Shown: positions 1-64,000 of the stretch, in pieces
How the letters are laid out: the number at the start of each line of letters is the position of its first letter
How positions within the stretch are numbered: position 1 is the first letter of the stretch
From: Tribonema minus
Lineage: Eukaryota; Sar; Xanthophyceae; Tribonematales; Tribonemataceae
Direction: 5' to 3'
Length of the DNA stretch: 64,000 nt
Assembly (NCBI GenBank): GCA_017506865.1
Contig: JAFCMP010000534.1
Location: 434,001 to 498,000, forward strand
Program-made: the position numbers and the translations under genes
Notes under the pieces: model-generated
The model's database searches: none
What the model was told of the DNA's origin: nothing
Seen by the model: the letters and a program-made list of their open reading frames with translations, nothing else

Positions 1-3000
1 TTGAAGTATGCGCTCTTGCCTACGGTCACTCGTGGCTGCTGCCGGCGCTCCTATGAGTCGCAGGTGTTTGGCCATGACACCATCTTCAGCATCGCCGTCA
101 GCATACCTGGCAATGGAACACACGCATGCATGTCGTGATATTGAGCGGGTCATACTTACACACACTCCAAATACTTCGATGTATATTTCAATGATAAGTG
201 TTGATTCATATATCAGTGTACGCTACTCATGTACTATGTGAGTAAGTGCTCAAATACTCGCATTCCAGATCATACCTACCTACATGCAGCGTATCAACTG
301 CTGTCACATGTATAGTATGTGACGCAAATACTGGGCATCATAAGTCATTTGTATATGTATGGTCACCTAATGGTCCTTATTTACCTGACATCACGGGCCA
401 TCATACCTACCTACCTACATATTCTGATGGCTACATACATACCTAATGTCATAGGTGCCGTCCCTGTTGACCATGCGCACGCGCCCCTTGAACCAGCGCC
501 CCTTCCCCTTATAGTTGGCTTCAACATCGTCGCCAACGTTGTAGGAGGGAGTGGCATCGCTAGTTGCACGCCCACATTCGCCGTTTGCAACAGTTGAAGT
601 TGAAGTTGGTTTGCTGCCGACCAGTCGGATGTGACGTGCCTCCACGCCGTCTTCCGCGTCGCCATCGGCGTACCTAGTGGCAGCAGCGTTAAAGTGAGAG
701 GTGTGCTCTCATGGATGAGCACTGCTGCTTTGAAGCGCTAGAAGGCAGCAAGAGCACATGCACGCCTAACCCTAATCTTAACCCTAACTCTACTCCTAAC
801 ACTACTTCCGCGTTGGTGTACCATTGGCTTGGTATGTATGGATGATTGGCTTGACTCGCCCTGTTGCAAAGTCAACATCGTTCTGGCCGTGGACTCTATT
901 GCTTGCCCCTCGATGAACTTGATGCCAGCACTGCAGCAGGCCAATGCCAGCACTGCAGCAGGCCAATATTGACGGCACAATTGTGATAACGCCAACGGCA
1001 TCATCACTGCCAGCATCCTCTCGATAATGCATAGGCATCGCAATGGTGGCGCAGCCTGCGACCTGCCCATTTCCTTGCTCGCTGCAGAGCAGGTTAGCGT
1101 GCTGCTGCGGCTGCCAATGTGTGCACAAGCACGGTTGTGCTCAGTCCCCCTACTTAGGGCTAGGGTTAAGGTTAGGCCTAACCCTACACCTATGTATTCC
1201 ATAAGGTGATGGAAGTACAAGTACAGCGCACTTCTCAGCTGACAACACCTACAAAACTCTGTCGGCCACGCAGGCATGGGGTGGCCTTCCGGTTGTGCCT
1301 CAATTCCGCAGCATTGGCAATGCTCACCTACCCATGTATCACCTGATGGTACTTGCCTACCCTGACCTCACGAACCAGCACACCTACTTAACCTACAGGT
1401 GCTGATGGTACATACATACATCTGTAGGTAGCTTAGTAAGTGTTTGTGCAAGCTTGAGCTATCCCAGCGGGGAAAGCGTGCAAAGGTTCAATAGGAGCAT
1501 ACGTGATGTATACGCAAAACAGCCCAAGGGTTTCCGCCCCCAAGCGGAAGTGAATCAAGCATGTACATGCATACCTACCTACCCACACTTTACATACTTC
1601 ATACATACATACCTGACGTCATATGTGCCGTCCCTGTTGACCATGCGCACGCGGCCCTTGAACCAGCGCCCCTTCCCCTTATAGTTGGCCTCAACATCAT
1701 CACCCACGCCGAACGTTTCCAGGACCTTTCCCCGCGCGTCAGCGCTCGCCCCCGCAGCACCCCCTACGCGCCGAATGCTCTTGGCAGCGATGCCGGCTTC
1801 AGTGTCGCCATCACCCAACTGAACGTCGTAGGTACCGTCGCTGTTGGCAAAGCGGATGGTGGCGCTGAGCCAGTCGGCCTTGCCGGTGAGGTTAACTTCA
1901 ACGTCTTCCCCAGCGCGGAACTTGTCCGGCGCCGCTGCTGACGCTGCGGTGGCGCGGCTGGCTGTGGCGCTGCTGCTGCTGTTGCCCGGGACCTGCACAT
2001 AGCATCCGTAGTCGGAATTGATTGACGTGTGCACTGGAAAGGTTTTACAGGCCGTGGGATGGCAGGCAGGGCACAATCAAACAGAGCAACGCACAAAGAA
2101 AGCTCTGATGTAATGTTGTGTTGCCGGCTGTAAAAGCCGATGGCTGCTTACCAAAGCCCAGTGTGATTTGGCCACGCTGCCAACTCCCCCCGGGGCTTGC
2201 AAGAAGTAACCATTCTACACCTTGTCCGCAAGTGAGTCGTCAGAGTGTTATTTGCCACGTGTAGTTTGAGATGCAGCTCAGCTCACTGACGATGGCACGA
2301 AGCAGTGAGAGCTATGCAACTCTTGAAGACGACAACGACTCGGCAAAGTTTTGCATGTGGAACTGCACACAGTGATGCAAGGTGAAGGCCTGTGAGCGTA
2401 GTGTGGGACATATGCAGAACTCGGGTTCATGACACAGGCCACATCCGCAATGAGCACTCCTGCCAAAAGAGCCAAGAACTGCCCAAAGTGCATCCTTCGA
2501 GCAAAGAAAACGACTAAGAACACAAGACAAATTGGCGCTCCATGACATCATTCCAATGATGACAGTGAGCAGACAGCACGTATCACCCACCCTATACACC
2601 CACTGTAGATAAGCGCTGCCTCCACATTGGGCTGAGCACTGCCTCAATGGCAAGTTGCAGTTCAAGGGACATCTGCCCATCACACGCATGCATGGCTCTG
2701 AGCCTGCCTACCTACCTGGTCAATGAGCTTAGGTCAATGAGCGCTGCCCCAGTGCTGGGCTCCCTGTACCTATCTACCTTTCTGATGAGCGCTGCCTCCA
2801 CGTTGCGATGCCTACCTACCTATTCTCCTGTTAAGCGCTGCCTCCACAATGCCTACTTACCTACACTTCTGATGAGCATTGCCTCGACGCTGTGCTCCTT
2901 GCACCTCCCTGCCTACCATTCTGTTGAGCTCCGCCTCTCCACTTTACGTTGCCATGCCTACCTACCTACCTACCCACCATTCTGATGAGCGCTGCCTCCA

Positions 3001-6000
3001 CGATGCCATGCCTTACCTACCTACCTTTATTGTGAGCACTGCCGGGGAGGGACGGAGCGAGCAAAGAGAGCAATCAACGCCATCGTCACTACCGAAGTTG
3101 CTCACTCAAGGCCTGAGACGCTACACGCTACCGACTTCACTGCTATTGCGGCAGCAACGGTAGGTAGGCTTTCACTTATTTGGGTTAGGGTTACTACCCA
3201 CCTTTCTGATGAGCGCTGCCTCCACGCTGGGCTCCTCATCCCCATCCGCATACCGCACCATGAATGTGCCATCGCGGTTGCGGCGCATGACGGTGCACTT
3301 GAACCAGCGCGATCGCCCCCCGAATCGCGCCTCTACTTCGTCGCCGACTTGAAACGTCGCCACCTCCAGGTTGGAGTCTGAGGGCTTGCTCTCGAGCCGT
3401 TCGGCGGCGCGCGGCTGCTGCGTGCGGCGGATGTGACGCCCCTCTACGCCGTCTTCCGCATCGCCATCGGCGTACCTGTTTTGTGTACAATATGTCAATG
3501 AGTCTTGAGATGGCGATGTATGCTTCAAGTGAATGCGTAGTTGAAGTACATGCGGCGGATGTGACGACCCTCTACGCCGTCCTCCGCGTCGTCTTCAGCG
3601 TACCTGTTTCGTGTACGATGCGTTCATGAGTGTTGCATGCTTCAAGTAATCACATACTTGGAGTACATGCGGCTGATGTGACGCTCCGCTACGCCGCCAT
3701 CGGCGTACCTTGACCAGTTCATGTAGGATATGGTTATGAGGCCTAGGGTAGGCAGGTTTGCTCTGCTGGCACACCTGCTTGAGTGGCGGGAAGCCTCTGA
3801 ACACAAGCACAACGCTGCACAGTGCAGCATGCGCTGTGCGAGCATCACAGGGTGTGCAATGTGGCTCCTTGTTGCTCAACAGCTCAGCATGTACTAGCGT
3901 GACAAGTGTCTGCGAGTTGCGCATCAGTCACACGTACTTCAACTGTAGATGAAACTGCAATAGACATGTTCACTTCAACACACGCAAGTACCTGACGTCA
4001 TAGGTGCCATCGCGGTTGACAGCCCTGATCTTGCCCTTGAACCAGCGCCCCTTCCCCTTGAAGTTGGCCTCAACTTCATCTCCAACCGCCAGCGCGCGCC
4101 TGTCCTCCACGTCAGACCCCGCGCGCCGACGATCGCTGTCTTTGGCTAGCGCTGTTGCAGGCGCGCCGCCGCTGCGCGAAACCTGCATATGATGTAACAA
4201 GTGTGCGCTTTAGGCTATATTTATACCGTTGCGACGCATGGGAGTGTGCGTCAGAGTGGGCATGTGGCTGCGCATTGCTGTGTCGCTGTGTGCGTGTGAC
4301 CTGATGAGCACTGCCGCCTACCATTCTCACAAGCGCCGCATCCATGCTGGTATGCATTCCAACCTACCTACCTTCTGATGAGTGCTGCCTCCACGCTGCC
4401 ATACTTACCTGGAGCTTTCTCATGAAGCCATGCCCACGTACCTTTCTGATTTGCGCTGCCTCCACGCTGGTATGGTTGCCATGCCTACCTACCTACCCAC
4501 CTTTCTGATGAGCGCTGCCTCCACATCTGACATACAGACTTACCCCTCTGACGAGTGCTGCCTTCACACTGCCATGCCTACCTACCTACCCTTCTGATGA
4601 GCAGTGCCACGCTGGTATGGTTGCCATGCCTACCTACCTACCCACCTTTCTGATGAGCGCTGCCTCCACACTCGTCTCCTCGTCCCCATCGACATAGCGC
4701 ACAAAGAACGTCCCGTCGCGGTTGCGGCGCATGACGGTGCCCTTGAACCAGCGCGCGCGCCCCCCGAACCGCGCCTCCACTTCCTCCCCAACTTCAAAAC
4801 CTGAAGTTGCCAGGGCATCTCCGTCCGACTCCAGACCCTTGCTATCAAGGTCTGCTGCGCGGCCGGCGGCGGGGCGTTTTCCGGGGGCCAGGGAGTCGTC
4901 GCTGGGGTCGCGTGTAACTGTGGTTTTTAGGGGGCGGATGCTGCGCGCGGGGACGCTGTCTTCCGTGTCGCCGTCGGCGTACCTGCAGTCATTTTGGCAC
5001 GAGGGGGGGTAAGTGGGTATGATTGCCATGTATGTACTTACTTACTTCCGGTCAAAGGGCGCAAACCCTAGGCGAGGGAAAAAATATGCAACTCTTGTGC
5101 TCGTGTCAAGCTATGCATGTACTTCGAACATACATATGATCAATGTAGAACACAAGGCAGCGTCGCTTGCTTGCGCTGTGCGCAACACTGCTTATAGGGC
5201 GACTGTCTTGCGGGGGATGACACTGTCGGCATCGGTACACAGTCAGATTTACCCCTATGCCCTCGATGCCTTGCTTCACGAGCTGATGTTTGAACAGCAC
5301 ACGCACGCACCTGACGTCATAGGTCCCGTCGCGATTCACCCCCGTGATCTTCCCCTTGAACCAGCGCCCCCGCCCCCTGAAGTCAGCCTCAACTTCATCC
5401 CCCACCTCAAGCGCGCCACCATCGCGCGCACGGCCACTGCCTGTTGCCGCTACTGCCGCCGCCGGTGCTGCGCGCACGTTTGCTGCCTCTACGTTGCTCT
5501 CCTGTTCGCCATCGGTGAAACGCACGTCGTACGTGCCGTCGCGGTTGCGGAAGCGGATTTTGGCGGGCGTCCACGGCAGCCGGCCACGCACCTGCATACG
5601 CATATACATACATACGGTATGAACCCATGTTACGTACGCTAAAATGCTTGCGCACTGACTACTGTGGATATGGTGTCACTGTTGGACTCGTGGCCAGTTG
5701 CTGCAGCAGCGGCGACCACGGATCTTGGCGGGGTCCAAGGCAGCCGCCGACGGACCTGCATACGCATATACGTACAGTATGTATGTATGTATGTATGTAT
5801 GTGATAGGTGTACATTTAGGGGGTGTGGGACATAGAGATGTAAAGACGGTCCCCGTGCCTGGCACCCTCACTCAATCAGCACTCGCACTACACTTGGGTT
5901 ATCATTCATGCGCAAAACCAATCAAGGCGTTGAGTCATGTGGGTGTGCCTGTCTCACATGCCTGCTAGAAAGCCCAGGATAACGTGTTTGTATATTGAAT

Positions 6001-7503
6001 GCCAGATAAATGTGAATATGTGTTGCGTTCATGACGTCCTACACTGCTAAGGTTAGGGTTACGCCTGGCCCTAAGCTTAGGATTAGGGCTGGTCCTAAGC
6101 TTAGGATTAGGGCTGGCCCTAAGCTTAGGGTTAGGGCTGGCCCTAAGCACGACGTCACAGTTGCGGCAAAGACGCGCTGCAAGCGCAATTATGAGGTATC
6201 ATACTTCGCAGTACTTCATGCGCGTGTTTGATGAACAGGACTTGAGCAAATGTCCATGGCAACGTGGCCATACAGTTTGGGTTGCTTTGGTATGATGACC
6301 GAGAATGCGACAGACACACGCAACACAAGCCCCGAAAGCAGCAGTTGCTGCGAATGATGTGGCCGCCAGCTGGTACAGTCATTGCTGAGCGTTGCTATGA
6401 TCATGCTCAGCTTCTGTGTCATGTTACGCACCCATTGTCCGCAGAGCTCCATCTATGAATGACATTTGCGCCTCGGAGCACTGCCACTCCCCGCGAGCCG
6501 AACAACTATTGTGGAACCAAAGTTTGAACAGGCGCTGCGGCCTATAGTAACTCTAACCCTAACCCTAAACCTAAGCATGAGCATCGTGTGACTCATCCAC
6601 TCATCCCGTGCACTGCCGCTGGAGTACTGATTTGAGATGACTAAGTCGCATCTGACATGCCAGCTGCCAGACGCACTGCGTATGGCGTATGACGTTATCT
6701 ATACTTCTGGAGTATTTCGCTCATACGCAGATGATGACAGCGCTCATACCTCAAGTACTTGAAGTTACCACTGAAGTTGCCCAAGGGCATTCCAATGTGA
6801 CCATAGCAGTTGCTGCGAGCACATAGCTTTAGCCTTAACCCTTACCCTATGTCGTGCTGCTCCCGGCAAAAGTTTCACTACCTCACAAAGGCAACCATGA
6901 AGGTACTATCATGCATATTTGCTGAAATTTGAGAAGATGAAGTTGCACTGCGTACATATATACATACCTTGGCCTCCACAGAGTCGCCGCTGGCAAACAC
7001 CGCCGCCGCCGCCGCCACCGGCACGGCACTCCTGCCGCCCCCGCTGCCACCGCCATCGCCAGGCCCTGCGCCCGCAGCACTGCGAATGTTCCTAGGGCTC
7101 AGCTTCGCCTCCTCGTCGCCATCATCGTATCGCACGTCAAACGTGCCATCCGCATTGGACCCCACGATCCGCGCGGGGAACCAGCGCCCCTTCCCCCTGA
7201 AGTTGCACTCCACCTTTTGCCCGAGCCTGAACCCTCCCCCTCCCCCTCCCCCACCCGCTGCTGCGGAGCCGCTACCACGCCTGCTACTAGGCGATCCTGG
7301 CCCCGCTGCCGCCGATGCTGCCGCCGCCGCAGTGGGCCTAATAGACAGGTCACGACCGGTGGCAGCGCTCATACCAGAGCCGGAGCCGCGCCGCATACCC
7401 GTGCCTGCTGTGCGTATGCCGCTGTCGTCTGAGGCGAGGCCGCCGGAGCGGGGTCTTCGGGGGGACAGGGGGTCGTCATCGCTCTTGGCGTCGGCGCCGC
7501 CGC
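1..7503 (-). CDS. Multi-Tudor (agenet-like) repeat protein, partial at the left edge
   Basis: Exons in coding order are 7503-6968, 5591-5311, 4982-4646, 4182-3992, 3475-3202, 1992-1613, 673-443 and 106-<1; each junction is phase-consistent. At least nine domains of about 50 residues follow the pattern 'VGDEVEA.(F/Y).G(K/R).RWF', 'RDGT(Y/F)DVRY', 'DGD.E..V....IR', a Tudor/agenet-like beta-barrel usually associated with reading methylated histones or arginines. No enzymatic domain is visible, and acidic and Ser/Ala/Gly-rich linkers separate the domains. Boundaries alternate between phase 2, which cuts a domain at the 'VR|YADGD' point, and phase 0. Exons 5591-5311 plus 4982-4646 resemble 4182-3992 plus 3475-3202, so a two-exon, two-domain unit has been amplified. 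The start is unresolved: the first clear exon has an acceptor at 7504-7505, with an internal ATG at 7396. Chromatin binding is inferred from the fold only. Confidence 0.85.
2609..3045 (-). repeat. Donor-side exon-edge array (Tudor exon 3475-3202)
   Basis: About seven copies, spaced roughly 50 bp apart, of the last 15-25 bases of the exon plus its donor. The + strand core is TGATGAGCGCTGCCTCCAC, for example near 2784, 2830, 2872 and 2981, next to TACC(T/A)ACC, which is the donor in reverse. The real exon end is at 3202. The copies are intronic. Confidence 0.85.
3548..3716 (-). repeat. Acceptor-side exon-edge copies (Tudor exon 3475-3202)
   Basis: Two copies, at about 3548-3606 and 3664-3712, of the exon start that encodes the 'YADGD..DGVEGRHIRR' segment, each preceded on the minus strand by its own acceptor-like AG. 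They lie upstream of the real acceptor at 3476-3477 and carry small deletions. Confidence 0.85.
4310..4612 (-). repeat. Donor-side exon-edge array (Tudor exon 4982-4646)
   Basis: About six degenerate copies (near 4317, 4374, 4443, 4500, 4545 and 4590) of the exon end encoding 'VEAALIRK' plus the donor. The + strand core is TTTCTGATGAGCGCTGCC. The parent exon ends at 4646. Confidence 0.85.
5659..5722 (+). repeat. Interspersed element, truncated copy
   Basis: The 5' half of the recurrent element (CTACTGTGGATATGGTG, then GACTCGTGGCCA and GCAGCAGCGGCGACCACGG). The copy stops where the exon-edge copy at 5718 begins. Confidence 0.8.
5718..5770 (-). repeat. Acceptor-side exon-edge copy (Tudor exon 5591-5311)
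   Basis: One diverged copy of the acceptor and first 35-40 bases of the exon that starts at 5591 (the 'RGRLPWTPAKI' coding stretch), including the following GCATACGCATATA intronic context. It abuts a truncated copy of the interspersed element at 5659-5722. Confidence 0.8.
6045..6150. repeat. 24 bp tandem repeat built from telomere-like sequence
   Basis: Three or more head-to-tail units of 24 bases of the form CTTAGG(A/G)TTAGGGCTGG(T/C)CCTAAG. The unit ends are inverted copies of each other, so each junction makes the 12 bp palindrome CCTAAGCTTAGG. It lies in an intron of the Tudor gene. Confidence 0.85.
6548..6578. repeat. Interstitial telomere-like run
   Basis: A short CCCTAA-type run with imperfect flanking units, inside a Tudor-gene intron. 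Confidence 0.8.
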
Positions 7504-7554
7504 GGCTGCGGAGGGGGGGGGGGGGAGACGGGGGAGTTCTCTTATTATATTAGG

Positions 7555-7830
7555 TGGTTTGCGAGGACAAGTGAAGGTGGCAATGGGACAGGGGGGCGTC
7601 GTCGCTCTTGGCGTCTGTGCCGCCGCGGCTAGGAGAGGGGGTGTGTGTGTGTGGGAGAGAGGGGGGAGTTCTTTGATTATAGCAGTGGTTTGGTGGGACA
7701 AGTGAAGGCGGCAAGAGGGGCGGCGGTGGTGCACACAGCGCAGTTTGTAAATTATTTGTTTGGTGGGACAAGTGAAGGTGGCAAGGGGGGTGTTGGTGGT
7801 ACACGCGGCACAGATATGAAATTAAAGGAT
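7555..7830 (-). repeat. Acceptor-side array upstream of Tudor exon 7503-6968
   Basis: Three or four blocks repeat the sequence around the acceptor. Exon-like text (GTCGTCGCTCTTGGCGTC) recurs at 7595-7635, and the flanking segment GGGACAAGTGAAGGTGGCAA recurs near 7570, 7697 and 7768. They are progressively degraded away from the acceptor. Confidence 0.7.
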
Positions 7831-8570
7831 TGATGGGATAAGTGAAGAGGTTGCACTGTCTGTCTCCGCCAATTTGCTTTCAAAATCCGCAGGCTGGTGT
7901 GTTTACGCAGTCCGACGCCATGGGGATGTTATGCAGGAACCAAAAAATGAGTTCTCGCTGTGCGTATGTAGTTGCCATTGAGCTGCCGTTTACATCGAAG
8001 GTCTGCGCAATGTTTTCAAGAAGAAAGACAATGGCTGAAGCTTTGCAAAGCTGCTGCTGAACCAACTGTCAATCACTGCAAAAGTGGCGCAGCTATGACG
8101 TCGTTCCATCTTCATGGAGAAATCATGGAAAATCATCAATGCCATGCACACTTTCCTGCATTGTCAACAACAGTGCAGACCTGGTAGACAGGATACTAAA
8201 TGCATGGTAGCCATCAGCTTACAAAGAAGCAATGGAATGACTCATTCTGCTTAACAATCAATGTGCTGGGCTGCGATGCGCGTTGATTGTTATCGCTCCG
8301 CATGACGGACGTGATCCCATTGAAATATACGCCAGCATATGCACCAACACTGTGTTGTCGAGGTAATGGGTATGGCCAACCATTCTGTGGGTGCACAAAG
8401 CATATGATGTCGCCTGCACACACATCTCCATCTTGGCAACGCGCCCAAGGCAGTCGTGAAGTGATGCGCCAACAGGATTTTGCAACAGGATTCAAAAGCA
8501 AGCGCAGCTGCAGTATGGTTAGCCTCTACCCAGCACAGCACTTACTTCAATTGCGCAAACGCTCACATAC

Positions 8571-8701
8571 CTGCTGACCGACCCTCTTCCGCTTGGTGGG
8601 CGCGACGAGGATGCTCCAGCTGCCAATCTGGCTGCTATCCTAGGTGGCGGTCGTCCTGTGCCACTGCTCATCTCAAAGCTCATGACGTCCCCTCTGCTCA
8701 T
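8571..8701 (-). other. Possible first coding exon of the multi-Tudor gene
   Basis: An ATG at 8701 opens a Ser/Gly/Arg-rich frame of 43 codons ending at a good donor (CAG|GTATGTGAG). Its composition matches the Ser/Arg-rich start of the exon at 7503. However, it ends in phase 2, whereas the next exon as drawn needs phase 1, so either a small exon is missing, another acceptor is used, or this is not an exon. Confidence 0.3.
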
Positions 8702-9449
8702 GTTGGCGCCGCTTCACTGCAATACTGTGTGGTGTGCTGGCTAGGCACGTGTCCACACACACGCGCAACTTGATCCATCACTAACTTCAACCAACTCTGA
8801 CGGTTAATCCGTTATCATTACCAATTTGAACCGAATTCAACCAGATTTCGACTCGACTCGAGACTCACTAGTCGATCCTACAGTGAATCGCTTTCCAGCC
8901 GCTCACAATGTTTCTGCTATGTATCTACTGACAAGCCTCAATGGTCTGCCGAGCGGGATCTCCACATTATTGGTGCCGCATGACACACAGACAAGGATTG
9001 AAATTTCAGGCACATCATTTTTCTCACGACAGCATAACGCACACAGACACTGACACATACACGCACACGCCATGGAATGGGGCACAATCTTGCAGCGAGA
9101 TTAAGCTAGCGCGAGCACACAAAGAGCGCTCATACGCGAACCGCCCACAAATCAATTTAGCGCCCCCCTCATCCTCTTCCACACACGACCAACTTGCAGG
9201 AACAATCTTCTTGAAAATCTATCTGCTGCAAATGCGCAGCAGCAGTGTGTTTTCCACGAGCCTACCCAGGCTCCACCAATTGTCCGTTACAAGCCGCAAG
9301 CCCCACTGACCCCCGCTCCCGACCTTACAATCACCGACCAACATTTATGCTGACCGGGGGCCATGTTGATTCTGCAGGACAAACGCATGCGCTGATTTGG
9401 ATGTCCGTCGCAGCTGAGCAATGCTGAGACTCAGACTCAGACCCAAGAC
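8702..9449. other. Intergenic region between Tudor and UGDH genes
   Basis: No convincing coding sequence. It holds a simple CA-rich stretch near 9040-9070 and no copy of the interspersed element. It should contain the 3' UTR of UGDH, whose stop codon is at 9450. Confidence 0.6.
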
Positions 9450-12400
9450 TCAGATGAACTGGTTCTTCTGGATGGGTTTGCCGATGCTGTACACCTGCGC
9501 AGGCAGCAGCAGCGGCAACGGGGGCAAAAAATGCGTTCAGTCAATGCGGCATGGGCATCGCTGCACGCGGCGCTGTTGCACCTCTGCAAAAGAGCATGTA
9601 GTAGAGTCCAGGTCACTCCCCCCCACTACATGGTGCCGAGGGATTGACAAGAGTTCAAATCCTGGTTGGGACTTGCTTGGAAGTCGACGAAAAGCAGGGG
9701 GATGAGATGGACGCGGTGGAGTGGACTCTTACCCTAACCCTAACCCTAACTCTAAACGGCAGCACATGTGCATGAGGATGTCGTGCCAGCACTACAGAGG
9801 GCAAAGAGAGCATGCAGTGATACCTACACACCTGTACGCAGGCTGAGCAATGCTGCAATGCTGCGGCTCAACATAAGTCTCACCTCGAACCCAATCTGGC
9901 GCAGCGCCGCAATGTCAACGACGTTCCTGCCGTCAAAGACAAATACCTGCATACCCTATGCAGCGGAGCAATGCTGCAACTCTCACCTCGCATGCAGCTC
10001 CGCAATGTCAATGACGTTCCTGCCATCAAAGACAAATACCTGCATACAGTACTATATGTAATTCAGCGGAGCAATGCTGCAGCTCTCACCTCGAATCCAA
10101 TCTGGCGCAGCGCCGCAATGTCAACGACGTTCCTGCCATCGAAGACGAATGCGGGCTTGGCCATGGAGGCGTAGATGCGCTTGTAGTCGAGTGTCTTGAA
10201 GGCGTCCCACTCCGTCAGGACGGCGATCGCGTGTGCGCCTGCAGTTGAAGTCGAAGTTAGCGCGCAAATGCCCATGGCGAGTGTCAGCTGTAGCGGTGCC
10301 TGGCGTGTGTGTGCGGAGTGCGTTTTTACGATACTTGATGCGCCTGTCTATGTAACGAAACCGACGCTCATATCGAGCGCACAAGGCCTAACCTCACATT
10401 AACCCCAACCCCAGGTCCAACTTCCCATCCAATGCTACAGCAACCCATCCTTGCACCTTTTGACACTGGGCATATGCATTCTACAGTCATCGCCTCTGTA
10501 TTGCAAGTGGCAATGCTTTGGTCACCGTGCCACTGACTCTTTTCAACTCTGTGCAGTAAGTAAAGAGACTCCTATTCCAATTGTTACAAAAGTCGCACCT
10601 CACAGACACATCGAAAGCGACTATGGCCTGCATCGCTGGCAGCAACAGGTTTTGGCATGCCTCCTCAATTTGAAAAGTTCAACAACAAAACCAACCACAC
10701 TTCAACTCCTAAACATCAACAAGGGGGACGCACCTTCGCACGCCGTGTACGCGTCCTCCATGGTCAGTATCATGTCACTGGTAAGTGAGCCTCGCAGAGT
10801 GGTCACTTCAACAACAACACCAACCACTTCAACTTGCAAATATCAACTTCAACAGGGGGTGACACACCTTCGCACGCTGTGTACGCATCCTCCATGGTCA
10901 ACATCATGTCGCTGGTAGTCAGGCCAGGCAGCGTGGTCAGTTCAACAACAAAATCCATACTTCAACTTCCAAACATCAACATCAGAAGGGGTGACGCACC
11001 TTCCTACGCCGTGTACGCGTCCTCAGTGGTCAGTATCACATCGCTGGTGGTGAGGCCCAGCGTGGTCAGTTCAACAAGAAATTCCACACTTCAATTAGCA
11101 CAAATTAACTTCAAGAAGGAGTGACGCACCTTCGCACGCCATGTACGCGTCTGCCATGGTCAGTATCATGTCGCTTGTCGTGAGCCCCGGCAGCGTGGTC
11201 ACTTCGACGACAAAACCAACCAACGATTACTTCAACTTTTAAACTTCGACAAGGGGGGTGATGTACCTTCGCACGCAGTGTACGCGCCTCCATGGTCAGT
11301 ATCATGTCGTTGCGGGTCAGGCCGAGCACGGTCAATTCAACAATGAAACCACCCACACTTCAACCTCCAAACATCAAGGGGTGACGCACCTTCACGCCTC
11401 ATGTGCGCGTCCTCCATGGTCAGTATCATGTCGCTGGTGGTGAGCCCAGGCAGCGTGGTCTCGTTGACGCCGCATGTGTAGTCAAACTCCTCCAAGTTCA
11501 ACAACAAAGCACATTTCAACTTCCAAACTTCAAGAGGGGGTGACGTACCTTCACACGCCGTGTACGCGTCCTCCATGGCCAGGATCATGTCGCTGGTGGT
11601 GAGGCCCAGCAGCGTAGTCAGTTCAACAACAAAATCCCCACTTCAACTTTCAAAAATCAAGGGTGACGAACCTTCGCATGCCGTGTACGCGTCCTCCATG
11701 GTCAGTATCATGTCGCTGGTGGTGAGGCCCGGCAGAGTGGTCTCGTTAACCCCACACGTGTAGTCAAACTCTTCCAGCATCTGCTCGCGCGACACCTGCG
11801 GGTCAAACACGCGCAGCTTGGCGCCTTCGTCCAACAGCGCCTTGGCCACAAACACCGCCGGAGTCTCGCGAGTGTCACCTGCATTGAGCAGCAAACACGT
11901 GCAGCAGCAAAACATGCGCAGCGTTTTCAGCAGCGCTTTGAAGGGATAGAGATGTCAGCAGTGTGGCGTTCAGAAGCAAGCAGCAGCGCGCATCACGTCA
12001 AGTAGAGCAAAGCGCCTTGGCTACAATCACCGCTGGAGTCTTGCGAGTGTCGCCTACAGTTGCAGCGAGCAGCAATACGTGTGTGCGCAGCGTTACGGCA
12101 GCGCTCTGAAGCAATGGTGCTGGTGAAGTGAGCGGTGTGACGCAGCAGCGCTCAACAGCGGAGCATGCGGTGAACTCAAGAACGTAGCGGCGTGCATCAT
12201 GTCAAGTAATGCAAAACGCCTTGGCCACAGACACCGCGGGACTCTCGCGAGTGTCGCCTACAGTTGCAGCGAGCAATGCGCAGCGTCTCAGCAGCGCTTT
12301 GGAGCGAGGGTGAAGTCAACAGCAGCGCTAAGAAGCGGTGAACTGAGCATGGTAGCGAGGGAGGCGATGTTGCGGCTGCTGCTGACGTATAGCGCGAGAC

Positions 12401-15400
12401 AGCAGCCAGCTGTAGCAGTACAACGCAAGTGTGAGCGCGCCTCTGACGCACTCCGTTGACACTCGCAGTATACCTACATACCCCGCCCTCCCGCGCGGCA
12501 GTTTCATGGCTAACTGGACAGTGTCAGAGTTCACTGCTAAAGTATACACGTATCTCAGCAATACGATACTTGAAACATCAGCGCTCATCGTGCTTCAACC
12601 ACACTCACTAACTGCATCACAAGCATACTAAGAGTCTGCCATAGGCATACATCAAAAGCACCCCAACACCAACAACCAACTTCAACTCAGTGGTGTCCCT
12701 TCTCAAAGGCGAACCCCAGCAGCGCAATCTTCTTGCCGGTCACCATGTTCACCATGCGCTGCAGCATGCAATATGAAGGATTCTCCGTACCGCAAGCATA
12801 CTGATAGTCTGTCAATTATGAACAAGCACCAGGAATAAACACACACTCACCGGTGTCCTTCTTGAAGGCGAACCCGAGCAGCGCAATCTTCTTGCCGGTA
12901 ACCGTGTTAAACATGCGCTGCAGCATGTTGCGCGTGAACCGCTGCTTCTGGTAGTCGTTGAGCGCAATGACCTGGTACCAGTAATCCGCAACCTCCTGCA
13001 GTCCGAGGCTCTCACAGATGTAGACCAGGTTAAGGACGTCCTTCTGGAAGCAGCTGCCGCCGAACCCCACGGAGGCGGTGAGGAACTTGGGGCCGATGCG
13101 GTCGTCGAAGGACAGCGCGCGCGACACCTGGCTTGCAGCGAACCAGGATGAATTCATCAGAATCAACATGAATTTATCAGATTCAACTTGAATTCATGAG
13201 TGTGTCGGTGATCAGGAGCTTGGGGGGGGGGGGGACGCGGTCGTCGAAGGACAGCGCGCGCGACACCTGGCACGTACTGAATCAACATGAATTCATCAAA
13301 TCAAGATGAACTCATCGTCGCGCCAGTCAGTAATCAGGAACCTGGGGTCGGTGCGGTCGTCGAAGGACAGTACAAATGACTGCTGTCAGTGCTCGGTGCG
13401 TACTGTGCGTGATTGCTCAGCCTTGCCAGCCTAATGTAAGCGCTGAATCTCTCCACCACCAACTGTGTCAGCGCTCACCGTATCTGCCATGTCAGTGCCC
13501 AATCTCCTCTTTACCCCCCATGTCATTGCTCAGATGAAGCTGTCAGTTACAGTTGTCAGTTACGGATGTCAGTGCCCCGTCTCACCTCGTGTACGTCGGC
13601 GTCTGTGGCTTCGCACAGCGCGGAGATGGAGTTGATGGAGCTCACACGCTGGGCCAGGAACGCATTGGCCACCTGCGCACACATGGCGAGTAGGGTTGTG
13701 TTGAGCATATATGTAGCGTCAACTACAAGTAAACACAATAGCCATAGGATAACACTCAGGTCAGGCATGCGCTCAATGAATGTGGCTGCGTTGGCCACCT
13801 GCGCATACTTGAGGAGTAGGGTTGTGTTCAGCGTATGGCATTGTGCACAAGTGCATACACGCAATAGCCATGATGAAATTTGGGTATACTCTCAATGCAT
13901 GTGGCCGCATTGGCCACCTGCGCATACGTGAGAAATAGGGTCGTGTTAAGCGATGACGTGTGCCCCACCATTGTATACACAACCTTCTTTACAAGGATGT
14001 GCAGTAGCCACATGTATGTTCGCTCAATGCATGTGGCCACATCCGCCACCTAGACACACACGAGTCGGGCCGTATTCCACATCTGCGGTCATGTACATGT
14101 ACGTATACGCAATAGCCATGGGGTTGAAATTGCATTTAGGCAAGGAGGAATGCATTTGGCCGCGATGAGCATACCTGAGTAAAGTCAGAGCGCGGCGTTC
14201 GGGTCACATTATGACATTTTGAAAAGCCTTTACTACTACACGACGTTACCATATGATAGCCGAAGTGGTATACGCTAACCTAACCCTGACCGTAACCCTA
14301 ACCTGAGGGCTGGGTGTGCAGCATTCCAGATGACTGATGCATGGAGGAAAGCAGAACTGTGCAATCGCCTGCTGCAAGACTCGGCTTCTCATAGCGTGCA
14401 TTTTCCTCTCTGATGTCCTGCACGCATGTATGTCTGTATGGCCCGCTCACCTCAATGGTCTATGTCTTTCATCAGCCTTAGCAGTCATGTCCAACTGAAA
14501 AAATCTCAGAAGCAATGTAGCCGTGCGAACAGCTCAATATCCGCAAGGCACAAAGACTGCAAAGGTACAAATACAAACCACGACCTGAAGGGTCGGCCCA
14601 CTCTTGCATGCGTTTGGGGCGTGATGCTGCACCTCTTACCAGAACTTCAACTGCAAACTTCAAGGCAGCAGCTCCAGCAACCACAACAGGGCCGTACTTC
14701 AATTATGAACTTCAAGGTTTTGGATATCCCAGGCGACAAAGAGTGATGTGTACTTCAACTATGTACTTCAGCAGCATTAACCAGTTCCGAGATCAGAGTG
14801 AATCGTCTAAATCATGTACTTCAACTCTGTAGTTCAAGGGGACTCACCAGCTTGGACAGCTCCGAGGACCACAGGGATGTGGTCAGGATCCTCTCCGTGG
14901 GCACCCAGTGTGCGTATACGTCCACCAGCTGCTCATCACCATCACCAGCATCATCAGCACCACCGCACGCGTAGATGCAAGCGCACAGCAGAGAGGAGGA
15001 AAGCTCAGTTTTCCATGATTCTAACCCTAGTCCTGATGATGCAGCTCGTTTGCACAGACTGCACGCAGTGCTTTCTCTCTGTCGAATGAAACAAAAAAGT
15101 CAAGTCTTCTTTTGTTTACACACTTTGGAGGCTACAACAAGAGGCCACTGCGCCATAACCAAGCCCATCACCTTCCTGGTTCACCAACTTCTCGAAGTGG
15201 TAACAGTACATACATGCAGCCCTTGAGAGCTTGCGACACTGCTCTGCTGACATACATGTGCAGATATCTCCTCAAATGTACAACACTTTACAATGCATAC
15301 AGTTGTCCTTGCAGCTTGTGCTCGTCAATATGTCAAGTTCAAGTACAGCAAGGCCTAGCATTGCTGTCTGGTGCCTACTTGGGCTAACCGGACCAGAACT

Positions 15401-17790
15401 ACAAGCAATTCCAGCAGCTTCGTGGGCGCAGGTGTACTTTTCTGCCAGCCTGTTTGGGCTATGTTCCTTGTCTAATGTCACAGGGCACTTGTGTGATGCC
15501 ACAGGGCACTTGCTGATTGGCAGCCTTACCCCTGGGGCTGCGGCTATATGAATGATTTCATACATCCGTCTGCATTCCTCCAACAATATCTTCATGACAT
15601 ACGTTTGCTGAAGTCACGTGGGGCCTGCAAAAACTCAACAAGTTCAAGTTGAAGTTGCTCAAGTTTCCTCACAATCCAAATTCACTCAGTCATCACTCGA
15701 AGCGCACCTGCTGTATGGCAGCCTTGCCCTTGTCGGTCTGCATGTCTCCAACAGGGAAACTGCGGGACATAGTTCTGCCTATGTCAAGCTGCAAGTTGAA
15801 CTTTCTCACAAGCAACTCACCGTCGATATGAATAATGTTATAGAAAGCGCACCTGCTGAATGGCAGCCTTGCCCTTGTCCGTCTGCATTCCTCCAATCAG
15901 CACGCGCCCTGGCTTCTGCAGGTCCGCAATGGCAGTCCCTTCTGCCAGGAACTCAGGGTTTGACAGCACCTGGAGGTGCATGGACGGCTTGCAGGATCAG
16001 CAAACGCATTCAAAGGTATCGCTGGTACGAGAAGCGTTGCACACAAACGAGCAGCAATCCTGCTCTTCGTAACATACTTCAAGAAGTACCGGAATCAGGG
16101 TCCGCATTCAATCAATTATATTATTGACACGAGAAGCGCTGTGTGCTGATGTAACCGCTAGCCAGGAAAGCAACTTCAAAATGCACCTCAAAGCGTCTCC
16201 TCTACTAGAACGTGAGTGCTGTATCAACTGTTTACAGCGTATCTACACACCCATCACCATCTTTGACACTGGCCGCGATACTGCACGTCACCCAATACGC
16301 GCATCAAAAACGCAAAGTTGAACACAAAAGATCTCTCGACGCTGCATCAATTCCTTGACTGAACACTTAAAAAGTACCGCAAATGAATGCCAACACGCTG
16401 CCCGGCCCCGAGCATAAATGCATACCCTTTTGGAAATCGATGCCCCTTGTCGTCATTCGCAGTGCTGTACGCCTATCGCCACTGCTTCGCCCTGTTGCCT
16501 GGAAACTGATGCCTTTGTCATTGGCCACGAGAGCGCGCCTCACTATACATGTACATCACATCTTCTGGGTATCGCTTATGCTGCACCTTCTTGCCTGAAA
16601 AAGTCAGTGCCCCTGTCGTTGGCCATGAGCACTGCCTAACATGCACTTTCAACTTCAACTTGAGAACATCAAATTTTCAAACTCAGGAGCTGATATTCCC
16701 CTTTCGCTTGCCTGAAAGTCAATGCCCTTGTCGTTGGCCATGAGCACGCGCCTCACAGGTACTATATCAACTTCAACTGTACAACATAAAATGTTTCAAC
16801 TCAGAGCTGACGGACACGTTTTTCTTGCCTGAAAGTCAATGCCCTTGTCGTTGGCCATGAGCACGCGCCTCACAGCGTCCGCAGTGCGCACGGGCACCGT
16901 TGACTTTTCCACCACCACCTTAGGCCCCGTCGCCACCTCCGCTATCTTGCGCGCACACAGCTCGCAGTTCTGAGCATTGCCACGTGTGGAGCATAACCAT
17001 GACAAAGGGGGCACTGAAGGTGTGAGTAAGCCATATTGATGGCACGCCGCGTGAATGGGCAAATTAAGTGCAATATGGCGTTCAACACAGGCAACTGCAT
17101 TGTGTGCAAGTATCTATAAACAATGTCCATCAGGCAAAACAAAGCTTGTTGGGCACTGCATCATGAGCTTGCATCATACAGCCATTGTCAAGATTCTGCC
17201 CAAATAGGACACAATTACGTTAAGCCAGACTATGCAAAAACAAAGTGTCACCTTGATGTTCGCTGCTCGTCCAGCGCCGATACCGGTGGTCTTTGTGGGT
17301 GTGTTGACAGAGATGAAGACCATGTCAGCCTGCGAGAAATGGCGATGCACGCAAGAGCACAATGCCGCGTTAAACGATGTGTCACAATGCCGTCCGACGT
17401 ATGTCCAGGCATTCAGAGCAGCGCAGCAGGTGCCCTCACCTTCTGTATCTCGGCATCAATGTCCGTAGAGAAGAACAGGTTGCGCCCTCTTGCGCTCTTG
17501 ACCACCTGCCATGCAGCAGCAGCACAAATATGACAAAGATTCGGTGGGTCCATTAAAGTTGAAGCAGACATCAAGGCTTTCTGGCGTGTGCAGCAGCGCA
17601 AGTGGCCCACCTCAAGCAGCCCAGGCTCGTAGATGGGCAGCTCGTCCGTGTTCCAGGCATCGATCATGCGCTTCGACAGGTCCACGACGCATACCCTGAT
17701 GTCTGGACAGTTGCTGGCGATGACCGCCATCGTGGGCCCACCGACATATCCAGCGCCCATGCAGCAGATGTGGTACTTGTACTGGGTCAT
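9450..17790 (-). CDS. UGDH: UDP-glucose 6-dehydrogenase, complete, 11 exons
   Basis: Oxidises UDP-glucose to UDP-glucuronate with two NAD+, supplying glucuronate and related sugars for polysaccharides; cytosolic. Exons in coding order: 17790-17611, 17505-17440, 17329-17252, 16969-16829, 15969-15853, 14928-14848, 13672-13586, 13127-12851, 11878-11672, 10238-10090, 9494-9450; joined length 475 residues, normal for the family. The Rossmann motif GAGYVGG is at residues 12-18, followed by 'SVNTPT', 'EKSTVPV', '[11 protein letters not shown]' (Glu161, Glu165), Lys220, and the catalytic Cys276 in '[12 protein letters not shown]'. These numbers match the animal enzyme. The short C-terminus 'VYSIGKP' resembles plant forms. 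ATG 17790 is the first in frame before the beta strand. Intron 4 begins with GC (CAG|GCAAGA). Most introns contain exon-edge copies. Nothing suggests inactivation. Confidence 0.97.
9727..9756. repeat. Interstitial telomere-like run
   Basis: CCCTAA repeated about three times with degenerate edges, in the last intron of UGDH. Confidence 0.85.
9880..10060 (-). repeat. Donor-side exon-edge copies (UGDH exon 10)
   Basis: Two copies of the exon end encoding '[19 protein letters not shown]', at about 9886-9950 and 9985-10042. The real exon ends at 10090. The copy at 9886-9950 keeps an intact reading frame and the CGAG|GTGAGA donor; the other has lost part of the middle. Confidence 0.92.
10730..11620 (-). 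repeat. Seven-copy donor-side exon-edge array (UGDH exon 9)
   Basis: Seven copies of the 65-95 base exon end encoding '[17 protein letters not shown]' plus donor begin near 10737, 10859, 10997, 11126, 11264, 11388 and 11547; the parent exon ends at 11672. The period is about 120-160 bp. Between copies lies a shared spacer rich in TTCAACAACAAAA and CTTCAACTTCCAAAC. The copy near 11388 reaches further into the exon than the others. Confidence 0.95.
12005..12275 (-). repeat. Acceptor-side exon-edge copies (UGDH exon 9)
   Basis: Two copies (about 12009-12080 and 12208-12275) of the exon 9 start around GCCTTGGCCACA and CGCGAGTGTC, with the neighbouring intronic GTTGCAGCGAGCA. The real exon starts at 11878. 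Confidence 0.88.
12688..12770 (-). repeat. Donor-side exon-edge copy (UGDH exon 8)
   Basis: One copy of the exon 8 end (coding '[12 protein letters not shown]') with several substitutions and a damaged donor. The parent exon ends at 12851. Confidence 0.9.
13215..13378 (-). repeat. Acceptor-side exon-edge copies (UGDH exon 8)
   Basis: Two copies of the exon 8 start (core GCGGTCGTCGAAGGACAG on the + strand) near 13239 and 13350. The nearer keeps the CACCTGG acceptor context and the farther has lost it. The real exon starts at 13127. Confidence 0.9.
13780..14190 (-). repeat. Four-copy acceptor-side array (UGDH exon 7)
   Basis: Copies of the acceptor region (core GCATTGGCCACCTGCGCA on the + strand) near 13783, 13902, 14031 and 14150, with a period of about 120 bp. 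Divergence rises steadily with distance from the real exon start at 13672. Confidence 0.92.
15480..15760 (-). repeat. Donor-side exon-edge copies (UGDH exon 5)
   Basis: Two copies, near 15705-15750 and 15500-15535, of the exon end coding 'GKAAIQQ' plus donor (+ strand core GCACCTGCTG.ATGGCAGCC). The nearer copy is the better preserved. The real exon ends at 15853. Confidence 0.88.
16420..16760 (-). repeat. Donor-side exon-edge array (UGDH exon 4)
   Basis: Three or four copies of the exon end (+ strand core CCTTGTCGTTGGCCATGAGC) near 16440, 16500-16530, 16605 and 16725. The two nearest keep the unusual GC donor context (TTGCCTGAAA in reverse). The real exon ends at 16829. Confidence 0.88.
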
Positions 17791-18070
17791 GTTGTCGGGA
17801 TGGAGATGCACTGCGCGAAAGTGAGTTGCGGCAGCCGCAGCAAGGGAATGCGTAAGAGGCTGACAGGGGATAGTGCCAGCTCGACGTGCGTGTGCAGCCC
17901 TGATGGACTACAGTTTGCTGTGCTGGGCGCATGTCAGCGCAGCGGAAAGCGTACCAGGGAGCTGGACGCATAGCAGCACAGCCTTGCCACTTACCGAGAG
18001 AGCTCCAGTAGTATCCTGCTGTGTCGTGTGAGCTGAAAAGCGCAGTTTTGGCGAGGACCTGGGCCCTTTT

Positions 18071-18093
18071 CTAGGGTTAGGGTTAGGGTTAAC
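18071..18093. repeat. Interstitial telomere-like run
   Basis: TTAGGG repeated three times with edges, upstream of the UGDH start. Confidence 0.85.
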
Positions 18094-18569
18094 GTAAGGG
18101 AGTGAAACTGTGTGTGTCCTGTTTTGTGACTAGGTCAAAATGCATGTGTTGTAGTTTACCCTATACCAATGCCACGTGGCACAGCACTTGCTCACAGCAC
18201 ATATGAACACAGACACACAAACACGAACACACACACACACATGTGCACGACAGTGTTATGTTGGTCAAGTAGCATTGCCTTTTCGGTGGAGAGGGGAAAG
18301 AGGGGGGGCCTGCTCCTAACCCCCTATGGGGATCCAACCCTGAGGGGGCCAAATTTGGCCCCCCCAAACCCCAAACTACCCCCCCCTTTCTCCTCTCCTC
18401 CCTCCTCCCCCTAGTCTTGACCGAAAAGATAGGGAGTGGTGGGTGGGTATCTCTCTTTTCGCTCCTCGTCGCCTTGGCTGTTGCTCCTCGCGTGCCTCTA
18501 ACACTACGTAAGTGAAGGTACCGATGCTATCATGTCGGCTAGTTGCGTCACACTTTGTGACCCCCCGAC

Positions 18570-18767
18570 ATGGGGAACTCTTGCATATTTCAAGTGCCCC
18601 AAAAACTTATTTTGTCAAGCCAAAACATCGCCTTCAGATGCCATATCCACAGCATTAGGGGAGGTGTCATGGGGAACTCTTGCATATTTCAAGTGCCCCA
18701 AAAACTTATTTTGTCAAGCCAAAACATCGCTTTCAGATGCCATATCCACAGCATTAGGGGAGGTGTC
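18570..18767. repeat. 99 bp tandem repeat, two near-identical units
   Basis: Units 18570-18668 and 18669-18767 differ at one visible base (GCCTTC versus GCTTTC). 99 is a multiple of three, so one plus-strand frame runs through both as a 33-residue repeat. No family match is recognised and no gene is called. Confidence 0.95.
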
Positions 18768-19598
18768 GCAAGCGTAACGGCCAATCAACAATGCCACCAT
18801 AACACGCTATCCATGACACGACATGTCTTCTACAGGTCGTCAGTGACCTTGAAAAATCACAACATTCTGTGCCAAACGCCCACAAACGTCTCATGTACAC
18901 AGTGTGCCATGCTTTGTTACGGAACCGCTAGCACTGGCAGCGAACAATTGGACAGCCAACAATGGCACAAAAGGCACGGCGAAGAGCAGAACTTCATATA
19001 TTGATGTGCAGTTCAATCTCAAAGCAGCGGGCGTCGCTCTTGTAGCTGACAGAGCGTATCCGAGCGTGCGGAAACAATGCTGTGCATTCCAATCCTCTTG
19101 TTTCACCGTTTCAAAGCACACCTGGTGCAATCCGGGTGCGTCCCTGGAGCGAGCGAACTTCAACTGGCGGTTGCGTGCGTGCGTGCGGAGGTCTCAAGAG
19201 GTCTCATGTGTGCGCTAACGAATCACACTTCGGGATGGATGGTCACGGCCTGACAGAGGGTGACACCAGCACTGCCGTGCGTGTCTAAGGTAGCGGCAGT
19301 GGGGCCCAGTCTAGGCGATATGCGGGCGGGCGGGCGGGCGGCGACAGTACACACGGCGGCAGCAGCAGTGGCTCCGTAGAAGCACCACTGCTGCACCGGC
19401 TGCGGCGGCGGCGGCAGTGGCGGCGGAGCAGAATGCACTGCCAAACAGCATGGCGGCGGCGGCAGCAGCAGCGGCGGCTCTGGGGTAGCGTGCCGCTGCG
19501 GGGAGGACAAGGACGGCGGCGGCACCGAAAGCGCCGCTGCCACCCAACTTCAACTTCAATCTTCAACACTTTGTGCGCGCTCGGCTGCTTCTCCCCGC

Positions 19599-22500
19599 TC
19601 ACGCATCGGCCATGGCGCTGTCCTCCCCCTCCTTGTCCGCGACAGCGTTCGCAACGGCAGAACCCTTGGCCGCGGCGGGGGGGGGCGTGAAAGAGTACGC
19701 CGCGAGCGGCCCCTCGGTGGAGCGCGCGCACGCGGCGCGCACGGCGTCGTAGCGCGGCGCGTCCAGAATGGCGCGCAGCGTGCGCAGCGGGTCAGTGAGC
19801 GCTGCCATATCACCCGCCAGAAACAGCTTCAGCATGGACGGCGAGAACCCGCTGAGCAGCGACACGCCGCGCGAGTCGGCGGCGGCGGCGTGGCCTTCAG
19901 TGTCACCGCGCAGGTTCCAGTAGATGACGTGGGGGACGGGGTAGGGGGCGGCCCAGCGCGTCGCGAGTCCGGCCTCTTCGAAGCGACGCGCCAGGCGCTC
20001 GTGGTGCGTCTCCCACGCATGAGTGCTGACGCCGCACGCAGCATCGAACTGCATGTCCGAGAAGACCACGAGGCCGAGGCCGTCGAACGCGCTGGGGGGG
20101 AGGTTGGAGGCGACAGCAGCGCTCAGTATGAGCTCTATCGCCGCCTCGAAGTTGGTGGATCCGCCCCAGTTCGCCGCCTCCGTGGAGCGCACCTTCTCGC
20201 GCAAGCTCGCGCCGGGTGCGAGCTTGTGCCACTGCGGCGTAGACTCAAAGGTGAGGAAGCGGTCGCGCAGGGACTCGTGTGTGACCTCGCTGAGGAGAAT
20301 ACCCAGCGCGATGGCCACCTGCATGGGGGTGCCGGACATGCTGCCAGATACGTCCACCAGGGGGACCAGCTTCCCTAGGGTGCCGGCCTCCGCGAGCTGT
20401 CAACGTGGGGGGGGGGGGGGGGGGGGGGGGGGGTGAGTGGCGTGTAATGATAATCTTGTAACGTGTGTAATGATATCGAGACGCCCACCAGGGGGACCAG
20501 CTTCGCAAGGGTGCCGGCCTCCGCGAGCTGTGAACGTGGGGTGGGGGGGGGGGGGCGGACGGGGTGAGCGGCGTGTAAGGATAATGTGATGGTGTGATGC
20601 ATCACTCAGATGTGCCAATGCTCTGCAAGCACGCTCACATGTGCCATGGCGCGCAGACTCATCGCGTGCTGGCGGCGCCTGCAGCTATGCTCAGCTTTCA
20701 CACACCACATGTGCACGCCAACGGCACTATGATGATGACGCCAAGCACGCTCACTGAGCCATGCGCACAGACGCACCGCGGCCAGCGACGTCTGCAACAA
20801 TGCTCAGCTGTCACACCCAAGTCCGCACACCTCGCTCAAGCCCTAATTCTAACCCTGACCCGAAGGCAACACGCGACAGCAGCGCTTGGCAGCCCCGCAC
20901 AATAACGTACCTTGGTCCTCAGGTCGCGCCACTGCGCCTCGATCACCTCGTCATCCTCATTCAGGCCCGGCGTGAAGTCCATGTACCCCCCCGACTCGCG
21001 CATGTACGTCCGCACCAGGTCGTGCGGGTGCAGCACCGCTCCGTGCACACCCGCCGCCTTGGGGTCCTCCTTAGCCTTGGCAAGGTGCGCCTCAAGCTGT
21101 GCCGCGCACTTGACCCTGTCGGGGTTATCGGGAAAGCGGGGCTGGCCGGCCTTGGGGTTGGGGCGGCGCACGCCGTTGCTGTCAGGGCCGAAAGTGGGCA
21201 GGATCTTGTTGGCGAGCGCGCGCCTGGGGAAGCGGGGGGGGGGGGGGGGGTTGGGTGTTAGTCATGTCAATTGTGTTGTTGAGGAAGGTGGGGGGGCGGC
21301 GGCGGGGCGGGGGGGGACTTCATCGTGGTGGTGCGTTGAATGTGACGCACGTCTGGCAAGCTGGCCAGCACGGAGAGCCTTGGTGTCAACGCAAACAACG
21401 AATCCTCGAATAGCAGATGGTAAGCCTGAGACTCAGGTCTGTGGTACGCGCGCAGCTCCATTCAACGTTCCTCTCTTGTGCGTTGCAGACCGCTGAGGGC
21501 GTAGGCAGATGCATGCCGGCCATGCACGTATCGCGACACACACGCATTGCCGAGTACACAAAACAGGCGCTGTGTCGTCGCACGCACAGCCACTGAAGCA
21601 GCTGCATCGACTACGGCTCCAGGCATCCGAAATGCCCATCTGTGCCGGTACGGGCATCACATGTATACTTCAAGTTGACTGGCATGTGACGCACCTGTTG
21701 AGCTTGAGGCAGCGCGCGGGGATGGCGGCGGGCTTGATCTCCGCCCAAGAGCCGCCGGCCATGTGAATTTCAGCGACGTCAAGGGTCTTGTTGAGAGAGG
21801 CCACCAGCTTGCGGTACTTGGCGTTGGCACCGGCCTCCCTGGGGAACATGAGCAACGCCATGGTCTTGGCCAGCTTGTTGAAGTGACGCCCCTGGGAGTT
21901 GAAGTACAGCAGCGGTAAGTAAGGGGGGGGGAAGAGGGGGGGAGGAGGGGCAGGTATTGTAAGAGGCTGCACGCGTTGGCAGAGCTGAAGCACACGGCGT
22001 ATAATGGTGCTGCGTATGTAGTAAGCCGGCCTAAACGCACAGGGCTCCATGCCGATTATCGAGGCATAGTCATTGACAACCTCCATGTCGCTGCTCATAT
22101 TGAAAAGGGTACGTAGGCAGAGACAACAGAGGCTTGAGACGATTCAATGGCTTTGCAATTGAATGCCATTCAGTGAGAATGCTGGGAACAAACACACGAC
22201 TGCTCACCTCTCGAGGTGCCCACTTGGCGGCCAGGCTGGGAGGCTTGCCAGCGGCGACGGCGGCTGTATCCTTGCGCAGCTGCTCCACGAGCATGGCCAG
22301 CAGGGCGCGCTGCAGTTCCTCCGTGCTGCTGTTGGCTGCTGCTCCTGCCGTCGTGTCGTCGTCGGAGTCAGGTTCAATAAGCTCCGTGAGCAGCATGATA
22401 TCCTTCCAAGAACCGTACTCGGGGAGCAGCGGCAGCAGCAGCAGGATGGTGGCAGAAAACTCAGAGTAAAGCTGCAGAAGCATGTTGTAGCACAGGTCCC

Positions 22501-22819
22501 TCTCGCCCTTGCCCCCTCGCACGTCGCGCGTTTGAAAGGTGAGCAAAAAAAGGTCAACCAGGTCTGCAACTTTGTCGCTCTCTCGAGCCTCCTTGATCGC
22601 TGCATCCAGCATGACCTGCAGCTGCTCGTCTGGGAGGTTTCTGACCAGCTTGTTGAACAGAGCCAGCTTTGGGCTGCCCACGCCGGCGTCGCTTACAGCA
22701 GGAGCACCATTCTCTCCAAGTATAAGATCGCCGTCGGACGAGGAATCCATGTCGTTGCTGTCGGATCCGGACTCAGACGCAGCAGTGCCCGTCGTTGCCG
22801 CCTGCAGAAAATCCCCCAT
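19599..22819 (-). CDS. DUF2828-family protein with von Willebrand A-like domain, 4 exons
   Basis: Exons in coding order: 22819-22208, 21891-21695, 21223-20911 and 20396-19599; 639 residues, all junctions in phase. After an acidic Ser/Asp-rich N-terminus (about residues 15-45) comes the helical DUF2828 region with 'RDVRGGKGERDLCYNMLL', 'PEYGSWKDIMLL', 'KWAPRE' and 'MALLMFPREA'. The C-terminal half has a metal-site signature 'DVSGSMSG' (389-396), a von Willebrand A/MIDAS motif, followed by 'GGSTNFEAAIELIL' and 'GLVVFSDMQFD'. Members occur in plants, other eukaryotes and large DNA viruses; the biochemical role is not established. A C-terminal Ala/Pro-rich tail ends at 19599. Every acceptor here is preceded by a C-rich tract on the coding strand. 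ATG 22819 is the first plausible start in frame; an upstream non-coding exon cannot be excluded. Confidence 0.9.
20407..20433. repeat. G27 homopolymer (C27 on the coding strand)
   Basis: 27 consecutive G on the + strand, nine bases upstream (in coding sense) of the acceptor of DUF2828 exon 4. It probably serves as an extreme polypyrimidine tract. Confidence 0.95.
20470..20550 (-). repeat. Acceptor-side exon-edge copy (DUF2828 exon 4)
   Basis: A copy of the exon start (+ strand core GGGTGCCGGCCTCCGCGAGC) plus acceptor and its own G-run. The real exon starts at 20396. One or two substitutions. Confidence 0.93.
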
Positions 22820-24014
22820 GTTGGCTGCTGCTGTTGCCTCAGCAGGGCTCTGTAAGTGGGACTGTCACACAAAACTGCGAGACTCCAAAATAAAAAACTT
22901 GGAGCGGTCCACGAGAGTTCCAGGACTGGTGCCAAGAAAAGTCTCAGCGGGAATAAAAAAAATCTTTGTTTTCTGCCATCCACGCGCGCCGGCGCTCACT
23001 ATTCCGCTGCGCTCCCCTGTTCGCACTGGGCCAGGCCCTTCAGAGGGGCGCGTCGCGCGTGCTGACAGCGCCGTGCCGCGCAACGCACACTCCGCGATTG
23101 CGATGGATGATGGGCCTGCAGGGCCTTAAGGCCATCATTGATGGCAAGGCCCTGCAGCATGCGTCTCAAGGCTGCATTGTGGAGCCACCCCTGCGTCAGG
23201 GGGGCGCCCAAACAAGCAGCACCGGCGGTGGCGGCGGCAGCACGACCCCATACACACAGCGCGCCGCCGCTGTCGCCGGCGAACGTCCCGCAGCAGCCTG
23301 AGGCGCCGCCACCGCAAACGGAGGCGCAGCAGCGCGCGGCGTCGCCGCATGCCGCACAAGGGGCAGGCCTTGCCAGAGCGCGGGGGCGCCGCGCCGCGCC
23401 CACAAAGGCAGCACCACCAGCGCATGCCTCAGCCACAACGCCTGCGGCGCCGCGTGCGCCACTGCCCAAACCAGCGCACAAAACACGTGAGGCGCCGCCG
23501 CGGCGCCGCCATCATCACAGCGTCTGCGGCAGCAGAGCAGGTGTGTGCCGACACTGACTGAGTGCAGAACACAGTGTGTAACATGTTGTTAGCACGCCGA
23601 TGCTTCAGTCAGCTGCCAACTGTTCCTGACCTTCAGTGGGCTGCGCACTGGCCAGCCTTATCTGACGGCATGCCTGAATGCCCAAATAAAATGTGCACAT
23701 GTGCACAGCAAAATCGCAATGACATACATCATACCATCTTTCGTTTTGTATCAACAACAGGTTCAGAGTGTGATCAAATTGCTGCATCTCAGAAACAGAC
23801 AGAAAACTTTGGAGCTGGCTGAAGCAGCCAATGGTCATGCATTGTGTGTGGCAGTAAAATTTAATGAGTAATGCTACGGCAGCTGCGCTGGGCAGTGATG
23901 TCACCTGGTGGACCCACGCATTGTCGTTTACAGGTTTGCATGTCGTCATCGAGTGCAGGTCAAGACGCATCCTTTTGCCAGCGCAAGGCCTGCATCACTT
24001 CAAAACTACTAGCA
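22820..24014. other. Intergenic region with GC-rich block
   Basis: 22970-23560 is very GC-rich and open in several frames on both strands, rich in Ala, Pro, Arg and Cys. I see no conserved domain and no frame preferred over the others, so no gene is called. 23560-24014 shows nothing recognisable. The DUF2828 promoter lies at the left end. Confidence 0.5.
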
Positions 24015-25080
24015 GTACTTTTATTATATTCCACTTGTGGCTGTGGAAATGCCATGTTGTAGGTGTGTCGCCTTGTTCTCACTCTTGGATGTAGCATGCA
24101 AAGCTTGCACGCCACACCCCGCCCCCCACATCACCCCCAACAAAGCACCCGCAAGCGACTGTCCCCCGAATACTAGCAGGGATACCAAACAAAGCTACAA
24201 GACTCTCCCCCCACAGACAGACCCGTCTTAGGGCCACCCAGCTCCACGCAGACTCCATCTCAAAGTTTTCATGCAGGCCAAGGTCACCATAATGGGCCCT
24301 GAACTGGAGATTGTGGCTATCTACGTGAACCCCGATATCATAAAGATAAGCAGAGGGAGTCACTGGGCGCCAGGCGCTGACGCTAGAAAGAAAGGCTATA
24401 TAACTAAGCAAAGCATCGCCTCCTTGATGAGCGGGACGGTGGTTCACCGGGCCTCCCATATCACCCCCAACAAAGCATCCGCAAGCGACTGTCCCCCACA
24501 CACTAGCAGGGATACCAAACAAAGCTGCAAGACTCTCCCCCCACAGACAGACCCTTCTAAGGGCCACCCAGCTCCACGCAGACTCCATCTCAAAGTTTTC
24601 ATGCAGGCCAAGGTCACCATGATGGGCCCTGAACTGGAGATGGTGGCGATCTACGTGAACCCCGATATCATAGCGATAAGCAGAGGGAGTCACTGGGCGC
24701 CAGGCGCTGACGCTAGAGAGAAAGGCTATATAACTAAGTAAAGCATCGCCTCCTTGATGAGCGAGGTCACGGCTCACCGCAGGCTGCAAGCCTGACAAGA
24801 TATTGCCATTTACCGCTGCGAGCAACTTGTGGTTGGTGCCGTGGCGTGCAGCCGACTCCGCTTGCTGCCCAAGCACGCCAAGCCGCTGCCTGTCCCTCCT
24901 CCGCACGCCAGCCAGGGCTTCCGAGACACCACCACACGTTTGAAGTTCTCTCGAAGGGGCTACGCACGCTGGCATCACCTGAGGGCCGCTGGTGCTAGCT
25001 CCTGCAAGCCCTGCAGCCCAGCCCACCTACCAAACCAGCCGCATTCGCTGCCACGCCTTTCGGCGTTAACGAGCTTGGGA
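24015..25080. repeat. 1.07 kb direct repeat, copy 1, with nested 330 bp repeat
   Basis: Nearly identical to 25304-26369, offset by 1289 bp. Inside, a 330 bp unit is repeated (about 24131-24460 and 24461-24770). Both strands stay open for long stretches: 315 codons on minus (25026-24079) and two 156-codon-scale frames on plus. The plus frame has the repeated segment 'MGPELEIVAIYVNPDII'; its strand-like pattern recalls the endonuclease domain of non-LTR retrotransposons, but this is a guess. Confidence 0.95.
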
Positions 25081-25303
25081 CGCTGTTTTTTACTTGCGCA
25101 CGTGCCAGGTGTGTTCAAGTTGTCAATGCTCGCGTCCAATGCGCAGGGTAGCACAGTACATGAATACTGTTGTATTCCTCGACTAGTCAACAACTTAAGT
25201 ATTTTATTGTATTGGATGCACCAGCCGTGTCATCCAGTGTCACTCCACTACAAGACTCCTCCAATGGGGGCTCGCAACCCGCAGGACAGCGACTGTTGCT
25301 GCT

Positions 25304-26369
25304 GTACTTTTATTATATTCCACTTGTGGCTGTGGAAATGCCATGTTGTAGGTGTGTCGCCTTGTTCTCACTCTTGGATGTAGCATGCAAAGCTTGCACG
25401 CCACACCCCGCCCCCCACATCACCCCCAACAAAGCACCCGAAGCGACTGTCCCCCGAATACTAGCAGGGATACCAAACAAAGCTACAAGACTCTCCCCCC
25501 ACAGACAGACCCGTCTTAGGGCCACCCAGCTCCACGCAGACTCCATCTCACAGTTTTCATGCAGGCCAAGGTCACCATAATGGGCCCTGAACTGGAGATT
25601 GTGGCTATCTACGTGAACCCCGATATCATAAAGATAAGCAGAGGGAGTCACTGGGCGCCAGGCGCTGACGCTAGAAAGAAAGGCCATATAACTAAGCAAA
25701 GCATCGCCTCCTTGATGAGCGGGACGGTGGTTCACCGGGCCTCCCATATCACCCCCAACAAAGCATCCGCAAGCGACTGTCCCCCACACACTAGCAGGGA
25801 TACCAAACAAAGCTGCAAGACTCTCCCCCCACAGACAGACCCTTCTAAGGGCCACCCAGCTCCACGCAGACTCCATCTCAAAGTTTTCATGCAGGCCAAG
25901 GTCACCATGATGGGCCCTGAACTGGAGATTGTGGCTATCTACGTGAACCCCGATATCATAGAGATAAGCAGAGGGAGTCACTGGGCGCCAGGCGCTGACG
26001 CTAGAGAGAAAGGCTATATAACTAAGTAAAGCATCGCCTCCTTGATGAGCGAGGTCACGGCTCACCGCAGGCTGCAAGCCTGACAAGATATTGCCATTTA
26101 CCGCTGCGAGTAACTTGTGGTTGGTGCCGTGGCGTGCAGCCGACTCCGCTTGCTCTCCAAGCACGCCAAGCCGCTGCCTGTCCCTCCTCCGCACGCCAGC
26201 CAGGGCTTCCGAGACACCACCACACGTTTGAAGTTCTCTCGAAGGGGCTACGCACGCTGGCATCACCTGAGGGCCGCTGGTGCTAGCTCCTGCAAGCCCT
26301 GCAGCCCAGCCCACCCACCAAACCAGCCGCATTCGCTGCCACGCCTTTCGGCGTTAACGAGCTGGGGAC
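25304..26369. repeat. 1.07 kb direct repeat, copy 2
   Basis: Second copy of the block at 24015, also with the 330 bp unit repeated (about 25420-25748 and 25749-26058). A one-base deletion near 25440 distinguishes it. Similarity breaks off near 26369, shortly after GGCGTTAACGAGCT. Copies are separated by 223 bp of unrelated sequence (25081-25303). Confidence 0.95.
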
Positions 26370-27366
26370 GTTTGTACTTTTGTACTTGTAGTCTTTTGTT
26401 GCGGTGTCAGCGGCCCTCAGCCTTTGCAGGTGTAGATCACACATGGGCAGTGGCGCTGAACGAGCATGTGAAGCCACTGTCTATCTCTGAGTGAAGACAA
26501 TTGTCACATTGAATTGTGGGATGGTGTACAGATTTGGTGAGGTGCTTGCACCACAAAAGCATTATCAAGCATCAAGCGTGGCACTGCATGCTCCCATTAC
26601 TACACTTCTTTGGTGCCATATGATGCCCCAAACAGTTACATTGGTTCATCTGTCCTCCGCCTGCAAACCCTAGTTTCTGGGTTCTGGAAATTTGACTGAC
26701 ACATCTCTGTCTGATCAGATTCAGGCTCATATAGCCAGACAGAGTGCCAGGAACCACCAGCAGAGGAAGTCTGGAATGAGTCTACAACAACTTGAACACA
26801 TCTACAAATAAGACAAGCTCCACAATGCCCGTGCCATGCTCTCGAGTGTGTCAACTTGAAAGTGCTGGCAGACTCTTCATACATACACCAAGCTTGCGGT
26901 GTATGTTGTCGTTTCTGTTGTTGTGCCTCTGCGTCGCAGAGTGTTGTGTGCAGAGCTGTTGTTTGTAACATACTTGCTCACACAAAGGTTTTTGTCAAAA
27001 AGAGGATCGCAATGGATGTGCAAAAAGGCCTGTAGTCCAGCAAAGAGTGAACTGATGCCCACAGCTGATCTTATACATGTGTCGCCATCCTCGTGCGCAA
27101 TGAAGCTTCAAGTGACATCTTTCAGAGTGGATGAGCATAGGGTCTGCTGCCAGTGCTATCACCTTCAAGTTGCTATCAAACGGGTCAGCAGAGCAACCTG
27201 AACGATGCAATGCAAGCAACGTGCGCATTGGGGAGGGCGTGCACTGAGCAGTGTTGGGGATTTTGTGGAGTGCGTGGCATCATCATGTGTACTATTACTG
27301 GTCGAACACTGAGCCCAACATGCAGCAGTCAGGTGCTAGAAATGGATACTTCGCACACTGTGGCAC
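26370..27366. other. Intergenic, no gene recognised
   Basis: No frame above background, no exon-edge arrays and no interspersed element copy seen. Confidence 0.5.
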
Positions 27367-28037
27367 CTACATGCACAGGACGCGCAGCAGAAAGTCAGCC
27401 ATGTCGCTACGCTGCTTCTTCGCTTCTGTCTCCCGAGCCTGCCTCTTCCACTGGTCTGTTTGCGGATCAACAGCGGCTTGCGCAACCCAGGTGTAACCGT
27501 AGAAGCCTAGAATGGCCGCGAGCTGCGCATAAGTCAGCGCTTGACCGTCGCAGGAAGCTGGCCCTCCGGAACACCCGCCTCCCCTTGAGATAATACTTGC
27601 TCAAGCCACTGGAGGGCCGCACTCCCTGACCAATAATCTCCGGCAGATGGCCGCCACTATCAGGTAGCCGTACTAGAAATGCCCCGTCTTCAGCAGCCGC
27701 GTTGGCAGCACGTGCTGCCACCTGGCCGTTGGCAACTAACGCCCGCACCTGCGTAGCGGAGGCATCTTTAACCTCCGCAGTCGACTGCATCACAGCTTGC
27801 GTCACCTGAGTCAAGGCTGCATTGACCTCCTCCAGCTTGGCTACGAGGGCTGCCTTGCTGGCGTCCACAGCGCCTTGGATGGAGCTGTGTTTTTTGTCGA
27901 CATGTCCTCGCCTCCTGTGCCACCTGCTCCTGGATGGCCTGCACCAAGGTTTGCTCGATCCCGGAAAGGGCCTTGCCCACGCGAGAGTCCAGCGTAGAGG
28001 TGCCGATCATTGCTATGGTGCCGGTGGTGTGCCGCAT
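27367..28037 (-). pseudogene. Frameshifted coding relic of unknown family
   Basis: An ATG at 28037 opens a frame ('IGTSTLDSRVGKALSGIE'). It shifts near 27925 into a helical, Ala/Gln-rich stretch ('AALVAKLEEVNAALTQVTQ'), and shifts again near 27585 into a frame with 'YAQLAAILGFYGYTWVAQA' and 'QWKRQARETEAKKQRSDMA' ending at 27367. The three pieces read as one protein broken by two single-base shifts, without splice sites at the breaks. I do not recognise the family. Domesticated or transposon origin is possible, as are sequencing errors. Confidence 0.5.
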
Positions 28038-28316
28038 GCGCTGAATGAACAGCTCTCATGGGGAATAAATTTCAAAGTTGAAGGGTAGGAAGCGCGCGCC
28101 GCGCGCGAATCAAAAGTTGACAGAAAGGTGGCAATCCATTGCGCGGAAGCTTTCACAGGAGTCTTGAAGAAAGAGGAGAGGCGCATACACCATTGTGAGG
28201 TGCTGCATCCCCTACTCCGGTTACCTGGGCGGTGCGGAGTGCACCCCAGACTTTGTTTCTTACTCAAGAAAAAAACACACCAAAGCAGCCGGTTCAGCAG
28301 CCTTCGCAGGAGAGAC

Positions 28317-31300
28317 ATGACACGTTTGCTGCTGGCAGGAGTTGCAGCGGTGCTGATGGGCGTTGCAGCCGAGGTGAGGAAATCACTAATCCGCAGTTTC
28401 ATAGCACGACTCGGCGCCTTGTGGGTTTATGGCAAAAGGTCGCCCGCTGCTTGGGGCCTGAACCTTGTCGCTCACCGCCGTCTTGTGCTCCTGATATATC
28501 AGCATCGCTGTAGTGATCATCATTGTGTTTACATGACCGTTGCCATTTTGGAAATCAGTCTTTCAAGGAATGTTCAGTCCCGCGGTCACGTGTCAATCGC
28601 TCGTAGGACAACATTTGCTGACAAGACTCGCCAAAGCTGTTGTTCTTGTGTCTGTGCAACTACAGATGCCATGTCTGAATCTGGAAGTCAATGCACATAC
28701 TGTCACCCAGTCTAGTGAGCCATTGCACCAATGGCACCCTCCTGGCACGTTGTGGTACCCACTCACACTTGTGATCCCTCATGAGTTCAGTGATTCACAG
28801 TTGGGTATTGACACTATTGACACTTGCGCGCACAGTACACGAGCGGTCGCTGACACAGCTACCTCATCCGTCTTTTGCGCTTGTGCGATGCAGCGATCAT
28901 CGCTGAAATACGTTTCTGCAAATGTAGCCAAGTTGCTCATCGACATCACACACTCTAGGTGATTGTGTTTGTGTGCAAGCCATTATGTCCTTGTGTTTCG
29001 CAAAAGGTGGCCCTGCATTCTGGTAGAAGGCAGGTTGTGACCATAGCAACACAGCTGTGATGTCGTTTTTTTCCACTGCCGCAATGCAGTTGACTAAACG
29101 CAATGCACCAGACATATTTTCCTCAAATCAGCTATATGCAGCTTGCCATCTCCACCATGGCACTGCACGCGCTTCAAAAGGCATCAATAACTCTACAGCA
29201 CATCAGGACACCTTCAGTCAACGCCCACTCCACTGGACGTCAACACGCATAAACCTCTGCAACACCCACAATATGCAACTACAATATGTTTTGACTACTG
29301 TGGACTGTTAGACTCGTGGCCAATGGCTCTGCAGCAGCGACGACCACGGTTATTGGTGGAAGACTGACGGCTAACCACACCTTGTCACCTAGAGCTCTAT
29401 GATCTTTTGATTCTTTTCCATTGTGCCTCACCTGCCCCCTGCATTTGTCACGCGCGCGCGCAGGTGTCACAGACGTCATCGCGGCTGCAGATACAGATCC
29501 CCACGGAGCTCTTCCGCCCAGCAGGCTACGCGCACCAGGAAGCCCTCTTTGGCATACCCCACTACGGTGGCGCCATTGCTCAGCGACTAGTGTATCCAGG
29601 CAACTACACGGACCCATACACGCTGTGCTCCGATAGCGAGGCGGACAAGTTTGTGAACCCTGCGCAGCCGTTTATTCTGCTGGTGGATCGGGGGGGGCAG
29701 GACTGCACGTTTGTGAGTAAGGTGCGGCGCGCGCAGCATCTGGGGGCTGCGGGCGTCATCATTGTGGACGACAGGTGGGCATGTAGGTAATCTTTATTGA
29801 TGCATACATACATACCTAACTTCAAGTATGTCGAAGGTGCGGCGCGCGCAGCACTTGGGGCTGCGGGCGTCATCATTATGGATGACAGGTGCGTATGTAT
29901 GTACTTTTGATTCATGCATACATAGGTCCCTTACCGTAAGTGTGTCCAAGGTGCGCCCGCAGCACTTGGGGGCAGCGGGTGTCATCGTCGTGGACGACAG
30001 GTGGGTATGTAGTTTGATTCAACTATACCTACCGATTCTCAAGCGTACTACATTGTTGTGACCAGATGATTTGCTCATCGTTGTGGATGAAGGTGGGTGC
30101 TGTGGACAGAAAAAGGCCTGCTGCTGTGGACTGGAGCCATACTTAGTTGCCTACCTCATGATATAATATTTCGTTAGAGGAATTGCTCAGCTGAGTGAGG
30201 GACGGTGGGGCGTGCAATAGACAGCGCACCGCAAGGGGAAGGCGCAGGCAGCATACACACAAGCCCAAGCCGAATATCTTCAAGCCAACTACACCAATTT
30301 TTTTTGGGTTGTAAGTTGAAGTTGACAGCGCGTGCATACCAAGTGCAAGTTGAAGTTGCAGGTGATTGTCCACAAAGCCTTGGCACCCAGCATTGATGAA
30401 TGTGCAGCAGCAGCGTGCATGCACCTTTGGAGTTGGCAGCACAGCCTGCCAGCAACATCAATACAAGCACCAGCATGTTGATTGGGCCCATCGGCTCCGC
30501 TGGCGCGGTTTGCTGACATCCTGGCCCGCTAGTAAACATTATATTTATACAAGCATTACATCGCATTGCGTCTCACGGTGGCATAGGACAGCAGCAGCAG
30601 CGATGTCACCAACAGGTGGTGCTGATTCCGCCTTGCTCTACAGTGCACACAATGCTGTGCGAGGAGAGGTGACGCATGCTGCTGCTGGCAGTGGCGCCTG
30701 ATGGACAAGTGTAGCGATGCGATTGACCCTGTCAAGCATGGCTTGAAGCTGCAGTTGGGGGCACCCCCCCCTAACTTCAAGTAACTTGGGAGTTGAAACT
30801 TCAAGTTCAAAACTTGTGTGTATAGGCCTGCCTGCCGCAGGTTCTGTTGAGACGAGCACTTGACGCCAGCTGTATGAGATGCGCTGGTCATCACTCAGTG
30901 CGCTGTGAGGCCGGCTGCGTGCATGTATGTGTGCATGTATGCCCATCCCTTCTCATCATCCTTTGTGCTGCTCAATACGCCACTTCTACTACTGAAAACA
31001 GGTGCATATGCGGCGACGGCGCGTGCGCTAGCGCAGTCGCGTGCCAGCCCGTGGAGCCCATCATGGCAGACGACGGATCTGGCGCTGACATCACCATACC
31101 GTCCTTTCTCATGACCAAAATGGACGGTAACATCATCAAGTCGCACCTGCAGGCCAACCAGTTCATTCAGGTGCGTGTACTGGCGGAAGTACTACCCTAC
31201 ATGTACACTTGAAGTTGCAGTGGATCACCATACCGTCTTTCCTCATGACCAAGACGGACGGCGGCATCATCAAGTGAACCTGCAGGCCAACCAGTTCATA

Positions 31301-34300
31301 CAGGTGTGTACAGGTCTGTACTGAAGGAAGTGCAAGAGTGCACCCTTACTGTACACTTGAGGTTGCGGTGGACCGGGGCGTCGTAGGCGATCTGAGCATC
31401 GCTGCCTGAACTGCGCCTCCAGCGGAGATGATCTGGAGCCTGCCCGCCGCTGATGATTGCGTGGAACGATCGCATAAGATGAAAGTGAGGCACTGCTCTT
31501 TGATGCGAATCAAGCATGGATGATGAAAGTTGACGATGAAAGTTGAAGTTGGACACTGCTGTTTTTTAAGCAAAGTACAAGAACCTGAGTATCGCTGTTG
31601 GAACCGCACCCCAGGCGGAGATGACCTGGAGCCTGCCTGCGCCAGACGACTGCGTGGAATGGTCACTCTGGACATGTTGAGCACTGCTACTTATTGCTGA
31701 CACCATCAACAACAACAGCACTAGCATACCTCTTTTATGTGCATCACAACAACCTGAGCATCGCTGCCTCAACTGCAGGCGGAGATGAACCGGAGCCTGC
31801 CCGCGCCAGACGACCGCGTGGGCTGGTCACTTAAGACATCATGAGCACTGCTACTCGTGGTTGGCCGCCAGCGATAGCACTAGCATAAGTTGACCACAGC
31901 TGCTTGATGCCACTCAGAGTTGACATCGATAGCAACAAAAAACTGAGCATCGCTGCTTGACTCGCATCTCAGGCGGAGATGACCTGGAGCCTGCCCGCGC
32001 CAGACGACCGCGTGGAATGGTCACTCTGGACATTTTGAGCACTGCTACTTGTTGTTGACTCCGTCGTCAGCAATTGCACCACCAATAATCGTGTCATAAT
32101 AACCTGAGCATTGCTGCCTCAATTGCACTCAATTCCACTCAGGCGGAGATGACCTGGAGCCTGCCCGCGCCAGACGACCGCGTGGAGTGGTCACTCTGGA
32201 CCAGTGCACAGGACTCAGCGGCAACGGCATTCAAGGCGGAGTTTCGTGATGTCGTGACAGCGCTCGGCACGCACGCCTACTTCACACCGCACTACATTGT
32301 GTACGACGGGGAGGAGTATGGGTGCCGCGACGATACCAACCACTGCGGAAACCTGTGCACCAATGCGGGGCGGTACTGCAACCCGGATCCGGATTTCGAC
32401 AGGGATAGCGGTCTGTCGGGGGCGGATATCATACAGGAGACGCTGCGGCAGAAGTGCATTTGGTGAGTCACTGTTGAGGTATGCGTTTGTTGAAGTGGCG
32501 AAATGCAGTTGAGGTGTAGATATTTGAGTGGCCTGTCGGGCATGGATATCATACAGGAGACGCCCCTGCCAGAAGTGCATTTGGTGAGTCACTGTTCAAG
32601 TATGACGTTGTTGAAGTGGCGATGTGCACTTGCAGTGTAGATATGTGAGTGGCCTGTCGGGTATGGAGATTATACACCAGGCGCTGTGGCAGAAGCGCAC
32701 TTTTAGGTCATTGTCTCAGTACATAGTTGAAGTGGTGATGTGGTGACGTGCAGTTGAAGTGTCTATGTGGTGAGCAGGTACGATGCTCATACTTCGAAGT
32801 TTTTGTCAAGCCAGTCAATGTTGGTCGCTTGCTGACGGATGTGTTCAGCTGTTGCTTTGCATTGCAGAGCTGTGCCATGATATGGTGCGACCTGATCCAT
32901 TTCATACTGATTGCTACAGATATCACCGCATGTTGTTCAGGAGAGCAGCACCACCAGCGTAGGCTTCATTGTAAGCTTGCCCTCGCTGTCTGCATTTACG
33001 GCTCTGCGCACAAGGCATCTATCCACATAGCATCAATTGCTATCAGCAGCACTGTCAACATGGCGCTACCTGTATGGACTCGATCGTTACTGGCCCTCAC
33101 ACACTTTGTTCACATGTGGGCCTTCGTGCCGCCGGGTTGCATTTTGGTGACAGGGCATCAACAGCTCTCAGCGCCACTGTCAGCATTGCGCTTGCTGTGT
33201 AGACTCAACCGTAATCTGCCCCCACACGCTCTATTTGCTTCTGGTCGTGTGTACTACCAGGTTGCACTGCTGTGGTTACAAAGCCTCAAATTATAGCATC
33301 AACAGTACTGCGCTGTCAACATGGCGCTATCTATAAAGACTCAATAGTCGCTCCCCCTCACACGCTCTGTTTGCTGCTGGTCCTGTATACTGCCAGGTTG
33401 CACTACGGCGGTGACAAGGCCTCAAAAGGAGAGCAGGGCATAGGCGAGCGGTGGTGGACCTATGTGCAGACCTTCTCGAAGAAGTGCGGCATGGGCAAGG
33501 TGAGCACGCTGCAGCAGCGCTCAGCGCCCTGTGCACTGCTGGGTAGGTATATGTCTCATTGCATAGGCAAATGCGCTGCACCGTACGTGCAGACTTTCTC
33601 GCAGAAGTGCGGCATGGACAAGGTGAGCGCGCTGCTGCAGCGCTCAGCGTCGCTGGGTAGGTAGGTATATATCTCATACGGGAATGTAGGTATGTATACC
33701 TTGAAGTAGTTCTCATCTGCAGGCAGGTGAGCGTGCTGCTGCAGCGCTCAGCGCCCTGTGCATTGCTGGGGTAGGTAGGTATCTACCTCGTCCACAGGTG
33801 AATGCGCTGCAGCATCGCCCAGCGGGCTATCCTCTACTGGGTAGGTATCTATCGGATCCACAGGCGACTGGCTACATCATCGCTCAGCACCCTGTCCATT
33901 GTTGGGTAGGTACGTATAGATATATATGTCATCTACAGGCAAGTGCGCTGCAGCGGCGCTCATGCGCCTCGCACATCGCTGGGTAGGTAGGGTTCTATCT
34001 CATCTACAAGCGAGTGCGCTGCAGCCTCCCTCAGCCGCCCGTGCACTGCTTGCTGGGTAGGCATCGCACCTATGGGTATGTAATGTATCACTTTAATCCC
34101 AGTGCGAAGCTTTGTGTCACGGCCAGATGATGCGAAAAAGACCAATGTCAGACCTGCAGTTAGCGCCGGTTACTATTGAAATGAAGTGCAAAGTTTGCGC
34201 CTATTTGGCTAGAGGTTGCACAGTGTATGCATGTATGTATGTAATGTGCACCTCTTCCCCATGCGCACTAGCCTGGCGCCACTTGCAAAAGTGTTTCGTA

Positions 34301-36954
34301 TCAACTTGAAAGGTATCGCAGCGTTTGTGATGGACACAACTTGTCATTACAAAGGTGGGGTCAACAGTGGTGCGCATGTAGGTATGAAATGAGCTTAGGG
34401 TGACAAGGGATGGTTAGCCGCAAGTGCCTTCCACCACTAACCGTGGTCGCCGCTGCAGCAGCAATTGGCCACGAGTCAAACAGTACCACCATATCCACAT
34501 ATATCTTCAAAGTATGTATGCATGTATGTAGACTATGCGTGGCAATGGTGGTGCGGCAACTGTCATCAGCATGTCTTCCTACTGTCACACAACGAGTCCA
34601 ACATTGTACACGGTTCAGGTGGTGTCAGTGTGGTACGCTTCATGAAGGTGGTATTTCAGCTACCGTTGACTTCAGCTGCTGCCCCCCCCCCCCCCCCCCC
34701 CCCCCCCTCCCTCAGTTTGTGGACTCGTCTTGCATCTCCAGAGCCATGTCAGAAGCCAAGATCAACGAGAAGACAATCAACAAGTGCATGGACGAATCAG
34801 GGGGGCTGCAAGGGGACATCGACAACACCCTGCTCTCTGAAGAGCTAAAAGAGAAGGCCAACAAGTCCATCGTTGTCATCCCTACGGTGAGTCACGAACG
34901 GCAACCCTGAACTTCAAGTATTGCAATTCAAAAGCATCAAGTTCAATGATGCTTCGAAGTACGTGCATGCTGTGACACTCGTTGGTCATCATTAGGCCAC
35001 TTGACCAAAATCTGCGATCACACAATGACATGTAACAGTTGCGTTGCAGCGTGTGGGACCATCCTGCATAATTCTAACCCTAACCAAGGCCTAATTTTCG
35101 GGCTTCCGGCTCACTTTTTGGATCAGCTGTTGCCTCACGATTAGGGCGAGGGGAGCAACAGTATGCGAGCGCTCCACAAAATGGTGACACCTATGTGGAG
35201 GTTTTGATGGCCCAGCACAGCACAGCCACAAGTGCGCTTTGATGTAGCATACACCGCGCGCAGTCGACGACATAGTTGAAGTGCTAGAGCTGAGCAGTGC
35301 CACACTTACGCAGCAACAGCGCTCAAAGCCTGCTTCAACTCAGTGCATGCAGTGCTGCCACACACCACGATCCGAATGCTGCGGAGCTGCAAGTGCACGC
35401 AGCGACACTTATCGTGGATACTTTGGAGTATGACATCACAAGATAACATACATTTAGACAACGTACATTTCTGGAGCACAGCGCGCCCCCCCCCCCCCCA
35501 TACTCCGAATGGTGCGCATGTGGCAGTACGCGCAAACAACATGTCTATATAGGCGGGGGGTCACATGCTATAATTGTATGTGATTATCATCATTCAAGTA
35601 CTTGTATGTATGACATGCGCGACGCCTTCCTGCATGTTGCTGCTGCTCACACCACCAACGCTATTCACACGTAACGCACTGCACTATTGCAGGTGGATGT
35701 GAACACTGTTGTTGAGCGTTGCTGCCGCTCACCCCACCAACACTATTCACACATACGCGCGCTGCACTATCGCAGGTGCATGTGAACAACGTTGTTGAGC
35801 GCGGTGGCATCACAGCTGCCTCAGTGCTCACCACCGATATATCTACACCTATACTTCTACGCATTGCACTGCACCGATATATTCACACATACATGCTCTG
35901 CACTATGTATCGCAGGTGTATGTGAACAACGTGGTTGAGCGTGGTGGCATCACGGCTGCCTCAGTGCTCACCACCATCTGCTCGGGCTACGCCGGCGGCA
36001 CCGAACCCAAGGTCTGCAGCTGCGCGGGGCAGGGATCCAGGTCAGTGCTCAACCTGAAACATTGTTATAAACACTTGCAGAGTATCATTATGTATAACAC
36101 TCCTGTACAAATGTTGTGATGTACATCATAAATGTAGGGATCCAGGTCAGTGCTCAACCTGAAACGTTGTCATCAACACTTGAAAAGTATCATTATGTAC
36201 ATGGAAGTATAACGCTTATGTACATCACTTTGCCTCAAGTGTTGTGATGTATATGATGAATAGCAGGATGCAGGTCAGTGCTCAGCCTGAAACGTTGATT
36301 TACTGCAGAATTTTCAAGTCCTTGGGCGCCAAGAACGGCATGCATGCATTCATTCATGCGTGCATGCATTAATTCATTTGTTTCTCTGCATTCATTCATT
36401 CACTCGTTCCACATCATGGCGGTGAAGCTGTGCATCCGGACAATATGCGTGCGTTCATTCATTCATCACTTCTTTCATGTACTCACCCACTAATTCATTA
36501 ATTGACTCGTCCAGGCAGCACGGCTGTGAAGCTGTGCATCAGGAGTAACATTTGATCATTCATCAAATTATTCATTTATCCATTCATTCATTCATTCATT
36601 CATTCACGCATTCATTCATTCGCTCGTCCACGCAGCACGGCGGTGAAGCTCTGCGTGAGGAACGGCGGCAAGCCCCCCGGCGGCGGCGGCGCCTCAGGCG
36701 CGTCCACCATACTGGGCTCCGTATTTGCAGCAATGCTCGTCATGGGTGCGGCAGGCTTCCTCTACTACCGCAAGTCCCAAGAGGCCATGCGGGACCAAGT
36801 TCGCGGCATTCTGGCAGAGTACATGCCTCTGGATGATATGGACGCGCCGGGGTCCAATGCGCGCGTGCCTTTCATCAGCCATCACGGTGCCGGCAACGGC
36901 AATGCTGGCAACGGCGGCGGCTATGCTGCGCCCAAGGACACTCGCCTTGTGTAG
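28317..36954 (+). CDS. VSR: Vacuolar sorting receptor (BP80-like), 8 exons
   Basis: A type I membrane cargo receptor moving soluble proteins from Golgi to vacuole or lysosome. Exons: 28317-28373, 29464-29774, 31002-31170, 32143-32462, 33397-33499, 34716-34886, 35916-36040, 36636-36954; 524 residues, all phases consistent. Exon 1 is a signal peptide ('MTRLLLAGVAAVLMGVAAE'). Exon 2 carries the protease-associated domain ('PAQPFILLVDRG', 'GAAGVIIVDDR'). Later exons match the receptor's Cys-rich luminal region ('EWSLWTSAQDS', 'YFTPHYIVYDG', 'GRYCNPDPD', 'INKCMDESGG', 'VVIPTVYVNN'). The last exon has one transmembrane helix (about 442-462) and a cytosolic tail with 'YMPLDD', the tyrosine adaptor motif of plant receptors. 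The EGF-like repeats that plant forms place before the membrane are absent; a Gly-rich linker takes their place. Nearly every intron bears exon-edge arrays. Confidence 0.92.
29295..29416 (+). repeat. Interspersed element, full copy
   Basis: Starts CTACTGTGGA, contains GACTCGTGGCCAAT, GACCACGGTTATTGGTGGAA, and GTCACCTAGAGCTCTA, and ends GATCTTTTGATTC. It lies in intron 1 of the sorting receptor. Confidence 0.9.
29826..30100 (+). repeat. Donor-side exon-edge copies (receptor exon 2)
   Basis: Copies of the exon 2 end coding 'KVRRAQHLGAAGVIIVDD' plus donor, at about 29829-29890 and 29943-30005, with a third short remnant near 30068-30095. The real donor is at 29775. The copies include small deletions that shift the frame. 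Confidence 0.93.
31217..31310 (+). repeat. Donor-side exon-edge copy (receptor exon 3)
   Basis: One copy of the exon 3 end coding 'ITIPSFLMTK.DG.IIK' with a one-base change that puts it out of frame, and its own CAG|GTGTGT donor. The real exon ends at 31170. Confidence 0.93.
31410..32040 (+). repeat. Four-copy acceptor-side array (receptor exon 4)
   Basis: Copies of the AG plus first ~60 exon bases (core GGCGGAGATGACCTGGAGCC) start near 31427, 31612, 31779 and 31973; the real exon starts at 32143. Spacing is about 170-195 bp. Three copies run into the same tail (GAGCACTGCTAC), so the unit is exon edge plus shared intron piece. The copy next to the exon has one mismatch over ~59 bases and the farthest about fifteen. 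Confidence 0.95.
32530..32705 (+). repeat. Donor-side exon-edge copies (receptor exon 4)
   Basis: Two copies (about 32527-32595 and 32648-32710) of the exon 4 end coding 'LSG.DIIQET' plus donor. The first keeps TTTG|GTGAGTCACTG exactly; the second has lost the donor. The real donor is at 32463. Confidence 0.93.
33115..33300 (+). repeat. Acceptor-side exon-edge copies (receptor exon 5)
   Basis: Two copies, near 33110-33160 and 33220-33290, of the region spanning CACGCTCTGTTTGCTGCTGG, the acceptor, and the first 30 bases of the exon. The real exon starts at 33397. The nearer copy is better preserved. Confidence 0.9.
33585..34070 (+). repeat. Donor-side array with short period (receptor exon 5)
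   Basis: About six copies after the real donor (33500). The first (33586-33665) still includes exon sequence coding 'QTFSQKCGMDK'. Later ones, spaced 60-90 bp, keep mainly the donor-proximal intron text (GCGCTGCAGC.GCTCAGC, then GCTGGGTAGGTA). Confidence 0.9.
34391..34500 (-). repeat. Interspersed element, copy
   Basis: Reverse-strand copy, with GTGACAAGGGATGGTTAGCC, CCGTGGTCGCCGCTGCAGCA and GGCCACGAGTCAAACAGTAC, in intron 5 of the sorting receptor. Confidence 0.9.
34682..34707 (+). repeat. C26 homopolymer at an acceptor
   Basis: 26 consecutive C, separated by TCCCTCAG from exon 6 of the sorting receptor. It works as the polypyrimidine tract of that intron. Confidence 0.95.
35650..35850 (+). 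repeat. Acceptor-side exon-edge copies (receptor exon 7)
   Basis: Two copies of AG plus the exon 7 start (coding 'VNNVVERGGITAASVLTT') at about 35693-35745 and 35774-35842, plus a remnant of the next segment near 35640. The real exon starts at 35916. The closest copy is nearly exact; the farther one has lost the middle. Confidence 0.93.
36130..36305 (+). repeat. Donor-side copies (receptor exon 7)
   Basis: Two copies of the last few exon bases with donor and following intron (GGATCCAGGTCAGTGCTCAA), near 36138 and 36263. The real donor is at 36041. Confidence 0.92.
36410..36560 (+). repeat. Acceptor-side exon-edge copies (receptor exon 8) within ATTC simple repeats
   Basis: Two copies of the exon 8 start (GGCGGTGAAGCTGTGCAT and GGCTGTGAAGCTGTGCAT) near 36418 and 36522, embedded in ATTC/CATT simple repeats that fill 36340-36630. 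The real exon starts at 36636. Confidence 0.9.
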
Positions 36955-38820
36955 GCTTGCGGGTGAACTGGTGTGGGGGGAGGGGTTCGCGGCGGGGTGG
37001 GGGGGGAGGGGCACACACCTCGTATTTGCGCGCGCCGTTGCGAACTTCAAGTAAGAGTTGAGGTTCAACAGGGGAGGTGTGGGGGGGGGGGGGGGACAGC
37101 GTCTGTCGGACGTAGCTTCACTCCTTCAACGGACGTAGCTTCACTCCTTCAACTGTGATACATCAGAGCGAGGGGGCCATGCAAATCCCCCGTCCCCCCC
37201 CCACACCCCCCCCTCCCTCCCATGGACACAAAAGCGCGCCTCAGGTGTGTGTGTGATGAGCATCATCATCATCATGATTCCCCCCCCATCACCTAGCGCG
37301 ATGCGCCAAACCTGGGCACCCACGGCGCGTTCAGTACATATCATGTGCATTTACCGGGGGACAAACGCTCATGGCACAGCGCCAGGGCAAACTGCAACAC
37401 CGGCGCTGCTGCTGCCGCCGCTTCTGCCCTCCCGGTTTGGGTAGTGCCATTGCGGCAGTTGAGGCAGCCTGACTCGTGTGTGTTACGTGGCGCGCTGCTT
37501 AATGGCCAGCGTCGCGTCAGGTGTGTGTGTGCTCCCTGTGGATCTAGAACCCCCATGCGGCAGGTCGGCTGAAGCCGGCAGAAACGTAATAAACAGCTAC
37601 TAAAAGACCTGTTGTACTGTCTTGCAGCTTGCGTTTTCTGTGCTGTGTGCTGTCGTGCTTGGGCGGTCGCGAATGTTGCATGTGAGCCTGTCAATCGGCA
37701 ATGTAGACTTGCTTTGTCTGTTTCACTGCCGCGTTGTCGCTGCTGAGTCGTGCTCTGCATCATATTGGTGTGTCTGTCACCTGCCCATCACTTCTGCGGT
37801 CGCTAGTGACCTGTGCTCTGACACGACCGTTGCACCATCATTCACAATGCTCACTCACAAGGCTTGCGTCTGTGGTGGAGGTGCACATTGCCTGAAGTGT
37901 AGCGGATGCTTCCATTGGGTGTACTCCATGCAGCTGTAGTTCTGCTACCATAACGGCATTTATGACCTCAGCTGAAGTGCTCTCATCACTTCTTGCTGTT
38001 GCTATCAACCTGTCCTCTGATGCGACCGTTGCACCTCGTTCCACATGTCCGCAAGGGTTGTGTCTATGGTGTTGCTTGAATTGTAGCAGAAGCCTCCATC
38101 AGGTGTAGTGCATGCATTTAAAGATGGCAAGTTCTGCTGTTTTTTGCGCGCCGGAATGGCATCCACAATCTCAGCTAATGGCAGTTGCACACCAAGTGCA
38201 AGAACTATATGCAGTTGACGACACCAATACCAGTGCCATCTCAAAGAGTGGCTTTTGTGAATGAATGCTTTCATTTATGAGTAAAAAATGCTGCCTGACA
38301 CACCAAACACAGTTGATAAGACATGCGAGCATCAAATTGCATGGCCATACTCCACTTCGTGGAAGGTTCACGGCTGCCATGATGCCAGAAAGTGATTCGT
38401 TGACTGCTTTAAGCATCATTGCTTGGGCAAGGATATTGGCATGAAGCAGGCAGCATTGTGTGAAACGATGCCGAGAATATTCACCAGTGAATCACATTCA
38501 CTTCATCAACAAGCGGCACAGCTCCGCCAATGGCAGTAGGCGCATGTTGGACCAGATCTGCGCAAGCCTTACAAACCCCTACAATTTTTGATTGAAGAGG
38601 AACACAATGGAAGTTTGCACGCCCCCTGCCTCGCCTTAGTATGATCTTCAAAGTACACATTTGCCACCGAAAAGGTTGTGTGCCAATTCGAGTGCCAAGC
38701 ACTCTCACACAGAGAGAGAGAGAGGGAGGTTGCAACATCAATGCAATCCGGAACCAGAGTAAATGCATTCAGTGCGACGCGACGCAGCAAACACGCGCGC
38801 ACAACACGATACCCCCCTCT
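36955..38820. other. Intergenic region between two convergent genes
   Basis: Convergent 3' ends. It contains a G15 run (37081-37095), a 23 bp direct repeat (GGACGTAGCTTCACTCCTTC core, near 37108 and 37131), and a degenerate ~190 bp duplication (about 37780-37940 and 37985-38130, sharing GCGACCGTTGCACC-type text). No gene recognised. Confidence 0.6.
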
Positions 38821-41691
38821 TTACCGCATGTGAGGCTGCGACGACGGCCGCTCCCCCCCTTCCCCCCCCACCCCCCCCTGCCCCCCCTCCATTCGCGCCC
38901 CCATGCCCCTCAGCGTCTTGCTCTTGAGCTCCTGCCTCGTGAGCGGTCTCTCATTATCCTCGCCGTCGCTATCCTCGCCGCTGCTGAGGTCATCCAGTGC
39001 TGGCGGCTGCACCGCCACCGCCGCGCCGCGCAGCCGCCCCTGCGGCCCCGCCGCCGCCGCCGCGTTAGCTGTGCCGCCGCCGCCGATGGAGCTCGCAGCA
39101 GTGTTGCTGGTGGAGTCAAGGCGCACAGCGGCGCTGCTGATGCCGCCGACGCCGGACTGGCTCTGGGCGTACGCCGCGAGTATCTCGCTGGTGCGCTGCT
39201 CGATGAGGCCGAGGTACTGCATCATGTTTGACTCAGTGACGCCCTGGTTGCCCAGTAGCTCCTCGGAGGACGAGTGCGACGCGCCGATGCGCAGGAAGAT
39301 GGAGTGAATTCCCGACTTGAGCTGCGCGATGGTCTTGACGGCCGCGCGGCAGCGCTCCTCATATTCCTCCGCGCGCCCCTCCGTCCTCACGAGCTGCTCT
39401 TCGAGGTCGCGCAGCGCCTTCTTGCGCTGCGAGTCAGTGCTCACCCCCGCGCCCTTGTGCGACTCGATCTCGTTGGCTGTTTCCGCGATGCTCAGCTCGA
39501 GGCGCTCGATCTCGGAGTTGAGGTCGTTGACAAAGTTGAAGAGCGAGAAGTTCTTCTCCTCCGCCTCCAGGAAGCTGTTGACGATGTCGCCCATGCCCTC
39601 GAGGCCCGTGGCCTCTTGGATGCGCTTGAACGCGGCTTCGTAGTTCTCGGCGCTGTCCGCCGGCGCCTGCGTGCATACATGCGTATACATGCAGTATGCT
39701 TAGTGACTGTATACATTCGAAATGACGGAAGCTGATGTCGTGACCTTGTGAAGTTGAAGGGTGCACGTGATGTGTGATGTAGCAATGACCGCGTTGTTGC
39801 AGTAACATTGTGTGTCACGGCTGCCACGCAGTCTCTGCACGGAGGTGCTGATGTATAGACGCCATTTGCTGAAATCGCCACCGCCGGCACGACTAGTGAT
39901 AACGGACTCTGTGGCACTGCTGGCTTTCATGTGCTTGCGTAGTCATAGACTTCTTGTGGGTGCCCACGTGCCATGCTGTCAACCTAATGGTATGCATGTC
40001 AGTTAGTGTTCTGGCAGCGCCGATCGACCACAATAACAGCCGGTAGGTAGCATGATTGCGCAGCACTGGACAGAACCAGACGGACGATGAGGCTGACAGT
40101 GTTGAGTGCGCAATGACTTGACTGGTGCAGCATCAACGGCCACCACTGAAAATGTAATAATGACCGATAAATGACATCTTTTGCTATGTCTGTACGGCGG
40201 ACCACCCAGACTCCCCCTCTGGGTGCATCATGTGCACTTGCAACTAGTCTCACAATCTGCCCCAAGAACACAGCCAAAGTCAGCGGTTTCCCATGCCCAC
40301 ATTATACTCCCATGTACACAGACGTGCATGCAGCAGTGCACTGCATGGCACGTACTTCTACTGTATTCACCATGCACAGCACTGACCTTGGCACAATGGC
40401 AGTGATGCCCTCTTGAGTTTGCGTGTCTTGACAAGATCGCAACGGCTGAAAGGCTCACTCCGCAACTGGACGCCCTGGACTAATAATTTTGCTGTGATGA
40501 ATGACGCACTGTTGGCTGCACTGCTAATCTGCAACGCCTTTGCTTTGCTGATGAGTGATCACGTGCTGACCGATTCACCCCTGCCTATTTACCATGTGTA
40601 GAGCACCGCCCTCTACTCAGTACTCACCAGCAAGCATATATGCTGGCGCATTCAATTGTGACCTCGAACACATGGTACATCTACGCTGCTCACACGACTG
40701 CTTGCCCTTGTACCCACGCCTATTGCTACCGTGACCACTAAGCCGTTGTGCCTTAGACTGCCCACATTACAGACGCTCAATAGAAATAAATGGTTACCTA
40801 TAGCACAAGCGTCACACAGAGCCTGCACCCATAGCACTCAACCATCATATTGCGTACCTGCGATCCAAAATCGCCCGACGATCCTACATCCCCCCACGCA
40901 TCAGCGGACGAACTGCTGCCCGCTGCGCCGCTACGCGAACGCGTTTCGCCACCGCCTCCACCGTCCGCAACTATTGTGCTCCGCAGCTCAGCGGCTTTTT
41001 CCTGCTGGCGCTGCTGCAGCGTGTCGCGCAGCTTTCGATCCTGCTCGATGAGCTCCCCGAGCTCCTTCCACTCCGACTCGAACTCGACTCTGTCCTTCTC
41101 GGCCTGTTGGCGCAGGGCGATCATCTCGCCCTGGGACTTGTCACGCGCGCGGTAGGCGTTGTTGGAGTCTTCAATGATGGCGGCCATCTCCTTCTTGCGC
41201 TCGTGTAGTTCGCGCTCCAGCTTCTTGTAGATACCATCGAAGACGACGCGCTCCCGTCGCATGGCGTCGATCCTCTCCCGCAGAGTCTTGTTGTAGGCCA
41301 AGGACTCGTTGAATTTGACGAGGGCTTTGTCCAGGCGGTTCTCCAGAATGTTGATCTGCCTAGCAATCATCTGATTGTTTTCTTCACTGGCGTTGAGACC
41401 CCCCATCTTCTGCCGTTGTTCCAGCACGCGTGCCTGTGTCACGGCGATCTGTTTGTCGAGGGCCTCGATTTTTCGTCGCTCCGCCTCAATTTTTTTGGCG
41501 TATAGGTCGGCTTGGTCCTGTAGTCTGACGATGCTCTTCATTGCAGCAGGGTTGGTGACGAACCGACTCTCCCTGGACTCTCTCGCCAGGTCTGTCTTCA
41601 TCTGCTCATTCGACTGCTGCACTGTTTCGATCATGGCTTGCTGCTTCTTCACCCTCATGCTGCTCGACTCCTCTGGTCGCCGCCGGGACAT
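38821..41691 (-). CDS. Outer dynein arm docking-complex subunit (CCDC63/CCDC114/ODA1-like), 2 exons
   Basis: Anchors outer dynein arms to axonemal doublet microtubules. Exons 41691-40858 and 39666-38821 join in phase 0 to give 559 residues, close to the usual 550-600. The protein is almost wholly coiled coil: 'RLQDQADLYAKKIEAERRK', then 'NQMIARQINILENRLDKALV' and 'FNESLAYNKTLRERID.MRRER', the signature region of this family, and 'YEAAFKRIQEATGLEGM' and 'EEKNFSLFNFVNDLN' in exon 2. The C-terminus is a Gly/Ala/acidic disordered tail. The 1.19 kb intron (39667-40857) shows no exon-edge array that I can see. Its start is 252 bp from the oppositely directed HIBADH gene. Which of the paralogues (ODA1/CCDC63/CCDC114) it matches best is not decided. 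Confidence 0.88.
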
Positions 41692-41943
41692 GGCTTCGCT
41701 GATGACGATACTTGTTGGTTCGCTTCTCTAGGGATCTATGCAAGGACAGCACACGGCTCAAAACAAACAGAACGTCATCAACCTGATCAACGGTTTCACG
41801 GGTTTCATCTTGAACGTGAAATCTCTTTAGAAATTTAAAGGTTATTCACCGCGCCAGCCAGCAGCCCTCCTATCCGGCAGTGCAGTCCGCTCTCTATCTG
41901 CACCAGCTTGTTTGTCCACTGCCCTGCTCTCTACTCTGGAGTC
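41692..41943. promoter_or_regulatory. Shared divergent promoter region
   Basis: The 252 bp between the starts of the dynein docking gene (minus) and HIBADH (plus) must hold both promoters and 5' UTRs. No TATA-like or other motif stands out. Confidence 0.5.
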
Positions 41944-44900
41944 ATGCGTGCAATTCGAGGCGCATTGCGAGGATCGCCATGGCGTACAGCTTCATCATCG
42001 CTTGGTGGGAGCTTGCGAGGGGTGGCCAGTGCTGGATACCTTGGACCTGTCGGATTCATCGGCCTGGGGAACATGGGTAAGATACGGTCAAATTGCTGCA
42101 GAAGCAGATGAAGCACGTGCTTCAGTATCCCTTTTCCCTTCGGCGAAGGTCGGCAATGCTCGGCATTGATCTCCATCACTGCTGCATTTTAGCCATGTTG
42201 TACTCAGCATCTATGCACTGTTTCATGTTTGTGCTGCAGGATCCAATATGGCTGCCAACCTGATCAAGGCAGGGCACACAGTGCTTGTCCATGACGGTAA
42301 GCTACAAATGCATTCAAGTACAAGAAAGTAAACAACAACCAGCGCGTCGCTGCGGGCTTTCCCAGCAATCAACTGATGTGTTTTCAGCGTGTATAAACAC
42401 CAGCTCAATATACAATCATCTGGACAGCACACTCAGCAGTAACTGCCCTGCTGCATAGCTTTGCCAAGTGATGCCTACGACTCAGGTGACCACATGTACC
42501 ACAAGATATGCTCTCAGGCATTCATACTTTTGCCACAACAGTTCCTCATGACCACTTGCCTGCAGATGCTTTGTGTCCAGGGCAGCTTGTTCACAAAGGT
42601 CTGACGAAGATGCCCTACGCGGTGCAATTTTCTTGACAGTATCCACGCCACAGCGCCCCTACACCAGTACTTTCTGCGCTATGCGTCTCACGTTCATCAC
42701 TTTCACGAGCCAGCGCTGTCTTGTCAGCGGTCACGCACTGCTGTAATGCAGGTGTCGCAGCCTCGCATGTGTAGCAGCAATCAGATCAGCAGTGCTCAAA
42801 GAACACCCCCGCCCTCTACTCGCGCACGCACACAGCCAGCCCGAGAATGTCCCCGCCTATTCTCATACTTCGAAGCATCAATTGGTGGAAGGCATTTGCG
42901 GCTGACCACACCTCGTCACCTACAGCTCTAGGATCTTTCAATTCGTGCCCATCAACCCCTACATACTTGCGCACGCGCGTACGTGCAGCCCAGCCCGAGA
43001 AAGCCGAGGCGCTGGTCGCCGCGCACCCCACCGCGCGCGCCGCCGCCGCCCTCGAAGACATTGCCCGCGAGTGCGGCGCCATCGTCACCATGCTGCCAAA
43101 CACGGCGCACGTGGAGATGGTACATGGCCGTCTGCTGTGTGCCGCGCGCCGTGGAGCGCTGCTGATTGACAGCAGCACCATCGCGCCGGCGGCGTCGGCG
43201 GCGCTGGCGGCGCGCGCTGCCGCTGCGGGCGTGGATATGGTGGACGCGCCGGTGAGCGGCGGCGTGCCCGCGGCGGCGGCGGGGACGCTGACTTTTATAG
43301 GTATGTATGTATGTATTGTAGATTTGAGCTAGTACTTGGTGGGGATGCGCCAGCGAGCGACGGCGTGCCCGTGGCCGCAGCGGAAACCTTGACATCCTTG
43401 TGTGTGAAGATGTGGCCGTGACTACGTAGCACAGCGCCTGCACTTTCATAAGACCATGAAAGTGTGTGACTCCATGTAACTCACGCGCATCATGGATGAT
43501 TACGCCAACTGGTGTGTCGCCTGCGTGTCACAGGGTGGCACGCATCCCATGTTTGATGTGCTTTAAATTAATATCGCATAGGGCGCGTACAAGGTTAGGG
43601 TTAGGCTAGGGTTAGGGTTAGGGTTAGACAATTTCCCTCAAAGTAACAAAACTGCATATTGTAACGCAACATACGTACCTGATCCTGCATGCTGGTGCTG
43701 ACCGCTGCGTTGCTGCAGTCGGCGGCACGCAGCCCGCATCTGAGCGTGCGGTGCCCTTCCTCGTGGGTAATAAATACGTCAGCAGCGTAACTGTAGTAAC
43801 TGCCACATCCTATCGCTGACCGCTGCGTCGCTGCAGTGGGCGGCACGCACCCCGCGTTTGAGCGCGCGATGCCACTGTGCTCAACGCCACGGGCTTGCTC
43901 GCGTGTAACGGCACTAACTGCCGCAATGCTGGCGCGATCGCTGCGTTGTTGCAGTGGGCGGCACGCAGCCCGCGTTTGAGCGCGCGGTGCCACTTCTCAA
44001 CGCCATGGGCTCGCGCGCGCTGCTGTGCGGCAGCGCCGGCGCGGGGTGCGTGGCCAAGCTCTGCAACAACCTCGCCCTGGCGATAAGCATGGTTGGCATT
44101 GCGGAGGGTATGAACCTGGGGGTGAAGCTGGGGGTGAAGCCGGAGGTTCTGGCGCAGGTGTTCAACACCAGCACAGCGCGCTGCTGGAGCTCCGAGAGCT
44201 ACAACCCGTACCCAGGTATGCTTAAACTTCAAGTTGAGGTATGTTTTGCCAGGTCTCGGATGATGTTTAGTGTATACCGTCACGTTGTAGATCAACACCA
44301 GCACAGCGCGGTGCTGGAGCTCCGAGAGCTACAACCCCTACCCAGGTATGTAGTATGGCTATACCTAAAGTTGAAGTATGTTTTGCCAGGTTTCGGATGA
44401 TGTGCAGTGTATGCTGTCACATTGTAGGTCAATACCAGCACGGCGCGGTGCTGGAGCCCGTACCCAGGTATGTAGGTGTGCTTGCACTTGAGATTGAAGT
44501 TTGCCTTGCCAAGGTGTTGGATGATGTGTAGTGTATACTGGCACATTGTATTTCAGCACCAGCACGGCGCGGTGCTGGAGCTCCGACAGCTATAACCTGT
44601 ATCAGGTACGTAGGTATACTTGCACTTCAAGTAAAAGTATGTTTTGCCAGGTCTCGGTGTGTGGTGCCGTATACTGTCGTGTTGTAATGCTGGAGTTCAG
44701 AGCAGCCTATGGTACATGTACGTGTGCGCATCTGTACGTCAGCAGGCACGTGAGAGCTCGAGTAGGGGTTGTCTGATCTAGCTGAACATTCAGTTGCACT
44801 GCCAATATCATATCAGATGACGCTCATCTGGCACTGTCAGGTGCGCACAAAACGCCATGTCCAGTGCATGTTGCTGTTGGGATGTTCACATGCAATTGAC

Positions 44901-45325
44901 GTTCCCACTGTGCAGGAGAACCCTAACCCTAACCCTAGCCTAGCATCATTTACGCAAGGTCTGCCTGCCTTGTCCTACACCCACTGCGTGCGCTGTTGTC
45001 ACGCCAACAGACACTCACTCCGTCACCAATTCTGTGCTGCGCAGGCGTAATGGACAACGTCCCTGCTTCGCGCGGCTACACTGGCGGCTTCACCACCAAC
45101 CTCATGGAAAAGGACCTGTTTCTGGCACTGGCGGCGGCGCGCGAATCGCACAGCTCAACCCCAATGGGCGCTCTCGCGCACCAGCTCTACGCCCTCATGC
45201 AGACGCACGGCAGCGGCGCCAAAGACTTTTCGGCGGTCATGCAGCTGATTGCAGGCGATGCATTGCCAAAACCTGATGGCACAGCCGGCGCAGGCGCCAG
45301 CGGGGGCAGTACGAAGCCTGTGTGA
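41944..45325 (+). CDS. HIBADH: 3-hydroxyisobutyrate dehydrogenase, mitochondrial, 5 exons
   Basis: Oxidises 3-hydroxyisobutyrate to methylmalonate semialdehyde with NAD+ in valine breakdown. Exons: 41944-42076, 42240-42296, 42989-43300, 43955-44215, 45045-45325; every intron is phase 1; 347 residues. An Arg/Ser-rich presequence (about residues 1-34) without acidic residues suggests mitochondrial import. Family motifs: NAD-binding 'GFIGLGNMG' (37-45), 'DSSTIAP', substrate loop 'APVSGGVPAAAAGTLTF', catalytic Lys202 in 'GAGCVAKLCNN', and 'RCWSSESYNPYPGVMD' across the last junction. The C-terminal 'EKDL.LAL..A' and 'KDFSAVMQLI' regions fit. A short Gly/Ser tail precedes the stop. Introns 2 to 4 hold an interspersed element fragment and exon-edge arrays. 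Confidence 0.96.
42881..42945 (+). repeat. Interspersed element, 3' half
   Basis: ATTGGTGGAAGGCATTTGCG, then CTCGTCACCTACAGCTCTAG and GGATCTTTCAATTCG, in intron 2 of HIBADH. More diverged than other copies. Confidence 0.8.
43334..43395 (+). repeat. Degenerate donor-side exon-edge copy (HIBADH exon 3)
   Basis: Diverged copy of the exon 3 end (GGATGCGCCAGCGAGCGACG versus the real GGACGCGCCGGTGAGCGGCG), with GGCGTGCCCG shared. The real exon ends at 43300. Confidence 0.75.
43588..43629. repeat. Interstitial telomere-like run
   Basis: TTAGGG-type units, about six with one interruption, in intron 3 of HIBADH. Confidence 0.85.
43698..43880 (+). repeat. Acceptor-side exon-edge copies (HIBADH exon 4)
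   Basis: Two copies of the acceptor and exon 4 start (GGCGGCACGCA.CCCGC, coding 'GGTQPAFERAVP') at about 43703-43765 and 43818-43875. The real exon starts at 43955. The farther copy is the more diverged. Confidence 0.94.
44290..44650 (+). repeat. Three-copy donor-side array (HIBADH exon 4)
   Basis: Copies of the exon end coding 'NTSTARCWSSESYNPYP' plus donor start near 44293, 44430 and 44556, about 130 bp apart, each followed by a TTGAAGTATGTTTTGCCAGG-like spacer. The real donor is at 44216. The middle copy has lost part of the exon piece. Confidence 0.95.
44918..44944. repeat. Interstitial telomere-like run
   Basis: CCCTAA repeated about three times in intron 4 of HIBADH. Confidence 0.85.
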
Positions 45326-47169
45326 ACTGCCGCTGCAGCCCCTGCTGCAGCATGATGTCACGCATGGTATGGTTGCATACATCGTGGCATATATTGGGGG
45401 GAATATGGTGTGAAGAACCGTGACAGGGGGCAGAGTGCCACAGCCCCTATGTGCAAAGTAGCACGAGCTCCTGAAGGGGAGTGCCTAGTGAGTAGGTGCA
45501 AGTGCAACTGCCCTGTTTTGCCAAGTAGAGGTGTAAAAAGTCATTGCGCGATGGATATGCATTCAGCACGTCTTGGTTCATGTAGTTGTTGAGCGCAGTG
45601 TGACGAGACGATCTTGCCATGCAGGAGTGCGTAGCACGCGAAACCGCTGTAAGTCATGGCACTGGGAAACCTGGAGTCCCTAAAACGTGTGGGGCAGAGC
45701 CCCTGCTCATGGCGGCTGCATCTTGCAATGCAGTGGTGAAATGCCACCACCAGATACAAACAAACATCCACAGTACCCTGATGTAGATGGCACAAAGACG
45801 AGGGAGGCGCACAACGCATACAAAATACCTGACATGACACAAACCAACATGCAAGCCAGCTGAAGGTGCAATTGCTCTCAGAGTCTCTGCTCTGCAAGTG
45901 TCTTGCTGCATGCTGCTCTGGCTCCAGTTCATCACATTTGTGGTCTTCACAGCATTGGGTACAGATCTAGTGCCTTTAATAACGTGCCCATTCTTTGTGC
46001 ATCACTGTATTGCTTTGAATCTTCGTTGGGTGCACATATGCATGACGAGCTCTGATGCATGTGTGTATGCATATTTGCAACAAGTGTCAAGCTTTCTCAG
46101 CAACAAACTATAGTATATCCTTGCACCATCACCTGGGCGTTTCGGATGAGCGGCTGACATGACCAAAAAGCAGATTCCAAACCAGTATCAATGAGCAGCA
46201 ACCTGAAACCGTGTCTACAACATGCTGTTGTATCTTTGAAGCCAACAGATGACTTGTGTCAAAGTGGTGTTGCTGCCCAGCTTTGCCACACAAGGCGGTT
46301 CGTCAATGCTGTTGTGCAACCCCACACGTCCGCCCATCTCACTTCGAGTTGCCTGTATGATAATTTAGCCTATGATAGAGTTTGGCCTATATGAGTTTAC
46401 CCTCATAGTTATATGAGAATTTAGTCTACATGAAGGGTTGGCCTATATGAGAGTTCAGCCTACAAGCGTCATATACACCAGCACTTGTGCTTCATGGCGG
46501 GTAGATGCATTCTCTGCCTGGAACGTGCTCCGGCGCAATCAGCAGCGTGACGAGGCCATCATATCATATTACCATCATACATATGATATGAGGCCATCAT
46601 GAATCATATGACGGTGAAGCGGCGATCGTCTTAGCAATCCCGCTGGCAGACCGTGTTTGTGTATGAGAAACACGCCTGAAGATCGGGATGCAGACTCGAA
46701 ACGATGGACGCTCGTTTGCGTCACTTGAACGACGACGCTCTTTTGCAATTGCGACATATATGAACATTCGCAACTCCAAGAGGTCTCGATGATCATGCAG
46801 TCATCGTACATGCTGTCGGCAATGAAGCAAATGCAGGTACTTGACACCAATGCTTCCATCATAAAAGTTTTTCATTCAAACGAGCGCGCCATGTCCCAAC
46901 GACTGTGTGATCAGTTACAGCCACAGTTACGTCCCCTCTGCCACCGCATCCCCACGTGCATGAGCTTTCACCCTGCTGCGAGCTAGCATTCACTTCACGA
47001 TAGCCTGCGTGTAGCTCAGGCACATTGACCAAATTGTGGTATTCGGCCACATGATGGTGAGCTGCCACCCGAGCAGCTGTGCAAGGCTACACAGCCTGAC
47101 TGAACGCGTTGCAACGCTGGCAGCTTCATGCTAGCGTTTGCAGCAGGGGAGACCCTACGGGGGAGGGGG
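45326..47169. other. Intergenic region between convergent HIBADH and ClpP genes
   Basis: No gene recognised. It holds a degenerate ~20 bp repeat around 46365-46470 (variants of GGCCTATATGAGAGTT), and a hairpin with 10 bp arms (TCATATCATA at 46559-46568 and TATGATATGA at 46582-46591) flanked by direct repeats GAGGCCATCAT. Confidence 0.55.
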
Positions 47170-50100
47170 TTACCGCAGGCTGGGCATGGCGGGGAGGGGC
47201 AGATGACTGGTCTTGGTAGTGATAACCTCGTCAATAAGGCCATACTCCAGTGCCTCGTAGGGGGTCATGAAGAAGTCGCGGTCCGTGTCCTCCTCAATCT
47301 GCAGGAGGGGCAACGCAGGCACGTTGGGATTCTTGTGTCAGCTGGCGCAGAGCAGGTGTTTTCTTGGAAACCATTGCTGTCAGAATTGGTTGAATGTTTG
47401 TTTACTTTCTTTGCTACCAGCTCCAGCACCAGCGTTGACGTTGGCAATCCACAGCATCATTATATACAACACATGAAACATTTTGTTGCGCTATTTCACA
47501 TAAGTGCACCAGTGCTACCAGCAAGAGACAATTGCTTCAGCGAGAACAAACCGAGGAAGAGCGCTCTGGACCTCCACACATGAAGTGCATATTTGCTGAA
47601 ATTCAGCTTCACAACAGATACTGCTGTTCAAGTACTTACTTCAAGTAGAAATACACACCTTCTCAAAAGGCTGGTCCGTGTAGCCCGCCATATAATGGAC
47701 GAGCGGACGCTTGATGAACAGGACACCTTAGGCCTGGATCACACCACCTTCAGTACCTCACAAACAAATACCTCCTCCAAGTAGAAGTACAAATCTTCTC
47801 AACAAGCTTTTTCAGTCATATAGCGGTTGAGCAGGCTCTTGCTGAACAAAATCTCCTCGGCCTGGATTATACCAAAATCACAACATACTTCACATACGAA
47901 CATCTACTTCAAGTAGAAGTATACACCTTCTCTACAGGCTGGTCCGTGTCGTCTGCCTTGTGGGCTCCTGACGAACAAATTCCCTTGGGGGTGGAAAAAA
48001 CATCATACCTTACATTCAAATACTTACTTCAAGTAGCAGTACCTACCTTCTCAACAGGCTGGTCTGTGTAGTCCGCCATGTAACGGTTGAGCAGGCTCTT
48101 GATAAACAGGATCTCCTTGGCCTGGATCTCAATGTCCGCAGCCTGGCCCTGTGCGCCTCCCAGCGGCTGCAGTTGCAGCGGCGGAGACACGAGCAAAAGG
48201 GGGAGGCACCAGTGGCTGAGCACTGACACTGACAAGAAATGCAACATCATGGAGCTTATCGCAAATGGACGACCAGACTTCTGCTAATAAGGCCGTCTTG
48301 CATACGCAGCCTGGCCCTGTGCGCCTCCCAGCGGCTGCAGTAGCAGCGACGGAAACACGCACACAGGAGGAGGCATAAGTGGCTGAACAGTGACACTGAC
48401 AAGAGACGCAACGTCACGGAGCTTATCGCAAAAGCATCACCAGCAGACTTGTGCTCATCGTGATATGCCAAAACCGCAGGACTTGCATGACCTGCAGCAG
48501 CTGCGGTCAAAACTCTGAGACAAGCCTGCTCTTTGTGTGCCAGCGACGAGCACCCTGCCCTCCCCTCCATTAACCAACACCAACCATACACTCAGTAAAC
48601 AACAACTTGCACTTGCGCTTTGCAGCGACTCATCATCATCCATGCAGCTACAGAGGTTGTAACGTACAGGCAGGACATGGTCAGATCACAGCTCCGGTAA
48701 ATATTTAGTAGATATGTAACCCACCTGGTGGATCATCATGCGCGCGTTGGGCAGAGACTTGCGCTTGCGCTTTGCAGCTATTCATCCCTCAAACAGCTAT
48801 ACAACATGTCACATACAGCCAAGGCACGGTCAGATCATGGCCGCACGAGTAGGATACCTAAACACAACTCCGCAGATAACTCCGCAGATAGTATACTAGA
48901 TACTCAATAGATATGTAACCTATCTGTAGACATTCAGTAATGATGTGACCCACCTGGTGGATCATGATGCGCGCGTTGGGCAGAGACTTGCGCTTGCCCT
49001 GTGCCCCTGCGCCCAGCAGGAAGGCCCCCATTGACGCCGCCATGCCAAAGCAAACGGTCGCCACATCGCACGGGATGAACTGCAGTTCGAGGAGCACAGG
49101 TCGCATGCAGTGTGGATAGCTGTGTTTGTAATTCATGCAACAAGTTGTTATCTAAAGGATCGGCAACGCTGTTTGAACAACTTCAAGACAACTACTGTAG
49201 TTGCAGTGACACAGGAATGTGACGCAACTGCAAGAACTGGCGGCAGGAATGTCACTTGAAGTAAACAGTGTCACTTGAAGTAAGCAGTGGCTCAAACATT
49301 CTGAGCCACGCAGAAAGCCATAGCGCAACAAGAGCAGAAGCTCACTGTTGTGTTGCATGACTTACCAAAGCTCCCAATCAAAGATGCAACAGCACTGCAA
49401 CAAACAGCTGTTGTGTGCCACGCGGGCGCTGTTCATATACATACCCCGTTTGTTGTGCGCAACGCGGCAGTTATGCATGAATAAAGCTGATGCATCTGCA
49501 ACTGAAGTCCATGCGACACGATAGACGTGCGCATTGAATGTATGCATGTGTTATGCGCTAGATAGCACCATGCTACACACCCTAACAGAGCGTAAAGGTG
49601 TTGTTGGTTGGCGGGCAGTCAGTTCACTTTCAAATGCTTGCGTGCTGTGTTGTGGCAAGTCACTGCTGCCGAGTGCCGGATGCAGTGCACAGCAGTTCAA
49701 TTGCTGCGAAAAAATGGAAAAAACGTACCGACGATCGGTGTTGGTGTCAGAATGCAAAAGATAGGATCTAATGGCTGCTCGTGATTGCTAGTATCCTTCA
49801 CGAAAAAAGATCAAAAGATCGTAGAGCTCTAGGTAACAAGGGATGGTTGCCCGCAGGTGCCTTCCACCAATAACCGTGGTCGCCGCATTGGCCACGAGTC
49901 AACAGTATCACCATATCCACAGTAGTCGAAAAGACTTGTGTGTGCAAGCTTTTAGCGTTCTTCACGTTTGCGAGAGATGCAAATGTTCAAGAGGAGCAGA
50001 GCCCCATGTTGTGCTGAGTGAAATGACCTCCAGCAGGTACAGCCCGCAGGCACGTCAGATTAAGCAGTGGCACACACCACTCGCTGGTGGATGTGTACAC

Positions 50101-50913
50101 AACTAAGGCGTAGGGTTTTATGTGTGCAACCGCAATTCCGCCTGACACACTGGTCAAGTTGAACTTCACTCCAGCCTCAAAGTTCAACAGTGCGCATGCG
50201 CAAGTTCACGAAGATGGAGCCTTAGAGGTGCTCATGGTTTTCTGCCGTGTATGGTCGAGAGGCAGCATGGGCTAGGGTTGGTAGGATCCGAGCCACGTGT
50301 CAGGCTGACATTTCTCAACGACACGCCCTGCAACTCTCTCTTTCTCAGCTGCAACCAGGCGCCAACAGATTGTGTTGATTACATGGGTATCGTGTGAGTA
50401 CCAGCACATCAGACAGAGCGAATGCAAGGACTATGTGTATGCAGAGGTGTTTGCTGACGCGAAAAAACATACCTGCATGGTGTCATAGATCGCCAGTCCC
50501 GCCGACACGGATCCGCCGGGCGAGTTGATGTACAGCGTGATGTCCTTCTCCGGGTCCGACTGCGCCAGGTACAGCAGCTGCGCCACCATCACGTTCCCAA
50601 CCTCGTCGTTCACCTCGCTGCCCAACAGCAGAATGCGGTCCTTAAGCAGCCTGCTCACAACGTCCATTTGGTCCTTGCCCTCACCCACGGTGGGCATGTT
50701 GACAGGAGTTCTGCGAGGAGGAGTGGGCTGGTCTGGCTTGTCAGGCTGCTCCGGCATGTAGATCCCCTGGCTCCTAGGGATGTACAAGTTCATGCTCGTG
50801 GTGCTGCGCGTGGATGCGCTGGGCGTCCGCAGCAGGCTGCTAGAGGGAGCCAGGAATGCATCAGCCGAGGGAGCAGCCAGCGCGGCCGCCGCGACCGCAA
50901 GTGAAACCCTCAT
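47170..50913 (-). CDS. CLPP: ATP-dependent Clp protease proteolytic subunit, plastid-type, 4 exons
   Basis: Serine peptidase forming the barrel chamber of the Clp protease. Exons in coding order: 50913-50473, 49079-48954, 48166-48047 and 47298-47170, all phase 0; 271 residues. The triad is intact: Ser163 in 'AASMGAFLL', His188 in 'RIMIHQ', Asp237 in '[10 protein letters not shown]'. Substrate-handle motifs '[19 protein letters not shown]' and '[13 protein letters not shown]' are present. The N-terminus is bipartite: a hydrophobic signal peptide (residues 1-18), then 'ADAFLAP' and a Ser/Thr/Arg-rich, acid-poor stretch (about 22-42). That is the ASAFAP-type presequence used for import into complex red plastids, so a nucleus-encoded plastid ClpP is the best reading rather than a mitochondrial one. 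Confidence 0.96.
47655..47990 (-). repeat. Three-copy donor-side array (ClpP exon 3)
   Basis: Copies of the exon 3 end (+ strand core CTTCTCAACAGGCTGGTC.GT, coding '[13 protein letters not shown]') near 47660, 47793 and 47928, each preceded on the + strand by ACTTCAAGTAGAAGTA. The real exon ends at 48047. Period about 130 bp. Confidence 0.94.
48250..48360 (-). repeat. Acceptor-side exon-edge copy (ClpP exon 3)
   Basis: Copy of the exon 3 start (GCAGCCTGGCCCTGTGCGCC, CCCAGCGGCTGCAGT) and the upstream intron, offset about 170 bp from the real exon start at 48166. Nearly exact over 50 bases. Confidence 0.94.
48720..48780 (-). repeat. Donor-side exon-edge copy (ClpP exon 2)
   Basis: Copy of the exon 2 end (CCCACCTGGTGGATCATCAT, then GCGCGTTGGGCAGAGACTTG), nearly exact. 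The real exon ends at 48954. Confidence 0.95.
49809..49925 (-). repeat. Interspersed element, full copy
   Basis: Reverse-strand copy from GATCAAAAGATCGTAGAGCT to CCATATCCACAGTAG, with a 12-15 bp deletion at the GCAGCAGC segment. It lies in intron 1 of ClpP. Confidence 0.9.
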
Positions 50914-52326
50914 GCCTGCTGATTCGCTTCTCCTCCTGCTTCAGCTTTCCACGCAAAATGAGCGCTGCCGCATGAAGTGTATGCTCAAGAGCGACGCTCC
51001 ACTTTGAATCTCTTGTGCATTACTTAGAAGCTGATGTGAAAAATGCACAACCCTGCAGAGAACGTTTACACTGCATTAAGATTTGGGCAGACATCGTATG
51101 TGCAGACAATGTGCGCTCAGCATAGGGCTGGCAATCACATGCCGTCACGATGCATTTGGTGCTCATGAGCTTGCAAATCTTTCTGGTATGCGTTGGCATG
51201 CACACCCAGCACTCCATGCACCCGGTTCCCCCAAACACAGCGGATACTCAGGTAATGCTGCCACATGCACACATCCAAGCAAAACCGTTTGGTCAAACAT
51301 CTGCAAGTCAAGCCTCACCTCCAAGCGACGCACCTTAGTGCAAGAGTAAGGTGGCATTTGCAGCAGATGACTCAACATATACTCATCATCTACAGCCTAC
51401 AATTAACAGCTCAGAAGAGCGCCAACATGAATGAGTGATGAACTTGTAGAGTGACACCTCACAGCACCACTTGGTGTTTGGTTGCCGCAGAACCGCAGCA
51501 GAGAATGCCAGGTGCCACAGTGTCGTGCAGATGCGTACAAGCCAGGCATGACAATGAGCAAACACATCAAGTGCGATGATTTCGCAGTATCTTGCATTGT
51601 CATACAAATGCGTACACGCTAGGTATGACAATGCACATACACGAAACGTGAGATGGTTTCACCGTATCATGCGGGCATCTCGATACAGCCTGATGAAATG
51701 TAGACTAGCAGTACTGTAGCAGCACAACCTGTTCTCAAGTTCTGCTCAACGGTCATCCGAGCAACACTAGCAGCGGCAAGAATGCAACGTTGGCAAAACC
51801 ACACGAGTTAAAGCTATTGGCGAGCTGATGAAACCACAAGACGGTGTACATATATTACATAGGGTTGTTTGTGGTCTGTACAGGACGACAACATGAGGCC
51901 ACAACCGCTGCTAGCTCGCCACGCTGCAACCGCCCCACCCTGTGCCCAGTGCCCCTGGCACAACTGCCGGTTGACACTGATGAGGCTGTGCGTGATGCAC
52001 CATGTGAGAGAATCTCAGGCTAAGAGCCGCTGCTGTGCTTGCAGCCGCAACTGCTGCTGCCTCTGGTGCCGCAGCGTCGCTGCTGTGCAATGAGGCGGCC
52101 TATGCTGCTCTGCTGCTGCAACTGCATTCCTGAGCCTAGAGCCCGTGGCTTCGACGTGCTGCGCAGCAAGCACTCTGCAGTCGCAGAAGCCTGCCGCACG
52201 ACTGCACGGGCCTCGACAACCACTGTGCTGCTTCAACCGAGCCTGGATGGTACCGGCTGTGTGTGTATGCGCCAAACCCTGTACACAACCTTTACGCACA
52301 CATGCAAACCATCCTGCAGCCTATGC
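50914..52326. other. Intergenic region between ClpP and ISCA1 genes
   Basis: No gene recognised. A degenerate ~95 bp duplication lies at about 51520-51580 and 51600-51650 (shared CAGATGCGTACA / CAAATGCGTACA and GGCATGACAATG / GGTATGACAATG). The ClpP promoter is at the left end and the ISCA1 3' UTR at the right. Confidence 0.55.
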
Positions 52327-52887
52327 CTAAACATTGAAGCTCTCACCACACCCACAGGACCCTTTCGCATTGGGGTTCTTGAAGGTAAACTCCGAACTGA
52401 GCTCCGTTTCTTCCCAGTCCATCGTCGTACCCACTATGTAAAACGTCGCCAAGGGGTCGACGAAAACCCTGACGCCCTTCTCCGCCACCTCCTCATCCTT
52501 GGCAGGCTTCTCGTCTGCGTAGTTGAGGGTGTAGGAGTAACCGTTGCACCCTCTTCTCTTCACCCCCAGCCTCACCCCCACCTTCCCAGGTTTGGCCTCT
52601 AGCAGCTCCTTGATCCGATCTGCTGCGCGCTCTGTCAGCGTGATGGGAGGAGGGAAATCGCGCCTCAGCCTTCTCTTCGGAGCTGGCTTCGCTGCGGCCG
52701 CCGGAAGTGATGCGTCAGTCGGCAATTGCTGATGTTCTTGCTGGCCGTGGTCTCCGTCCAGCGCAGCAGCAGCTGTGGACGACAGCGCCCTGAGTAATTG
52801 AAATGGCGGACCAGCGTTACCAGCTGTGCTAGAAACACAAGCACGCCAAGCCCTGCCTCCTGAGCGCACTGCTGCCCTCGCCAGCAT
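52327..52887 (-). CDS. ISCA1: A-type iron-sulfur carrier, ISCA1-like, mitochondrial, intronless
   Basis: Carries or assembles [4Fe-4S] clusters for mitochondrial apoproteins. 186 residues from ATG 52887. The first ~80 residues are Ala/Ser/Arg-rich with no acidic cluster at the very start ('MLARAAVRSGGRAWRA'), a mitochondrial presequence. The HesB/IscA domain follows: 'ITLTERAADRIKELL', 'GVRLGVKRRGCNGYSYTL', 'GVRVFVDPLA', 'LSSEFTFKNPNAKGSCGCGESF'. All three cluster-binding cysteines are present (one in RGCNG, two in CGCGESF). The frame stays open upstream of 52887 to a non-ATG start, but the presequence character begins at this ATG. Its start is 265 bp from the divergent FHA-RING gene. Confidence 0.95.
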   Translation of the reverse strand: MLARAAVRSGGRAWRACVSSTAGNAGPPFQLLRALSSTAAAALDGDHGQQEHQQLPTDASLPAAAAKPAPKRRLRRDFPPPITLTERAADRIKELLEAKPGKVGVRLGVKRRGCNGYSYTLNYADEKPAKDEEVAEKGVRVFVDPLATFYIVGTTMDWEETELSSEFTFKNPNAKGSCGCGESFNV

Positions 52888-53152
52888 GCTTGAAGCACAC
52901 CGGAAGAAAAACTCTGTTGTCGACCCGCTCCCGGAAAGCAAGAAAGCTGATGCCGCCAAGATGCCAAGAGCGCTCGCCTCTCCGCAGCTGCAGATGCTTT
53001 GCTTGTATTGGCAAGATGACCTCTGCTTGGCTCCGGTCAGTGGTGTTTCACTTTGCAAATGCGTTGAAGGGCTTGGCTACTTGAGGTAGGTTTTGAAGTT
53101 GTGTTCCCTCTCATTTTTTCATCATTTGAAAAGCGCTCGGCAGAGCTTGGGG
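52888..53152. promoter_or_regulatory. Shared divergent promoter region
   Basis: 265 bp between the ISCA1-like start (minus) and the FHA-RING start (plus). It must supply both promoters; no recognisable element is visible. Confidence 0.45.
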
Positions 53153-54859
53153 ATGGCTGGCGAGCAAGCGAAGGGCGACAATGGCACCACAGCGGTACTG
53201 GAGCTTGTCTCTCAGGGCCTCAGCCAGAATCCCCAGCGCATCGAACTCGGTGCAAAGACCAGAATTGTGCTCGGCAGAGCTTGGACATCGGACGTAGTAC
53301 TCAATGTTGCCAATACTGGGCCAGATGCAGAGGGGCCGCCCTCTGCCAACATCATCAGCCGCTCACACGCAGAGATCTGCTTCATAGTGGATGAGCAACA
53401 ACGCCGCCGCTGGTTCGTTAAGGATTTGAACAGCGTCAACGGCGTGTTCGTGAATGACATCAAGGTGCACAGCAACGAGCTGTTCGATGGCGATATCGTG
53501 CAGCTAGGAGGCGCAGCCATGATGCCTGTCGGGGCCAGATTTTTCGGCAACAGGGCTGCAATCCAGTACAGGTTCAGTACCATCGCGGCTCCTCCTCCGC
53601 CTGCTCCGTCCCCTCTGCCTCCTCCTGCCAATGGCGCCAAGCGCAAACGAGCACCTATGTCCGGTTCTCAGTCCCCCGAAGTCACAGGCCACAGTAGTTT
53701 ACACGAGCTCTCCGCATCACGTCGCAAAACCAGCCACAGCAGCAGCGATGGCTTGCCTTGGGAGCCAGTAGGGGCGAAGGAGGCAGACACCGGTGACGAT
53801 GGTGCACCAGGCTCCACTGAGCCATTGCCGCAGGCGACGCCAGCTGTAACGCAGCAGTCGGAGGCGCAGCAGAGAGCACGCGAGCAGCAGCTGGCCATGG
53901 AGCTAGCTGCAAAGACTGCAGAGGTGGCGCAGCTTCAAGCGCTGGTCGCAGAGGCAGACGCGCGCGCTCGATCGGCACAAACAGCACAGCAGAACGCGGA
54001 GGCCGCGTTCACGATGATGAAACTCGCTGGCGACCGTGCCTCACCGCCGCCCCCAAAGCAGCCCCAGTTACGGGACGCTCAAGTCCAGACCGCCGTGTGC
54101 GATTCGGCGGCAGCGGCGGCGGCGGCGGCGGCGGCGGAGGCGGCGGCAGCGGCGCTCAAGCACCGGCTCGCGTCGCAGCTGCTGGCGGAGGTGGCGTGCT
54201 GCCTGTGCGAGGAGACGCTGCTGGACGCGGCGCTGCTGCCATGCTCGCACGCCGTCTGCGGCGCGTGCTGGACCGCGCACTGCGACGCGCACAGCACCGC
54301 GTGCCCCGTGTGCACGCGCAAGTTCCACTCGGCGGAGCGGCGCGCGCGGCGCAGCATGCACCTCGACAACGTCATCGCGCTGCTGGTGGCGGAGCTCGGC
54401 GGCGCGGAGGCGCAGCGCCGCATGGAGGAGCGCGCGCAGGCGGCGCACGACGCCGCTGCCGCGGCGCCGAAACGCGTCGCTGCGGCGCGGACCAGCAGCG
54501 GCGGCAGCGGCGGCGGGCCAACAAGCCCTGCGGGGGGTGCTGGCGGCAGCCGCATTAGCCCCCCCGGCAGCAGCGGCCGCGGCGCCGATGCGGGGAAGCT
54601 GAGCCCCGTCGGCAGTGGGCGCAAGTCGCTGTCGCAGCAGCAGCAGCGGCTGCTGCCGGTGGCGCCGCTCAACGCGTTCACGCGGAAGCGCGCGGCGCTG
54701 GCGCGGAGCGCTGGCGCCGGCGGCGATTCGCAGCCGCGCGAGGCAGTGTGCGAGGGGTGCAATGAGCCGGGACACGACATGAGCTGCTGTCCTCACCGCT
54801 CAGACGACGCGTTCAAGGAGTCGGACGAGGAGAGCGACAGCGCAGTAGCCACGCAGTAG
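53153..54859 (+). CDS. FHA-RING ubiquitin ligase with C-terminal zinc knuckle, intronless
   Basis: 568 residues from ATG 53153. An FHA domain, which binds phosphothreonine (about residues 35-125), shows 'RIVLGRA', 'IISRSHAEI', 'WFVKDLNSVNGVFVND' and 'DGDIVQLGG'. After a disordered segment, a coiled coil (about 215-290; 'AKTAEVAQLQALVAEADARA') leads to an Ala-rich stretch coded by GCG repeats. A C3HC4 RING follows (about 348-391: 'CCLCEETLLDAALLPCSHAV', 'CGACW', 'CPVCTRKF'). The C-terminus has a Ser/Gly linker and a knuckle-like 'CEGCNEPGHDMSCC'. The FHA-coil-RING order resembles RNF8/CHFR, E3 ligases of DNA damage and mitotic checkpoints; the knuckle is not typical of either. Substrates are unknown. 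The 54110-54560 region is strongly GC-rich and opens long antisense frames, which I discount. Confidence 0.92.
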   Translation: MAGEQAKGDNGTTAVLELVSQGLSQNPQRIELGAKTRIVLGRAWTSDVVLNVANTGPDAEGPPSANIISRSHAEICFIVDEQQRRRWFVKDLNSVNGVFVNDIKVHSNELFDGDIVQLGGAAMMPVGARFFGNRAAIQYRFSTIAAPPPPAPSPLPPPANGAKRKRAPMSGSQSPEVTGHSSLHELSASRRKTSHSSSDGLPWEPVGAKEADTGDDGAPGSTEPLPQATPAVTQQSEAQQRAREQQLAMELAAKTAEVAQLQALVAEADARARSAQTAQQNAEAAFTMMKLAGDRASPPPPKQPQLRDAQVQTAVCDSAAAAAAAAAAEAAAAALKHRLASQLLAEVACCLCEETLLDAALLPCSHAVCGACWTAHCDAHSTACPVCTRKFHSAERRARRSMHLDNVIALLVAELGGAEAQRRMEERAQAAHDAAAAAPKRVAAARTSSGGSGGGPTSPAGGAGGSRISPPGSSGRGADAGKLSPVGSGRKSLSQQQQRLLPVAPLNAFTRKRAALARSAGAGGDSQPREAVCEGCNEPGHDMSCCPHRSDDAFKESDEESDSAVATQ

Positions 54860-56230
54860 CTTGCGCGATTTTGTGTAGAGAGCTGAAGTGGTAGCAGGGG
54901 CAGCAGCAGCGGCAGACTCTGCAGCAGAACACACATGCAGGCACACGTGACTTTGGCAGCGGCGGGCCTAACAGCGGGCCTTGTCGATGTACAGCGGCAC
55001 ATTGAGAGCAGGCGTCCATGTGTGATTGGTGTTGCGGCAGTGATCATACACGCAGAGGAGTGTGCTGGTCTGCAATCATCCACACCTACTGCGCTGTACA
55101 TGCTACATGAAGTGATTGAGCCTGTGTGTTGTTGCATCATGTGTGCCTGCCACTGCCTGCTGCTCCGAGCTGCCGCGACAACTTGGCCTTCGCTCTGTGA
55201 ACGTGCCATTCTGCGCTTGCTTCATCACGTTGCACTTGGTCACAAGCACATGAATACTTGGGTCCGTTCCTTGCCAATGATGTGCTGAGAATTGCTACAG
55301 TTGCACTCTCAGCACCATACTTGGGCCGTGCGATGCACCGCCCGGCATGCATGGCCTGGCATCCTGCAGCACAATGCACGCATTGTGATATGCCCATTCG
55401 CAAATGACGTTGTGGTGAGCGCAGTGTCAAGTCAAGAGCAACAGGCCATGATACCTACTGGGCATGTTATGCAGCCGAAAAACTTAGAGAGCACCAGAAG
55501 ACCGCAAGCGCAGTAATCGCACTCGACATTGTAATATATGGTGGTACTGTTTGACTCGTGGCCAATTGCTGCAGCAGCGGCGACCACGGTTATTGGTGGA
55601 AGGCACTTGCGGCTAACCATCCCTTGTCACCTAGAGCTCCACGATCTTTTGCTTCGTTTTCATACTGGTTGCCTCATTCAGCTCAGCTTGTGAACATTGA
55701 GCATTATACTGCATGACGCGCAGTTCATAGCACCAGAAGTGGGCAAGTGTGATGTATGTGCATGTTGGTTGCCATATTCAGCTGGACTTGAAATCGTGCA
55801 GCGTTATATAGTATATACCTACACTTCTGCCTTGCCATTCATGGCAGAGTCTCCATTCATTGATTGTGACAATGAGGGCTCCTGCAAGGTGTCAAAGTTG
55901 CTTCAACATTCAAGCTGCCAAGCCATACAGGTGAGAAAGCAGAGCATTCGCATTGCACACAGAAGTACACACATAAGACAATGGTGCCTCAACACCAACG
56001 CAAGTACTTCTATACCAGTCTGTATTACCCACACACCTGCCTGCAGAAACAACGCGCATTACGTACATGTGAACTTTGGCAGCGCTCGCAGGGGCAGGAG
56101 TGCCGTGCCGCCACCAATGCTGCTGCGCACTGCTGCAGCAGCGCTTGTCAACAACAAAGCGCACTCCCCAGAGCGCGACACCTACCATACATAGGGCGAA
56201 ATCACAGCCAGGCTTACAACCCAGCCACAT
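54860..56230. other. Intergenic region between convergent genes, with one interspersed element
   Basis: No gene recognised between the FHA-RING stop and the coiled-coil gene stop. It contains the element copy at 55537-55657. Confidence 0.55.
55537..55657 (+). repeat. Interspersed element, full copy
   Basis: ATGGTGGTACTGTTTGACTC, then GGCCAATTGCTGCAGCAGCG, GGTTATTGGTGGAAGGCACT, CTAACCATCCCTTGTCACCT and GATCTTTTGCTTCG. It is the best-preserved copy and closest to the consensus. Confidence 0.92.
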
Positions 56231-59149
56231 TCACAACCCCCCCCCCGCCTCCGCCGCAGGCTCACTACCCCCCCCCCTGTGCCCCGCCCTGTGTGCCGCC
56301 AGCGCCGCCTCCAACCGCGCCCCTTCATCGCAGAACTGCGACAGTAGCTCCACCCGCGCCTTGGCCCACTGGCTGCGCTCCGCGCGCTCCTTCTCCAGCT
56401 TTCCGCGCAGCGCCGCCGCCTCCTTTCGCGCCGCCTCTGCGCCGCGCCGCTGCCGCGAGAGCTCTTCGTCCTTGGCACGGGCGGCGGCGCGCGCTGCTGC
56501 CGCCGCTGCCGCTGCCTCCTGCGCCGCGGCAGTCGCTGCGGCGGCGTCGTGGCGCAGCCGCCGTACCTGGGTAGCGTCCGAGGGTAGGTAGGTAGGGTAG
56601 TGAGTCAGGGTGCTGGAGGTGTCACGTCGGGTTGATGTTTGTATGGCGTGCAAAACGTTTACACCTGAGATGTTCTGGGCTGCTGCAGCTCCACAGGTTT
56701 GTCGTTTGCCGCTGTGGCCGTACTGCTGTAGCGGCAGGCGCACACTTGACGATATATGTGTCAAAAGCATGTACCAAATCATACATACAGGGTCACAAGC
56801 AGGTCACAACAATGAATGCTGAGGTTGTGTGCAAGAGTTCTGATGTGCACTCGACATGCAGGCATCACAACCAACACGAGTGCGGGAGCACTTTTTAGCT
56901 CGTCTGCACATGCCCACTCACTTGATGCACGCTAACATGGTTCAGCAAAAGCCTACAGCACAAGCTCAACACCGCACAACACATTACTTCCGCAATGCTG
57001 CACCCTCACCCAGAGGTATTCAAACACTTCCCTGTGTACCTGCTCAAGACCACGCCAGCATGGAACACTCCACACCAGCAAAGACAGAATACTCACTCAC
57101 TGACTCACTCACCAGGTCCGGGTCAACAGCAGCCTCCGCGCGCGTGCGCAACGCCGCCGCTTCAGAGCGCATGCTGTGCGCCTGCGCACTGAGCGTTGCC
57201 TTCTCTTCAGATAGAACTTCAACGCGCGAGCGAGCCTCGCGCAGCGCGGCGCTGCGCTCCGCGAGCGCCGCGCGCTGCTTGTCTGCGGCGGCGGTTACTT
57301 CGGTTACGCGCTCCTCTAGCTCGCCGCAGCGCATGAGAAGCGCCTCTTTCTCCTGCTTGAGCTGCAGGGGGGGGGGGGGGGGGGGGGGCGATTCGCAGCG
57401 TGCGCAGCGCATGTTGAAGTTGGCCAAGGCTCAGCATAGGAAGGGCGCCAAAATCACCGTGCATATACTGCAAAAGCATTTGTGAGCAGCAAACAGGTTG
57501 CAGCAGGCGCGTGTTATCAAAACAGTCCAGTGTTGAAGGCTGCCAGGCACGATAATGAGCTGGCGTGCTTTCAAAAGCCGCAGTTCTGAAGCGGTGCAGA
57601 AGGCACGGTGTGCAGTGAAGCACCTTCACAGGAGACCTTGACTAATTTGAGGACCTGGACAAAGGCACAGCGCACTGTTGAGCGCAGAACAACTCCAACT
57701 GTTGAGCGCATCAAAACTTCATTTTTGCTCTAATGTGCACACACATCTACAGCAGGGAGGCAGGCATGCAGCTGTAACATATACATACCCTGGTGAAACT
57801 CCATGTGAGCGCCCAAACGTCCCAAACTCCAGCATGTTGATGCCTCATCGAGTACGCGCGAGATTGCTGGACACTGCAGCTGGCGCGACAATTCCTGACC
57901 TTGTGATATCACTTCGACCTCTGGCGTTGCACCCAGGATGCACAAACCTGTTCTAGAGCAGCCACAGAGTCCTCGTGCGCGTTGAGGCTCCCGCGGATTG
58001 ACTCCAGCATGTCACGCGCCTCCTTGAGCATGCTCTTCAAGTGCTCCTTCTCCAGATTGTGGTCCGCAGTGACGCTCCTCATGCGCGTTCGCTCGCCCTC
58101 CAGAGCCTGCTTCAGGGCCGAGTTTTCGTGCTCCAGTGCCTGCGAGGCACGGGCCTGCCAGTGGCACGTAATGAGGACAAGCAGGGGCCATTGCAGCTGG
58201 TGAGTGGTGAGCAGTACCTGGGCTGAGGCGCGCGTCGTGTTGTGGTGCTGGCCGCTTCAGCGTGCTGCAGTGTGAAGTGACGGACACGAGACAAAGGTGG
58301 AGGGAATTCAGTGCGCAGTCAAGTGACAAAAGATTGGTCTGCAGCTCCTGCTGCTCTGCAGATGGTCAAGCTGAAGCTGCAGCATGCGGCGACAGGCCCA
58401 CGTGAGGTGTGCAGCGCTGCTGCCCCCATTGTCGTGCAATGAAGATCGCCCGGTTGTTCTATTGCCCTGAGTACATTGCGTGCATCAGAAACCATAGTGA
58501 AACGTGATTGACGGCTGCAGAGTCCAGTTTTGCTGATTGTTGCCCTGGTGCCTGGTTATGATGTCGTTTATGGTAGCACTACGCTACCGAGCTATGCTGG
58601 ATCCCATATAGTCGCTATGTAGGGCTGCCGGTGCATGGCCGTGCAGTTGACACGCATTCATTCATGCAGGCGATTTCAAGTCTCTCATGCTGCCTCAATA
58701 TTTTCTGTGCACCAAAAGTGGCAACCTTATGGACCGCTCACTTTGGTTGTGTGCTCCTCTGCTTGCTGATCGAGCTTTGCCCTCATATCCGCCAGCTGCA
58801 TCTCCAGACGCCACTGCTTTGCTCTAGTCTGCTCAAGGCTGGCGATCTTCGCCTGAGCTGCCGCCAGCTGCGCGTCTCGTGCAGCAGCCTCCCGCTCCTT
58901 ACTGGCTGCATATCGCTTGAGGCTTTGAACTGCTTCCCTCTGCTCTCTGAGGCGTCTAACGCTTGTCCGCAGCTGCTCCAACTCCAGCTCCTCGTCGTTG
59001 TGAACGCTGGCCGGTTGCCAATCATCTGACGCGGCAGCATCGGCGGCGTTGACCGCCAGCCCTAGGGACCACGGCCGGGGATCTTCGCCGACATCTTCAT
59101 CACGGGGAAAGGAGCCCAGGCCGAAGTTATCGAACGCATCGCTGGCCAT
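56231..59149 (-). CDS. Coiled-coil protein of unknown function, 4 exons
   Basis: Exons in coding order: 59149-58742, 58154-57948, 57361-57113 and 56566-56231, all phase 0; 399 residues. The N-terminus (1-60) is acidic with 'DAFDNFGLGSFP'. From about residue 60 to 380 the protein is heptad-rich in Glu, Arg, Ala and Leu ('LEMQLADMRAKLDQQAEEH', 'LKSMLKEARDMLESIRGSL', 'RSRVEVLSEEKATLSAQAH', 'LEKERAERSQWAKARVELL'). It ends in a short Gly/Ala tail. No other domain is visible; a golgin, centrosomal or flagellar scaffold role would fit but cannot be chosen. A G22 run (C22 on the coding strand) abuts the exon 3 acceptor, and overlapping GTGAG donors follow exon 3. No exon-edge arrays are evident here. 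Confidence 0.72.
57367..57388. repeat. G22 homopolymer (C22 on the coding strand) at an acceptor
   Basis: Three bases separate the run from the AG that precedes coiled-coil exon 3 (57361-57113). Confidence 0.93.
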
Positions 59150-59784
59150 TTTGGCTCAACTGCCAGAAACTGACAGCGCCGCTGCTAATCAATGCCTATC
59201 ATTCAAGCAGCAAGGGCTTGAGCATGCCCTGCCAGGATGAGTGTGGTCATGGATTATCTCTCGACCTGTGACTGCATCGCAGCTCCTGACACAACCGGGT
59301 GCAGAGCCCTCTCGTGAGGACCTGAGGATCTGCTGAGCTTGTCAAGGGGCTTTAGGAAGGGAGACCCAGTAAATTTTTTTTGGAAAAACGGCAGATTTGC
59401 TTTTCTCGCTCGCTGCAGCTCACTCTCGTTGCCGACGTGCCAGGTGCGTGGCAGACCTCTGCATCATGTCGTTGATGCATGCAACAACCAGTTATCTGCG
59501 GTGATGCCCCAGGCACGATGGCATGCATTAGCCAGCAGCTCGTTTTGCCGATCTGCGCTTCTGGATCGTTGTGGCGGGTGCACGCCGTGTTACCAGCCGA
59601 ATGAGATTATCTGTCTTGTGAAAATTTCGCTGCTTGTGGTGCTCCTTAACTAGCCCATACTCATCTCTGCGCTGCAATGCTTTCTACTCATGCATTGATG
59701 CCGCCGGGTATTGCTGACAACAACTGCTGCTCTCCGATGCGTCTTTTGCTCTCTCTGTCGCTTGCCTCGCCAGCCGGATCGACC
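59150..59784. other. Divergent intergenic region
   Basis: Between the starts of the coiled-coil gene (minus) and the membrane/coil gene (plus). No recognisable element. ATGs at 59677 and 59737 are in frame with the plus-strand gene and could lengthen its N-terminus. Confidence 0.5.
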
Positions 59785-62155
59785 ATGGTTTTTGCCAAGG
59801 TCATCAGCGAGAGCTTACACATCCTGGTGTTCCCAGCAGCTCTCATCTTTTTGAAGGTAACGCATGTAACTGCGGAGTCACGAGTTTACCTTCGTATTTG
59901 TGCTGCTGCTGCTGCAAGGACATGATAACGAACATGTGGTCAAGCACATTGTCCATCATGATTGCAAAACGTCTCGTTGCAGCAAACCATTATGCTGCTG
60001 CAGCCACCAGTGCTGCTGCGCTGCTGCTCGTGCTCAAATGTCGCTGAAATCATGGGTGTTCGGGCAGCTGGCCAGGCGCATCCACGGTAATTGAATCTGC
60101 TCCCCCCCCTCCCCAATCTCTGTTGCCTTAGGTAGCGCATGAGCTCATACCGCTGCCCATATTTGGGCTCCTGGTGGCGGGTGCGGCGGGTGCGATAGGC
60201 ATGTGGTGGAGCGGGCGCAAGTCACCAGCAGCTGAGATTCTGGACAAGCGGGCTGAGGCGAAGGCGGAGAAGTTCATGAATGAACTCACCAGGGAGGACG
60301 ATGCGCGCAAGGCAGCAGCTGCCAAGCGGAGGGCGTCCGCGGAGAGGAAGGCTGCGGACCGGGCCAGGGTGAGAGTCTGAGTCTGACGCTGAGGCGGCTT
60401 GTGGTTATATATAGGCGCAGCAAGCCAAGTTGGTGTGGTGTCGATCGCGCACGAGATGCCACCATCACTGGGCCACAGACTTGTGCTGAGGGGAAATGAG
60501 GGGACTGCGCGCTGCGCACTGGATGGTATGCACGACAGCTGGTCAGTTGCGCCAATACGTTCATAGAAGTACAGTATGCAGTACTTCCGTCTTTTTAGCT
60601 GTGGACCAGCCTGTGGTGTTCAAAGTCGCGGTCGCACTGTTGTGTCTGGCGCTCATGTGCGGCGCTCTTTGATGCTCTGGGGCCCTGTGCATAGCATGAG
60701 GCTCACCAGAACCTCAGCGTTGTTTTTTTGGCAGCCACATCGGCGATGACGTTGGCCAAGTGACTCGTGGCGTGAGGCACATTGGGCAGCAGCGGCGACC
60801 ACGGTTATTGGCGAAAGGCACTTGCGGCTAACCATCCTTTGTCACCTAGAGCTCTACGATCTTTTGATTCGTTTCCATGTATCATTATGGCTCTGGACAG
60901 GCTGTTGTAGGAGAAGCTGTCTCAGTGCACACGCGGTAAATGATGTCTGCAATCATGCTCATGAACATCTCTCCACGTGCCATCTGCATCGCTTCGCACG
61001 CTGCGCAGAACGAGATGAAGAAGCTGGCTGCAGCTAACCCTAACTCCAACCCCACCCCCCAGCCCTGACCGTAACTGTAACCCTAACCCTAACCACAGAA
61101 CGAGATGAAGAAGCTGGCTGCAGCAGAAGCGGAGAAGCAGTCAAGAGAAAAGGCAGAGGCAGCGGGCAAGGCAGCGGACGCGGCAGCAGCAGCCACTGCT
61201 GAAGTGCTAGCGCCGCCACCATCTGGGAAGAAGTCAAAGAAGAAGAACAGCAAGGTGAAGTATACTTTTATGTGCCTGGCTGCCTTATTGTGCACTGCAC
61301 TCATGGCCCTCTGTTTTCTGGCAAATCGTGTGCACAAAGCGTAGATGCATGCTTTAACGTGCTACGTACCACCCAACTACTTCAAGTTTGCGGCAAGGTG
61401 TGCGCTTGAGGCTGATGGCGCATGGATGAAGTCAGCGAACTTCAAGTTCATTTGCTCGCACTCACGGGCAGACGACATTCAAGTTGGCCAGGATGTTGCC
61501 GCTGCTGCACCAGCTGAAATGAGCGGGCATCAGTAAATATCAACTAAGCACACAGCTTGAGTGCCTAACCCTAGCCCTAACAAGGCACCGCTGAGCTGTG
61601 CTGCATACCTGCGTCAGTGACCACCAGCAGATTGTAGCACTTGCGCTTGCTCGGTTGTGGAAGTGCTCCGTCTGTACAGCACTCTGTGGTCTAGCCATTG
61701 CAGCAGCTGTATCATTGCAACTGGTTCATTGGCGACAATGGCGCACTTGCCAATATTGGCAATATAGTATCATGCTGCAAATGTGATGCAAACTCCACAC
61801 TTGACTTTCTGTGACGCTGCATTTACCATGAGTTCTGACCCTGTGCGACCAGTTCACCCTTCCTGGTCCAATTTCTCCACTTCGTGCCTGGTGCATCAAC
61901 CATCAACCAGTTCTGTTGCACAACATCTGCTAGCTGATCTCTTGCCATGATTTCATTCCCTTGGCGTCAGATTGTTGACATGTGTGTGCCGCCTGTCCTG
62001 TGTGTGCGTTGCAGTCTTCCAAGGGGGCTCCATCTGGTGCCAGCTCGCCTCAGAACGGCAACGACACGGCTGTGATGAGCGATGATGACGATGACGCCTT
62101 CTTGATGCGCGCCGCGGCCGCGGAGCAGGCGCGCAGGCGCACGTCGCGCAAGTAG
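59785..62155 (+). CDS. Small membrane protein with charged coiled-coil tail, unknown family, 4 exons
   Basis: Exons: 59785-59856, 60132-60368, 61099-61254 and 62015-62155, all phase 0; 201 residues from ATG 59785, with in-frame ATGs upstream at 59677 and 59737. Two hydrophobic segments near the N-terminus ('LHILVFPAALIFL' and 'LPIFGLLVAGAAGAIGMWW') are separated by only 'KVAHELIP', giving a possible hairpin or two short helices. A long Ala/Lys/Glu/Arg coiled coil follows ('EILDKRAEAKAEKFMNELTR', 'NEMKKLAAAEAEKQSREKAE'), then 'PSGKKSKKKNSK', an acidic 'SDDDDDAF' patch and a basic C-terminus 'RRRTSRK'. It looks like an organelle-membrane protein with a cytosolic tail; no family recognised. Intron 2 contains an interspersed element and an exon-edge copy. 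Confidence 0.65.
60761..60874 (+). repeat. Interspersed element, copy
   Basis: TGACTCGTGG, then GCAGCAGCGGCGACCACGGT, GGCACTTGCGGCTAACCATC and GATCTTTTGATTCG, in intron 2 of the membrane/coil gene. Confidence 0.9.
61005..61034 (+). repeat. Acceptor-side exon-edge copy (membrane/coil exon 3)
   Basis: CAGAACGAGATGAAGAAGCT and the following GGCTGCAG are an exact copy of the acceptor and exon start at 61096-61123. Both copies are bordered by CCCTAA-type runs (61037-61094). Confidence 0.93.
61037..61094. repeat. Interstitial telomere-like run
   Basis: Imperfect CTAACC(C)-type units filling the space between the copied and the real acceptor of exon 3. Confidence 0.85.
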
Positions 62156-62940
62156 AACTTCAATTTAAAGTTATGCGTGCGAGGCGTTATTGAGGGCACA
62201 TGGTCGGGCGTGCACCACCTCTCAGCATGTAATGGGGGCTACGTTACATGCTTGAAAGGCGGGGGCGTCTTTGTGGTCGCTTTTGCTGTAGACCACATGA
62301 CCATATGGGTCTGATGTGCGCTGTGACGAGTACACACGAGTACACGAGCGTACTGGTCACGGTTCCAGGGTGGGGAGGACTTTGTCTGTGCCGTGGGTGT
62401 GTGAAAGTTAGTTGCAAGAGCACACATCCAGTCAATATGACACATTGGTGCGCACATCCAGTCAGTATGCCACAGGTTCACTGTTGGCGAACCAGCCTGG
62501 TCATGTCTTGCTTGTGACCCTCTTGCCAGCCCAGCCTGAGTCGAACTCCCATGCAGTGTGGGACAGTTGCATTGGTGACTCAGTGACTTTGCTTACATGC
62601 CCCACTTGCTCGCAAAGGTTGCAATAAACCGTGCACCGGTCGGCGCCGCCGCCCAGGGGTCCTACTGGCCAGGTGAACGCAGTGCTCTTCTGAACACAGC
62701 GGGCCGCCTTGGAAGTCTCTGCTGGTCTGTTTCCTTCATCACTAACTAGAGAAGCTTCATCAAGTGGACTGGCGACCCCTTGCTATAACCACGCACACAC
62801 ACACACACAGCGTGCTCCACCCGGAAGCTTTCTCGCCAACCTAAAAAACCACCCAACTCAACGACAGTTCAGGAGCTGCAGCAGCGGCAGCAGCAGCAGA
62901 GGCGAGGAGCGGCCAGTTGCGGCAGCGGTAATAACTGCTT
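62156..62940. other. Intergenic region
   Basis: No gene recognised. A short duplicated phrase (CACATCCAGTCAATATG / CACATCCAGTCAGTATG) occurs near 62424 and 62452, and a CA run at 62795-62810. The HAD gene promoter lies at the right end. Confidence 0.5.
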
Positions 62941-63603
62941 ATGGCAGCAGCCGCTGTCGGTACCGCAGCAACAGCCTTCCGCACCCCTTCTCGGCGGCGT
63001 AGCCGGATGACAGCCGGGACAGCAGTAGCAGCTGATCTAACCGCAATCCGGCAGTATCTACAGGAGCATGACATCCGCTATGTAGTGTTCGACATGGACT
63101 TGACGGTGACATCGGAGCACTCTGGAGGCATGCTCCTCAAGATGGATAGGATGACCCTCTTCAGCTACATGGACAGCGCTAGGGACACGGACGCCTTGGC
63201 GGTCATACAGCTGTGTGCGGAGCTGGGGATTCGCATGGGGGTGGCTACTTTCCAAAAAGAGGTGGACGACGCCGCTCACGTAGGCGGCACCCCCCTGGTG
63301 AGACAAGCATTGCAACGATTAGGGATAGATGCCATCGAGGAGGGCTCCATAGTGGCGTTGACCAGGGAGGAGTACAAGGTCATGGTGACTAACCAGGACA
63401 CGTACAACAAGAATGACATGCTGCGCACGCTGTTCGAGAGGTGGGGGGTTGAGTTTGATCCCACGCACACGTTGCTAGTCGACGACACGGTGCGCAACAT
63501 CAGGGCCTTTGCCAGCATCGGCGGGCACGGGCTGGCCATTCACGGCCATTCAGGCATGCAACTCGACAATGTCACATTCGTATCACCAGCGAGTGCCACA
63601 TAG
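62941..63603 (+). CDS. HAD-superfamily phosphatase, intronless
   Basis: 220 residues from ATG 62941; an in-frame stop lies three codons upstream. The nucleophile motif 'FDMDLT' (Asp51, Asp53 as acid/base) follows a hydrophobic strand, and 'LLVDDTVRNIRAF' supplies the conserved acidic pair of motif IV. Between them lie 'GIRMGVATFQKE' (motif II context, Thr after a strand) and 'MVTNQDTYNKNDML' (possible Lys of motif III). The DxDxT nucleophile suits small-molecule or protein phosphatases of the HAD class. The first ~30 residues ('AAAAVGTAATAFRTPSRRRS') are basic and Ala-rich, possibly a targeting peptide, with 'TAFRTP' weakly like a plastid signal site but without a good signal peptide. Substrate unknown. 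Confidence 0.87.
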   Translation: MAAAAVGTAATAFRTPSRRRSRMTAGTAVAADLTAIRQYLQEHDIRYVVFDMDLTVTSEHSGGMLLKMDRMTLFSYMDSARDTDALAVIQLCAELGIRMGVATFQKEVDDAAHVGGTPLVRQALQRLGIDAIEEGSIVALTREEYKVMVTNQDTYNKNDMLRTLFERWGVEFDPTHTLLVDDTVRNIRAFASIGGHGLAIHGHSGMQLDNVTFVSPASAT

Positions 63604-64000
63604 GCACGAAGCTGAGGCGGAAGAGGGGTACAGGGGGGGTGGAGGCAGCGCGCAGCCCTTATTACTTGAGCGCGAGTGCTCTCCTAGGCTTGCGCTCATG
63701 TCTTGCAAGCAGATTTACACTTATTGTAGCCGTAGCAACCAGCGCTGGCGACCTGCCTCTGTGCTTCAGTTGCCGCGTGCGCCGGCTTGCAGCCAATTGG
63801 CATGCTTGAAGTTCACCTCAAAGTTCAAGAGGGGCTCATATGCACTGCGCCCCATTCGCTGGGGCGGAATGTGCGTGGAGAGCCAGAGCCGCAATGTGAG
63901 TATGCTTGTTCAGTCCCTGATGACAATGTGTTGCTATTTTCACTGTGCGCCTATGGCAGCAATGTGACATGTGAAACAGCAGGTCCCTCTTTGCCATGCA
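63604..64000. other. Right edge, nothing called
   Basis: 3' flank of the HAD gene. A frame open on plus to 63967 has no recognisable domain. It could contain an exon of a gene continuing beyond the window, but I cannot support one. Confidence 0.4.

Follow-up and report, generated by a model that had tools for sequence, protein, structure and literature searches.

How do introns come to hold imperfect copies of the very exon edges that they adjoin? Intron lengthening is usually attributed to transposons and drift. A first-pass annotation of a 64,000-nucleotide stretch of Tribonema minus DNA (the window) had claimed that about 30 of 84 junctions, in seven of nine genes, are accompanied by 1-7 extra copies of 15-95 bases of the exon edge. 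For the present analysis, gene models were built with a self-trained gene finder (HMM) in eight retraining rounds, under a decoy-collapsing rule by which the shorter of two similar exons was dropped, and copies were found by self-comparison. Models with fewer than 450 coding nt and low-complexity pairs were excluded before counting, and a copy was counted when at least 12 exon nt reached the splice site. The sample comprised 276 introns with 552 junctions: 59 introns in the window, 172 in C1:200001-400000, 8 in C50 and 37 in C150. A psaA-like fragment on C168 was identical at 45 of 45 positions to PDB 9m4f and at 44 of 45 to 9ygv, an entry assigned in PMC13219633 to the brown alga Macrocystis, so that kinship with brown algae is likely. 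The results showed that 61 of the 552 junctions, spread over 52 of the 276 introns (about one in five), carry 112 copies, with an exon part of 13-88 nt on the donor side and 12-74 nt on the acceptor side. In the window, 59 introns were modelled, and of their 118 junctions 29 carry copies (15 at donors, 14 at acceptors). These 58 copies, 36 donor-side and 22 acceptor-side, number 1-7 per junction, which comes close to the earlier count. Copies are present in five of eight window models; because the first of these models fuses at least three genes (a Tudor-like gene recognised by eye, UGDH and a gene for a DUF2828 protein), the window hits fall in about seven genes. Confinement to the window, which would have spoken against a general process, was not observed, since copies were also found in 28 of the 172 C1:200001-400000 introns and in a light-harvesting gene pair described below; there were none in the 8 introns of C50 or the 37 of C150 (0/45 together). 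The window is richer than the remaining sample (24/59 versus 28/217 introns, Fisher p = 7e-6), and genes differ strongly in copy content (permutation p = 0.0002).

Table 1. Duplicated exon-edge arrays in the window, with one interior intronic duplication for contrast.
Gene	Feature	Window positions	Strand	Remark
Tudor-like (by eye)	array touching donor and acceptor	3423..3706	-	
Tudor-like	donor-side array, 4 copies	4319..4670	-	
Tudor-like	acceptor-side copy	5554..5776	-	
Tudor-like	acceptor-side array	7462..7847	-	
UGDH	donor-side array, 2 copies	9878..10150	-	
UGDH	donor-side array, 7 extra copies, most at any junction here	10676..11776	-	human UGDH without room for copies
UGDH	acceptor-side array, 2 copies	11836..12312	-	
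UGDH	donor-side copy, 77 exon nt	12685..12927	-	
UGDH	acceptor-side copy	13089..13316	-	
UGDH	acceptor-side array, short exon part (12 nt)	13662..13952	-	
UGDH	donor-side copy, 44 exon nt + 8 intron nt, 92% identical	15700..15896	-	
UGDH	donor-side array, 3 extra copies at this junction, period ~117	16590..16875	-	
	contrast: young interior intronic duplication, 99 bp x 2, 99% identical, no junction touched	18569..18767	-	
DUF2828 gene	acceptor-side copy, 50 exon nt	20347..20585	-	gene by Pfam
Vacuolar sorting receptor (VSR)	donor-side array, 3 units of ~115; real donor after 29774	29719..30012	+	gene by Pfam
VSR	donor-side copy, abutting, unit 135, period 134	31090..31372	+	in-frame stop in copy by eye
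VSR	acceptor-side array, 4 extra copies; real exon start about 32143	31392..32201	+	
VSR	donor-side array, 2 extra copies; real donor 32454 or 32462	32407..32754	+	
VSR	acceptor-side array	33030..33428	+	
VSR	donor-side array	33461..34061	+	
VSR	acceptor-side array, 2 extra copies	35636..35975	+	
VSR	donor-side array, exon part <12 nt	36031..36297	+	outside the 112 counted copies
VSR	acceptor-side array, 2 extra copies	36390..36661	+	
3-hydroxyisobutyrate dehydrogenase (HIBADH)	acceptor-side array, 2 extra copies; real exon 43955-44215	43697..44019	+	PDB alignment
HIBADH	donor-side array, 3 extra copies, period ~130; real donor after 44215	44162..44676	+	PDB alignment
ClpP	donor-side array, 3 extra copies	47629..48127	-	
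ClpP	acceptor-side copy	48137..48458	-	
ClpP	donor-side copy	48605..49004	-	

The nearest copy at each junction is direct and lies at a median distance of 131 nt, mostly 50-250 nt, from the original. The duplicated unit regularly crosses the splice site, with an exon share of 0.10-0.71 (median 0.36; 51 junctions), and intron sequence past the site is also shared in 91 of the 111 testable copies. Short alignments had hinted at copies that end exactly at the splice site, and this was rejected, as 26 of the 31 copies with an exon identity of at least 0.93 share intron sequence. Of the 61 nearest copies, fifteen adjoin or overlap the original with a tolerance of 5 nt, and in nine of these unit minus period is -3 to 9 nt, the larger values coming from multi-copy arrays; the other 46 do not abut the original, so that later deletions or fillers must be assumed. 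At one break CCCC was noted by eye. Telomere-like repeats were considered as marks of the breaks and were not established as such (4/112 outer breaks versus a 1.6% background); telomere-like hexamers numbered 6.7 per kb in array introns versus 4.4, p = 0.11. Tandem arrays, junction and interior together, make up 12% of the sampled intron bases and 24% of those in the window. Introns with copies have a median length of 776 as against 434 without, which is no proof of growth because longer introns offer more room.

Which of the competing sites is used was judged from protein homology. Human UGDH (5w4x, E 1.4e-176) and HIBADH (PDB 2i9p) both align near full length to the proteins predicted from the exon-attached sites, interrupted only by gaps of 1-4 residues. 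As these homologs leave no room for the copies, the exon-attached splice site is taken as the one used, in keeping with the earlier claim that the real, in-frame site is the exon-proximal one, and neither gene gave any sign by protein homology of an added piece of exon or intron. A further comparison was provided by light-harvesting paralogs. The gene pair on C1 (~1.237-1.242 Mb) contains three arrays with 2, 3 and 2 decoys, and the pair on C79 has single copies at the corresponding places. The C1 and C79 exons differ at 21 sites. Of the decoy cells at these sites, 30 agree with the C1 exon, 9 with the C79 exon and 3 with neither. The paralogs thus likely represent the states before and after duplication, in a comparison that includes no outgroup.

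The specificity of the copies was determined by a comparison in which the last or first 40 exon bases were matched to the exon's own intron at a score of at least 30; exons of at least 40 nt were used, giving 235 donor and 237 acceptor of the 276 + 276 edges. Own-intron matches were obtained for 28/235 donor and 26/237 acceptor edges, as compared with 0 donor and 1 acceptor match for reversed sequence and 0.0 matches per round on both sides for length-matched introns of other genes. Whole-exon duplication left no trace in exons of at least 160 nt, where inner 40-mers gave 0/117 and 0/120 matches (0/237 together) and the far edge of the same exon against the intron on its other side gave 0/107 and 0/107 (0/214 together). 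These controls exclude a chance origin of the copies. Introner-like or other transposable elements inserted in introns might account for the many introns affected and for the differences between genes, and were rejected because the copies match their own exon edge and find no counterpart in the introns of other genes; inverted copies were also nearly absent (1/235 donor and 0/237 acceptor, 1/472), and we regard this origin as extremely improbable. An assembly artefact is just as hard to credit, given that the copies carry substitutions and indels (70-100% identity, few identical), that an array-free paralog exists and that arrays occur on both C531 and C1. The copies might instead be functional, serving as alternative exons or splice sites or as decoys under selection. 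The site is indeed kept in most of them (GT or GC in 61/69 donor copies, AG in 34/43 acceptor copies), and differences between decoys fall mainly at the third codon position (0.106/0.122/0.242). However, the splice dinucleotides are no better preserved than exon bases: decoy GT identity is 0.87 and 0.87 versus 0.84-0.93 for exon positions, and decoy AG identity 0.93 and 0.88 versus 0.86-0.98. Decoy splice sites thus decay at about the neutral rate, kept no better or worse than the exon bases beside them. Of the 26 copies whose exon part contains a gap, 21 are shifted in frame (21/112 overall). Neutral serial copying with third positions 1.3-1.5x as mutable gave simulated values of 0.20-0.21, which is only a partial fit, so that some copies may be under weak coding constraint; coding constraint as a general account was rejected, since the third-position excess is mostly matched by such copying. 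HIBADH and UGDH had also suggested that copies are mini-exons between AG and GT, and this too was rejected, the flank enrichment being absent or weak: at the outer break of donor copies AG is nearby in 22/67 versus a background of 0.22, and CAG/TAG in 15/67 versus 0.13 (a weak excess), and at that of acceptor copies GT occurs in 9/42 versus 0.25. With outer breaks that are not clearly splice-like, and homologous proteins that leave no space for additional exons, a functional origin appears highly unlikely.

A more serious alternative is that tandem duplication strikes uniformly, with exonic events purged and junction events tolerated and easier to detect, so that junctions are in no way special. 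The spread of breaks within the unit fits this reading. It was simulated with the same detection, in six runs with present intron lengths and six with introns half as long. Observed arrays numbered 61 at junctions versus 11 in the interior (61/72), and the simulated junction share was 161/450 (0.36; P = 2e-17) with present lengths and 336/554 (0.61; P = 1e-5) with half lengths, which shows how far shorter ancestral introns lift the expectation. In UGDH, VSR, HIBADH and ClpP, the four homology-identified genes, the exon edge is contained in 22/22 arrays (P = 2e-10 or 2e-5). The simulation falls short of the observed number of copies per junction (112 at 61, as compared with about 1.1), a point against the explanation favoured below. 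An exon-blind test, confined to introns of at least 150 nt (223/276 used), found a splice site no more than 12 nt away for 26 of 55 intron-only arrays, compared with 4.9 expected if uniform within the intron. A splice site was touched within 5 nt by 24/55 arrays versus 96/406 simulated with present lengths (P = 9e-4), whereas against the half-length simulation (186/459, P = 0.37) there was no excess, and the analytic version of this count gave p = 0.17. Young arrays show a weaker excess, with 20 at junctions versus 4 in the interior at identity cut-offs that differ between the two groups (P = 3e-6 or 0.017). Together, these data indicate that junction arrays exceed the uniform model, clearly for present intron lengths and less strongly if ancestral introns were half as long, and we consider a uniform process unlikely as the whole account, though by far less so than the preceding alternatives. 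The first-pass annotation had proposed that the spliceosome keeps using the proximal site; this accounts for the tolerance of junction copies, but not for the scarcity of purely intronic arrays (11/72 versus 39-64% simulated). A bias tied to junctions, either in how arrays arise or in how they are retained, also seems necessary.

The best explanation, and in our judgement a probable one, is recurrent tandem duplication across the junction, with the exon-attached site in use, decoys that decay, introns that lengthen and an excess at exon edges. Repeated duplication of this kind, as proposed earlier, is borne out by copies that are direct, edge-specific and inclusive of intron sequence, by the paralog case and by homologs without room. 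Short segments across the exon-intron junction would be duplicated head to tail, with breakpoints varying on both sides. In other systems, staggered breaks repaired by end joining are known to yield head-to-tail duplications, which makes this a candidate route here. The spliceosome would keep the exon-attached site, presumably by exon definition, and because of this choice the other copy would end up inside the intron as a frozen snapshot of the exon edge. Copy and splice site would then decay near neutrally, as synonymous sites of the real exon continue to change. Recurrence at one junction would build arrays of up to seven decoys and may lengthen the intron over time, and exon edges would gain or retain duplications at a higher rate than the uniform model predicts.

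The class of event is not unknown, because boundary-spanning duplications have been described. In the account of the potato RdRp gene given in PMC4974935, one tandem duplication across an intron-exon boundary copied the splicing signals and created a new intron and exon piece via an activated cryptic donor; the 112 copies found here likewise derive from units that span the boundary, but they reflect many events rather than one and lie within introns already present, and protein homology points to no additional exon. Tandem genomic duplication is also a reviewed route of intron gain, in which, as outlined in PMC3443670, the two ends of a new intron arise from an exonic AGGT segment. Local head-to-tail duplication of splice signals is common to both cases, whereas the unit here already holds intron sequence, the copies are intronic with a donor or an acceptor, and no intron is gained. 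Fill-in at staggered breaks by CST and Pol alpha-primase produces small tandem duplications that resemble these in being short and head-to-tail, hence its interest as a route; in the excerpted account of PMC8355091 no link to splice junctions is drawn. Introners, presented in PMC9860276 as dispersed families that create introns, similarly affect many introns of one genome, whereas each copy here matches its own locus, with no exon-edge match in other genes' introns. For large-intron genomes including Ectocarpus, many decoy sites have been proposed, with exons marked by exonic splice enhancers (PMC4476162, PMC12477816); as summarised there, decoys follow intron number and size, while the decoys described here reproduce the true site together with its exon surroundings. 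The earlier claim that no described intron-growth mechanism matches was accordingly too broad as regards junction-spanning duplication (PMC4974935, PMC3443670), and what is new is the recurrence and the longer introns without a new intron. Recurrent, intron-lengthening junction duplication was absent from the listed hits of literature searches aimed at it.

As a bolder idea, to which we give rather less than even credence, lineage-specific junction-biased tandem duplication may be an engine of intron growth, with exon edges as hotspots (or shelters) for ~130-nt duplications that would each leave a dated snapshot and a decoy site, tolerated since the splicing machinery would recognise each exon as a unit. 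A mutational process linked to the edges of exons would be unexpected. The arrays form a natural series of competing splice sites in near-identical exon context and thus offer a direct test of how the spliceosome picks the true site, and the snapshots are coding-sequence fossils with the potential to be dated. Junction duplications fill introns with decoy splice sites and probably lengthen them.

The gene models, predicted from sequence alone and in some cases fusing genes, were obtained with a two-strand Viterbi gene finder that was seeded with the HIBADH (3-hydroxyisobutyrate dehydrogenase), VSR (vacuolar sorting receptor) and ODAD1 exons and retrained in eight rounds. The training and sample DNA comprised 304 kb, i.e., the window (C531:434001-498000), C1:200001-400000 and 20 kb each from contigs C50 and C150 of the same genome (158,181,000 bases, 554 contigs). 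Any internal exon that was a shorter copy of the one beside it was discarded and models with <450 coding nt were omitted, leaving 276 introns. GC replaced GT at ~10% of the predicted donors (HMM models, sampled introns), which may partly be over-calling.

The first-pass annotation had claimed that introns carry extra copies of their own exon edges with the splice site (decoys), and this was borne out when exon edges were compared with introns and with controls. Exon-edge 40-mers matched their own intron with a score of at least 30 at 28/235 donor and 26/237 acceptor edges, while control comparisons in the same sample gave zero or nearly zero matches. A more sensitive search recovered copies at 32 donor junctions (69 copies) and 29 acceptor junctions (43 copies), distributed over 52 of the 276 introns. 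The copies were re-found in 24/59 introns of the window and were not confined to it, since 28/172 introns on C1 were also affected; the same search found none in the 45 introns on C50 (0/8) and C150 (0/37). Array load varied among genes (permutation p = 0.0002). Tests on the sampled exons showed that only the intron-adjoining exon edge is copied, only into that intron and in direct orientation, with inverted matches at 1/472 edges. Introns with copies were longer (median 776 vs. 434), and arrays covered 11.8% of intron bases in the sample and 23.7% in the window.

Each copy contained 12-88 nt of exon, and the intron side was homologous as well in 91/111 testable copies. The nearest copies were spaced at a median of 131 nt (interquartile range 114-168, overall 45-405), abutting or overlapping the original at 15/61 junctions and separated from it by an unmatched stretch at the remaining 46. 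The exon share of the duplicated unit ranged from 0.10 to 0.71 (51 junctions, spacing up to 200), indicating that break positions are not tied to the splice site.

The proposal that the exon-proximal site stays in use held for UGDH (a UDP-glucose dehydrogenase-type gene) and HIBADH by protein homology; for ClpP and VSR, identification came from domain hits or partial matches. Proteins built from exon-attached sites alone aligned over near full length with solved structures, with gaps of 1-4 residues, and these relatives leave no space for residues that decoys would encode. Donor and acceptor arrays were nearly equal in number (32 vs. 29 junctions), a parity that would be easier to reconcile with exon-wide recognition than with a first-donor or first-acceptor rule. 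Excerpts on Ectocarpus describe its introns as long, with an autosomal median of 524 bp, and its exonic splice enhancers as resembling those of humans (PMC12477816, PMC4476162).

The decoy GT and AG were conserved about as well as exon bases, and thus show no clear sign of being either maintained or eliminated. Of the 112 copies, 26 had gaps in their exon portion, 21 of these being frame-shifting. Mismatch at codon positions 1, 2 and 3 was 0.069, 0.078 and 0.169 between real edge and decoy, and 0.106, 0.122 and 0.242 between decoys, with the seven-copy UGDH array as the main source of the excess at third positions. Such a pattern would arise if the exon went on evolving synonymously after the decoy was copied from it, and a simulation with third positions 1.3-1.5 times as mutable reproduced most of the pattern; weak coding constraint on some copies is possible.

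In a self-comparison of the 304 kb, 50 arrays crossed a junction and 14 were assigned to introns (3 of which reach the exon edge with <12 nt); 8 lay between genes and 1 was exonic. Uniform duplications were simulated with neutral decay and deletions and were detected in the same way as the real arrays. The simulated junction share was 161/450 with present intron lengths and 336/554 with half lengths (four earlier runs: 45/99 and 62/169, and 75/126 and 69/128, respectively); the observed arrays were 61 junction vs. 11 interior, and the young ones 20 vs. 4. In four homology-identified genes an exon edge was present in 22/22 arrays, two of which include <=12 nt of exon. With exons hidden, 26/55 arrays lay <=12 nt from a splice site vs. 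4.9 expected from uniform placement inside the intron. Those touching the site (<=5 nt; 24/55) exceeded the simulation at present lengths (96/406, P = 9e-4) and showed no excess over that at half lengths (186/459, P = 0.37). Shorter ancestral introns would therefore explain part of the junction excess, and junctions are probably favoured, through a hotspot or better survival.

Locations of genes, repeats and arrays
Feature	Location	Basis or content
Tudor-like gene	first gene of window	label given by eye
VSR, ODAD1-type coiled coil, ClpP, FHA protein, DUF2828 protein	window	Pfam
UGDH, HIBADH	window	alignment with solved structures
Interstitial telomere-like repeats (TTAGGG/CCCTAA)	window: 765-804, 6047-6148, ~9731-9760, 43593-43627, ~44920-44940	
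Direct repeat, 1.07-kb	24012-25082 and 25301-26370	98.9% identical; 330-bp tandem repeat inside each copy
Acceptor array, C1 light-harvesting pair	L035	decoys 1216 and 1340, real exon 1499
Donor array, C1 pair	last intron	three decoys
Acceptor array, second gene of C1 pair	L029	two decoys

Telomere-like hexamers occurred at 4.4-6.7 per kb in introns and 0.4 in exons (composition expectation 2.9); ACTTGAAGT / ACTTCAAGT was found 24 times in 155 kb of intron (276 sampled introns) vs. ~1 expected, and once in 52 kb of exon.

Light-harvesting genes are numerous (92 exon-level matches), and a duplicated divergent pair, at small loci L029/L035 on C1 and L040 on contig C79, is usable as a before/after test. 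Aligned exons of the two pairs are ~90% identical, and the C79 pair has single copies at the three places where the C1 pair has arrays. At the 21 sites differing between C1 and C79 exons, 30 decoy cells matched C1, 9 matched C79 and 3 matched neither, the cells being non-independent; a ten-base stretch common to decoys at the last donor of the C1 pair is absent from C79. Together, these data, drawn from the two pairs alone, point to gain of the C1 arrays after the split of the pairs; loss in C79 is the less likely alternative. One break in the light-harvesting pair, judged by eye, joins exon CCCC to C-rich intron, a four-base microhomology. In a scan of 11 further small loci (L027, L028, L030-L034, L036-L039), local repeats were present at L036 and L037 and none was found at the threshold used in the other nine. 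Short psaA-like fragments at L037 and L038, on large contigs, probably represent nuclear insertions of plastid DNA. A psaA-like fragment on contig C168 matches two solved PsaA chains perfectly or almost perfectly, one of these chains being brown-algal; this match and the many light-harvesting genes suggest an ochrophyte near the brown algae.

As far as excerpts of these sources describe them, a review recognises at least seven ways of gaining introns, tandem genomic duplication among them (PMC3443670), fill-in at staggered breaks can yield small tandem duplications (PMC8355091), and a junction-spanning tandem duplication was published in potato as a single case of intron gain (PMC4974935). Recurrent junction arrays lengthening introns, as the first-pass annotation envisaged, were not reported among the matches listed (3-20 per search, from totals of 3-321), mainly open-access full text judged by title and start of abstract. 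The potato case, as excerpted, is one event that gained an intron, whereas in Tribonema minus many arrays lie within existing introns.
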